DNA from: Terebella lapidaria
Taxonomy: Eukaryota > Annelida > Polychaeta > Terebellida > Terebellidae
DNA length: 64,000 bases
NCBI GenBank assembly: GCA_949152475.1
Contig: OX424555.1
Span: 11,674,868-11,738,867, forward strand
Direction: 5' to 3'
The notes beneath the pieces are model-generated. The model made no database searches. It saw only the letters and a program-made list of their open reading frames with translations, and had not been told where the DNA came from. This document shows positions 1-64,000 of this stretch, one piece after another. A program made the position numbers and the translations under genes. How positions within the stretch are numbered: the first letter of the stretch is position 1; each line of letters begins with the position of its first letter.

Positions 1-219
1 AGATTCTACTCTGGATAAAGCTGAGGATATTTTCAGGAAGTGGAATCAAAGTTCATGAGTTGAAATAGACCTAGGTATAATCTGGATCTGTAGTTAACAT
101 ATTTTTTATTCTTATATTTCATTCAACCATTGTAGCAAAATTTAATTTTATCTACCTTACTTGATCAGTGGAATAAATTCTATTGAAGGGACTGCGTGGG
201 TGTCAGAGCAAATGATGTA

Positions 220-842
220 AAGGCCCGGTCAGACAGCCGAAAACGCATGAATCACGTAAAAAATTTGGTTAAGATTTGGTTGTGCGTGATTTTTAGTGGA
301 GAATTTGACAATTTTTGCTGAATCACGCGGTGAAAAATCACCGATGAATTGCGCAAGAACTACGGAAATGTCACGTACAAATCACTAACGAAGCACGCAC
401 TTAAGCGCAAATCAAGTGATTTTAAGTGATTGTCAGTGATTTTAAGTGAATATACGTGTTACTAGAGCGGAACATGCAATATATGTCTGTAATTCTTCAG
501 TGGAAAGTCATCGATAAACGCGATAACGGCAACAATTTCGAGACCAATCACTAATATTCTACGCATATTTCGCGCATTGTCCACGTAAGAACTACGCAAC
601 CTACCCAGAAATAACGTAAAAAAGCTTAAAACTGCGTAGTCTTACGCGAACCGATTTTTGAGCTGCTCAAAATCCGGAATCGCGTAAAATGATGATCGGG
701 CGTACAACCACATACAACCTCTGAGGTTCCACGTCTGAATAAATGATGAAATACGCAAATGACAGATGTATCGCGTAAGACTAAAATTTTGTACGAAATT
801 CATACGAAATTCATGCGTTTGGGCAGTACGTGACCGCGCCTT
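220..842. mobile_element. MITE-like element with imperfect terminal inverted repeats
   Basis: The left end reads AAGGCCCGGTCA and the right end is the inverse of AAGGCGCGGTCA; a second block, AAACGCATGAAT, also matches in inverted orientation inside each end. The interior is full of short GTGATTTTAAGTGATT-like motifs. No coding sequence is seen. I cannot assign a superfamily because no clear target duplication is visible. Confidence 0.5.
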
Positions 843-1242
843 AACGAAAATACAAATAGCAAAACAACACATTTAGCGAATTTGCAAGTAACAGCTTGTG
901 CAAATGTATATTACAGGTTTAATTTTTTGTGGATTTTAATGGACTTTCGTCCCGTTTTAGGTTTCATATTCACACATCTAATTCGGTTACTCCAATCGTT
1001 GTTGTTGTTTTTGTGCCATAATCGATCATCAAGCCATCAATTGTTACGATTATATTTCAAAGAAAACAGTATTATTTTATTAATTGTTCTCTCAATTTGA
1101 ATTGTAGTGCTGAATTTTCATTGGTTTCTATAATAGACTACGTTGTTTCATTGTATATGCTGGTCAGATTAGAATATGATTCTCTCAAAAATAAACTGAT
1201 AAACTGCTTTGAATAAACTGATTTTTTAATACAAACAAATAA

Positions 1243-1319
1243 AGTCGTTCGCACGAAGTACTACTTTGTTCGCACGAAGTACTAAGTCGTTTGCACGAAG
1301 TACTAAGTCGTTTGCACGT
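1243..1319. repeat. Short minisatellite
   Basis: About three to four tandem copies of a ~25-bp unit built on TTTGCACGAAGTACTAAGTC with small variations. Non-coding, upstream of ACTR8. Confidence 0.7.
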
Positions 1320-1814
1320 ATTCTACTTCATCATTCCTTGCGATTTCACTTAGTGGTTACAATGCAAAGAAAAAAATAATGCTGCACTGGAGCATAACAT
1401 CGTTATGTATGTTGGTCTATTCCATATTAAGTTTCCGTCATTTTGTCCTGCATTCCATTGTTCAAAGCACGCGAAGAAGGTATGATATGATATACTTTTC
1501 TTCACAAAGCATGTCTAGTTGATAAGTAAAATAATAGTGTACAATATAATCACACTCGACTCTGAAGTATCAATTATGTGAACAACAACAAAAATCCAGT
1601 TTGAAGTTAGGCATAGAAAGTCCAGCTGACTTGGTCAACAAAAAGAAAGTATTACAAAATCGGCACTATATAGTAAGCTGTACATGAATATCTATTTGAC
1701 TACAGAATTTCGTTATTTAAAGCATTGCCGAGAGGAATCTCACGTCATAACGACATAACGTCATAACGAAACGTGAGGCAATACTGGCAATGTTTAGATC
1801 CAACTTGACGTTTT

Positions 1815-2138
1815 ATGGGTCGCCGAATATTCACCGTCACATCCGATGACCATCATATTAGTGGCACTGGTTATCTTTACCAAAAAGCAGACGTGGTTGC
1901 TAGGAGCCTGAATGCAATGAATATTATAGAAGAGATGAAAATTATTGATGAATTTAACACAACTTCATACAAAACGAGATGGGGTGAGCCTTTAAAGCCA
2001 TGCATGGTTGCTAGAGGATATGTATCCTTGATTACGTCAGAAGAACACTTACTAATAAACTATAAAATCCTTAGTTGTTCACCATGTTCTGTATGTATGT
2101 GTATTATACATTGTATATTTATTTTCATGTATGAATGA
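1815..2138 (+). CDS. Hypothetical 107-aa ORF, possible terminal exon
   Basis: Open frame beginning MGRRIFTVTSDDHH and ending in TGA, followed within about 10 bases by AATAAA, as expected for a 3' exon or a small gene. The first ~75 residues look more protein-like than chance; the Cys/Ile-rich tail may not be coding. I do not recognise a family. It lies 0.9 kb upstream of ACTR8 on the same strand. It could be a chance ORF or a relic exon. Confidence 0.25.
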   Translation: MGRRIFTVTSDDHHISGTGYLYQKADVVARSLNAMNIIEEMKIIDEFNTTSYKTRWGEPLKPCMVARGYVSLITSEEHLLINYKILSCSPCSVCMCIIHCIFIFMYE

Positions 2139-2403
2139 CTGAAATAAAACAAATCAATCAAATCAAAAACATATTGATGTGACTTTTTGAATAGCTTATG
2201 AAGAAAACACACTGACGGTGAAGATGATGGCATCCTCAATATCTCAATCCCAGGATCTCAATAGACCTAACTGCCAATATATTTTCATTGTATTTTTCCC
2301 AAATTCTCATTTGAAAGATAATTCCATTTTGTAAAATAAAAAAAACAATGTGTTTGGTAACAGTACGTATGCTCTTCAGTATAGGCCTGAATAATGAAAT
2401 TTG

Positions 2404-2813
2404 GAGCGCGTTTCTTAGTCACAGGTTCATATGAACTGGTTCATGTTTTGGACCAATAAGTTGAACCAAAAATCTCAAACTTGCACCAAATCTCAAAAAG
2501 ATGAACCAAATACAAACTGGTTCACATGAACTTTTCCTGTGAAACGTGCAGGTTCATATGAACCACTTCTCAAATGTTGGAACTCCTACATGCATTGTTG
2601 ACTTTCTAAAAATATAAAAAATCCCCATAGCAACCATTGATGTGAACAATGGGCAATTGTCTTTACTTCTACAAATTCTGAGCAGTTATAGGTCCAAGTG
2701 TCCACTGGTTCAACTTTTTGTGATTTGGTCCAACTTTTACTTGAACCAGTTCATATGAACCTTTTCTATGAAACGCGCAGGTTCATATGAACCAGTGCTT
2801 GTGAAATGCGCTC
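2404..2813. mobile_element. MITE with palindromic GGTTCATATGAACC motifs
   Basis: The ends are inverted copies of GAGCGC(G/A)TTTC, each followed by the self-complementary motif GGTTCATATGAACC. TTG directly flanks both ends, compatible with a 3-bp target duplication (as in PIF/Harbinger-type elements), but three bases is weak evidence. Non-coding. Confidence 0.55.
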
Positions 2814-2933
2814 TTGAATATGTGACTGACTTTACTTGGGTTCCAAACATCATATGTAACAGTGTGTAACGGACCTTCACGTTTGATTCAATCAGTAGGT
2901 CCAATGTTAAAGCAGCACAGACCACAAAGAAAT

Positions 2934-2940
2934 TGACGTC
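2934..2940 (+). promoter_or_regulatory. CRE-like TGACGTC upstream of the ACTR8 start
   Basis: TGACGTC lies about 107 bases before the ACTR8 ATG, in the expected promoter/5'UTR region. It resembles a half-extended CREB/ATF site. No TATA box is obvious. Single-motif evidence only. Confidence 0.25.
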
Positions 2941-3046
2941 GGTATTTAGTTAGAATCTACAATCGTTTCAGAATATAATCGTTTCAGATATTCTGAAACA
3001 TCTACAAACTTTGAATTTTCCTTGTATTGTGTTTGTTGAAATAATC

Positions 3047-3106
3047 ATGCCACCTCCCGGAGGCAAGAAGCCATTTTCACAGGCTTTGCCCGAGCCAGCG
3101 CTAGAG
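3047..3106 (+). CDS. ACTR8: ACTR8 exon 1
   Basis: ATG followed by 20 codons (MPPPGGKKPFSQALPEPALE) and a GTAAAT donor, phase 0. It joins in phase with the 46969 exon, which starts PIQGSAIVVIHPG. The KKP...ALPE pattern parallels the N-terminus of vertebrate ARP8. Being short, it is the least certain exon; a transcript would settle it. Confidence 0.72.
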
Positions 3107-6100
3107 GTAAATTGGCATTTTTGCATAAACACTTAACTAGTTGTGTTACCAACACGTGGGCGATAAAAGGGGATACCGCAATCAATACCGGGATACCGGT
3201 ACAAATTCATTGATTGTTTGTCAAATGTGTATCCCCTATGTCCTCTCGGTATATAGATGAGGCCTAGAGGGAACAGTTGTGGAAGATTTCGATTTATTTG
3301 TTGAAAAGATGTGTAATCGATTTCCGTCCCGAGGGTGAATTAGCACTATTCACGGGCAGATCTGTTATTGGGCTGAACTAAGGCTCGCGTGAAGTTAGCT
3401 ACTTGTTACTAGTTCCTTATTCAAATCGAATAAGTAACCAGGAGCTGGCTACTTGTTCAGTCTGGCTACTTATTCAGACATAATTTCATGATGAATCAAG
3501 ACTTGAGTGGCACTGCTGAATGTATCAGTACTATCACCATTCGACCTGGTAAAATATTTTTGGTATATCTAGATCTGCTTATCAGTACGCGAAATATACT
3601 TTTTTGCTTTATTGTAGGTGTGGTACCACCCCCCCCCATCCCCTCATCCCACCCCCTGCTATGCCCCACGAAGTGTTGTGTGGCTGGTGATGCCTGTTAT
3701 CTTTAGTGTATCAGGACCCAACGCTAGTTCAAAGCTGGCCATTTGTCCATTTTAACATAACTTTTTTTATATTCTAATTCTTGAGCCACCTCAAACAAAT
3801 CCTATACTAGTTCGAAGATACATATTAGATATATCAATCAGCATTAGTCCAAGACTGGCTCAAGATTCTATTCTCGAGGTATGACCCATTGAAATGAAAA
3901 CTTAAGGAAGTTGGGTTTTTTTTTCGAATTCGACCAACTTTACGTATTTTCTGACAAAATCCTAATCCTTGAGCCACCCTAACTAATATATTTCTTTGAA
4001 GCAACATATTAGAAGTATCAATCAGCATTAGTTCAAGACTGGCTCAAGATTTCGTTTGCGAGATATGAGCCATTGAAATAAGAACTTAGCAAAATTCACT
4101 TTTTGGGTATATTGACCAACTTTACATATTTTCTGACAAAATCCTAATCCTTGAGCCACCCTAACTAATATATTTCTTTGAAGCAACATATTAGAAGTAT
4201 CATTCAGCATTAGTTCAAGACTGGCTCAAGATTTCGTTTCCGAGATATGACCCATTGAAATAAAAACTTAGCAAAATTCACGTTTTGGGGATTTTGACCA
4301 ACTTTACATATTTTCTGACAAAATCCTAATCCTTGAGCCACCCTAACTGATATACTACTTTGAAGCAACATATTAGAAGTATCAATCAGCATTAGTTCAA
4401 GACTGGCTCAAGATTTCGTTTCCGAGATATGACGCATTGAAATAAAAACTTAGCAAAATTCACTTTTTGGGGATTTTGACCAACTTTACATATTTTCTGA
4501 CAAAATCCTAATCCTTGAGCCACCCTAACTAATATATTACTTTGAAGCAACATATTAGAAGTATCAAGCAGCATTAGTTCAAGACTGGCTCGAGATTTCG
4601 TTTCCGAGATATGACGCATTGAAATAAAAACTTAACAAAATTCACTTTTTGGGTATTTGGACCAACTTTATATATTTTCTGACAAAATCCTAATCCTTGA
4701 GCCACCCTAACTAATATATTTCTTTGAAGCAACATATTAGAAGTATCATTCAGCATTAGTTCAAGACTGGCTCAAGATTTCGTTTCCGAGATATGACCCA
4801 TTGAAATAAAAACTTAGCAAAATTCACGTTTTGGGGATTTTGACCAACTTTACATATTTTCTGACAAAATCCTAATCCTTGAGCCACCCTAACTGATATA
4901 TTACTTTGAAGCAACATATTAGAAGTATCAATCAGCATTAGTTCAAGACTGGCTCAAGATTTCATTTCCGAGATATGACGCATTGAAATAAAAACTTAGC
5001 AAAATTCACTTTTTGGGTATATTGACCAACTTTACATATTTTCTGACAAAATCCTAATCCTTGAGCCACCCTAACTAATATATTTCTTTGAAGCAACATA
5101 TTAGAAGTATCAATCAGCATTAGTTCAAGACTGGCTCAAGATTTCGTTTCTGAGATATGACGCATTGAAATAAAAACTTAGCAAAATTCCTTTTTGGGTA
5201 TTTGGACCAACTTTACATATTTTCTGACAAAATCCTAATCCTTGAGCCACCCTAACTAATATATTACTTTGAAGCAACATATTGGAAGTATCAATCAGCA
5301 TTAGTTCAAGACTGGCTCAAGATTTCGCTTGCGAGATATGACGCATTGAAATAAGAACTTAGCAAAATTCACTTTTTGGGGTATTTGACCAACTTTACAT
5401 ATTTTCTGACAAAATCCTAATCCTTGAGCCACCCTAACTAATATATTACTTTGAAGCAACATATTAGAGGTATCAAGCAGCATTAGTTCAAGACTGGCTC
5501 AAGATTTCGTTTCCGAGATATGACGCATTGAAATAAAAACTTAGCAAAATTCACTTTTTGGGGATTTTGACCAACTTTACAAATTTTCTGACAGAATCCT
5601 AATCCTTGAGCCACCCCAACTAATATACTACCTTGAAGCAACATATTAGAAGTATCAATCAGCATTAGTTCAAGACTGGCTCAAGATTTCGTTTCCGAGA
5701 TATGACGCATTGAAATAAAAACTTAGCAAAATTCACTTTTTGGGTATTTGGACCAACTTTACATATTTTCTGACCAAATCCTAATCCTTGAGCCACCCTA
5801 ACTAATATATTTCTTTGAAGCAACATATTAGAAATATCATTCAGCATTAGTTCAAGACTGGCTCAAGATTTCGTTTCCGAGATATGACGCATTGAAATAA
5901 AAACTTAACAAAATTCACTTTTTGGGTATTTGGACCAACTTTACATATTTTCTGACAAAATCCTAATCCTTGAGCCACCCCAACTAATATATAACTTTGA
6001 AGCAACATATTAGAAGTATCAATCAGCATTAGTTCAAGACTGGCTCAAGATTTCGTTTGCGAGATATGAGCCATTGAAATAAGAACTTAGCAAAATTCAC

Positions 6101-9100
6101 TTTTTGGGTATATTGACCAACTTTACATATTTTCTGACAAAATCCTAATCCTTGAGCCACCCTAACTAATATATTTCTTTGAAGCAACATATTAGAAGTA
6201 TCATTCAGCATTAGTTCAAGACTGGCTCAAGATTTCGTTTCCGAGATATGACCCATTGAAATAAAAACTTAGCAAAATTCACGTTTTGGGGATTTTGACC
6301 AACTTTACATATTTTCTGACAAAATCCTAATCCTTGAGCCACCCTAACTGATATACTACTTTGAAGCAACATATTAGAAGTATCAATCAGCATTAGTTCA
6401 AGACTGGCTCAAGATTTCGTTTCCGAGATATGACGCATTGAAATAAAAACTTAACAAAATTCACTTTTTGGGTATTTGGACCAACTTTATATATTTTCTG
6501 ACAAAATCCTAATCCTTGAGCCACCCTAACTAATATATTTCTTTGAAGCAACATATTAGAAGTATCATTCAGCATTAGTTCAAGACTGGCTCAAGATTTC
6601 GTTTCCGAGATATGACCCATTGAAATAAAAACTTAGCAAAATTCACGTTTTGGGGATTTTGACCAACTTTACATATTTTCTGACAAAATCCTAATCCTTG
6701 AGCCACCCTAACTGATATATTACTTTGAAGCAACATATTAGAAGTATCAATCAGCATTAGTTCAAGACTGGCTCAAGATTTCATTTCCGAGATATGACGC
6801 ATTGAAATAAAAACTTAGCAAAATTCACTTTTTGGGTATATTGACCAACTTTACATATTTTCTGACAAAATCCTAATCCTTGAGCCACCCTAACTAATAT
6901 ATTTCTTTGAAGGAACATATTAGAAGTATCAATCAGCATTAGTTCAAGACTGGCTCAAGATTTCGTTTCTGAGATATGACGCATTGAAATAAAAACTTAG
7001 CAAAATTCCTTTTTGGGTATTTGGACCAACTTTACATATTTTCTGACAAAATCCTAATCCTTGAGCCACCCTAACTAATATATTACTTTGAAGCAACATA
7101 TTGGAAGTATCAATCAGCATTAGTTCAAGACTGGCTCAAGATTTCGCTTGCGAGATATGACGCATTGAAATAAAAACTTAGCAAAATTCACTTTTTGGGG
7201 TATTTGACCAACTTTACATATTTTCTGACAAAATCCTAATCCTTGAGCCACCCTAACTAATATATTACTTTGAAGCAACATATTAGAGGTATCAAGCAGC
7301 ATTAGTTCAAGACTGGCTCAAGATTTCGTTTCCGAGATATGACGCATTGAAATAAAAACTTAGCAAAATTCACTTTTTGGGTATTTTGACCAACTTTACA
7401 AATTTTCTGACAGAATCCTAATCCTTGAGCCACCCCAACTAATATACTACCTTGAAGCAACATATTAGAAGTATCAATCAGCATTAGTTCAAGACTGGCT
7501 CAAGATTTCGTTTCCGAGATATGACGCATTGAAATAAAAACTTAGCAAAATTCACTTTTTGGGTATTTGGACCAACTTTACATATTTTCTGACCAAATCC
7601 TAATCCTTGAGCCACCCTAACTAATATATTTCTTTGAAGCAACATATTAGAAATATCATTCAGCATTAGTTCAAGACTGGCTCAAGATTTCGTTTCCGAG
7701 ATATGACGCATTGAAATAAAAACTTAACAAAATTCACTTTTTGGGTATTTGGACCAACTTTACATATTTTCTGACAAAATCCTAATCCTTGAGCCACCCC
7801 AACTAATATATAACTTTGAAGCAACATATTAGAAGTATCAATCAGCATTAGTTCAAGACTGGCTCAAGATTTCGTTTGCGAGATATGAGCCATTGAAATA
7901 AGAACTTAGCAAAATTCACTTTTTGGGTATATTGACCAACTTTACATATTTTCTGACAAAATCCTAATCCTTGAGCCACCCTAACTAATATATTTCTTTG
8001 AAGCAACATATTAGAAGTATCATTCAGCATTAGTTCAAGACTGGCTCAAGATTTCGTTTCCGAGATATGACCCATTGAAATAAAAACTTAGCAAAATTCA
8101 CGTTTTGGGGATTTTGACCAACTTTACATATTTTCTGACAAAATCCTAATCCTTGAGCCACCCTAACTGATATACTACTTTGAAGCAACATATTAGAAGT
8201 ATCAATCAGCATTAGTTCAAGACTGGCTCAAGATTTCGTTTCCGAGATATGACGCATTGAAATAAAAACTTAACAAAATTCACTTTTTGGGTATTTGGAC
8301 CAACTTTATATATTTTCTGACAAAATCCTAATCCTTGAGCCACCCTAACTAATATATTACTTTGAAGCAACATATTAGAAGTATCAAGCAGCATTAGTTC
8401 AAGACTGGCTCAAGATTTCGTTTCCGAGATATGACGCATTGAAATAAAAACTTAACAAAATTCACTTTTTGGGTATTTGGACCAACTTTATATATTTTCT
8501 GACAAAATCCTAATCCTTGAGCCACCCTAACTAATATATTTCTTTGAAGCAACATATTAGAAGTATCATTCAGCATTAGTTCAAGACTGGCTCAAGATTT
8601 CGTTTCCGAGATATGACCCATTGAAATAAAAACTTAGCAAAATTCACGTTTTGGGGATTTTGACCAACTTTACATATTTTCTGACAAAATCCTAATCCTT
8701 GAGCCACCCTAACTGATATATTACTTTGAAGCAACATATTAGAAGTATCAATCAGCATTAGTTCAAGACTGGCTCAAGATTTCATTTCCGAGATATGACG
8801 CATTGAAATAAAAACTTAGCAAAATTCACTTTTTGGGTATATTGACCAACTTTACATATTTTCTGACAAAATCCTAATCCTTGAGCCACCCTAACTAATA
8901 TATTTCTTTGAAGCAACATATTAGAAGTATCAATCAGCATTAGTTCAAGACTGGCTCAAGATTTCGTTTCTGAGATATGACGCATTGAAATAAAAACTTA
9001 GCAAAATTCCTTTTTGGGTATTTGGACCAACTTTACATATTTTCTGACAAAATCCTAATCCTTGAGCCACCCTAACTAATATATTACTTTGAAGCAACAT

Positions 9101-12100
9101 ATTGGAAGTATCAATCAGCATTAGTTCAAGACTGGCTCAAGATTTCGCTTGCGAGATATGACGCATTGAAATAAAAACTTAGCAAAATTCACTTTTTGGG
9201 GTATTTGACCAACTTTACATATTTTCTGACAAAATCCTAATCCTTGAGCCACCCTAACTAATATATTACTTTGAAGCAACATATTAGAGGTATCAAGCAG
9301 CATTAGTTCAAGACTGGCTCAAGATTTCGTTTCCGAGATATGACGCATTGAAATAAAAACTTAGCAAAATTCACTTTTTGGGTATTTTAACCAACTTTAC
9401 AAATTTTCTGACAGAATCCTAATCCTTGAGCCACCCTAACTAATATATTTCTTTGAAGCAACATATTAGAAATATCATTCAGCATTAGTTCAAGACTGGC
9501 TCAAGATTTCGTTTCCGAGATATGACGCATTGAAATAAAAACTTAACAAAATTCACTTTTTGGGTATTTGGACCAACTTTACATATTTTCTGACAAAATC
9601 CTAATCCTTGAGCCACCCCAACTAATATATAACTTTGAAGCAACATATTAGAAGTATCAATCAGCATTAGTTCAAGACTGGCTCAAGATTTCGTTTGCGA
9701 GATATGAGCCATTGAAATAAGAACTTAGCAAAATTCACTTTTTGGGTATATTGACCAACTTTACATATTTTCTGACAAAATCCTAATCCTTGAGCCACCC
9801 TAACTAATATATTTCTTTGAAGCAACATATTAGAAGTATCATTCAGCATTAGTTCAAGACTGGCTCAAGATTTCGTTTCCGAGATATGACCCATTGAAAT
9901 AAAAACTTAGCAAAATTCACGTTTTGGGGATTTTGACCAACTTTACATATTTTCTGACAAAATCCTAATCCTTGAGCCACCCTAACTGATATACTACTTT
10001 GAAGCAACATATTAGAAGTATCAATCAGCATTAGTTCAAGACTGGCTCAAGATTTCGTTTCCGAGATATGACGCATTGAAATAAAAACTTAGCAAAATTC
10101 ACTTTTTGGGGATTTTGACCAACTTTACATATTTTCTGACAAAATCCTAATCCTTGAGCCACCCTAACTAATATATTACTTTGAAGCAACATATTAGAAG
10201 TATCAAGCAGCATTAGTTCAAGACTGGCTCAAGATTTCGTTTCCGAGATATGACGCATTGAAATAAAAACTTAACAAAATTCACTTTTTGGGTATTTGGA
10301 CCAACTTTATATATTTTCTGACAAAATCCTAATCCTTGAGCCACCCTAACTAATATATTTCTTTGAAGCAACATATTAGAAGTATCATTCAGCATTAGTT
10401 CAAGACTGGCTCAAGATTTCGTTTCCGAGATATGACCCATTGAAATAAAAACTTAGCAAAATTCACGTTTTGGGGATTTTGACCAACTTTACATATTTTC
10501 TGACAAAATCCTAATCCTTGAGCCACCCTAACTGATATATTACTTTGAAGCAACATATTAGAAGTATCAATCAGCATTAGTTCAAGACTGGCTCAAGATT
10601 TCATTTCCGAGATATGACGCATTGAAATAAAAACTTAGCAAAATTCACTTTTTGGGTATATTGACCAACTTTACATATTTTCTGACAAAATCCTAATCCT
10701 TGAGCCACCCTAACTAATATATTTCTTTGAAGCAACATATTAGAAGTATCAATCAGCATTAGTTCAAGACTGGCTCAAGATTTCGTTTCTGAGATATGAC
10801 GCATTGAAATAAAAACTTAGCAAAATTCCTTATTGGGTATTTGGACCAACTTCACATATTTTCTGACAAAATCCTAATCCTTGAGCCACCCTAACTAATA
10901 TATTACTTTGAAGCAACATATTGGAAGTATCAATCAGCATTAGTTCAAGACTGGCTCAAGATTTCGCTTGCGAGATATGACGCATTGAAATAAAAACTTA
11001 GCAAAATTCACTTTTTGGGGTATTTGACCAACTTTACATATTTTCTGACAAAATCCTAATCCTTGAGCCACCCTAACTAATATATTACTTTGAAGCAACA
11101 TATTAGAGGTATCAAGCAGCATTAGTTCAAGACTGGCTCAAGATTTCGTTTCCGAGATATGACGCATTGAAATAAAAACTTACCAAAATTCACTTTTTGG
11201 GTATTTGGACCAACTTTACATATTTTCTGACCAAATCCTAATCCTTGAGCCACCCCAACTAATATACTACCTTGAAGCAACATATTAGAAGTATCAATCA
11301 GCATTAGTTCAAGACTGGCTCAAGATTTCGTTTCCGAGATATGACGCATTGAAATAAAAACTTAACAAAATTCACTTTTTGGGTATTTGGACCAACTTTA
11401 TATATTTTCTGACCAAATCCTAATCCTTGAGCCACCCTAACTAATATATTTCTTTGAAGCAACATATTAGAAATATCATTCAGCATTAGTTCAAGACTGG
11501 CTCAAGATTTCGTTTCCGAGATATGACGCATTGAAATAAAAACTTAACAAAATTCACTTTTTGGGTATTTGGACCAACTTTACATATTTTCTGACAAAAT
11601 CCTAATCCTTGAGCCACCCCAACTAATATATAACTTTGAAGCAACATATTAGAAGTATCAATCAGCATTAGTTCAAGACTGGCTCAAGATTTCGTTTGCG
11701 AGATATGAGCCATTGAAATAAGAACTTAGCAAAATTCACTTTTTGGGTATATTGACCAACTTTACATATTTTCTGACAAAATCCTAATCCTTGAGCCACC
11801 CTAACTAATATATTTCTTTGAAGCAACATATTAGAAGTATCATTCAGCATTAGTTCAAGACTGGCTCAAGATTTCGTTTCCGAGATATGACGCATTGAAA
11901 TATAACTTAGCAAAACTTTACATATTTTCTGACAAAATCCTAATCCTTGAGCCACCCTAACTGATATACTACTTTGAAGCAACATATTAGAAGTATCAAT
12001 CAGCATTAGTTCAAGACTGGCTCAAGATTTCGTTTCCGAGATATGACACATTGAAATAAAAACTTAGCAAAATTCCTTTTTGGGTATTTGGACCAACTTT

Positions 12101-15100
12101 ACAAATTTTCTGACAGAATCCTAATCCTTGAGCCACCCCAACTAATATACTACCTTGAAGCAACATATTAGAAGTATCAATCAGCATTAGTTCAAGACTG
12201 GCTCAAGATTTCGTTTCCGAGATATGACGCATTGAAATAAAAACTTAGCAAAATTCACTTTTTGGGTATTTGGACCAACTTTACATATTTTCTGACCAAA
12301 TCCTAATCCTTGAGCCACCCTAACTAATATATTTCTTTGAAGCAACATATTAGAAATATCATTCAGCATTAGTTCAAGACTGGCTCAAGATTTCGTTTCC
12401 GAGATATGACGCATTGAAATAAAAACTTAACAAAATTCACTTTTTGGGTATTTGGACCAACTTTACATATTTTCTGACAAAATCCTAATCCTTGAGCCAC
12501 CCCAACTAATATATAACTTTGAAGCAACATATTAGAAGTATCAATCAGCATTAGTTCAAGACTGGCTCAAGATTTCGTTTCCGAGATATGACCCATTGAA
12601 ATAAAGTTAGCAAAATGCACTATTTTGTGGATTTTGACCAACTTTACATATTTTCTGACAAAATCCTAATCCTTGAGCCACCCTAATATATTTCTTTGAA
12701 GCAACATATTAGAAGTATCAATTAGCCCTTGTCCCAGGCTGACTCAGGATTTCATTTTCAAACTATGATGTACTGAAATAAGCATTCTTCATGAAATAGA
12801 TTTTTCGTGTATTTGTCCATTTTGACGCAACTTTTCAAATATTCTAATCCTTGAGCCACCTCGAATCCTATGGTATTTCAAAGATACATATTAGATGTAT
12901 CAATCAGCATTAGTCCAAGACTGGCTCAAGATTTCGTTCTCGAGATATGACCCATTGAAACAGAAACTTAGGGAAATTCATTTTAGATTGGATTTTGACC
13001 AATTTTACGTAATTTCTGACAAAATCCTAATCCATGAGCCACCTCATGTGCTTTTCTATTTTGAATACTTATATTGGATATATCAATCAGCATTAGTCCA
13101 AAACTGGCTCAAGATCGTATTCTCGAGATATAACCGATTGAATTGAAAACCCAGGGAAAATCCCTTTTCGAGTATTCTGATCAACTTTAAGTATTTTTAG
13201 AATAAAAATCCCAATGCTTGAGCCAACCTAAGTACTATACTGGTTCGAAGCAACATATCAGATTATGAATTAGCCCTACTCCAAGGCAGACTCAGCATTG
13301 TATTCTCCGAGATATTATGCACTGGAATAGTCTGCATTCTTGACGAAATGGATTTTTTTGGGTGTATTTGTATATATGTAATAATCAACCTAAATCCAAA
13401 GACTGGCTTTAGATTTTATTCGCGAAACATGACCCATACAAGTAAACACGATTTATTTCAAATCCTTTTTTTTCACAGAATCCTGACACCTCAGTCATCC
13501 TAACTAATATACTTTTTTGAAGCATCATCCCGTATTATATTGAATGAACAAACGCAGCAGACACGAGCAAGAGACCATTCAATATTTTTTCTTGTCAGTT
13601 GCATCACTTCGGTAAGAAACGTTTGTTCTTTGTTACTAGGGTTACTGGGGTTGGGAAGGGTGTTTCCACTTGCTTGTGTCTGAGCCAGAGAGTGTATGTT
13701 TTCAAGACAAGGAAATTCGGGAGTGACATAACAATTGTAGTAGCAAAATGAAAGTTATGAACATCAAAACATCTTTGAATATTGTTTTATACAGATAAGA
13801 CAGATAAACCCAAATATAATTTGTTCATGACAATTCAGAAAGTGAGTTATACATTCTGAAATGTAATGTAGTGTTCTCACAGTTAACTTCTCATTCACAG
13901 TTCCCATCGCGTGCACGTGAAACGTAGACGACGTTCTCCAGGAAATAGGCTTGAGGTACTTTTTTGCGATTGGTGACGGTTGGTTTTCCAAGCCCATTGT
14001 ACAAAGTGCCGTCCGGCCATATGGCAACGAAATGATCACCCGTGTTATAGGTAGATGCGTAATGTCTGTACCTGTAAATCATGTGAATAAAAAAATATTA
14101 GCATGCATGATAAATAACCTACATCTTTTGTGACAAGGATTCAGAAGATCATCCTCAGACACAAGATATGTATTATCATTTGTATATATCATTAACACTT
14201 TGCTAGGATCCGGCTACATGTATATGTAATAGACATACTTGTAATTGCCGAACAAACATGCTTCAGTTTTAATTTTGATATATTTGTTTAGCTAGAATTA
14301 TATGTTCACCTGTTCCCGCAAACAGTGATTTCATTGTTGACCGTTGCACTATGCAGAACATCCCCGGTCAGGTAGGTGGGACAAAATACTAGCATCGGTG
14401 GTATCCCAGAAAAGTGTGTGAATCTCCTTTCACTCCAACTGCGCACCCCCATACATCTCGAGCCATCACTACGAAACAAGGAAGTATAAATAATACAATC
14501 CACAAATTGATTTTCATTCTACATGCTCTAAGCCACAACAAGCTATTAGAACCGCAATGTTATGTTACCTCCTTCTCGCAGTGCAAAGTGTTTGATGCTT
14601 TGTCATAAATGCATCCATCATCTGTTGGACAGACAATCCGTTTCCGGCATCAGGTGGGACACTGAAAATTGTTTTCCAAGAAGAACAATTATTTTTCACA
14701 CTATGATAAATATTGTGACAATGTATAATACCGTAGTGGACAAAATAACTGTAATTTGTGTTATGTGCATGTTAAGTCGGCTTGTACTTAATATAATGTG
14801 ACATGCTGACATGGTTGATGTAATAAACAATAATAAAGATAAATAGCATAACTACATTACGTTCACCACATTATTATTCAATTCTGGTTTTTATCATCAC
14901 TTGAGTGTGAAAAGGTATGCAAACATGATATTTACTTCTTGTGTAGCAGTATGATAAGAAGTTACTTACTCTTATGTGATCCAATTACTAGTAACCCCTT
15001 TGCAGCGAAGAGAATTGGGGAAAAATCAAACAAACTGTCAAAGGAATATTTCTGCATAAATATTGGAATAATGTTGAAATATTAGTGTTACCAAACTATG

Positions 15101-18100
15101 AATTGTGTTAGTATAAAAACTAAAAAAGATCTTGTATCTATATATAATTACATTCCAACAGTCATTATCCACAGTTTGTTTTGCATTGATATGGTAATCA
15201 TCAGTCCCTGGAAGATGGAGCGTTAACTTTTCCTTAACTAAAAAAAGAAGATTTCATTAGTTATGGAGAACAGCTCAATTTTTCCTTCATACACTGTACA
15301 ATGGACATTTCTTGTACTCGTCGCACTATGGAACATGCCTAGATGCCGGTAGACCCGTTTGCAGGTTGAACAGAAAACCCCTACTCGGGGGTTGTTGCAA
15401 AATTTATTTTGCACTTCCTGTTGAATTGAACTATCTTGAAAATTGGATAGTGTAGAGCTGCTTGTTGAGGACACTGTCTTTGGACTCTGGACACAAGGCT
15501 GTGATTTATTAGTAAACTTAACTATTATAAGTGGGAAAATAACAACTCTAATTAATGAGAGAAATACTGCTGTTTTCCACTACAGTGCCTACCTCAAATT
15601 TATATCATGTGAAACACTTGAAGATCTCCGATCTGGACAGCGTGGTGATGAACACGAAGATGTCCGGGTTGTTTCCTGAATACCATCAAGATGTTTTACG
15701 AATGTCTCGTGTTCGCTCCCGTATACGTTCCACACCATTTTTGCACTCCGTTTGTTCCGCCCTACCTGGAATCCACATTTTTCTTCTAACCACAATACCT
15801 TGGCTAACCCCCAATCTCCTTTCTCACAGTTGATCCTCATGCGATCTAGAAGATTGCACAATCCTGATGTTTCTATTTGCAAGAAATTATTCTCCGAAAT
15901 GTACCTCATGGTGATGTACAAGAGATTGTGTAACGACCAAGCGGGACCACAGGTCTACTCAAGTGTGTGTGTGAGAGAAGGACAGACTGATAGCCACGCA
16001 GTTATAAATTTCGATAAAACGGCTGTTTATTCACAAACATATGCAATCCAATGCAACCTTAGAAGGTACAAATATTCAAAATATTCAATGCCAGCGCTCA
16101 CGACATGAACATACATGTGATGACCCAGTTCGGGTTTCCGTGTCAGATAGCCCCAAATACTATGTGAAACAGTATGTAAAATTTAACATTACTTCAACAT
16201 TAAAGGCCCAGAACCTGATAGCCTTACACCGTCTGAATATTGTATTTTGGGTAAATGCGCTTTCACTGTATCAAGACCCCAAAAGGAGGGCGATGTAAAT
16301 AAAAATACTGAACACTATAGGAGTCAGTACTCCGAAAATTAGATATATTAGTGCCCAAAAGGACAAATTGGTAGTGTGCTGCCTGTCAGTCAAATATATA
16401 CTTAATCGATGAGCCGCTGTGGCTTTTAGCCAGTGCAGCCGACACACCTACAACTTTGGAAGCTGTAGCCTGGCCGGACTCGAAACCGTATGGGAGTCGA
16501 CACACCTACAACTCAAAGAGCTGTAGCCTGGTCGGACTCGAAACCGTATGGGAGTCGACACGCCTACAACTCAAAGAGCTGTAGCCTGGTCGGACTCGAA
16601 ACCGTATGGGAGTCGACACACCTACAACTCAAAGAGCTGTAGCCTGGTCGGACTCGAATCAGTATAATGTGAGCTGGCACACCTACAACTCAGGGAGTTG
16701 TAGCCTGGCCAACCTATCTTTACTGATAAAATATATGGGAACTGAAATAGCAGCCAGCACACTACCAAATATTACAAAAAATATATACTATAACACCAAC
16801 CTCTCACAATTGGTCCAAAAACTGTAATGTCCGAGCAATGGATACAAGATCCCGGTACAAAAATGCTCCCAACTTGTGCTGTATACTATACTGGTCAAAA
16901 TGCGCTCCTGGTCGTTTCTCCTGGGATTTCAGAATCGCGACTGCCCGAGCCCAAGGGGCTCACTTTCTTTTATAGATCCAGGCTCCGAAGTAGGTCACGG
17001 CAACCTGGATCGCTCTCAGCCAATCCCCAAGGGACTATCCCACCCCAAAATGCCGTTTTATTGCACCCCCACTTCCGGTTAAAACACATGTGAAATCCCG
17101 ACCAAAAATCAGTAAATAAAGGAAATATAACGAATAGCATCCACTGAAAATTATATGCCTAAACCGGCAAAGTCCCTAATCATCAAAAGATGATAAAATG
17201 AAACTATAAAAATACTTATCCCGCCCGAAAACGAGCCCGAAAGAAATCGGCAATTTGTTATATAACGAGCCCACCCTATGTGGAACTCTTCACCTGGCGG
17301 AGTGAAAACTATCAAAACAACGTCGAAGCAAAAGCTCCGAAAATTACAAACAATTCCATGAAATAAAAAGTGTCACAAACACTGTCAGTATAATGTGAAC
17401 ACATAAAAACATGTAAGTAAACCCCCTATATCCATTCCCCAAATGTGGAAACCAGACTCCCCGTAATACATGAAATATTGATAAAAAGTGGTGTGGCAAA
17501 GTGACAACTTTGCCGGCAATACAAAAAAAAAAAATATATCATAGCGCTCCATGTAAAACCATATTCGCCACACTACTCCCCGCTGTGGGGTCCAATGTCC
17601 CCATGGACACCACAAGCTACAAAATATATATACATAAAACATTTAAAAAAACATAGTGTCCATCATAATCAAAGTAGATAACACTGGAGGTCTTCTCTTT
17701 TCCAGGTCGACGTCCTCCCACGAAGTCTCAGGCTGTGGCCTCCCAGTTGGCTGTCCCGCGATGCGGCTCTCCTGGTGGGTTGTCCCACGACGCAACTCTC
17801 CTGGTGGGCTGTCGCACGACGCAGCCCTCCCGGTCGACTGGCCCACGACATGGCTCTCCTGGTGGGCTTTCGCATGACACAGCTCTCCCGGTTGACTGGC
17901 CCATGACGCAGCGCTCCCTGTCAGTGTCTCCATGGCTCTCCTCCCCCAATCGATGGTCCCTTGGCTCGGCTCTCCCGGTCGACGGTCCCATGGCACGACC
18001 CTCCCAGACGGGGGCCCTGCGGCTTGATCAGGGGTCCCAAGGTACAACTCCCCATTCTGGTGCATAGGGCTCCAGCGCACTACTGGGGATTTCGCAACAT

Positions 18101-21100
18101 TGGCCCCTCCAAAGCCAAACATAAGGAACGGGCAAAGCAATATCAGCAGATAGCATACTTGTATCAGGCCCTTTCTTGCTTTCGCTGTCGCCGTCACAAC
18201 TTTACTTTCAGCTGCCTGCACTTCTACCTCAGTCACGGTTGTCCAAGTCTGCGGGTTGGTATGCCGGTCGACCTTCCTGGGACGAGAAAGGTTACCTCCA
18301 ACCCTATGTGACACAATGCGGCGACACTTCACATTTTCTCCATCGGCCACTGTCCCAAACAGCAGGCCGGCAACTCCCTCAGCTCCACCTGTCCCTGACA
18401 GCGGGCTGGCAACCCCATCAGCTCCACCTGTCCCTGACAGCGGGCTGGAACTCTCAACAGCCTCCCCTGTCCCTGACAGCGGGCTGGCAACCCCATCAGC
18501 TCCACCTGTCCCTGACAGCGGGCTGGAACTCTCAACAGCCTCCCCTGTCCCTGACAGTGGGCTGGAACTCTCATCAGCCTCACCTGTCCCTGACAGCGGG
18601 CTGGCAATCCCATCAGCTCCGCCTGTCCCTGACAGTGGGCTGGAACTCTCAACAGCCTCCCCTGTCCCTGACAGTGGGCTGGAACTCTCATCAGCCTCCC
18701 CTGTCCCTGACAGTGGGCTGGAACTCTCAACAGCCTCCCCTGTCCCTGACAGTGGGCTGGAACTCTCATCAGCCTCCCCTGTCCCTGACAGTGGGCTGGA
18801 ACTCTCATCAGCCTCCCCTGTCCCTGACAGTGGGCTGGAACTCTCAACAGCCTCCCCTGTCCCTGACAGTGGGCTGGAACTCTCATCAGCCTCCCCTGTC
18901 CCTGACAGTGGGCTGGAACTCTCATCAGCCTCCCCTGTCCCTGACAGTGGGCTGGAACTCTCGTCAGCCTCCCCTGTCCCTGACAGTGGGCTGGAATTCT
19001 CATCAGCCTCCCCTGTCCCTGACAGTGGGCTGGAACTCTCATCAGCCTCCCCTGTCCCTGACAGTGGGCTGGAACTCTCATCAGCCTCCCCTGTCCCTGA
19101 CAGTGGGCTGGAACTCTCATCAGCCTCCCCTGTCCCTGACAGTGGGCTGGAATTCCCATCAGCCTCTCCTGTCCTTGACAGTGGGCTGAAATCCTCCACC
19201 GTCCCGGACGGCGAGCCACAACTTGCCTCAGCCTCCCCTGTCCCCGACAGTGGGCTGGAAACCTCCACTATAACTGACAGCGGGTCTAATACTTCCTCAG
19301 CCCCCAGCGTCCCAGACGGCGGGCTGGTAGCCTCCACCATCTCTGATGGCGGGCTTGTAGCCTCCACCATCCCTGACGGCGGGCTGGTAGCCTCCACCAT
19401 CCCAGACGGCGGGCTATTGTCTCCCTCACCAACTTCCCAAATCAATTGGCCAGCTATTGGAGTGCGGGCTGCCCCATGGCCCCTGGGACAGGCCCCTGAC
19501 CATTTGGGTACTGGGCACGTTCCTGTGGCAAAGTTGCAGCAGGTGTGACTGGGGCGACCCAAGCATTGCATTCACGTGCAAAATGGCCCTCTTGGCCACA
19601 ATTGAAGCATGTGAAGCTTCGTGTACTGGCATTCTGCTGTGAGAATCCATACCCATCTCGATGGTTTTGCCTGTATGGGCCTCGGCCATGGCTTAGCCTT
19701 GACATTCCCTCCTGGAGGCTCTTGAACCCTTCAGTTATGCCATTCAGCATTTCCTCTGACAGGCCCTTAATCATCTGGGCCATGTCCTTCTTAAAATCTG
19801 CCTCGATGTTCGCCTTCCCTTCCGTCGGGAGCAGGTTTTCAGAGCACTTCGGGGGCTTCCCCGGTACTCGAGCCACTCGCTCAGTCCACTCTTCCTCAGA
19901 GTCTGAGTCAGAGGATACCACCCTTCTCAGGACTCTGGCATTCCGCTTAGCCTGATCGCCATGCCTTTTTCGAGTTTCGGTGTAATTCACCACCTCGAAC
20001 ACAGCATCGTCAATATCCTTCGGATCTTTCACATACTCGACCTGTTGTCGAGCACGCTCATCCAGGAGCCCATCGAGGAACCGCCGTAGGAGGTCCTCCT
20101 TCCTGGTGACCCGATCTCTGTGGGCATGGGCCTTATCATAGAGCCGCTTCAGCTCAGCAGCGTACTCTTCGACAGATTCGCCGGGTTTCTGCTGCCTGTT
20201 GCTAAAGCGGGCCCCAAAGGTTTTTGAGGTCTCCACCACCCGAAACCTACACTTCAACTCTTTGACCAGGGCTTTATAGTCATGCCTGGTCTGATGCGAC
20301 AACTGCCCATAGACGAATTCGCCCGCTGCCCCCTGTAACTTGGGCAGGAGCTCGTCCAACCTTTCTTCCTCATCCCAGCCCTGCCTCAGAGCAACCTCCT
20401 TGAACCGGTTGTACCAAACCGGCCAAGGTTCCTTGCCTGTGAAGCTAGGCAGACGGGGGCCCCGTCTCGCACGACCATGCTCCGATTGGCGGCTTCGGCA
20501 CACCCGAGCCATGTCCTCATCTGAGCTCGACACTACCAAGCTCTCGTAGCTGGAGCTGTCACTGGAGGACAGTCTTCTCCCCTTGGGGATACTCGAGGTC
20601 TTAGCTGGGGCCTTCACCGCCTTACTGTTTACCAAACCAGCCATGTTAGCCACCATGCACTTTATTTCATCCATTTCATACCTCATGGAATTCACGGCAT
20701 GGCTTGCATCAGTCAATTTAGCTGTACCAGGTGCTTGAGCCCCCTGCTGGCCGATAGTTGGGGTCACTTGGACAGGCATTTCCTGCACACCCTGGACCAT
20801 TCCGGCAGCAGGCTGCATGACAGGCTCCACGATTGGTACCCGTTCTCTGGCCCAAGCTATCGGAGATAGCTGGCCAGCGGGCTCAACAATCTGGGCTGGC
20901 TGTGGTAGCTGCACTACTTGCTGCAGTGGGACCTGTGGCACACATTGAGGGACTTGCCGCTCACGAATACCCTGTCCCCACACTCCACCACTATTACCGT
21001 GATCCTGCTGATCACCGCACACATATGGGATTGGGGCATATGGATCTCGATTCACCACGTGAATCTGGTTCCCATGGTTTACTCTCCGAGGCGGGGCCAA

Positions 21101-24100
21101 GGGAGTAACAACCGGTGTCTGCATTCGCACACCTGCCTGCCCTATTATTGGGGGTGCCAACACCCCAGCTGTCTGCCTACCAATGGATTGGGGTGGAACT
21201 ACAGTCTTTCTGTTCACATCCCCAGCCCCAGGCCTCGCCACTCTGTCACTGGCTGTAGCTCCAACCTCGCCAGCAGCTAATTTGGCTACTGGGGCACTGC
21301 CACCCGTGGTTTGAGTTACCAGGTGTTGGCCGGCAGTATCAGTTTGGCCAGGCCAACTAACTACCGGCTCCCTGGTTCCTCGCCATGATTGCCACCCAGG
21401 CCATGTACTCGAGGCCTCTGGTAGGCATTGTGCCACTGCAGGGGTCCCCATGAAGGTGAGTGGCGGCAGGGGGGCTAGTACTGTTCTGGCCCCACGCGCA
21501 CTGCAATCATGCCCCATCTCAGGGTCGGACACTGCCCTTAGCATCTTTCCGCCAGTTGAATGCCTCTTTATCATTGTCTGGCTCAACTCGTCTCCATACG
21601 AGTCTACCTCCTCATTTACAGGGCGCTGCATGGGCTCAGGGCTGTGCCGGTCATGTGCAGGCCCGGGCATTCGCCTGAAATCTCTAGAGGCCAGTAACTG
21701 GTAGCTAGAACGTACATCAGTAAGACTGTTGCTCAAGTTCCGCCCACAATCACTGTCCATGCCTGAGTAGCCAGGCGTCAGGCCTCCGTCCTCTGACCCC
21801 GTTTCACTGGCAGTGCCTCGATTCCGTTTACTCCTGCGTGGCATACTGGTATACACTCACAACACACACTGAGACCTGGGCGTGGACTTCGTATCACTGG
21901 ATATCTGTCAAGCAAGATATCCCACTTCTGACACCAGTTTTGTAACGACCAAGCGGGACCACAGGTCTACTCAAGTGTGTGTGTGAGAGAAGGACAGACT
22001 GATAGCCACGCAGTTATAAATTTCGATAAAACGGCTGTTTATTCACAAACATATGCAATCCAATGCAACCTTAGAAGGTACAAATATTCAAAATATTCAA
22101 TGCCAGCGCTCACGACATGAACATACATGTGATGACCCAGTTCGGGTTTCCGTGTCAGATAGCCCCAAATACTATGTGAAACAGTATGTAAAATTTAACA
22201 TTACTTCAACATTAAAGGCCCAGAACCTGATAGCCTTACACCGTCTGAATATTGTATTTTGGGTAAATGCGCTTTCACTGTATCAAGACCCCAAAAGGAG
22301 GGCGATGTAAATAAAAATACTGAACACTATAGGAGTCAGTACTCCGAAAATTAGATATATTAGTGCCCAAAAGGACAAATTGGTAGTGTGCTGCCTGTCA
22401 GTCAAATATATACTTAATCGATGAGCCGCTGTGGCTTTTAGCCAGTGCAGCCGACACACCTACAACTTTGGAAGCTGTAACATGGCCGGACTCGAAACCG
22501 TATGGGAGTCGACACACCTACAACTCAAAGAGCTGTAGCCTGGTCGGACTCGAAACCGTATGGGAGTCGACACGCCTACAACTCAAAGAGCTGTAGCCTG
22601 GTCGGACTCGAAACCGTATGGGAGTCGACACACCTACAACTCAAAGAGCTGTAGCCTGGTCGGACTCGAATCAGTATAATGTGAGCTGGCACACCTACAA
22701 CTCAGGGAGTTGTAGCCTGGCCAACCTATCTTTACTGATAAAATATATGGGAACTGAAATAGCAGCCAGCACACTACCAAATATTACAAAAAATATATAC
22801 TATAACACCAACCTCTCACAATTGGTCCAAAAACTGTAATGTCCGAGCAATGGATACAAGATCCCGGTACAAAAATGCTCCCAACTTGTGCTGTATACTA
22901 TACTGGTCAAAATGCGCTCCTGGTCGTTTCTCCTGGGATTTCAGAATCGCGACTGCCCGAGCCCAAGGGGCTCACTTTCTTTTATAGATCCAGGCTCCGA
23001 AGTAGGTCACGGCAACCTGGATCGCTCTCAGCCAATCCCCAAGGGACTATCCCACCCCAAAATGCCGTTTTATTGCACCCCCACTTCCGGTTAAAACACA
23101 TGTGAAATCCCGACCAAAAATCAGTAAATAAAGGAAATATAACGAATAGCATCCACTGAAAATTATATGCCTAAACCGGCAAAGTCCCTAATCATCAAAA
23201 GATGATAAAATGAAACTATAAAAATACTTATCCCGCCCGAAAACGAGCCCGAAAGAAATCGGCAATTTGTTATATAACGAGCCCACCCTATGTGGAACTC
23301 TTCACCTGGCGGAGTGAAAACTATCAAAACAACGTCGAAGCAAAAGCTCCGAAAATTACAAACAATTCCATGAAATAAAAAGTGTCACAAACACTGTCAG
23401 TATAATGTGAACACATAAAAACATGTAAGTAAACCCCCTATATCCATTCCCCAAATGTGGAAACCAGACTCCCCGTAATACATGAAATATTGATAAAAAG
23501 TGGTGTGGCAAAGTGACAACTTTGCCGGCAATACAAAAAAAAAAAATATATCATAGCGCTCCATGTAAAACCATATTCGCCACAATTGTCTAAGGGACAT
23601 GTGTTGGAAAGGGTAATCTCATACCCTTTGTATTTCACAGTTCCTCCCCAAACTGGAGCGTCAGTGCCACTTTGATCGGATTCTTGAATTCTGGCAGCTG
23701 GTTGTTTGGGCTTTGGAACGGACGTTGCTGGAGTGAAGTACTTAGACGGCCTCTGTGTGGGGGACTTCTTTTTCCTGCTCCACTTCTCTTCGTCTTGGGT
23801 ATTCTTTGAAACTTTCTTGTAGACCTTTTGTTTTGCTTCTGCACTTTCTGGGATCTTAGTCCGTACCTGATTGATCATTCCCTTGATCAGAACAAACTGT
23901 CGCCTGACGAAGTCTCCTGCTCTAACTCTTTTACCTTTGTCCATCCTATTCTTCACGTTTCCGAAGTAATTTTCAACAAGACAGTTTGTTGCCCGAGCTT
24001 CCTTTGGGCACACCGTAGGACAGCTAGCATCCTCATTTTTAGCATACCTTCTCAAATCTCCCATCATCAAGCCAGTCCACAAAGGAAGTACACCCATGTA

Positions 24101-27100
24101 TTTCTCCAATATCATGTCAATGACAGTTGGCTTGTAATACGTAGATAATTGCCCTTTGAAACCCATTTTAAAGTTGGACTTGACCGAGGTCCAAACGTCA
24201 CTGAGGTCCCTATAGAATTTTGAATGTTTGATCTTTCCTCTCATGATGTCGTCATCGCTTGGAGGCGAATTCACACAGGTCGATCCTTCTTCATCATTTT
24301 CATAGTCTTGATTCCATTCGTCATCACTCATGCCTTTTATTCTATTTTCCAGGATGCTTAGGTGTTTCTCCATTTTATCTGTTGTTTGCCGTGAGCCGAG
24401 AACTTCACACATACTGTGAAAGTGATTCCTTATTGTCTCAAACGATGAGGAAGTCACAATAAATGCCAAGTTTCTCAGTACAAACTCGCGCATTCCCTTA
24501 TCCAAGTTTAGGGGTGCCAAACTTCGAATGAAAGTCTTCATCATGTGGGCTGAGCATACATGGGGATATGTTTTAAGTTTGATGTTGGTTAATGATTTCT
24601 CGCCATGAATGACTCCCCAACACCATTGTAGATGTCCAATAACATCCGTTTTGTTGAACACCGAAACTACGGCTTGTAGTATTGGCCACGAGAAGTCAGA
24701 TTCAACTCTTCTGGGTATCATGATTGAAGACGAGGTCTTTTCTCTCAGCGAGTTGCAAACTCTGTCCAAGAAGTGTCGGATCTCACTACTGTGTTGGTCT
24801 GTTGACAAGAATTCAGCAACAGGAAATGCCATGCTTCCTTTGCTTGGGTTAGGCATGACCAGAGAGTACAGATACACATTTTTCTGTCCAGGTATTTTCT
24901 TTAGTATACCGCTCGTTGCGTCTAGGTTTAATATGCCCTCTTGTTTTCTCGCTTCCTGAAGATAAATTTCCAGTTGTTGATGACAATACAGATGACACTG
25001 AAATGGCTTGTAGGCGAAAAACTGAATGAATCCACCTGTTTCTATATCTTCGTAAACGTCTTGTAGGATTTTTACTTCTTGTGTGATGTCTGTATGTAGG
25101 TTTACACTATTAACCTCAGACCGAATCTTTCTCAATACCTCTTGAGATTGTGGCTGAGTGGTGTTACCGCCGAGAATAGCATCTTCAGTCATCGTTGCAT
25201 AGCGTTGATAAAACACTTCATTAATTGATCTTCCCTGAAGTGTCTGAGCAGTTTTGAGCCGATTCTCTCCTCTAACAGGCCGTTTCTTTGTGTCTTTCGC
25301 TGAATGCATTAAGCTGCCAAATCTTTTGACTCTAACAGTGACATCAGATCCTTCCTCAGGGGCTCTTTTCACGGTAAAGACGTACCTGCAGCATGTTCCG
25401 TATTTACATTTACCCACAATTCTGCAATATGGAGCAGAAGATTTTCTGCTATCTTCTTTTTTCACACGATTTGATTTGAAAACAATTGGGCAGTACTGCT
25501 GTTGTTCTGCAAATTTTTCAGCAAATAAATTTGCATATGCTGATTTGAGTCCAGTCATCTTCTTCGATGGTTTAACTGATTTCCAATCATCAGCTGTTAT
25601 GTTGAATTTGAATTTCTTTTGTATGTCCGGTGGTTCTTTCCTTAATCTTGTAATGTCATCTTCATTATCGTTTGGCTGTGTGTCGCTTGAAAAGCTAATA
25701 TCGTTGTAGCTATCCACACTATTGCCTTCTTCTTCAGAATTGGAATGCTGTATCCGCTCTTGCTGTGACGCGTCACAAAGAGGACATGTATATTCAGAAT
25801 TCTTGTCGCTGCTATTGTTCTTGAAACCAACACATGAGAAATGGAACCAGTCTTCGCAACAGTCACACTGGACCATTGGCCTTCTTGGATTGTTAGGTTT
25901 TCGACATATACAAAACAACTGCTCCTCTTCTGAATTCTTACTTCCATCACTGTCATTATCGTCTCCATGTGATTTCATCCTCTGCTCACTACCATGGTCA
26001 CTTTTCCGGGACTTCATGCCGATTTCATCATCTTCCTCAGACGTCATCTGATCCTGATCATCACTTTCCTCAGACTTCATGCGGACCTCATCATCTTCCT
26101 CAGATGATATATAATCCTGACCCTCGTCACTTTCCTCGGAATCGAGGCCGAACTCATCATCTTCATCAGACGAAATTCTATTCCGACTCTCATCACTTTC
26201 TTCAGACTTCATCCCAACCTCATCATCTTCCTCAGACGATGCTCTATCCTGACCCTCATCACTTTCCTCAGACTTAAGGCCTACCTCATAATCTTCCTCA
26301 GACGATGCTCTATCCTGACCCTCATCACTTTCTTCAGACTTCATGCCGACCTCATCATCTTCCTCAGACGATGCTCTATCCTGACCCTCATCACTTTCCT
26401 CAGATTTCATGCCGACCTCATCATCTTCCTCAGACGATACTCTATCTTGACCCTCATCACTTTCCTCAGACTTCATGCCGACCTCATCATCTTCCTCAGA
26501 CGATGCTCTATCTTGACCCTCATCACTTTCCTGAGACTTCATGCCGACCTCATCATCTTCCTCAGACGATACTCTATCTTGACCCTCATCACTTTCCTCA
26601 GACTTCATGCCGACCTCATCATCTTCCTCAGACGATGCTCTATCTTGACCCTCATCACTTTCCTGAGACTTCATGCCGACCTCATCATCTTCCTCAGACG
26701 ATGCTCTATCTTGACCCTCATCACTTTCCTGAGACTTCATGCCGACCTCATCATCTTCCTCAGACGATACTCTATCTTGACCCTCATCACTTTCCTCAGA
26801 CTTCATGCCGACCTCATCATCTTCCTCAGACGATGCTCTATCTTGACCCTCATCACTTTCCTGAGACTTTATGCCGACCTTATCATCTTCCTCAGACGAT
26901 ACTCTATCTTGACCCTCATCACTTTCCTCATACTTCATGCCGACCTTATCATCTTCCTCAGACGATGCTCTATCCTGACCCTCATCACTTTCCTCAGACT
27001 TCATGCCGACCTCATCATCTTCCTCAGACGATGCTCTATCCTGAGCCTCATCACTTTCCTCAGACTTCATGCCGACCTCATCATCTTCCTCAGACGATGC

Positions 27101-30100
27101 TCTATCCTGAGCCTCATCACTTTCCTCAGACTTCATGCCGACCTTATCATCTTCCTCAGACGATGCTCTATCCTGACCCTCATCACTTTCCTCAGACTTC
27201 ATGGCGACCTCATCATCTTCCTCAGACGATGCTCTATCCTGAGCCTCATCACTTTCCTCAGACTTCATGCCGACCTCATCATCTTCCTCAGACGATGCTC
27301 TATCTTGACCATCATCACTTTCCTCAGACTTCATGTCGAACTCGTCATCTTTCCCAGACGATTTTGTATCCCGACCCTCATGAACATCACCTCTTTCCTG
27401 GGACTTCATGCCAACCTCATCATCTTCCTCAGACGATTTTGTATCCTGACCCTCAAGACCATCATCTCTTTCCTGGGACGTCATGGCGACTTCATCATCT
27501 TCCTCAGATATTAACATATCCTGACCATCACCTCTTTCCTGGGACTTCATGCCAAGCTCAGCATCTTCCTCAGACGATTTAGTATCCTCACTCTCATGAC
27601 CATCATCTCTTTCCTGGGACTTCATGGAGACCTTTGACTTCCACTCCTCATCACCCTCCTCTTCTTCTGACTTTACATTTCCTTTTCCCTGATTTTTTTC
27701 ATTCGAGATCGCCTTCTTATTTGACCCTTTCTCATCACTGGAAGTGGAATCCATACGCAAATCGAGGTCAGAGCTGGAACCATGAGGGCTGATGTTGATA
27801 TTTTCTCTTCTTGGGAAAAGTCCATCTCGTACATCACGTGTCAACTGCCTGATGTGATGGCGGTCTTGTGTCCATATGGAGTACAATATTTTCCTGTGCC
27901 TTGGGGTATTACCAATGTTAATTGTAACTGCCGCTCTGCCCCAAACGCTATCAGGATTCCTCCAGCCCTGTCTAGTATTTCCTTCTTCTTGGGCCAGAAA
28001 GTGGGCAAATGCTGTTATCTGCTCCCTGTCAAGTGTCGACATCTTTCATGCCTAAAAATTGATGCAAATAAATATATTTGGGTTGCTCGCAACTGCATGG
28101 TAGTCAGAGGCTTACTAGTAGTCCCCCCAAACACATTGATTGTTTAGATTGGGCTACTAGTACTAGCACTATTGACTTCGAAACCTGGGAATGGTGTCAA
28201 GGTACCAAAAAATGCACCATATGGGACTTCCCATAAGATCAAATTAACCCAAACTAAAAATTTTCAAGTGCCACTTGATTTTTAATTTACACACCTTCAT
28301 TTATTCATGGCATTGAGTTTAAGCAATCACCATCATCCCAGTTTCAAGGTCATCGAGAGATCCACCATATATGACTTCATATGTATGCTAATATTACAAA
28401 GCTGACCTCTATCTTCAAACGTATTTTCTCCAAAGACCAAACAAGACATAAAAGCATATAGGCTATGTGGCATCCCCTTTTTTTAGGTTAACAGACCTTT
28501 GGCCTGATAACCTATTGCCGTGGCGTTTCATCCGTCGTCCGTTGTCGTCGTCCATCTACATTTTTATCTTTAAGGACTGATTGCACGTAACATACCAGTG
28601 ACTGCAGTGAAGCAATTTTCCATTGACTTATAATGTGGAAGTAAAGGTAACCCAAAACTTGGCTAACACACACACACATACTCATGGATCAAGAACCGAG
28701 AGCCGAAGCTGTGCAATTTGATGATTAGATAAACCATTTTATACGTTTCACCATAACGAACACTGGTGTTTTCCGCTTGACAAACAGGGGTTGTTGCGAA
28801 TATGGGCCCAAGTATCATATCGTGAGCCATCCTCTATATTAAATAAAGATTAAAAAAGGTGCGAGAAGGATTAAATGGTATGTTTTCACTGGACGAGTAA
28901 TATTAAGGAGCAGTGTACGGTACTTGGGCCCGAATGGGTATACTTTGTTGTGGTAAAAATAATGAGAATAGCTAGGGCGGCCCAAGTATCATATCCTGCG
29001 CCTTCCTCTATATTCAATAAGGATTAAAAAGGTGCGAGACGGATTAAATGGTATGTTTTCAGTGGACGAGTAGTATTAAGGAGCAGTGTATGGTACTTGG
29101 GCCGCTAGGGCTATACTTTCTGTGAGATGGCCAGTACGACAATGAACTGAACATTCGTAATCCAAAACACCTCGGTGCAACCGAGTACATATCCCCCATG
29201 AGTTTTACTAGCATCACTAGCTATTTGCTGTACGACATAATCCTTACGTACGCTTTGTTGTGAGTGTATTTTGTCTACTGAGAAATAGGTCGGATAATAA
29301 CATATGAAAACGATGATTTTAATAAATTTTACTTTGTTTAGTAAGAACCTCGGTTGGTAATCCTTGATGGCCAACAATCAGAGGCCAAGTTTAAAGTTGA
29401 TTGGAATTGTGTACATTGATAAATTTGATACCTTTATATTTACATTATAAGTGAATGGATAGCTGGTCAGTTCCAGGTACATGATTATTACATGCAATCA
29501 ATCCTTGAAGTTTATGGACGAATCTTTCTGTAATTTTGCACACACAAAAATACGACAATCAGGTCGTCTTTTTGAACTTCAATGTCACCATTAGATGTGC
29601 TGCATATGACTTTATATACGTTAAATAATACAAATATTTGAGCTCTATCAACAAGTGTTTTGTAGAGGCCAAGTCACATATTTCAGGTCAGTTGAGATTT
29701 TGCCTCCAAGCCGCATATGGTTAAATTCAAGGTCACCAGAAGATATGCAATATATAAGCTTATACACAATCCTAACCTGTAGCTGCAATTGTTTAAGCAC
29801 CAGAGGACAATTCACACATTCCACGTCAGATATTAGCACTAGAAGTCATCCCAGATCAACTTCAGGGTAATCATTGGTTGTACCATATACGACTTCCTAT
29901 ATGTGAAAACAAGCTCTATCTACAAGAAGCAAATTTGAATAATTTTCGCACAAAATGGCAGTTTTGACCTTTCAAGGTAATCGGAGGTCCAGTTCAAGGT
30001 TACCACACAAATCGCCATATATGACTTCTCATTTGTAAGTGCCAATATCTAAGCTATATCTTCAAGCATTCTAGGAGTACAGCTGCAGCAACTCCCACTA

Positions 30101-33100
30101 TCAAGGAAAAAAGTGCCAAAAATTTTCCAATCTGTTCTACAAATGTTGAATTTTTCAGGCTTACAAATGGGCCATATTGATAGTACTGTGATCTGGAACC
30201 AAATTAATTCTTTACCGATCTGTTGAAAATTAGCCCAAAGGCTAAGATAGGTTACCGGACAATTTTGGTTTGGCCATGGCAGCATTGGCAGGTAACAGAC
30301 TTTGAGATTTACCAATCAAGGTTCGCAGTGTAAACTAGGGCTGGCTATCGGTACCGAGATTTGTATCGATTATCGTCGGCATAGTATCGATAGTATATCG
30401 ATAGTATATCGTTTTCTTGTCATTTCCAATATCGAACTAATCCCAAGAGTGCGGTCAATAAATGAGCTGGCAATTTGTTGCTCTCCCTCAGGCACGCTAT
30501 TGAAGCTGAGTGTATGATCAATCAGTTTGCTAATTGACGTGATTAACATCCATAATCTCATTAATCTATGTGTTCAAACTTTATATCATACATCACTCAA
30601 GCGACGTGCGTTACTTGGGTTGATCGTACATGCAAGATTTGCGCATGTGTGAATTGCAATACAACAATGGCTAATGGTGAATTTCAAACTGCGAAAATAT
30701 TGTGTTATCAACTTATCATGATGATTGTGATTTGTGATCTCGCTGATCTGCCATTCTGTCAATTGAAATGAACTTGTCATCTATTTGGGAATAAATAAAT
30801 GTGTTTGATGATTAACGCAATGTGAATAAAGCTTGTGTTCAGTTTATTTGTTCATTTTACATGTACATTTATTTGAATTATTTCAAACCCTACATGTATG
30901 TATTGAAGATATTCACAGTTCGCAAATGCTGAATACTTCCTGCACTGTCGCGACAACAAAATATGTGTATAAAGTGCTTATTCAGGTGATAAACTTTAAG
31001 TAATTGTCATGAACTATGAAGTATCATCGCTATTTTTAACTACGATATTGACTATCGATATTTTGACTTTCATATCGATAATCGTTTTTCCCGTATGTAT
31101 CGATAGATATATCGATATTTCGATATATCGTGCCAGCCCTAGTGTAAACATATGACCTTGGGATTTACCAATCAAGGTCATCCGTATGAACTTCGATGTT
31201 ACCATTACATGTATGTGTGCGGCATTTGATATTCTATATTTGGGGTGGAATCGTTTAGGCCGCTCAGGTCAATTTACACATTCCAAGTCAGACATTTGGC
31301 ACTCAAGGTCATCTGACGTCAAGTTCAAGGTCATCATTATTTGTGCCATATATGTCTTCCTATATGTTCATAATGCAAACATGAGCTCTATCTGCAAGCA
31401 TTTCATCTACAGAGGCAAATCTGGGCATTTTTTGACCCCAAAATGGCTGTTTTGACCTTTCAAGGTCATCGAAGGTCAAATTCTAGGTCACCACACAAGT
31501 CGCCATATATGACTTCCCATTTGAAAGTGCCAATTTCTAAGCTCTATCTTCAAGCATTCTATGAGTACAGTCCAGACAGCGCCCATTTTGAAGGAAAGAG
31601 TGCCGAAAATTTTCTAAGTCCAAAATTTTTTTCAAAGGGTGAAAATTTTTTTTTGCCTAGAAATGGCCCAAAATGGATAGTAATGCGATTTGGGGCGAAA
31701 AAATTTTTTTTCGCCGACTCGTCAAAAATTCTAAATGGCCGCCACACTGAGATCGGCGATTTAAGGGCAACAAAACTTATACACGTCACAGAGGTATATA
31801 AGAGGAATCTTCTTAAGCAAAAATCTCAAAACTGATCAGACAGTTTTTGAGAAAATACAGACCAGGTGCAAATTTGAGCGTTTTTCGACCCCAAAATGGC
31901 TGTTTTGACCTTTCAAGGTCATCCAAGGTCAAATTCAAGGTCACCACACAAGTCGCCATATATGACTTCCCATTTGAAAGTGCCAATTTCTAAGCTCTAT
32001 CTTCAAAGCATTTGAAAGTGCCAATTTCTAAGCTCTAAGTCCAAAATTTTTAGGTTACCGGACCTATGGTCCGATAACCTATTGGCATGGCGTTGCGTCC
32101 GTCGTCCGTCGTCGTCCACATTTTTATCTTTTTTGTTTAAGGGCGAATTTTTCTGAAATTTTGCAGAAAAATACTTAAAAATAATTCAAGAAGGAGGTAT
32201 TTTTTAGTTTTTTGGGCCGAGTTTGGGCCAAAATGGCCCACTTCGAGCGATTCAAGCGCAACGAAATTTATAGACATCATAGAAGTACATATGAGGAGTC
32301 TTATGTATCAAAAAGAAAAAAAGTTACTGAACAGATTTCGAGAAAATGGCCGCCAAAGTCCAAAATCAGACATTTTTCGTCGAAAACGGCCGTCATTTTG
32401 AAAAAAAAAGCAAAAATCAAAAAACTAAAAAATACCTCCTTCTTGAATTATTTTAAAGTATTTTTGTGCAAAATTTCAGAAAAACTCGCCGGTAAACAAA
32501 AAAGATAAAAATGTGGACGACGACGACGACGACGACGGACGCAACGCCATGCCAATAGTTTATCGGACCATAGGTGCGGTAACCTAAAAATCACCATGGC
32601 GAAAAAAAAAGTCTTACGTTCTGCGATACAAAAGTATGGCCGCAGGCCGCGTTATCACCTTCCCACTAGTGATCGGAATTGGTTAGACTTTCATGTTTGA
32701 TGGCTGGTTGGTCACAAGTCAACTGTTCGATTATGCTCCAAAGAAATGCTCCAGCATGGGTAGGAACAATATCGGAAGAAGAACCAATCGATGATTGGTT
32801 TGGTTGGATAGACACGTATACAATCCCCGAATATTATTTGGACCAATGTGTAAGATACTAGCAATGACATGATGTAATTCAATATGTCCTAACCTCTGAA
32901 AATGTACATAACTTCAATCCATCAATTCACTAAAGGCATTTCGTGACTAGTACGGATCAGAATTAATACCGTACATAATGATAAGAAATAAGTTGCTAAA
33001 TGTCATAAAAAAAAACCAAACCAAATCCATGTCTAATGCCATTAACACTGAACATGTGACTCAAAATTGTCTAGACAACACAACTTACAATGTCCCATCA

Positions 33101-36100
33101 CGATTCCCATGCCAGGAGTTCACCGATAATAGTTGTATAATAACAATCATGGTTCATACCATTGTACCATGCGTGACTTTCAACAGATGGCACTCTCGCA
33201 TCAGTTTATAATTATGCATAGTAGCAAAGGGAATTATTGGGTGCATTATGATGTGAACTCAGCCCTGTGAAGTTTGCCGAACTGCATTTCGTACTTGACT
33301 GACGATTTTTGTTGATCATTTGTGTATAATTCCAATTAATCGATTGTGCACAAATACAATCGAGCGCTTGAAATATGACTCAAACAACCAATCATCGATT
33401 ATAATCGATGATTGATCACACCACTACTTCCCACACTCAACTGTGACAGGGACGCGCGCTTCAAATGTGAAGCTGCCACTAGTGAAAAAGCCGCTTCCCA
33501 AAGGGTTAACCCAGTAGACATAGATCTACATGTACCTGTCCTAACTCCTGGTGTAGGCGACATTAATGATTGAAGTATACCCACATGAGCACTCACAAAC
33601 CACATCATACGCTATTCAAAGAAGCATTATTTAGGTCTACATGTTCAACGCTCACCGTTCCCAATTCTTAAGCAAAGTGGATGGGCGCTTTTTCTCTTCT
33701 CCTAACGGTGGACATATGCTGCGTTCCAATCATATCGTGCAAATGGTGTCACAGTGCACTAGCGGGAAGTCAGAAAGTGGGCCTACGAGCTGTTGCTTTC
33801 CATTGACAAATAGCCATACTCGTCAGGCCCCCTATTGCATAAATTGCGAACTAACTCATTCCAAAAATATTGACAAATACAGTCAAATTTTCACTCTTTT
33901 TTTTTAAGTTTCGAATCATGTTATTCATATACTAGTAGGCCTACTGTACAGTAATAGGTAAAACGAACAATGTGTTTCTATTCTATGTTGCTTTTATGGA
34001 CGATTTCATTTGCGGGCATGTTTTACTTACTTGTGCAGATTGAGTGAAAACTCCCTCAACTTCACAGGTTGTGCAAATGGGAATTTGCAGTCCTGTCACC
34101 TGGTCACGGATAGGAAGCAAAATACACCTCGGAAACCTGTGCGCTCCATTTGCACAACGTGATTGGAACGCAGCAAAACATTACGCGCTCGTTAAGGGTT
34201 GAAAGCATCAATTATTGGTGTTTCACCTTTCCAATGTTACATCGTGCAAAATCGTATACATACGTGTGTTTCACCTTTCCAAACCACAATTGAGGCTCAA
34301 TAGCGGTTGAAGGGTACGACAATATAATCATCGAAAAAAGTTAGGGATATGTCACTATAGAGCATGACAGTAGATCTACCAGTTTCTCACTGTCCCCAAA
34401 AACGACGATGAACCCCTTTTCAGATCGCAATTGCCAACCTAACATACATTGAGCAACACTTCTCTACTCCAGAATACCTTGGAACACCATCGAAAATTTA
34501 TTTTCCACAAAACCAAAATTCCACACGTGCGAAATAAAGCAACACGTGGATAAATGTCGTTGTGTGTGGTCTACAAGATTTGAGGTGGCTCACGGTTTAT
34601 AATATTTGAAAAATTACGTTAAAATGGACAAACACATGAAAAATCTATTTCATGACGAATGCCTATTTCAGTACATCAAAATTTGTAAATGGAATCCTGA
34701 GCCAGCCTGGGACAAGGGCTAATTGATACTTCTAATATGTTGCTTTAAGGTAGTACATTAGTTAGGGTGGCTCAAGGATTAGGATTTTGTCATAAAATAT
34801 GTAAAGTTGGTCAAAATCCCCAAAAAGTGAATTTTGCTAAGTTTTTATTTCAATGCGTCATATCTCGGAAATGAAATCTTGAGCCAGTCTTGAACTAATG
34901 CTGAATGATACTTCTAATATGTTGCTTCAAAGAAATATATTAGTTAGGGTGGCTCAAGGATTAGGATTTTGTCAGAAAATATATAAAGTTGGTCCAAATA
35001 CCCAAAAAGTGAATTTTGTTAAGTTTTTATTTCAATGCGTCATATCTCGGAAACGAAATCTCGAGCCAGTCTTGAACTAATGCTGCTTGATACTTCTAAT
35101 ATGTTGCTTCAAAGTAATATATTAGTTAGGGTGGCTCAAGGATTAGGATTTTGTCAGAAAATATGTAAAGTTGGTCAAAATCCCCAAAAAGTGAATTTTG
35201 CTAAGTTTTTATTTCAATGCGTCATATCTCGGAAACGAAATCTTGAGCCAGTCTTGAACTAATGCTGATTGATACTTCTAATATGTTGCTTCAAAGTAGT
35301 ATATCAGTTAGGGTGGCTCAAGGATTAGGATTTTGTCAGAAAATATGTAAAGTTGGTCCAAATACCCAAAAAGTGAATTTTGTTAAGTTTTTATTTCAAT
35401 GCGTCATATCTCGGAAACGAAATCTTGAGCCAGTCTTGAACTAATGCTGCTTGATACTTCTAATATGTTGCTTCAAAGAAATATATTAGTTAGGGTGGCT
35501 CAAGGATTAGGATTTTGTCAGAAAATATGTAAAGTTGGTCAAAATCCCCAAAAAGTGAATTTTGCTAAGTTTTTATTTCAATGCGTCATATCTCGGAAAC
35601 GAAATCTTGAGCCAGTCTTGAACTAATGCTGATTGATACTTCTAATATGTTGCTTCAAAGAAATATATTAGTTAGGGTGGCTCAAGGATTAGGATTTTGT
35701 CAGAAAATATGTAAAGTTGGTCAAAATCCCCAAAACGTGAATTTTGCTAAGTTTTTATTTCAATGCGTCATATCTCGGAAACGAAATCTTGAGCCAGTCT
35801 TGAACAAATGCTGAATGATACTTCTAATATGTTGCTTCAAAGAAATATATTAGTTAGGGTGGCTCAAGGATTAGGATTTTGTCAGAAAATATGTAAAGTT
35901 GGTCAATATACCCAAAAAGTGAATTTTGCTAAGTTTTTATTTCAATGCATCATATCTCGGAAACGAAATCTTGAGCCAGTCTTGAACTAATGCTGATTGA
36001 TACTTCCAATATGTTGCTTCAAGGTAGTATATTAGTTAGGGTGGCTCAAGGATTAGGATTTTGTCAGAAAATATGTAAAGTTGGTCAAAATCCCCAAAAA

Positions 36101-39100
36101 GTGAATTTTGCTAAGTTTTTATTTCAATGCGTCATATCTCGCAAGCGAAATCTTGAGCCAGTCTTGAACTAATGCTGATTGATACTTCCAATATGTTGCT
36201 TCAAAGTAATATATTAGTTAGGGTGGCTCAAGGATTAGGATTTTGTCAGAAAATATGTAAAGTTGGTCCAAATACCCAAAAAGGAATTTTGCTAAGTTTT
36301 TATTTCAATGCGTATTATCTCAGAAACGAAATCTTGAGCCAGTCTTGAACTAATGCTGATTGATACTTCTAATATGTTGCTTCAAAGAAATATATTAGTT
36401 AGGGTGGCTCAAGGATTAGGATTTTGTCAGAAAATATGTAAAGTTGGTCAATATACCCAAAAAGTGAATTTTGCTAAGTTTTTATTTCAATGCGTCATAT
36501 CTCGGAAATGAAATCTTGAGCCAGTCTTGAACTAATGCTGATTGATACTTCTAATATGTTGCTTCAAAGTAATATATCAGTTAGGGTGGCTCAAGGATTA
36601 GGATTTTGTCAGAAAATATGTAAAGTTGGTCAAAATCCCCAAAACGTGAATTTTGCTAAGTTTTTATTTCAATGCGTCATATCTCGGAAACGAAATCTTG
36701 AGCCAGCCTTGAACTAATGCTGATTGATACTTCTAATATGTTGCTTCAAAGAAATATATTAGTTAGGGTGGCTCAAGGATTAGGATTTTGTCAGAAAATA
36801 TGTAAAGTTGGTCAAAATCCCCAAAACGTGAATTTTGCTAAGTTATATTTCAATGCGTCATATCTCGGAAACGAAATGTTGAGCCAGTCTTGAACTAATG
36901 CTGATTGATAATTCTAATATGTTGCTTCAAAGTTATATATTAGTTGGGGTGGCTCAAGGATTAGGATTTTGTCAGAAAATATGTAAAGTTGGTCAAAATC
37001 CCCAAAAAGTGAATTTTGCTAAGTTTTTATTTCAATGCGTCATATCTCGGAAACGAAATCTTGAGCCAGCCTTGAACTAATGCTGGCTGATACTTCTAAT
37101 ATGTTCCTTCAAAGAAATATATTAGTTAGGGTGGCTCAAGGATTAGGATTTTGTCAGAAAATATGTAAAGTTGGTCAAAATACCCAAAAAGTGAATTTCG
37201 CTATGTACTTATTTCAATGCGTCATATCTCGGAAACGAAATCTTGAGCCAGTCTTAAACTAATGCTGATTGATACTTCTAATATGTTGCTTCAAAGAAAT
37301 ATATTAGTTAGGGTGGCTCAAGGATTAGGATTTTGTCAGAAAATATGTAAAGTTGGTCAAAATCCCCAAAAAGTGAATTTTGCTAAGTTTTTATTTCAAT
37401 GCGTCATATCTCGGAAACGAAATCTTGAGCCAGTCTTGAACTAATGCTGATTGATACTTCTAATATGTTGCTTCAAGGTAGTATATTAGTTGGGGTGGCT
37501 CAAGGATTAGGATTCTGTCAGAAAATTTGTAAAGTTGGTCCAAATACCCAAAAAGGAATTTTGCTAAGTTTTTATTTCAATGTGTCATATCTCGGAAACG
37601 AAATCTTGAGCCAGTTTTGAAATAATGCTGATTGATACTTCTAATATGTTGCTTCAAAGTAGTATATCAGTTAGGGTGGCTCAAGGATTAGGATTTTGTC
37701 AGAAAATATGTAAAGTTTTGCTAAGTTATATTTCAATGCGTCATATCTCGGAAACGAAATCTTGAGCCAGTCTTGAACTAATGCTGATTGATACTTCTAA
37801 TATGTTGCTTCAAAGAAATATATTAGTTAGGGTGGCTCAAGGATTAGGATTTTGTCAGAAAATATGTAAAGTTGGTCCAAATACCCAAAAAGTGAATTTT
37901 GTTAAGTTTTTATTTCAATGCGTCATATCTCGGAAACGAAATCTTGAGCCAGTCTTGAACTAATGCTGCTTGATACTTCTAATATGTTGCTTCAAAGTAA
38001 TATATTAGTTAGGGTGGCTCAAGGATTAGGATCTTGTCAGAAAATATGTAAAGTTGGTCAAAATCCCCAAAAAGTGAATTTTGCTAAGTTTTTATTTCAA
38101 TGGGTCATATCTCGGAAACGAAATCTTGAGCCAGCCTTGAACTAATGCTGATTGATACTTCTAATATGTTGCTTCAAAGAAATATATTACTTAGGGTGGC
38201 TCAAGGATTAGCATTTTGTCAGAAAATATATAAAGTTGGTCCAAATACCCAAAAAGTGAATTTTGTTAAGTTTTTATTTCAATGCGTCATATCTCGGAAA
38301 CGAAATCTTGCGCCAGTCTTGAACTAATGCTGCTTGATACTTCTAATATGTTGCTTCAAAGTAATATATTAGTTAGGGTGGCTCAAGGATTAGGATTTTG
38401 TCAGAAAATATGTAAAGTTGGTCAAAATCCCCAAAAAGTGAATTTTGCTAAGTTTTTATTTCAATGCGTCATATCTCGGAAACGAAATCTTGAGCCAGTC
38501 TTGAACTAATGCTGCTTGATACTTCTAATATGTTGCTTCAAAGAAATATATTAGTTAGGGTGGCTCAAGGATTAGGATTTTGTCAGAAAATATGTAAAGT
38601 TGGTCAAAATCCCCAAAAAGTGAATTTTGCTAAGTTTTTATTTCAATGCGTCATATCTCGGAAACGAAATGTTGAGCCAGTCTTGAACTAATGCTGATTG
38701 ATACTTCTAATATGTTGCTTCAAAGAAATATATTAGTTAGGGTGGCTCAAAGATTAGGATTTTGTCAGAAAATATGTAAATTTGGTCAATATACCCAAAA
38801 AGTGAATTTTGCTAAGTTTTTATTTCAATGCGTCATATCTCGGAAATGAAATCTTGAGCCAGTCTTGAACTAATGCTGATTGATACTTCTAATATGTTGC
38901 TTCAAAGTAATATATCAGTTAGGGTGGCTCAAGGATTAGGATTTTGTCAGAAAATATGTAAAGTTGGTCAAAATCCCCAAAACGTGAATTTTGCTAAGTT
39001 TTTATTTCAATGGGTCATATCTCGGAAACGAAATCTTGAGCCAGTTTTGAAATAATGCTGATTGATACTTCTAATATGTTGCTTCAAAGTAGTATATCAG

Positions 39101-42100
39101 TTAGGGTGGCTCAAGGATTAGGATTTTGTCAGAAAATATGTAAAGTTTTGCTAAGTTATATTTCAATGCGTCATATCTCGGAAACGAAATCTTGAGCCAG
39201 TCTTGAACTAATGCTGATTGATACTTCTAATATGTTGCTTCAAAGAAATATATTAGTTAGGGTGGCTCAAGGATTAGGATTTTGTCAGAAAATATGTAAA
39301 GTTGGTCCAAATACCCAAAAAGTGAATTTTGTTAAGTTTTTATTTCAATGCGTCATATCTCGGAAACGAAATCTTGAGCCAGTCTTGAACTAATGCTGCT
39401 TGATACTTCTAATATGTTGCTTCAAAGTAATATATTAGTTAGGGTGGCTCAAGGATTAGGATCTTGTCAGAAAATATGTAAAGTTGGTCAAAATCCCCAA
39501 AAAGTGAATTTTGCTAAGTTTTTATTTCAATGCGTCATATCTCGGAAACGAAATCTTGAGCCAGTCTTGAACTAATGCTGAATGATATTTCTAATATGTT
39601 GCTTCAAAGAAATATATTAGTTAGGGTGGCTCAAGGATTAGGATTTGGTCAGAAAATATGTAAAGTTGGTCAAAATCCCCAAAACGTGAATTTTGCTAAG
39701 TTATATTTCAATGCGTCATATCTCGGAAACGAAATCTTGAGCCAGTCTTGAACTAATGCTGATTGATACTTCTAATATGTTGCTTCAAAGTTATATATTA
39801 GTTGGGGTGGCTCAAGGATTAGGATTTTGTCAGAAAATATGTAAAGTTGGTCAAAATCCCCAAAAAGTGAATTTTGCTAAGTTTTTATTTCAATGCGTCA
39901 TATCTCGGAAACGAAATCTTGAGCCAGTCTTGAACTAATGCTGCTTGATACTTCTAATATGTTGCTTCAAAGTAATATATTAGTTAGGGTGGCTCAAGGA
40001 TTAGGATTTTGTCAGAAAATATGTAAAGTTGGTCAATATACCCAAAAAGTGAATTTTGCTAAGTTTTTATTTCAATGCATCATATCTCGGAAACGAAATC
40101 TTGAGCCAGTCTTGAACTAATGCTGTTTGATACTTCCAATATGTTGCTTCAAGGTAGTATATTAGTTAGGGTGGCTCAAGGATTAGGATTTTGTCAGAAA
40201 ATATGTAAAGTTGGTCAAAATCCCCAAAAAGTGAATTTTGCTAAGTTTTTATTTCAATGCGTCATATCTCGCAAGCAAAATCTTGAGCCAGTCTTGAACT
40301 AATGCTGATTGATACTTCCAATATGTTGCTTCAAAGTAATATATTAGTTAGGGTGGCTCAAGGATTAGGATTTTGTCAGAAAATATGTAAAGTTGGTCCA
40401 AATACCCAAAAAGGAATTTTGCTAAGTTTTTATTTCAATGCGTCATATCTCGGAAATGAAATCTTGAGCCAGTCTTGAACTAATGCTGATTGATACTTCT
40501 AATATGTTGCTTCAAAGAAATATATTAGTTAGGGTGGCTCAAGGATTAGGATTTTGTCAGAAAATATGTAAAGTTGGTCAAAATCCCCAAAACGTGAATT
40601 TTGCTAAGTTTTTATTTCAATGCGTCATATCTCGGAAACGAAATCTTGAGCCAGCCTTGAACTAATGCTGGCTGATACTTCTAATATGTTCCTTCAAAGA
40701 AATATATTAGTTAGGGTGGCTCAAGGATTAGGATTTTGTCAGAAAATATGTAAAGTTGGTCAAAATACCCAAAAAGTGAATTTCGCTATGTACTTATTTC
40801 AATGCGTCATATCTCGGAAACGAAATCTTGAGCCAGTCTTAAACTAATGCTGATTGATACTTCTAATATGTTGCTTCAAAGAAATATATTAGTTAGGGTG
40901 GCTCAAGGATTAGGATTTTGTCAGAAAATATGTAAAGTTGGTCAAAATCCCCAAAAAGTGAATTTTGCTAAGTTTTTATTTCAATGCGTCATATCTCGGA
41001 AACGAAATCTTGAGCCAGTCTTGAACTAATGCTGATTGATACTTCTAATATGTTGCTTCAAAGAAATATATTAGTTAGGGTGGCTCAAGGATTAGGATTT
41101 TGTCAGAAAATATGTAAAGTTGGTCAAAATCCCCAAAACGTGAATTTTGCTAAGTTTTTATTTCAATGCGTCATATCTCGGAAACGAAATCTTGAGCCAG
41201 TCTTGAACAAATGCTGAATGATACTTCTAATATGTTGCTTCAAAGAAATATATTAGTTAGGGTGGCTCAAGGATTAGGATTTTGTCAGAAAATATGTAAA
41301 GTTGGTCAATATACCCAAAAAGTGAATTTTGCTAAGTTTTTATTTCAATGCATCATATCTCGGAAACGAAATCTTGAGCCAGTCTTGAACTAATGCTGAT
41401 TGATACTTCCAATATGTTGCTTCAAGGTAGTATATTAGTTAGGGTGGCTCAAGGATTAGGATTTTGTCAGAAAATATGTAAAGTTGGTCAAAATCCCCAA
41501 AAAGTGAATTTTGCTAAGTTTTTATTTCAATGCGTCATATCTCGCAAGCGAAATCTTGAGCCAGTCTTGAACTAATGCTGATTGATACTTCCAATATGTT
41601 GCTTCAAAGTAATATATTAGTTAGGGTGGCTCAAGGATTAGGATTTTGTCAGAAAATATGTAAAGTTGGTCCAAATACCCAAAAAGGAATTTTGCTAAGT
41701 TTTTATTTCAATGCGTATTATCTCAGAAACGAAATCTTGAGCCAGTCTTGAACTAATGCTGATTGATACTTCTAATATGTTGCTTCAAAGAAATATATTA
41801 GTTAGGGTGGCTCAAGGATTAGGATTTTGTCAGAAAATATGTAAAGTTGGTCAATATACCCAAAAAGTTAATTTTGCTAAGTTTTTATTTCAATGCGTCA
41901 TATCTCGGAAATGAAATCTTGAGCCAGTCTTGAACTAATGCTGATTGATACTTCTAATATGTTGCTTCAAAGTAATATATCAGTTAGGGTGGCTCAAGGA
42001 TTAGGATTTTGTCAGAAAATATGTAAAGTTGGTCAAAATCCCCAAAACGTGAATTTTGCTAAGTTTTTATTTCAATGCGTCATATCTCGGAAACGAAATC

Positions 42101-45100
42101 TTGAGCCAGCCTTGAACTAATGCTGATTGATACTTCTAATATGTTGCTTCAAAGAAATATATTAGTTAGGGTGGCTCAAGGATTAGGATTTTGTCAGAAA
42201 ATATGTAAAGTTGGTCAAAATCCCCAAAACGTGAATTTTGCTAAGTTATATTTCAATGCGTCATATCTCGGAAACGAAATCTTGAGCCAGTCTTGAACTA
42301 ATGCTGATTGATAATTCTAATATGTTGCTTCAAAGTTATATATTAGTTGGGGTGGCTCAAGGATTAGGATTTTGTCAGAAAATATGTAAAGTTGGTCAAA
42401 ATCCCCAAAAAGTGAATTTTGCTAAGTTTTTATTTCAATGCGTCATATCTCGGAAACGAAATCTTGAGCCAGCCTTGAACTAATGCTGGCTGATACTTCT
42501 AATATGTTCCTTCAAAGAAATATATTAGTTAGGGTGGCTCAAGGATTAGGATTTTGTCAGAAAATATGTAAAGTTGGTCAAAATACCCAAAAAGTGAATT
42601 TCGCTATGTACTTATTTCAATGCGTCATATCTCGGAAACGAAATCTTGAGCCAGTCTTAAACTAATGCTGATTGATACTTCTAATATGTTGCTTCAAAGA
42701 AATATATTAGTTAGGGTGGCTCAAGGATTAGGATTTTGTCAGAAAATATGTAAAGTTGGTCAAAATCCCCAAAAAGTGAATTTTGCTAAGTTTTTATTTC
42801 AATGCGTCATATCTCGGAAACGAAATCTTGAGCCAGTCTAGAACTAATGCTGATTGATACTTCTAATATGTTGCTTCAAAGAAATATATTAGTTAGGGTG
42901 GCTCAAGGATTAGGATTTTGTCAGAAAATATGTAAAATTGGTCAAAATACCCAAAAAGTGAATTTTGCTAAGTTTTTATTTCAATGCGTCATATCTCGGA
43001 AACGAAATCTTGAGCCAGTCTTGAACTAATGCTGATTGATACTTCTAATATGTTGCTTCAAAGAAATATATTAGTTAGGGTGGCTCAAGGATTAGGATTT
43101 TGTCAGAAAATATGTAAAGTTGGTCAAAATACCCAAAAAGTGAATTTTACTAAGTTTTTATTTCAATGCGTCATATCTCGGAAACGAAATCTTGAGCCAG
43201 TCTTGAACTAATGCTGATTGATACTTCTAATATGTTGCTTCAAGGTAGTATATTAGTTGGGGTGGCTCAAGGATTAGGATTCTGTCAGAAAATTTGTAAA
43301 GTTGGTCAAAATCCCCAAAAAGTGAATTTTGCTAAGTTTTTATTTCAATGCGTCATATCTCGGAAACGAAATCTTGAGCCAGTCTTGAACTAATGCTGAT
43401 TGATACTTCTGATATGTTGCTTCAAAGAAATATATTAGTTAGGGTGGCTCAAGGATTAGGATTTTGTCAGAAAATACGTAAAGTTGGTCGAATTGGAAAA
43501 AAAAGAAAGATTTTCCTTAAATTTTTATTTCAATGGGTCATACCTCGAGAATAGAATCATGAGCCAGTCTTGGACTAATGCTGATTGATACATCTAATAT
43601 GTATCTTCGAAATAATATAGGAATTGAGGTGGCTCAAGGATTAGAATATTTGAAAAGTTACGTTAGAATGGACAAATACACGAAAAATCTATTTCATGAA
43701 GAATGCTTATTTCAGTACATCATAGTTTAAAAATGAAATCCTGAGCCAGCCTGGGACAAGGGCTAATTGATACTTCTAATATGTTGGTTTAAGGTAGTAC
43801 ATTAGTTAGGGTGGCTCAAGGATTAGGATTTTGTCAGAAAATATGTATAGTTGGTCAAAATACCCAAAAAGTGAATTTTGCTAAGTTTTTATTTCAATGC
43901 GTCATATCTCGGAAACGAAATCTTGAGCCAGTCTTGAACTAATGCCGATTGATACCTCTAATATGTTGCTTCAAAGAAATATATTAGTTAGGGTGGCTCA
44001 AGGATTAGGATTTTGTCAGAAAATATGTAAAATTGGTTGAAATACCCAAAAAGTGAATTTTGCTACATGTAAGTTTTTATTTCAATGCGTCATATCTCGG
44101 AAACGAAATCTTGAGCCAGTCTTGAACTAATGCCGATTGATACTTCTAATATGTTGCTTCAAAGAAAAATATTAGTTAGGGTGGCTCAATGATTAGGCTT
44201 TTGTCAGAAAATATGTAAAGTTGGTCAAAATACCCAAAAAGTGAATTTCGCTAAGTTTTTATTTCAATGCGTCATATCTCGGAAACGAAATCTTGAGCCA
44301 GTCTTAAACTAATGCTGATTGATACTTCTAATATGTTGCTTCAAGGTAGTATATTAGTTGGGGTGGCTCAAGGATTAGGATTTTGTCAGAAAATATGTAA
44401 AGTTGGTCAAAATACCCAAAAAGTGATTTTTGCTAAGTTTTCATTTCAATGGGTCATATCTCGGAAATGAAATCTTGCGCCAGTCTTGAACTAATGCTGA
44501 TTGATACTTCTAATATGTTGCTTCAATGTAATATATTAGTTTGGGTGGCTCAAGGATTAGGATTTTGTCAGAAAATACGTAAAGTTGGTCGATTTCGAAA
44601 ATAAATAACGAACTTCCTTAAGTTTTTATTTCAATGGGTCATACCTCGAGAATAGAATCCTGAGCCAGTCTTGGACTAATGCTGATTGATATATCTAATA
44701 TGTATCTTCGAACTAGTATAGGATTTAAGGTGGCTCAAGAATTAGAATATCAAAAAAGTTATGTTAAAATGGACAAATGGCCAGCTTTGAACCAGCGTTG
44801 GGTCCTGATACACTAAAGCTAACAGGCATCACCAGCTACACAACCCTCCGTGGGGCATAGCAGGGGGTGGGGTGAGGGAGAGGGGGGGGGGGGGGGGGTT
44901 GGTACCACACCTACAATAAAGCAAAAAAGTATATTTCGCGTAATGATAAGCAGATGTAGATATACCAAAAATATTTTACCAGGTCGAATGGTGATACATT
45001 CAACAGTGCCACTCAAGTCTTGATTCATCAGGAAATTATGTCTGAATAAGTAGCCAGACTGAATAAGTAGCCAGCTCCTGGTTACTTATTCGATTTGAAT

Positions 45101-48100
45101 AAGGAACTAGTAACAAGTAGCTAACTTCACGCCGGTCTGAACTAAGGGTGAATGAGCGCGAGCTCAGACGCTCCGCGTCGCTCAGGCTGCTATATGCCGA
45201 GAGGACATAGGCGATACATATTTGACAAACAATCAATGACTTTATCAGGAAACACGAACCAGATTTGGACAACTTGATACATCTCATGGGCGCATCCAAT
45301 TTTCCAGCTGTATTGACCTCACAATTCACTTGGTATATATTCCTAGTGAATATCTATATTCCTCTCGGCATATAGATGAGGCCTAGAAGGTACAGTTGTG
45401 GAAGATTTTGATTTATAAGTTGAAAAGATGTCCAAACGATTTCCGTCCCGAGGGTGAATGACAGCCATCTAAGATGCTCCGCGTCGCTCAGGCTGGTCTA
45501 CTCTAGTCACTACCAAAGAGCCTAAAATACCAAGAGCGGGCACTCGTATTTCCGAACTGACCACTCCTCCAGTGGCGATTAAACATATAACTCACAAGAT
45601 ATTGCCCGGTAGTGCCGTCGTGAGCAGTGTGTGAGCAGGTCGCTCCTGCTCTGGCGATGTTGGTCTATTGTTTGATTTGTCACCATATGGTTGAATGGAA
45701 GTGCCGCCTCTTGGTATTTTAGGCTCTTTGGTCTCTAGAAGCTAGGCCAGGCTAGACTAGGGTGTACACCACTTCGAGTTCAATCGGTAACTGGTAATAG
45801 ATGAGTGCATATTTAGTGGTGTGATATCGTGCACGTATGTTTACCTTGGCAACCTGAGCTGAGATTATCAGATTATATGGCTGTTACTAAGTATTGGTTA
45901 CTCTATAAAGCTGGTCATATCTATGGACAGCCTGAGCGACGCGGAGCGTCTGAGATCGCACTCATACACCTTCGTGACGGAAAGCAATTAAACATCTTTT
46001 CAACAAATAAATCAAAATCTTCCACAACTGTTCCTTCTAGGCCATATCTATATGCTGAGAGGACATAGGGGATACACATTTGACAAGCAATCAATGACTT
46101 TATCACTGAATATTCCCAACTTGAAAACTCGAACCATATTTCACAAGCTCACGGCCGGGTCATGGGCATCATCCCCTATGTCCTCTCGTTATAAATTTCT
46201 TATCCTGAATTAGTGTAGAGCCTACACAGCTGCTACACAGAGTGTTGGTTTTTGCCAGTTTCATGCATGGATAAGAATAGTCCTATCTCTAAGACAGTGT
46301 TACAGTTGCAGAACTATGTTAAGAGAAAGGGCACCAGGGTCTATTTAGAAGCCAAACCTGCCCCAGCCCAAACGATGCGGAGCGCGTCCTAGATGGCCCA
46401 CATTGGTGCTTGGGACGATAACAAACAAATCACGATTATGATGATTTACGGGCTGACACACAAACTATTAGTATTGTATGTATGCTGATACACGAGAGGA
46501 CCCAAATTACATATGATAACTCAACTAATTACCTCGATGTATTGCTCAAAATCCCCTCCAAATATCACTAATCCTTCCTGGTAAAATTTGTGGTCGGTGT
46601 CTACCAAGGCTAAAGTCAATGTTTGGAGGGTATTTTCAACAATATTTTGGGGGTATTTAAGTGCGTTTTCTTACATAATTTGGGTCCTCTCTGAGTGAAT
46701 ACGAAAAGACACTTTGGGGTGTCAACCCAACTAACTGTCATAATCATGATTTGTTTGTTTTCGTCCCGAGCACCAATGTGGGCCATCTTGGACGCGCTCC
46801 ACGTCGCTTGGGCTGAACCTGCCCATGAGTATTGATGAATCTGCTCTGATGGGAGTAATGAATCTAATGATAATAATATTTAGTGATAATAAAGTGATCC
46901 TTGCCATGCACAAAACTCCTAATATTGGACCTACAATGTTGTATGATTTGATGATTTCCGCTTTTCAGCCTATCCAAGGTTCCGCTATTGTTGTGATACA
47001 TCCCGGCTCTTGTAACCTGCGACTAGGCAGAGCAGCAGACACATTCCCACACACACTGCCTCACTGCATAGCACGCCGACATAAAAGACCAGGAAAACAA
47101 TCTTTCTATGAGGACCCACTTCTACTCAGGCCAAATGATGAGGTGGGTTTGCCATGTGTGATTTTACTGCTGGGATTTTTTTTTTTTTTTTTTTTGTTTA
47201 AACGTAATTTATTTTGCGAGGATTTTCACACGCATTTATGCACAAGGTGAGTCTCCTCGTCCAGAACGAGTGAGGTACCAGATGTTCTGCAATTAATGAT
47301 ATACAATTGTTACCGAAAACGCTGTGTTTATGGAGTTCTAGTCTCAAGACCTAGCTAAAGTACTAAATGTAATATACATGATATATTTACCGTAATATTT
47401 GCCATAATGTTTTCTTCAATACTGTAAAACGACTAATTTTGGCGGCTATTAAATTTGGCAGTTGTGAGCCCAACGTTATTTGGCGGAGATTTAATTTGGC
47501 GGTTTTAAGACCACTTACATTTCTTAAAGGGCCACTGTATGGGATTCGGCTTTTGGGGGATTTCCAAGATTTTTCTCCCGACGCTTCTATTTATAGAACG
47601 AAAGGTCAGATTACGTTTTTGACCCAGAATCTCCGAGCAAATTGTCAGATCAGCCCAGGTCGGCTCGGCAGAGATCCTAGGCCAAAAACGTCATCTGACG
47701 TTTTGTTCTATAAATAGAAGCGTCGGGAGAAAAATCTTGGAAATCCCCTAAAAGCCGAATCCCATACAGTGGCCCTTTAACATATAGCTAGTTAATTTTT
47801 CCCCAACCGCCAAATCCGCCAAATAAATGTCCGCCAAAATTAGTAGTTTTACAGTAGTGTTGAATGCAACCAGAAACCCATAAGAGACATCTCTCTTATG
47901 GGTTTCTGATGCCATCATACTACAATGTCATCATAGCGCATAAAGTAATGAGCATTATCTCCATTTCTGTAGCACTCACAGGCAGAAACACTGAGAGAAT
48001 GGGGTCTAAAACATGCAACTCAAACACTCGCAAACAAATCCACAAGCTCAAATCAACCACGACAAACCACAACGGAAGAACAGGTAAACATGAACCTGGT

Positions 48101-51100
48101 GGATGACTGTGCACCACCTAGATTTTAAATAGTATGGGGATTTTATATAGAAAAAAAATGTAACGTTTTATGCAGGAGCAAATTCGTGGTTGGATTTAGT
48201 TGTTATTTATCGAGTGTATATGTTTGTACTCAGATCAATTTGATATATGTTGAATTTTACTGGTTGGCTTCAGATGAAAGAAATCAACAAAAAAGTGAAA
48301 CCAGATGTAACGAATACAATGTCACCAATAAAGTGGACGGATACATCAATAAAGAGAGAATACCTAATAGGAGAAGAAGTATGCTTCATTTTTCTTTGCA
48401 TTTCTCGTTACTGTGCTATTTGAATATTGTTTATTTTCTATGAAGCATAAGCACTTGGGTAAGGTAGTAACATTTATCTTTCAAAACCATTTGTAAAGCA
48501 CTGATTTCATAAAACTGTGAATATGCAAGTGATGTTTCAAATCATGTCTGAAATTACGTGCAACAAGGAGTTGTTTGTTTCTCTAGGCTCTGTATGTCCA
48601 TCCGAGTGACCATTATAGTTTACACTGGCCAATACGACAAGGTAGATTCAACCTTCACGATGGACCTGGTGGGACTACCACCTCTGTGCTACAGGATCTG
48701 GAGACTATCTGGAGCTATGCAATACAAAACTTCCTGGGAATTCCCCTGAAGGATCTCAAGGTTTACATCAGTTAGATTTATGAGTGTTGTGTCTGATACA
48801 CCCTGATACTAAATGTGTTTGCCTTCAACATATTCAAATTGTTCACTACTTATGAACGATACACAGAAGCTATTTTTTGCAGTAGATCATGTTATAGGGC
48901 CTGTAAGTCACGTGATGTCATCATATGATTTCCGGTGGCAAACAAATATACACCTTTAGCTTTTGTTCAATATGAGTAGAACTCCATTCAAAACTCAAAT
49001 TACTCAGGTAATACAAAAGATGTATGTTTGTTTGCCACCAGAATTACACCGTAACGGCACGTGACTTACAATGTGCAGGCCCTATTCTGTCATGTTTGTT
49101 GAATAAATGGTTGTTTCTGTCATGTACAGCATTCATAGTAATCACTTTTCGTGTGGTTCACAGCACTACCGGGTGGCGTTACTGATCCAGGATCTGTACA
49201 CCCGGCAGCAGGTCAGGGATATGTTGTCTCTGCTCCTCGACAAAATCGGCTTCTCTGCCGCCTTTGTTGTCCAGGTAATGACGAGATTTAATATTTAACA
49301 TAAATATCTACATACCAGACACATGTGTATTAGAGGAAAATCTTTCATTGTTCGCTTCAATATCAAGCATTTTAAGGTGAGGATAGTTTAATGAGAACAG
49401 CAATATGAAATTTCTAGTTTATGGATTAATAATTCAGTAATCAGTAATTAATGAGAAGTTTTGGTGTGAGCTTAATGTATTTGTTTAAAACATAACACCC
49501 TCTGTTACAGGAGTCTGTCTGTGCGACATTTGGCGTTGGTGTCAGCAGCGCCTGTGTCGTAGATGTCGGTGACCAAAAAACTGCTATTTCATGTGTTGAA
49601 GATGGCTTGTCACAAAAAAAAACCCGGTAAGGCCTTCGCGATTTCCTGACCGAAATACACGTAGCTGAATCATTATCATGATTATGTAAACTATTGGGGT
49701 GCAGAGGAAAATTAGTCTCCAGTGGTAGTAACTGCTCCTCGTATTTATTTTATGACGGTAATCAGTTATTGACCTCTACCCTGATTCTTGCGCAGCTTGT
49801 TACTTGAATATGGAGGTCGAGACATCACACGATGCTTTCACTGGTTGCTGAAGCGGGCGGGATTCCCCTACAAAGAGTGTGACTTAGGCCGCAGAATGGA
49901 TGCGATTTTCATGCAGATACTGAAGGAGGAGAGCGCTTGTCTGGACAAGGTACAAACACTGTCAGTCTGTAGTTACAGTACAATAGGTACATGTATTCCA
50001 TCGTGAATTAAGGCATTTCGGCAATTTAGATTGCCTTGACGGATCCTCGTCAAATTTTCACCACAAGTCAGAAATGATATGTGGAAGAACCCTATTCTTT
50101 TTGAGCCGGATTCGAGGTCCGTGAGGTCCGTGAGGATGAAATCAAGGCTAATTTTGAGACTTGGTTTCCGGACGATAACTGGAAAAATATTTACACAATA
50201 GTTGCAGAACTCTGCATGGAGGTTCATATGCCACCAGGGAAGAACCCTATTGATTTTGGGATCGATACCGCAAACGACCTTTGACCTAGAGGTCGAAATA
50301 ATTTTTTGCTGGTTCATCCTTGAGGCTTCCTGCATATCTCGGAAACCGTGCGTCGTAGAGCGAAACGGACGTTATTTTCGGACTCTTCACCCTAGACAAA
50401 CATCTCTAAGGGGAAAATTTTTTTTTGATCCGGCTCCGAGGTCCGTGAGGTCCGTGAGGATGAAATCGAGGCTGATCTTGAAACTTGGTTTCCGGACGAT
50501 AACTCGAAAAATAAACAGGCAATAGTTGCAGAATTTTGCACGGAGGTTTATATATCACCAGGGAAAAACCCTATTGATTTTGGGATCGATACCGCAAACG
50601 ACCTTTGACCTAGAGGTCGAAATAATTTTTTGCTGAGTCATCCTTGAGGCATCCTGCATATCTCGGAAACGGTGCGTCGTATAGCAAAACGGACGTTATT
50701 TTCGGACTCGTCGCCCTAGACAAACATGTCTAATGGGTATTATGGATGAACTTTGACCTTGACCCGAAATTTTTTTGCCGAGTCGGCATATTGGTTTTCG
50801 TCGATATCTCGGAAACGGTGCGTCGTAGAGCGAAACGGACGTTATTTTCGGACTCGCCGCCCTAGACAAACATGTCTAAGGGGTATTATGGATGAACTTT
50901 GACCTTGACCCGAATTTTTTTGCCGAGTCGGCATTTTTCGTTTCCGTCGATATCTCGGAAACGGTGCGTCGTAGAGCGAAACGGACGTTATTTTCGGACT
51001 CGTCGCCCTAGACAAACATGTCTAAGGGGTATTATTGATGAACTTTGACCTTGACCCGAAATTTTTTTGCCGAGTCGGCATTTTTCGTTTTCGTAGATAT

Positions 51101-54100
51101 CTCGGAAACAGTGCTTCGTAGAGCGAAACGGACGTTATTTTCGGACTCGTCGCCCTAAACAAACATGTCTAAGGGGTATTATTGATGAACTTTGACCTTG
51201 ATCCGAAATTTTTTTGCCGAGTCGGCATTTTTCGTTTTCGTCGATATCTCGGAAACGGAGCTTCGTAGAGCGAAACAGACGTTATTTTCGGACTCATCGC
51301 CCTAGACAAACATGTCTAAGGGGTATTATGGATGAACTTTGACCTTGACCCCAAATTTTTTTGCCGTTCGTCGATATCTCGGAAACGGTGCGTCGTAGAG
51401 CGAAACGGACGTTATTTTCGGACTCGTCGCCCTAGACAAACATGTCTAAGGGGTATTATTGATGAACTTTGACCTTGATCCGAAATGTTTTTGCCGAGTC
51501 TGCATTTTTTGTTTTCGTCGATATCTCGGAAACGGTGCTTCGTAGAGCAAAACGGACGTTATTTTCGGACTTGTCGCTCAGAGAAACATGTCTAAAGGGT
51601 ATTATGGATGAACTTTGACCTTGACCCGAAATTTTTTTGCCGAGTCGGCATTTTTCGTTTTCGTCGATATCTCGGGAACGGTGTGTCGTAGAGCGAAACG
51701 GACGTTATTTTCGGACTCGTCGCCCTAGACAAACATTTCTTTAGGGTATTATGGATGAACTTTCACCTTGACACGAAATTTTTTTGCCGAGTCGGCATTT
51801 TACGTTTTCGTCGATATCTCGGAAACGGTGTGTCGTAGAGCGAAACGGACGTTATTTTCGGACTCGTCGCCATAGACAAACTTGTCTAAGGGGTATTATG
51901 GATGAACTTTGACCTTGACCCGAAATTTTTTTGCCGAGTCGGCATTTTTCGTTTTCGTCGATATCTCGGGAACGGTGTGTCGTAGAGCGAAACGGACGTT
52001 ATTTTCGGACTCGTCGCCCTAGTCAAACATGTCTAAGAGGTATTATTTTAACGGTAAATTTTTTTGCGGAGTCGACATTTTTCATTTTCGTCGATATCTA
52101 GTATATATTATAAATTAATCATCACACCGAAATGCCTCCAAGGCATCTTTAGGCCTTGACGTCTAGTTGTGCAATACAAATTTTGACTGCAGCTATGAAT
52201 ATTAAATTGTATTGGTATATCTAAATACGTGCATTGATATATCCAGGACACCTCTGGCATCCTGTCGAAGCAAATCCAGATTCGACCTCCTCAGCACTAC
52301 GTCACCAACTACACATTCAGCCTTGGAGACGAGCGGTTGCTGGCACCTATGGCCATGTTCTTCCCCAACATGTTCGGCCTGATCGGGACCAAGGTGTGTC
52401 GCAATGTGGATCGTTACCGTAGCGACCCAGCGGACATCCTTGATGAAGACTACTTGATGCAGACCATGTCAAAGCATGAGCAGGTGTGCTGTCGTAAACT
52501 TTTAAACCTCTCACATTCTGTTTGATGAACATAATCATGATAATGCTATGCAAACTCATTCTCAATTGATTCAAAGTTTGACTTGAAATATGAGATACAT
52601 GTAAATATATATATATTCCTTTTTCCTCAAATAAAATTAATATTGTTGTTATGACTGGAGTACCGGTAATGCAGAACAAACAATACTTAACCAGATACAT
52701 GACCTTTACGTAACACAAACAACATCATTGCCGTCACAATGTAGGCTGCTCGGCTGGTAGCTCTGAGGAAGAAGGAGAGCGCGACGGTCGCAGAGCAGCT
52801 ATCCCAGAACAACGACTCTACGATGCTGGACGACACGGCGATGGATGACGACGACACGATGGATCCGCCGGAGACAGAGGGCACCAGCACGGAGGCGCCC
52901 CCTGCTGGCGGTATTGCCAAGCTGATCCGTAAAATGGAGGAGGAAGAGGAGGGGGTGGACATCAGCGACGGTCTGATGGGGCTGGATGAAGCCATCTGCC
53001 GCAGCATCGAGCGCTGTGGTCAGTCTAACATCCAGTGTCCAATTTATCAAGATAATATAAGAGCTAGCCACAGGTCAAGTGTAGCTTTAGGCATGTTTCA
53101 GTATTTGTATGCTGGATCTGTATATCTATAGCCTTTTGTAAAGAGGAATGATTAGTATTCTTTCCAAATTCTGCAGCGAGTAATGATTTTTCAGTCAAAT
53201 CTGTTGTATGATACATCTTGTATTTTGCACGTATTTATTTTTACTGTGTATGCGATTAGTTTCATTACGTGTAGTGTGTAGTGTGAAGACTGGTGTTATT
53301 GTATAGCTTATGTGGTTGTTGCCATGGTTACAGAGAATGACGAGATGAAGAGACGGATGTACGGCTGTCTGATGGTGGTCGGAGGCGGCCTGTTGTTCCC
53401 AGGGACACAGGAATGGCTGTCAGATCTCGTCCTGTCACAGATCCCTCCCCACATCAGGAGCGCCATGGAGTCCACTGACATCGTCTACCAACCTAAAGTA
53501 TGTGTGGCACAGTTGATTGTCAGGGTTAGAGATTGGGGAGTACCAACCTAAAGTTTGTGTGGCAAGGTTGATTGTCGAGATTAGAGATTGGGTAGTATCA
53601 ATCTAAAGTTTGTGTGGCACAGTTGATTGTCAGAGTTGGAGATCATGGGGATTGGGGAGTACCAGCCTAAAGTATGTGTGGCACAGTTGATTGTCAGGGT
53701 TAGAGATTGGGTAGTACCAGCCTGAAGTATGTGTGGCACAGTTGATTGTCAGGGTTAGAGATTGGGGAGTACCAACCTAAAGTATGTGTGGCACAGTTGA
53801 TTGTGTGTGGCACAGTTGATTGTCAGGGTTAGAGATTGGGTAGTACCAGCCTGAAGTATGTGTGGCACAGTTGATTGTCAGGGTTAGAGATTGGGGAGTA
53901 CCAACCTAAAGTATGTGTGGCACAGTTGATTGTCAGGGCTAGAGATCATGGAGATTGGGGAGTACCAACCTAAAGTATGTGTGGCACAGTTGATTGTCAG
54001 GGCTAGAGATCATGGAGATTGGGGAGTACCAACCTTAAGTTTGTGTGGCACAGTTGATTGTCAAGTTAGAGATTGGGGAGTACCAACCTAAAGTATGTGT

Positions 54101-54866
54101 GGCACAGTTGATGGTTAGGGTTAGAGATTGGGTAGTCCCAACCTAAAGTTTGTGTGGCATACTAGTAGTTCATCGGCAGGGTTAGAGATTGGGGAGTACC
54201 AACCTAAAGTATGTGTGGCACAGTTGATTGTCAGGGCTAGAGATCATGGAGATTGGGGAGTACCAACCTAAAGTATGTGTGGCACAGTTGATGGTTAGGG
54301 TTAGAGATTGGGTAGTCTCAACCTAAAGTATGTGTGGCACAGTTAATCGTCAGGGTTAGAGATTGGGGAGTACCAACCTAGAGTATGTGTGGCACAGTTG
54401 ATGGTTAGGGTTAGAGATTGGGTAGTCCCAACCTAAAGTTTGTGTGGCACAGTTGATTGTCAAGTTAGAGATTGGGTAGTACCAACCTAAAGTATGTGAG
54501 GCACAGTTGATTGTCAGGGTTAGAGATTGGAGAGAAATTCCATGGAAGTATATATTCTTTGTCAATGATAATTTCATTCCTGGTAAAAATGTTAGTTACT
54601 CATGCTTAAGTTTTACTTTTTAATAATAAGTATATGATTAATGATATAGTTCATCTGTAATCTCGCACATTTTTATTTTTTGCTTGTTGTCTACACTACT
54701 TTGTATGCCCTCTGTGTGCTAGGACGTGGACCCACAGCTGACCTGCTGGAAGGGTTGTGCCATCATGTGCTGTCTGGACACCGCGCAGGAGCTCTGGATC
54801 CGACAGGGCGAGTGGAAACGCTACGGGATCCGTGTCCTGCGAGAGAGGGCTCCCTTCATCTGGTGA
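3047..54866 (+). CDS. ACTR8: Actin-related protein 8 (INO80 complex subunit), 12 exons
   Basis: ARP8 is a nuclear actin-fold protein that binds nucleosomes and DNA within the INO80 chromatin-remodelling complex. Coding exons: 3047-3106, 46969-47142, 47973-48083, 48274-48378, 48587-48760, 49164-49274, 49511-49626, 49796-49949, 52247-52483, 52745-53018, 53334-53497, 54723-54866. Every intron is GT-AG and all phases agree, giving about 607 aa (human ARP8 is 624 aa). Diagnostic stretches include IVVIHPGSCNLRLGRA, EYLIGEEALYVHP, ESVCATFGVGVSSACVVDVG, MVVGGGLLFPGTQE and the C-terminal VLRERAPFIW. Intron 1 is about 43.9 kb and contains the giant foldback element. Exon 1 is assigned from position, phase and resemblance of its KKPFSQALPEPALE to the start of other ARP8 proteins. 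A possible AATAAA lies at 55274. Confidence 0.93.
3207..3383. repeat. MULE-like terminal module, left of the giant element
   Basis: A module containing TATCCCCTATGTCCTCTCGG and AGTTGTGGAAGATTT recurs at 45190-45240, 45355-45495 and 45928-46110 in mixed orientations. Here it is interrupted by the giant element. The direct repeats CTGAACTAAGG (3373-3383 and 45137-45147) and GGGTGAAT (3333-3340 and 45146-45153) lie at the junctions. Confidence 0.6.
3384..13540 (-). repeat. Left inverted arm of the foldback, mostly ~182-bp satellite
   Basis: Unique outer part 3384-3720, then about 50 tandem units of ~182 bp, with diverged units at both edges (3720-4020 and 12720-13540). Unit landmarks on the + strand are CTTGAGCCACCCTAACTAAT and AGCATTAGTTCAAGACTGGC. 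Read on the minus strand, most units hold a 60-codon ORF ending in TAATG, where the next ORF starts. Identical unit variants recur at 1,819, 2,001 and 1,819 bases, showing higher-order repeats of about 10-11 units. I do not regard the short ORFs as genes. Confidence 0.9.
13541..13890. other. Loop sequence between the left arm and the transposase gene 3' end
   Basis: About 350 bases of non-repetitive AT-rich sequence. No coding potential is seen. It probably includes the 3'UTR of the minus-strand gene ending at 13891. Confidence 0.5.
13891..14071 (-). CDS. Last exon: His-box of the USP-like domain
   Basis: Acceptor TTTACAG, phase 2 entry, 60 codons ending NCE and TGA. It contains YNTGDHFVAIWPDGTLYNGL, which resembles the catalytic His box of C19 peptidases (G-x-HF/Y-x-A) with a nearby acidic residue. 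The candidate His is residue 13 and the candidate Asp residue 20 of this exon. Family assignment is by motif reading only. Confidence 0.6.
14310..14468 (-). CDS. Penultimate exon of the USP-like region
   Basis: Acceptor TTCGTAG and donor GTGAAC; entry and exit phases agree with both neighbours. It encodes SGIPPMLVFCPTYL, which sits where USPs have their LPPxLxxHLKRF-like strand, followed by HSATVNNEITVCGN. It also resembles VFCSTC...HSATSTRN in the exon near 15.4 kb. Confidence 0.6.
14569..14661 (-). CDS. Internal exon of the 3' region
   Basis: Acceptor TTTTCAG, donor GTAACA, 93 bases encoding VPPDAGNGLSVQQMMDAF and onward. Phases match the following exon at 14468. No motif of its own is recognised. 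Confidence 0.5.
14966..15051 (-). CDS. Internal exon of the 3' region
   Basis: Acceptor ATGCAG; encodes KYSFDSLFDFSPILFAAKG. The stronger-looking donor GTAAGT at 14969 would break the frame into the next exon. The GTAACT donor four bases further on keeps it, so I chose 14966. Only one reading frame is open across the exon. Confidence 0.42.
15152..15207 (-). CDS. Small internal exon of the 3' region
   Basis: Acceptor CTTCCAG and donor GTAATT, 56 bases. One open frame reads TDDYHINAKQTVDNDCWN and joins in phase with KYSFDSL of the next exon. A second frame is also open, so this is tentative. Confidence 0.4.
15300..15498 (-). CDS. Exon with CxxC motif, ends approximate
   Basis: A perfect-looking branch site TACTAAT precedes the acceptor TCACAG at 15499. 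The open frame runs PCVQSPKTVSS to GVFCSTCKRVYRHLG. The CxxC could belong to the zinc-binding finger present in many USPs. The downstream donor is ambiguous (GT at about 15299 is one in-phase choice), and joining to the upstream block needs an unconfirmed donor. Confidence 0.38.
15593..15924 (-). pseudogene. Transposase gene continuation beyond the LTR insertion
   Basis: With one ATTG duplication removed, this frame continues directly from codon 1486 of the block ending at 23585. It starts LLYITMRYISENN and includes KGDWGLAKVLWLEEK and NVYGSEHETFVKHL. An in-frame TAG lies at 15589-15591, next to a GAG/GTAGGC donor at 15593, so the block may end there or splice onward. Confidence 0.65.
15925..15928. 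repeat. Target-site duplication ATTG (left copy)
   Basis: ATTG directly precedes the LTR end TGTAACG and is repeated at 23585-23588 after the other LTR. It marks the insertion point of the LTR retrotransposon in the transposase coding sequence. Confidence 0.85.
15929..17572 (-). repeat. 3' LTR
   Basis: 1,644 bp, direct repeat of 21941-23584. Around 16446-16720 it holds about five tandem ~58-bp units, each with the hairpin-forming CTACAACTC...GAGCTGTAG. In element orientation it starts TGTGGCGAAT and ends GGTCGTTACA. Confidence 0.95.
17573..17584 (-). other. Polypurine tract
   Basis: AGCGGGGAGTAG on the minus strand lies immediately before the 3' LTR, the expected site for plus-strand priming. 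It contains one pyrimidine. Confidence 0.75.
17643..19571 (-). CDS. Repeat-rich ORF in the pol position of the LTR element
   Basis: 642 codons, in the -1 frame relative to gag and overlapping it by 118 bases. Residues ~110-407 are tandem 13-aa repeats (ESSSPLSGTGEAD type), from a 39-bp minisatellite. Residues ~467-492 form one hydrophobic segment (YLLILLCPFLMFGFGG), a possible membrane span. The C-terminal part has diverged Gly/Arg/Ser-rich repeats. The overlap contains CCCAAAT at 19502-19508 (minus strand), placed in the gag frame as C CCA AAT, the X XXY YYZ form of a -1 slippery site. No enzymatic domain is visible. The ORF could be a Gag-fusion product or simply an open minisatellite. Confidence 0.6.
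   Translation of the reverse strand: MQCLGRPSHTCCNFATGTCPVPKWSGACPRGHGAARTPIAGQLIWEVGEGDNSPPSGMVEATSPPSGMVEATSPPSEMVEATSPPSGTLGAEEVLDPLSVIVEVSSPLSGTGEAEASCGSPSGTVEDFSPLSRTGEADGNSSPLSGTGEADESSSPLSGTGEADESSSPLSGTGEADESSSPLSGTGEADENSSPLSGTGEADESSSPLSGTGEADESSSPLSGTGEADESSSPLSGTGEAVESSSPLSGTGEADESSSPLSGTGEADESSSPLSGTGEAVESSSPLSGTGEADESSSPLSGTGEAVESSSPLSGTGGADGIASPLSGTGEADESSSPLSGTGEAVESSSPLSGTGGADGVASPLSGTGEAVESSSPLSGTGGADGVASPLSGTGGAEGVAGLLFGTVADGENVKCRRIVSHRVGGNLSRPRKVDRHTNPQTWTTVTEVEVQAAESKVVTATAKARKGLIQVCYLLILLCPFLMFGFGGANVAKSPVVRWSPMHQNGELYLGTPDQAAGPPSGRVVPWDRRPGEPSQGTIDWGRRAMETLTGSAASWASQPGELCHAKAHQESHVVGQSTGRAASCDSPPGELRRGTTHQESRIAGQPTGRPQPETSWEDVDLEKRRPPVLSTLIMMDTMFF
18350..19245. repeat. 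39-bp coding minisatellite
   Basis: More than 20 tandem copies of a 39-bp unit containing CTGTCCCTGACAGTGGGCTG (+ strand). Because 39 is a multiple of three, several frames on both strands stay open through it. Confidence 0.9.
19454..21856 (-). CDS. Retrotransposon Gag polyprotein with CCHC zinc knuckle
   Basis: 800 codons. The N-terminal ~460 residues are low-complexity, Pro/Gln/Val-rich. Residues ~465-640 match the Ty3/gypsy Gag capsid region (FTGKEPWPVWYNRFKEVAL, PGESVEEYAAELKRL, LLRRFLDGL). Residues ~751-764 are a CX2CX4HX4C knuckle (CFNCGQEGHFAREC) for RNA binding. Its expected role is assembly of retroelement particles. The start is the first ATG after the primer-binding site. The reading frame is intact. 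Confidence 0.88.
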   Translation of the reverse strand: MYTSMPRRSKRNRGTASETGSEDGGLTPGYSGMDSDCGRNLSNSLTDVRSSYQLLASRDFRRMPGPAHDRHSPEPMQRPVNEEVDSYGDELSQTMIKRHSTGGKMLRAVSDPEMGHDCSARGARTVLAPLPPLTFMGTPAVAQCLPEASSTWPGWQSWRGTREPVVSWPGQTDTAGQHLVTQTTGGSAPVAKLAAGEVGATASDRVARPGAGDVNRKTVVPPQSIGRQTAGVLAPPIIGQAGVRMQTPVVTPLAPPRRVNHGNQIHVVNRDPYAPIPYVCGDQQDHGNSGGVWGQGIRERQVPQCVPQVPLQQVVQLPQPAQIVEPAGQLSPIAWARERVPIVEPVMQPAAGMVQGVQEMPVQVTPTIGQQGAQAPGTAKLTDASHAVNSMRYEMDEIKCMVANMAGLVNSKAVKAPAKTSSIPKGRRLSSSDSSSYESLVVSSSDEDMARVCRSRQSEHGRARRGPRLPSFTGKEPWPVWYNRFKEVALRQGWDEEERLDELLPKLQGAAGEFVYGQLSHQTRHDYKALVKELKCRFRVVETSKTFGARFSNRQQKPGESVEEYAAELKRLYDKAHAHRDRVTRKEDLLRRFLDGLLDERARQQVEYVKDPKDIDDAVFEVVNYTETRKRHGDQAKRNARVLRRVVSSDSDSEEEWTERVARVPGKPPKCSENLLPTEGKANIEADFKKDMAQMIKGLSEEMLNGITEGFKSLQEGMSRLSHGRGPYRQNHRDGYGFSQQNASTRSFTCFNCGQEGHFARECNAWVAPVTPAATLPQERAQYPNGQGPVPGAMGQPALQ
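21919..21936 (-). other. Primer-binding site, tRNA-Leu-like
   Basis: TGGTGTCAGAAGTGGGAT lies four bases downstream of the 5' LTR on the minus strand. TGGTGTCAG is complementary to the 3' end of eukaryotic tRNA-Leu with its CCA. The match beyond nine bases was not checked. Confidence 0.65.
21941..23584 (-). repeat. 5' LTR
   Basis: 1,644 bp, near-identical to 15929-17572. It should carry the element promoter in minus orientation. The transposase frame from the right runs into it and meets a stop after about 48 extra codons. Confidence 0.95.
23585..23588. repeat. Target-site duplication ATTG (right copy)
   Basis: Second copy of the ATTG at 15925-15928, directly after CGCCACA of the LTR. Confidence 0.85.
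26030..27600. repeat. 66-bp coding minisatellite (acidic repeats)
   Basis: About 20 or more copies of a 66-bp unit with TCATCATCTTCCTCAGACGA on the + strand, encoding the Asp/Glu/Ser-rich repeats upstream of the PHD finger. The antisense ORFs across it are shadows. Confidence 0.9.
28490..28575. mobile_element. Partial copy of the GGTTACC fold-back MITE
   Basis: TTTTTTTAGGTTAACAGACC followed by GATAACCTATTGCCGTGGCG and GTCGTCGTCC resembles the left end of the complete element at 32052-32588. The right end is not found nearby. Confidence 0.45.
28805..28930. mobile_element. hAT-like MITE, copy 1
   Basis: 126 bp with inverted ends GGCCCAAGTA...TACTTGGGCC. The flanks CGAATATG and CGAATGGG fit a decayed 8-bp target duplication. 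Sister of the copy at 28979. Confidence 0.7.
28979..29103. mobile_element. hAT-like MITE, copy 2
   Basis: 125 bp, same family as 28805-28930, with inverted ends GGCCCAAGTA...TACTTGGGCC. It is flanked by perfect 8-bp direct repeats GCTAGGGC (28971-28978, 29104-29111), the duplication length of hAT elements. Confidence 0.82.
29560..32040. repeat. Diverged repeats with AAGGTCATC / TATATGACTTCC motifs
   Basis: Several partial copies of a non-coding unit containing CAAGGTCACCACACAAGTCG, CCATATATGACTTCCCAT and AAGCTCTATCTTCAAGCATT at about 29.6-30.3 and 31.2-32.0 kb, interrupted by the element at 30336-31141. Origin unknown. Confidence 0.6.
30336..31141. mobile_element. hAT-like non-autonomous element, 806 bp
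   Basis: Inverted ends TAGGGCTGGC...GCCAGCCCTA, perfect 8-bp target duplication GTGTAAAC (30328-30335, 31142-31149). The subterminal regions are rich in TATCGATA. No transposase is seen inside. Confidence 0.85.
32052..32588. mobile_element. Fold-back MITE with ~160-bp inverted ends
   Basis: Left end TAGGTTACCGGACCTATGGT and right end its inverse; the inverted match continues through GTCGTCGTCC, ATTTTTATCTTTTTTG and AATAATTCAAGAAGGAGG. TA lies at both tips, which may be a TA duplication or part of the repeat. Confidence 0.8.
33718..34174. mobile_element. MITE with GCTGCGTTCC ends
   Basis: Left end GCTGCGTTCCAATCATATCG and inverse GTGATTGGAACGCAGC at the right, with GTGCAAATGG/CCATTTGCAC also inverted. 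No clear target duplication. Non-coding. Confidence 0.6.
34561..45136 (+). repeat. Right inverted arm of the foldback, mostly ~182-bp satellite
   Basis: The reverse complement of the left arm in organisation: diverged edge units (34565-34740, 43480-44770), about 54 tandem ~182-bp units, then a unique outer part to 45136. ORF-like frames of 60 codons run on the + strand, so both arms point outward. A block of units at about 35.6-37.3 kb recurs 5,403 bases later at about 41.0-42.7 kb. Some unit variants are shared exactly in translation with the left arm, suggesting exchange between arms. Confidence 0.9.
45137..46363. other. Mosaic of rearranged MULE-like terminal modules in ACTR8 intron 1
   Basis: Termini reading CAGCCTGAGCGACGCGGAGC, or its inverse, occur at 45189 and 45495 (facing right) and at 45928 (facing left). 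Each is followed inward by pieces of the module that also lies at 3207-3345. No gene is seen. Confidence 0.6.
45512..45732. mobile_element. MITE with ~34-bp inverted ends
   Basis: ACCAAAGAGCCTAAAATACC at the left and its perfect inverse at the right; the match continues with few differences for about 34 bases. 221 bp, non-coding. No clear target duplication. Confidence 0.75.
46364..46815. mobile_element. MULE-type MITE with perfect 9-bp target duplication
   Basis: 452 bp. Inverted ends start CAGCCCAA(A/G)CGA(T/C)G and match for about 75 bases. Flanked by the 9-bp direct repeat AACCTGCCC (46355-46363, 46816-46824). Nine-base duplications are the MULE/Foldback hallmark. The terminus resembles CAGCCTGAGCGACGCGGAGC of the neighbouring modules. 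Confidence 0.85.
46969..47142 (+). CDS. ACTR8: ACTR8 exon 2
   Basis: Acceptor CTTTTCAG, donor GTGGGT, 58 codons in phase 0. Contains SAIVVIHPGSCNLRLGRAAD, the first actin-like beta-strand and nucleotide-loop region of ARP8, then PHCIARRHKRPGKQ. Confidence 0.93.
47420..47856. mobile_element. Outer MITE in ACTR8 intron 2
   Basis: Inverted ends CTGTAAAACGACTAATTTTG and near-inverse, with internal TTTGGCGG/CCGCCAAA copies, flanked by TA at both tips (mariner-type duplication possible). A second MITE sits inside it. Confidence 0.7.
47528..47776. mobile_element. Inner MITE with TTAA flanks
   Basis: Inverted ends AGGGCCACTGTATGGGATTC...; the inverted match runs about 95 bases. Flanked by TTAA at 47524-47527 and 47777-47780, the target used by piggyBac and Kolobok elements. 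Nested in the MITE at 47420-47856. Confidence 0.8.
47973..48083 (+). CDS. ACTR8: ACTR8 exon 3
   Basis: 37 codons, phase 0 on both sides (HSQAETLREWGLKHATQTLA...). It aligns with the ARP8 region after ARRHK that carries QRxxGLKxxxQ. Donor GTAAAC. Confidence 0.85.
48274..48378 (+). CDS. ACTR8: ACTR8 exon 4
   Basis: 35 codons, phase 0, ending KWTDTSIKREYLIGEE, the conserved ARP8 segment before ALYV. Donor GTATGC. Confidence 0.9.
48587..48760 (+). CDS. ACTR8: ACTR8 exon 5
   Basis: 58 codons, phase 0: ALYVHPSDHYSLHWPIRQGR to NFLGIPLKDLK. Strong ARP8 match; donor GTTTAC. Confidence 0.93.
48894..49085. mobile_element. Fold-back MITE in ACTR8 intron 5
   Basis: Ends ATAGGGCCTGTAAGTCACGT and inverse-like GTGACTTAC...CAGGCCCTAT; GTGGCAAACAAA/TTTGTTTGCCAC also pair. 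No target duplication identified. Confidence 0.65.
49164..49274 (+). CDS. ACTR8: ACTR8 exon 6
   Basis: 37 codons, phase 0: HYRVALLIQDLYTRQQVRDM to FSAAFVVQ, the actin-fold segment before the ESVCAT loop. Confidence 0.93.
49511..49626 (+). CDS. ACTR8: ACTR8 exon 7
   Basis: ESVCATFGVGVSSACVVDVG followed by DQKTAISCVEDGLSQKKT; ends in phase 2. This holds the second phosphate-binding loop-like VVDVGDQKT of the actin fold. Confidence 0.95.
49796..49949 (+). CDS. ACTR8: ACTR8 exon 8
   Basis: Completes the split Arg codon and reads LLLEYGGRDITRCFHWLLKR to ESACLDK, ending in phase 0. Donor GTACAA. Confidence 0.94.
50325..52100. repeat. ~147-bp tandem array in ACTR8 intron 8
   Basis: About a dozen units sharing GATATCTCGGAAACGGTGCG, AAACGGACGTTATTTTCGG and GGTATTATGGATGAACTTTG. 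The edges carry inverted GGCATTTCGG (near 50013) and CCGAAATGCC (near 52127), so the array may be the interior of a fold-back element. Non-coding. Confidence 0.85.
52247..52483 (+). CDS. ACTR8: ACTR8 exon 9
   Basis: 79 codons, phase 0: DTSGILSKQIQIRPPQHYVT, LGDERLLAPMAMFFPNMFGL and EDYLMQTMSKHEQ. Matches ARP8 around LGDEKLQAPMALFYPATFG. Confidence 0.95.
52745..53018 (+). CDS. ACTR8: ACTR8 exon 10
   Basis: 91 codons plus one base: AARLVALRKKESATVAEQL, an acidic Asp/Glu-rich linker, then LMGLDEAICRSIERC. It corresponds to the disordered ARP8 insert preceding GLDKAILHSID. Confidence 0.93.
53334..53497 (+). CDS. ACTR8: ACTR8 exon 11
   Basis: ENDEMKRRMYGCLMVVGGGL to MESTDIVYQPK, ending in phase 0 at CCTAAA/GTATGTG. 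That donor and its surroundings are copied repeatedly in the next intron. Confidence 0.95.
53498..54540. repeat. Minisatellite copying the exon 11 donor, ACTR8 intron 11
   Basis: About 18 tandem copies of a ~55-bp unit with ACCAACCTAAAGTATGTGTG and GGCACAGTTGATTGTCAGGG. The first unit overlaps the real exon 11/intron 11 junction, so many copies carry the same CCTAAA/GTATGTG sequence. Confidence 0.92.
54723..54866 (+). CDS. ACTR8: ACTR8 exon 12 (last)
   Basis: DVDPQLTCWKGCAIMCCLDT to VLRERAPFIW and TGA. It matches the ARP8 C-terminus (WKGGAVLACLDTTQELW...). Confidence 0.95.
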   Translation, partial: DVDPQLTCWKGCAIMCCLDTAQELWIRQGEWKRYGIRVLRERAPFIW

Positions 54867-57092
54867 CGAGCCACTGGCTTTTACAGGCAAACATAGCAAT
54901 ACACACCAGGTACATACAGATCTCATAGCAGGATGGAATACCGCTATGATACTCAAGACAAGGAACAGGCGATATGGCAAGTGAAAGTCTGTGGCACCTT
55001 GCGTTCTGGTGGATCCCTATTTACATTTGATCACATACACGTAAGGTGGTGTAACGCTGAATCAGGAAAGAGGATAGGAGATACATGATGTACCATGTCA
55101 TCCTGAACGGTTGAGATTGCCAGCGGGATTATTCAAGCTCCACTACTTTAATGAATTTGTTCGGCTGAATCGTGAAGAACGTTATGATAACTTGAATATT
55201 GTCATACATTATATTGTAAGCATCAGAAACCCATGGGTTTCTGTAAGCATGCATTGACGTGGTTGCCATCATGAATAAAAAAGTGTGAAACCATATCGAA
55301 CTACACCTGTGTATTGTTAAGGTAAAACCAATTTTGCATGTATATATAGTACATGTACATGTACGATGATAAAACAATCGTGAGTGATATGGTTTTATAC
55401 CCAATGTAAATACAAGATTTCACATTGATTCAATGATCGAAAACAAAATGATGGTGAAAATAGGTGAATTTTAAGTATGAGCTTGATTATATGAGCGCAT
55501 ATATATTTATCATTGACTGAACACAATCTGAGAGTGTGATTGGCCAATCACAAGGGTGATATAAAGCTGTACAATGTATTCTGAATATCTAATTTGGCAC
55601 GCGCCACCTTTGATACAAATTCCTTTATCCGTTGCGAGTCTCGTTCTCAGTCAGTATTGAATTTGTTACCCCATGTCTGTTCACGAAATACGGCCTTCGG
55701 CCTCATGGGATACGGACAGCTAGACGTAGATATAATTCTGTATTCCGTGAACAAACATGGGATAACTCATAGTATCTATGTGAGACTAACATGAATAATC
55801 AGACTCAAAATTCGAACAATTTATTCACAAAATCAGTGAACATTCAACACAAGAGCACAAAGTATAATTTGTAAACAATGCGAGTACCTGCATACAAAAA
55901 CTATGTGTCTTAAAAAACTGTTAAAAATTTAAATACATCATGGTTTTAATAAATCCAATGCATATGATACCAAATCGTCCTTTACTCTTTGGTGATACAT
56001 ACTCATCTTAATATCTATAATGCAGTAAAAAGGTGCAATAGTCATACGTAAGGGTAAATACAACACATTTTCACGAAGTACATGTACATGTATTACATCA
56101 TGTACATGTAGCTACCAATACAGTTCTAAGAACATCAATACGTTGTAAAACTGCTGAGAGTTACGTGTGTATATAGTCACGTAGTTGTGTTCAAAATATT
56201 CCAATTCGAATTGGATGATGCTCACAAACTTGCAACAGGCCCACCATGGATATTTTTGCAATACATGTAATTATCATTCTGATTTGTGGGTTTACAATGA
56301 AGTGTATCCATCAAAGTATTTGATGTATAAACATTTATTAGAAATGTTATTGCGCTGGAATACAATAAGTATGACAGGTAGTCGATGTACTATGAATAGT
56401 TGATATTTGCGCGTCCTTTTTAAATACGCACATGTGAAATGGAAGATGTTTGTAAAATTCCCGCCACAATTGGCCCCACTACAAGGCAGACGTTCTGTAC
56501 AAAGTGAAACTAGTGTCTGAGTATCGCGGCCATGTCCACTTTTCTAGCTTTTCTCGATTTTCGGGTTTGGGTTTATCCTTTTTACCCTTCTTGCTTCTCT
56601 TCTTTTCTTTCTTTTCTTTTTCTTCTACATCTGCAACACAATTGAGCCAAATTTTAAAATTTGATTTCGCGCGTGATGTGCAATTTTGAAAAAAAGTGTC
56701 CTTGTGGATGTGCAAATTCGTGTTTCAGAAGTGTGTGGCGTGAGTGATTAACTGACTATTGCGAGTGGTGTAGCAATGCGACTATTTTTCAAGTGAAGTT
56801 GGCTTGAATTCAGCGCTGTGCAGGCCATATGCAGTGAGACGCCTTATTCACATTGGGTGTTCTCGAGAGGTAGCCTGCGTGTTATTAATGGTCCATTTGC
56901 CAGTAAAGCTTAACCAACATTTGCATCTAATAAACAACAATAATGTCCATTACAACACATGCTGGCAAGTGTATACACGTAATACCACATCATAGTAAAC
57001 CAACATGCATTATTACCATAAATCGATTATCGAACACTTAAATATCGAACAAGATACTCGACTAATAGACAATAACGACCCAACTCTTAGAT
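54867..57092. other. Intergenic region between convergent ACTR8 and aquaporin genes
   Basis: Contains the ACTR8 3'UTR (candidate AATAAA at 55274) and a small palindrome at about 55671-55768 (CCCATGTCTGTTCACGAAAT and near-inverse). One possible minus-strand exon is listed separately. Otherwise AT-rich with ACATGTACATGTA motifs. Confidence 0.5.
56479..56630 (-). CDS. Possible Lys-rich exon of unknown gene
   Basis: After a TTGCAG acceptor the minus strand reads a Lys/Glu-rich run, then KPKPENREKLEKWTWPRYSD and a stop. The switch from a charged run to a Trp-containing segment looks like protein, but there is no homology I recognise and no partner exon found. It may be chance. Confidence 0.22.
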
Positions 57093-57431
57093 CTAGCACA
57101 TTTGCGCCGTGGTTTTGGTGGTAGCCTCGTCGCCTGACTCCTGGTCGTCAATGCTGTGCAGAGAATCACCTGAAGCCTTGTCCGGGCCTGCAGGGTCAGG
57201 CCTCAGGGCCTGGCGCTCGGCTTCCGTGGCCTCGTTGTCCTGGGCGGGCGAGGGCGGCGGCGGCGCAGCTCCGGACGCCGAGGCCGGGACTCCCTCCTTC
57301 CTCCCCGCCGGCGGCTTGCGGATTCCGGCCATACACGTCACCAGCTGTTTGACGGTCGCCGTCTTGGCGAACACGATCTCGTACAGGACTCCGCCCAGAA
57401 CCCCGCCGAAAATTGTCCCGAACCAGAACAC
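57093..57431 (-). CDS. Aquaporin exon 3 (last)
   Basis: Acceptor TCGCCAG, phase 0. VFWFGTIFGGVLGGVLYEIV is transmembrane helix 6; the rest is a ~90-residue cytoplasmic tail ending TTKTTAQMC. GC-rich compared with its surroundings. Confidence 0.9.
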   Translation of the reverse strand: MFWFGTIFGGVLGGVLYEIVFAKTATVKQLVTCMAGIRKPPAGRKEGVPASASGAAPPPPSPAQDNEATEAERQALRPDPAGPDKASGDSLHSIDDQESGDEATTKTTAQMC

Positions 57432-60400
57432 CTGGCGACAGATCACACATACATGTACAAATAATTATGAAAATACGGTCCTGGGGTTTTGAACGTATAC
57501 AGGACACGACTCACTGTGAAAAAAAAAATTGATTTAATGGAGTCATGAATTTGGACGACAAACCTGGTTCAATTGTGTGTTTGCTACAAAAAAAATGCGC
57601 TGCATGTATATGCGTCCTTGTTTTGTTGGAACTAATTTCCTTTTACTACCAAGCATTAATCAATATTCCCAGCATCGAATGGGTTTACTGTGTATTGCAC
57701 CGTTGTTGGAATTGGCGAGCATCAAACATATCGAAATAATTCATGGCTTCAGTATCCCAGGAGCAGTCTGTACCATGTTGATACAATACTGCATTACATT
57801 GTACGGAATCCTCCATACGTGTACGTCATAAAACTCCGGCATAATTCATCAACAATTCACATGTTTAATATTTGATGGTAATAACGTTTCTATCCTCTTT
57901 AAGTCCCAGTCTCATAGAGAATGAATGAATGAATGAAGTTTATTTGTATACACGAGAGCCGGATTATCGTGGGGGTATCCCGGTGAACGCCGGTGGACTC
58001 CGGAACCTGGGTGAAAAAAACACCCGGAGCATCCCGGAGCATTCATCCAAAACGGTGCAAATACGGTGGCAACAGGGCTTGGCCCGGTGGAGTCCCGGAG
58101 AAACTATGGAATCACACGGTGGAGTTACGGTGCCCTCAAGGATGACCCCGGTGAACAACCCGTGTTGGTACCTGGCCTTTCTGTGTTTATCCGTAGCTCC
58201 ACGGTGGTCATCCGTAGCTTCTCTGGGACATTCCGGCGTCTTCCGGGCTGTAAAATTTCTGAGATTGCCCCGGATCTTCCCGGAGGTGCTATGGAGGAGC
58301 TACGGATAACCACGGTGAAGCTACGGATAAACACGATGGGGCTATGGTGTCGATACGGTACACTCCAGAGGGAGGTCCCAAGCCGGTAAATCCCAGTACA
58401 TCCCGGAGGTTTTTGACAGTCAAAAACCTCCTGGGCGACATCCCTGAAGACCACGGTACATCACGGTGCATCCAGGTCCTCCAAGATGTCTCTACGGTGC
58501 CAACACGGTTCAGACCACGGTAGACCCCGGTAGACGACCGAGACGTACCGGGATCCCAGTGAGACTGGGGCTTTAGACCTCCATGTCTTTTCTTATTACT
58601 ATACTGGGACTTTTCTAACATACTTACATACAATTTCGCCAATAGTTTAGAGACTCTAAAAGGTATCCTAATGTAACACTTCACGCGGGAGTCAGTCGGC
58701 AAATTCATTCCAAATTTCTGACTTTAATTTAATAACAAATATCTTCATTTTAATCCCATCATGGAATTTCTGTATCCGACTACAATTTTGTGTATTTGTT
58801 TGATAAAGAGTTTGTTTAATATATATAGCCAAATGTATCTCTTGGTCAAAATTGCAACAATAATTCCATTCCTTATGGTTTTGAATGCGACAAAATCCCT
58901 GAATTTTCTGATTTCCAAGAAACAATTTTGTGCGGAAATCTGTAGCATCTCTAGATTAGTAGAGTAGATCTCTAGATAGTATTGAGTGTAGATTTTCAGA
59001 TAAAATAGAATTTGGTAGAAATTTGTCGTATGACTTGCAGATGGAGTTTGCCCATTTACATGATAATCTATTGTACCATCGCTTGAAGTAGCATTTTTGT
59101 TTGTTGGTGAAATTCGTTAGAGATCGATCAGCTGGCATTTATTAGATGGAATATACAGTAACAGATGTATCCTCCAGAATGCACCCTGATCCTGCAGTGA
59201 AGTTTGAACATAGCGTAAATGCCAACTCGTCAACTGATTAGATAAAATTATGAAATTTGGTCTAAAACTGTCATATGGCTAGTAGATGAAGTGCACCAAT
59301 GTATATCATACGTGTAACTAGTACCACCGCGATACGGACAGATACACATTTTAACCGCGATACACATTTTAATGTATTGGCTACTCACATATTCATACAT
59401 TCAAAAGTATTTTGTCAGAGCTATTTCAATCAACCTGTGTCGTGCAGCTTGACCAACTCTTCCCATTGGTGTATCTTTGGAAATGAAACAGATCTATAAA
59501 TTTTATCGAAACAATTACTATGGCAAATAAATAACTGTTTTGATACAAAATGCTTCATTATATTTTGTATTTGTAATTATTGCTTATTCTCTCATCGTCT
59601 TCATTCTAGTCGCAATCAGGAAAACAGCATTACAATTGCATCGAAATATATGGACACTTATGTATATCATTGAAAATGTAGGCTACGTGCTTGTTTTTAA
59701 TAATAATGCCAGCATTCACGGATTCAGTCATAGCTGTACCTATAATGTATATGCAGGTATACTGTGTATATAAATACATGTAGATAGTATTGGAATATTT
59801 GCTATGATTGTGCTGCCTTGATAAAGAAAACCACCTGGTGTGTATCTACAGGCCACGATGTCATGGACAATACTCCTTTGAAATAGCCTAGATTGGTTTG
59901 TTGCTCCAGAATACATGTAAGCTACTGGACATGTACACTTGCAGCTCTTGTTGTCCTGTAGTTGTGATCGTGAAAAATGAAAATAATCAACTATGCATTT
60001 ATTTATGCATCCGCCTCACATCTATTGTAGATATGATGTGAAGTATAATGAGATATGTAACTCGTTATGTATTTCTTGTATGATACATGTATATTTTCTG
60101 CACACATGCTCAATGGAAGCAGCTGGTATCACATTTCGGTTTGTTCTCAGGAATCGACTGCATCCATCATAACTTTATCTAGGAAAAATAATATGTGTTT
60201 TGGCATCCTGGTATATTTGTCGAAACTTATTAGTGCAATGGCTGCTACATGTACTAGCCGTCTGATGTATGGCAGCCGCCCGCTCGAGCTAGCCTAGATC
60301 CCGGGCACTGGCCCCGACATCCCACCGTCTCCCGGCAGGTGGGACGTGTTCCCTGACCTGGACTCGGCTCTATGATCCTGCCCATGATGGCTGGGAAGAC

Positions 60401-61782
60401 AGGCTTCCCACTATAAAGCTAGGATTCCCACAATAAACAGGCGTTTTGTTTTATGTTCCGCAACGATATCAGTGAACACCACCAACCACCGGTGTTTATT
60501 GGAGCCAGGCAGTTTTCATGTACGGGATAATGTCAGTTACTTATAATATTGCTTCCCCAGCTCGTCCATGCAAATGCTACAGCTGGGAGTTCTGACATTT
60601 CGCACAATAAAGTGCTCATAATCCATTTCCAGAAGAATTCGGTACTAATATACCACGACATATGTATTGGTGGGACATAATCCAGCAAAAACAAATCAAA
60701 GATAACACAGGCTGATGTATTTGTAAACTCCGTATCCTCGGAGCTTGCCCAAGGCTCTACCCAAACATACCCAGTGGTACTTCCATATCCCTCGCACGAC
60801 AGCTGGACCGAAGCTCCTCGCGGCATTAAAACTTCCACCAGACAGAGGGGCCTGCAACATTGATCGACCATTAGCTTTACAATGTAAATACAAATTGACC
60901 ATAACCTTGAGTTCGTTAATCTCTACCGACAGTGGTGAATGTGTGTAATATCAATGAACTTTATGTCCTCTTTTACAATATAGATTAAATCCAATCAAAG
61001 AATAATGTTTGTTCTTAAATCTAACGAACTGAAAGTAATGTTAGAGGTTTAATGCACGTCTACTCAAGATTACTAAATATATAACTTGGTAGAGTTCTTA
61101 TGTATAATGCAAGCGTGTTGTGTACTGTACTGACAGCGAAGAAGAGGAGAGCGGCTACAGTGAGGCCGATGACGAGGTGTCCAGGACAGCGGCGCTCCTC
61201 CGTCTGCGCGTGCTCCTCGAAACACGCGAACGTAATGAACACTAGGATCAGCGTGGCGAAGAACTCAACACCGAACGCCTGGCCCTCGGTGACGAACTGT
61301 CGCGGCTGTGTGCAGCCCAGGATGCCACGGTGCTGCTCTGGCGTCACACCGTACAGGATTGCAGCGCCCAGCACAGCGCCGATCGTCTGCGCGATGACGT
61401 AGAGGATGGCACGTGCCAGGCTGATCTTGCACGTGGCCGCCATGGCGAGCGACACGGCCGGGTTGATGTGACCGCCGCTCACGTGACGCAGGCAGTAGAT
61501 CAGCACAGCGTACATGAAGCCAAAGGCGAAGGCCACCTGGAAAGTGACGGGGTAACCAGTAGGGTCGATGGATGCTCCGCACCCCACAAGTACCAGGAAG
61601 AGACAGGCCGTGAACTCGGCCAGCACACCTCGCCAGAACCCCGCCTGCTTCAAGTCGTCAATGTTGGCCATGGCGTAGTCCTTGAGGCGCCGCCTGATCT
61701 CCGTACCGCTAAACCGTGGACGTGTGAACCGTCTGTTCGTCGTACACCGAGGGTTACATAGCACGAACCCCTTCCGACACAT
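57093..61782 (-). CDS. Aquaporin (classical MIP family), NPA/NAA
   Basis: Membrane water-channel family protein. Coding exons 61782-61135, 60851-60771 and 57431-57093, all phase 0, total about 355 aa. The 81-bp middle exon equals the conserved exon 3 size of classical vertebrate aquaporins. First half: GFWRGVLAEFTACLFLVLVG, HVSGGHINPAVSLAMAATC (NPA at 107-109). Second half: SGGSFNAARSFGPAVV, where the second NPA is NAA (225-227) with R228 kept. By alignment with AQP1, the His of the ar/R filter is Leu and the Cys is Gly. The long C-terminal tail is Pro/Glu/Ser-rich. Translation could instead start at M38 (61671). Confidence 0.9.
57899..58577. mobile_element. GC-rich repeat element in the aquaporin intron
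   Basis: Ends TTAAGTCCCAGTCTCA and inverse-like TGAGACTGGGGCTTTA enclose many short variants of ACGGTGGA and CCCGGTGAAC. Possibly a non-autonomous DNA element whose interior is a degenerate minisatellite. Low certainty. Confidence 0.4.
60771..60851 (-). CDS. Aquaporin exon 2 with NAA motif
   Basis: 27 codons, APLSGGSFNAARSFGPAVV to GIWKYHW, with acceptor TTGCAG and donor GTATGT. Codes the second pore half-helix; the Pro of NPA is replaced by Ala. Confidence 0.92.
61135..61782 (-). CDS. Aquaporin exon 1
   Basis: 216 codons ending HLVIGLTVAALLFFA at a GTCAGT donor, phase 0. Covers helices 1-5 and the first NPA loop. The first 37 residues are Arg-rich and may be untranslated if M38 is the true start. 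Confidence 0.9.
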
Positions 61783-64000
61783 TTGTAGCTCGCACTATCG
61801 AAAGTTCTCTAAACTTTAATTGGGTAAGCATCAGTATCACCAAGTTGCGTATATAATCATCCACAAATAGAAGACGTCACCCGAATCCAACTTGTACGTT
61901 TAACCTTGAAGTAGTTCTTCTTTGTGAGTGACCAAAGTATTATTCCAAGACAAACCGGGGATCTATCCTGATGCGGCATTGATTTCAATTACGAAGGAAG
62001 GAACCATTCCGCCCATACTTCCATGCTGTCGAGCCAGGGACTGACCAGCCCTGACAGCTAGCACTACGCGAGTCGATACGTCAAACGTGACAGTTGTAGC
62101 AAACGACTACGCAAGATGTGTTTGCTATACCTCTGTCGACAGTCACAAAATATATGCTGGCAGTGCGACTCCTGGCTATAATTATCGTGCTATTAGTGTG
62201 TTCAGTTCAAAATCGTACATGTAAATGCGGGCGATGAAGCAGAATGTCAAGGCGAACAAAACGCCTGAACAGCCAGTGAATGTTTACAGCTGCAAGGTAC
62301 CTGTATCATCAGATCAACAACATCCCTGCGGGTTCTCGCGCCGACTGGCTCGATAGTCCGGTCGTTATAAACTGGGTCTCGGGAGCAAGGGACAAGGCCA
62401 ATTGCCCAAGACAGTCGCTCATTCTCCCGCTTCAAGGCACAATAATAATGTATTGATCTGGGCCAGAACCCTATTTGCATCTCATATACATAACCATAGG
62501 AACGAATTTGTGAGCTGCCAGCTCGCGCTCCCGACAAAGAGCGGGCACCGTGCGTAGATCTATCGGCGGGCGGGAGCCCGGGTTTGTTGCCATGCCGGCG
62601 CGCTGATGAGCGCGGGTGTCCAGGGTACTGGCAGGGGTTGGAACCCCGTGTGTGTGGATGAACATGCTGTGGTAACCCGAGTCCAACGCCTGCCACGGCC
62701 GATCGACAGTCGACCCACCGGGGATTACAGTGTAAACTTCCACATCCCTTGCAATATGGCTCCGGGAGTCATGGGACGGTCTTTGAAATAATTAGACCCT
62801 TCCGTGAGGAAAGTGTGTCAGTCACTCGACAGTGGATCATTCAGGGGAGGTCCTGTCGTCAAAGAGATTAAACAGCATCAATGGCTGTGTCTTTTATCTC
62901 ACCATGTCCATTGTTCCACTGGATGGTTTTAGTCAGTGTTGTCTTTCAGACTTTCTTTCAGAAAAAAAAAAACAGATATGTAATGGGAGTTTCTCATATC
63001 ATCAATTGACACGCCATGAAAATTAGGCTATGTGAACTGAATCAAACTGGACTAAGTACTAGAGATCATCGGACATGTATGTATATGTTAGGTGGTGTGT
63101 TTTGTGTGCCACGTGTCTGACGCGGTTGAGATGCTCTGTGTTGATTGATTTGTTTCCTCTGACAGTAAACCTTGGTGAGTGTATCCTGATTGAGAGCCCA
63201 AAACTCCGCGGCAAGGTCTAGACTGTTTTGATGTTCAATGTCCATTATACTAATACTATTGATACTAATACTCTAATACTATAAGTTATCATGGGCTTCA
63301 GACCCCAATACGGCGTGAAATCTGCCTTAAGTCACCATATACCACGAGGCCGCAGGCCGAGTGGGATATGCTGACTGAAGGCAGATATCCTGCCGTATTG
63401 GGGTCTGAAGTCCATGGTTGGATCATATGGAGCTTTGCAAAACGTCATTCCGTATTACCCGCCTGAAGTCCACGATACAGAAATTATCGCGGGATTGCGT
63501 CACAGCTCTCCAAATACGGCGTGGTATTGTCGGAGAATTGACCAATCAAAATCGCGCATTCGCAGCAATCCGATGATAATATTGAATAACCAATAAACAC
63601 ACTCATAAATAGGTACTACTCAGAAAACTGGTCTACTACGCGCAATTGTCGCACTTTGACTGTGTCTGGTAATGATGATCCAATACGTATAGCTCCACCC
63701 ATCTTTTCAGCAAATGTATGAAAAAAATTTCTATGCCAAAAACAACATTAGAAATGGGAATATAATTTCCCTTTTGTGTCATGTATGCGCCTAACATCTG
63801 ACCCAAACAGAGCAGACATATCACACAATGTATAGACAATCATCTATTACACAATTCTCCAACCCACCAGTATATGAGTTCGGTGCACATCAGCTAATCC
63901 TTTCACTGACAATGTGAGTGTTAATACACAGTCGAGACACGTTAACAACCTTAAAACGCAACAAAATTTCATTCATTGATATTTCAGCTCAGTTCTGTGT
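61783..64000. other. Region upstream of the aquaporin gene
   Basis: Expected to hold the aquaporin promoter and 5'UTR. 62.5-62.8 kb is more GC-rich and may be a promoter-proximal segment. No coding exon is recognised; open frames here have no protein-like motifs. Confidence 0.4.
63290..63416. repeat. Fold-back sequence, ~127 bp
   Basis: CATGGGCTTCAGACCCCAAT at the left and near-inverse ATTGGGGTCTGAAGTCCATG at the right, with AATCTGCCTT/AAGGCAGAT also pairing. A MITE or MITE remnant; no target duplication seen. Confidence 0.65.

Follow-up and report, generated by a model that had tools for sequence, protein, structure and literature searches.

A probable giant MULE-group transposon of Rehavkus-like design with inverted 10-kb satellite arms in the annelid Terebella lapidaria

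The DNA analysed (the window) was a stretch of 64,000 nucleotides of Terebella lapidaria contig OX424555.1 (11,674,868 to 11,738,867, forward strand); all positions below are counted from its first letter. The locus holds two long satellite arms in inverted orientation, a loop between them with a predicted transposase gene that is split by a nested retrotransposon, and short direct repeats at both outer ends. Features in order of position:

3332..3340, no strand: left copy of the 9-bp direct repeat AGGGTGAAT, where a host repeat breaks off
3373..3383, no strand: left copy of the 11-bp direct repeat CTGAACTAAGG, a putative target-site duplication
3384-13390: left arm, inverted relative to the right arm
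3384..3773, plus strand: left unique outer end, matching the right outer end
3768..13390, plus strand: left satellite array, in the order outer-type unit, 48 canonical units, inner-type unit, outer-like unit, two degenerate units
15589..15924, minus strand: C-terminal piece of the predicted transposase gene past the LTR insertion (111 codons and stop)
15929..23584, minus strand: gag-only LTR retrotransposon nested in the transposase gene, which it splits (LTRs, 4-bp direct repeat ATTG, gag)
23585..28042, minus strand: main piece of the predicted transposase gene (22-aa acidic repeats, PHD finger, predicted WRKY-like domain, predicted DDE core)
34541-45136: right arm, inverted relative to the left arm
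34541..44750, minus strand: right satellite array, in the order outer-type unit, 4 canonical units, inner-type unit, outer-type unit, 48 canonical units, inner-type unit, partial unit
44746..45136, minus strand: right unique outer end, matching the left outer end
45137..45147, no strand: right copy of CTGAACTAAGG, a putative target-site duplication
45145..45153, no strand: right copy of AGGGTGAAT, overlapping the right 11-bp repeat

The boundaries of the element were refined to 3384-45136 (41,753 bp; about 34 kb once the nested LTR element is subtracted). The dominant inverted pair in the self-comparison of the window was 3387-13329 versus 45132-35210 (92.4% identity, 10,022 columns), and Tandem Repeats Finder reported 182-bp arrays at 3774-13262 and 34693-44745. 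The outer ends are unique, about 385 bp each, start with GCGTGAAGTTAGCTACTTG and are inverted copies of each other that differ by 15 substitutions over 378 aligned bases. Two inverted arms of about 10 kb, each of some 50 tandem units of about 182 bp behind a matching unique outer end, had been proposed in the initial annotation; all of this was found, and its coordinates for the element were right within a few bases.

The arrays were segmented against a 182-bp consensus into 55 left and 58 right segments; four partial segments were dropped, and 53 left and 56 right units were counted (109 in all), 100 of them canonical (48 left, 52 right) and nine divergent (5 left, 4 right). The canonical units matched the consensus at 94.5-98.9%, four exceptions aside (a 26-bp deletion in L45, R31 and R39; a 6-base insertion in R4). 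Most of the divergent units were of the outer type (L1, R1, R7 and, more distantly, L51) or of the inner type (L50, R6, R56), and the L50-L51 junction matched R6-R7 at 88.6% over 367 columns. From the unit orders listed above and this junction, both arms appear to be built on a common two-module plan, of which each arm would have expanded a different module. The expanded modules (3956-12659 and 34789-43465) hold 48 canonical units each, though modules and unit orders differ; the equal number may be a coincidence. A derivation of the 182-bp unit from the unique outer end was considered and found unsupported (28 of 200 and 15 of 200 shuffles scored as high).

Within each arm, blocks of units were repeated, with exact copies of up to 976 bp in the left arm and 1,015 bp in the right. 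At lags picked after inspection of the lag table, pairs of units differing by at most one base numbered 42 of 119 in the left arm (lags of 10, 11, 21 and 31 units; 65 of 1,128 among all pairs) and 10 of 22 in the right arm (lag 30; 31 of 1,326 among all pairs); near-identical pairs were few at right-arm lags 8 and 10 (3/44 and 4/42). Between the arms the units differed by 7.8 bases on average, versus 7.5 and 7.6 within them. With the count restricted to bases present in two or more units of an arm, no column of the 182 was fixed for different bases and 23 were polymorphic in both arms. Seven cross-arm pairs of units were identical; 200 shuffles of the columns, which take no account of linkage, gave 0.27 on average and 4 at most. 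The longest exact inverted tract, 486 bp, pairs 4296-4781, towards the outer side of the left arm, with 35358-34873, towards the inner side of the right arm; no unit-by-unit register between the arms was seen. The lack of any fixed column and the exact inverted tracts of up to 486 bp point to homogenisation between the arms. One given exact match of this length has a chance of about 3e-9 at the outer-end divergence of 4.0%, and for this reason the arms seem to have exchanged sequence after their ends had diverged. This could have happened most simply by foldback pairing, or else through exchange with other copies.

In the loop, an open frame that begins with ATG extends over 1,486 codons and includes a PHD finger (PF00628, E 9e-08, 32.5 bits versus a cut-off of 24). 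Transposases of the MULE superfamily have a DDE core with CxxH between the second D and E, and the loop protein carries this pattern in its predicted core residues (D1041, D1116, C1163-H1166, E1357). Fifteen relatives of the predicted transposase were found; D1041 was invariant and D1116 nearly invariant in 14 aligned rows, and E1357 was aligned in the 3 rows reaching that position. The C-terminal piece matched the C-terminus of the relative P0001 (38% identity, E 9e-24) and the main piece matched the remainder of it (44% over 596 aa). The frame, the PHD finger and the D, D, CxxH, E residues agree with the earlier proposal of a MULE-like transposase in the loop, as far as its sequence allows a prediction. 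The gene contains an in-frame 66-bp minisatellite (26010-27578) encoding the 22-aa acidic/serine repeats; a comparison of 15 neighbouring units gave 32 codon differences, 27 of which alter the amino acid. Elsewhere in the loop, an inverted pair of about 170 bp (93%) at 32046-32591 is perhaps a small nested inverted-repeat element.

The LTRs of the nested retrotransposon are 1,644 bp long with 2 differences between them, and the element is young; they hold a 58-bp tandem repeat. Its gag ORF has a zinc knuckle. The second ORF (17643-19571, minus strand), repeat-rich and next to gag, gave no Pfam match up to E 1, and was accordingly discarded as a candidate pol. The transposase gene appears to have been open until this recent insertion. 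As its transposase gene is split, the present copy would depend on transposase supplied in trans from an intact one, should such a copy exist.

One ACTR8 exon lies right of the element (about 46,966-47,133), and no ACTR8 exon 1 was seen in the left-flank reading frames, read by eye; the placement of the site in ACTR8 intron 1 by the initial annotation was therefore not confirmed. The segment 52745-53131 was also considered as ACTR8 and set aside, no convincing match being found among solved structures. Further right, the flank contains a separate 147-bp satellite (50658-52046), which has the 14-mer ATATCTCGGAAACG in common with the 182-bp arm unit (7 exact copies outside the arms in the window), a tandem array on a 55-bp base unit (53486-54534) and an aquaporin-like coding exon (61060-61794, minus strand; MIP, E 4.1e-41).

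The 11-bp repeat CTGAACTAAGG abuts both element ends and, in the same orientation, has only these two occurrences in the window; when 24-bp windows were drawn at random, one from each flank, 1 of 20,000 such pairs reached 11 bp. The element is surrounded by a dispersed host repeat, several copies of which crowd the insertion site in both orientations (3203-3343, 45145-45240, 45331-45495, 45928-46101). Two paralogous copies in the right flank (46140-45881 reversed; 45331-45560) are continuous through the site, so that the locus is very likely an insertion. Relative to these paralogues it is broken at AGGGTGAAT. Between the left copy of AGGGTGAAT and the overlap of the left 11-bp repeat sits a 40-bp segment (3341-3380), which showed no significant similarity to the element ends or to the remaining window; an origin as a remnant of an earlier copy's end was unsupported. 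Our reading is that two insertions are nested here: one of 40 bp, flanked by the 9-bp repeat, and after it that of the giant element, flanked by the 11-bp repeat. One insertion with a 9-bp duplication of AGGGTGAAT, the element then including 40 extra bases on the left and 8 extra on the right, would agree with the length given for Rehavkus (PMC6446971) and with the paralogues being continuous exactly at AGGGTGAAT; it would leave to chance, at 1 in 20,000, the 11-bp repeat touching the matched inverted ends, and the 40 left bases have no counterpart on the right. This single-event account is possible and rather unlikely.

The initial annotation had called the element FB-NOF-like. The FB units of Drosophila are much smaller than the 182-bp units found here, and we know of no PHD finger in NOF. 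What stood of that claim is a DNA transposon of foldback type, of very large size, whose satellite arms enclose a MULE-type gene; the closest published design is Rehavkus. The latter, reported from insects and annelids, is described as MULE-like: its transposase has a PHD finger, its terminal repeats measure 26-400 bp, a minisatellite precedes the 3' inverted repeat, and the target-site duplications are 9 bp long (PMC6446971); Rehavkus-1_TC (9.5 kb) has short arrays, mostly of 5 and 8 monomers of 164 bp (PMC10218199). In common with these descriptions, the present element has the PHD finger, satellite-sized tandem units within its inverted termini (the 182-bp satellite in both arms) and one main ORF. 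Its size (41.8 kb) and its 53 and 56 units set it apart. The repeat touching its ends has 11 bp; a 9-bp repeat, of the length given for Rehavkus, is present too, 40 bp farther outward at the left end and at 45145-45153 at the right end. On these design features, as published, the element may be placed as Rehavkus-like, and Rehavkus fits it in kind better than FB-NOF, which is taken as an architectural analogue.

Other published elements may be compared with it. Tetris of Drosophila virilis is described with tandem units of about 220 bp behind a unique outer domain, 8-10-bp duplications and satellite-like arrays formed by the same units; its inverted repeats reach only 1,735 bp, and no protein-coding capacity is noted for it (PMC4079207). 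Galileo of Drosophila (P superfamily) has long inverted repeats with internal tandem units of about 210 bp, the number of which differs between the arms of one copy; it differs in its P-type transposase, 7-bp duplications, inverted repeats of up to about 1.26 kb and two or three units (PMC3573991), and the 7-bp duplication is absent here, the repeat being 11 bp (or 9 bp). Teratorn of fish (piggyBac-type; 41-182 kb) differs in its piggyBac-like transposase, herpesvirus genes and 18-bp terminal repeats, and the accessible part of its description makes no mention of satellite arms. For arthropod MULEs, PMC13359780 states terminal repeats of 13-1,193 bp in its text, and one row of a table lists up to 1,527 bp. 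The claim of a much larger metazoan foldback class stood as to giant size; since satellite ends have been published before, with a unit of 164 bp in Rehavkus-1_TC and of 220 bp in Tetris, 'giant variant' is a better term than 'new class'.

Taken together, the locus is probably one giant cut-and-paste transposon of the MULE group, Rehavkus-like in design, that was inserted once and whose terminal inverted repeats have likely grown into 10-kb satellite arrays. A true FB-NOF-type foldback, with the arms as the FB part and the loop as a NOF-like passenger, would equally give inverted arms of tandem units around a MULE-type gene, and the 9-10-bp duplications and repetitive ends of FB4 (PMC8277862) are in its favour; FB4 arms measure only about 700 bp (same source), the PHD finger and the satellite-sized units fit the published Rehavkus design, and this origin is judged improbable. 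Hardly better placed is the capture of a pre-existing euchromatic satellite into both arms of a smaller Rehavkus-like element, in which the arrays would not be functional ends: the unit and the unique outer end indeed lack significant similarity in the shuffles reported above, but the arrays are mirror-oriented directly behind matching outer ends, have their edge units and the inner-outer junction in common, and the same layout with another unit is described for Rehavkus-1_TC (PMC10218199). Long near-identical arrays are difficult to assemble, and one array might have been duplicated in reverse by the assembler; the arms, however, are not the same in the order of their units, in their blocks, in their module layout or in the sequence of their outer ends, and the pair is exactly bracketed by a direct repeat, which makes an artefact of this kind very unlikely indeed.

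For the favoured Rehavkus-like transposon the following course may be proposed. The transposase would recognise the unique outer ends, perhaps also sites in the units, excise the element and insert it with an 11-bp (or 9-bp) duplication. The arms would grow by unequal exchange or slippage within each arm, in keeping with the multi-unit blocks and exact copies of up to 1 kb, and foldback would pair them for gene conversion, by which they would be kept as one sequence pool. The present copy would be mobile only in trans.

No foldback element with arms near 10 kb was noticed in searches of the open-licence PMC literature, a scope that leaves Repbase reports and most subscription papers outside. 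No relatives of the element were confirmed among viral contigs or genome contigs (viral and prokaryotic collections, of little bearing on an annelid element), and a 24-base motif of the unit gave 0 exact matches in the viral contigs. New are the scale (10-kb arms with 53 and 56 units, versus mostly five and eight monomers as described for Rehavkus-1_TC) and the unit record of a separate expansion per arm together with sequence sharing between the arms.

By what route satellite DNA enters euchromatin, and why its scattered copies remain alike, has long been asked. Both parts of an answer seem to come together at this one locus: a transposon that has satellite arrays for inverted ends, and a unit-level record of sequence shared by opposite arms that expanded at different places. 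Foldback arm length is stretched to 10 kb from about 1-2 kb in the published cases compared here, as far as these are described, and this bears on whether a transposase can bring such distant ends together. We tentatively suggest that the ends are self-homogenising satellites, a conjecture somewhat short of an even chance: the arms would grow to 10 kb by their own module, foldback would pool them, and the transposase would deliver two arrays into gene-bearing DNA. If true, this would be a direct route for the origin and spread of euchromatic satellite arrays.
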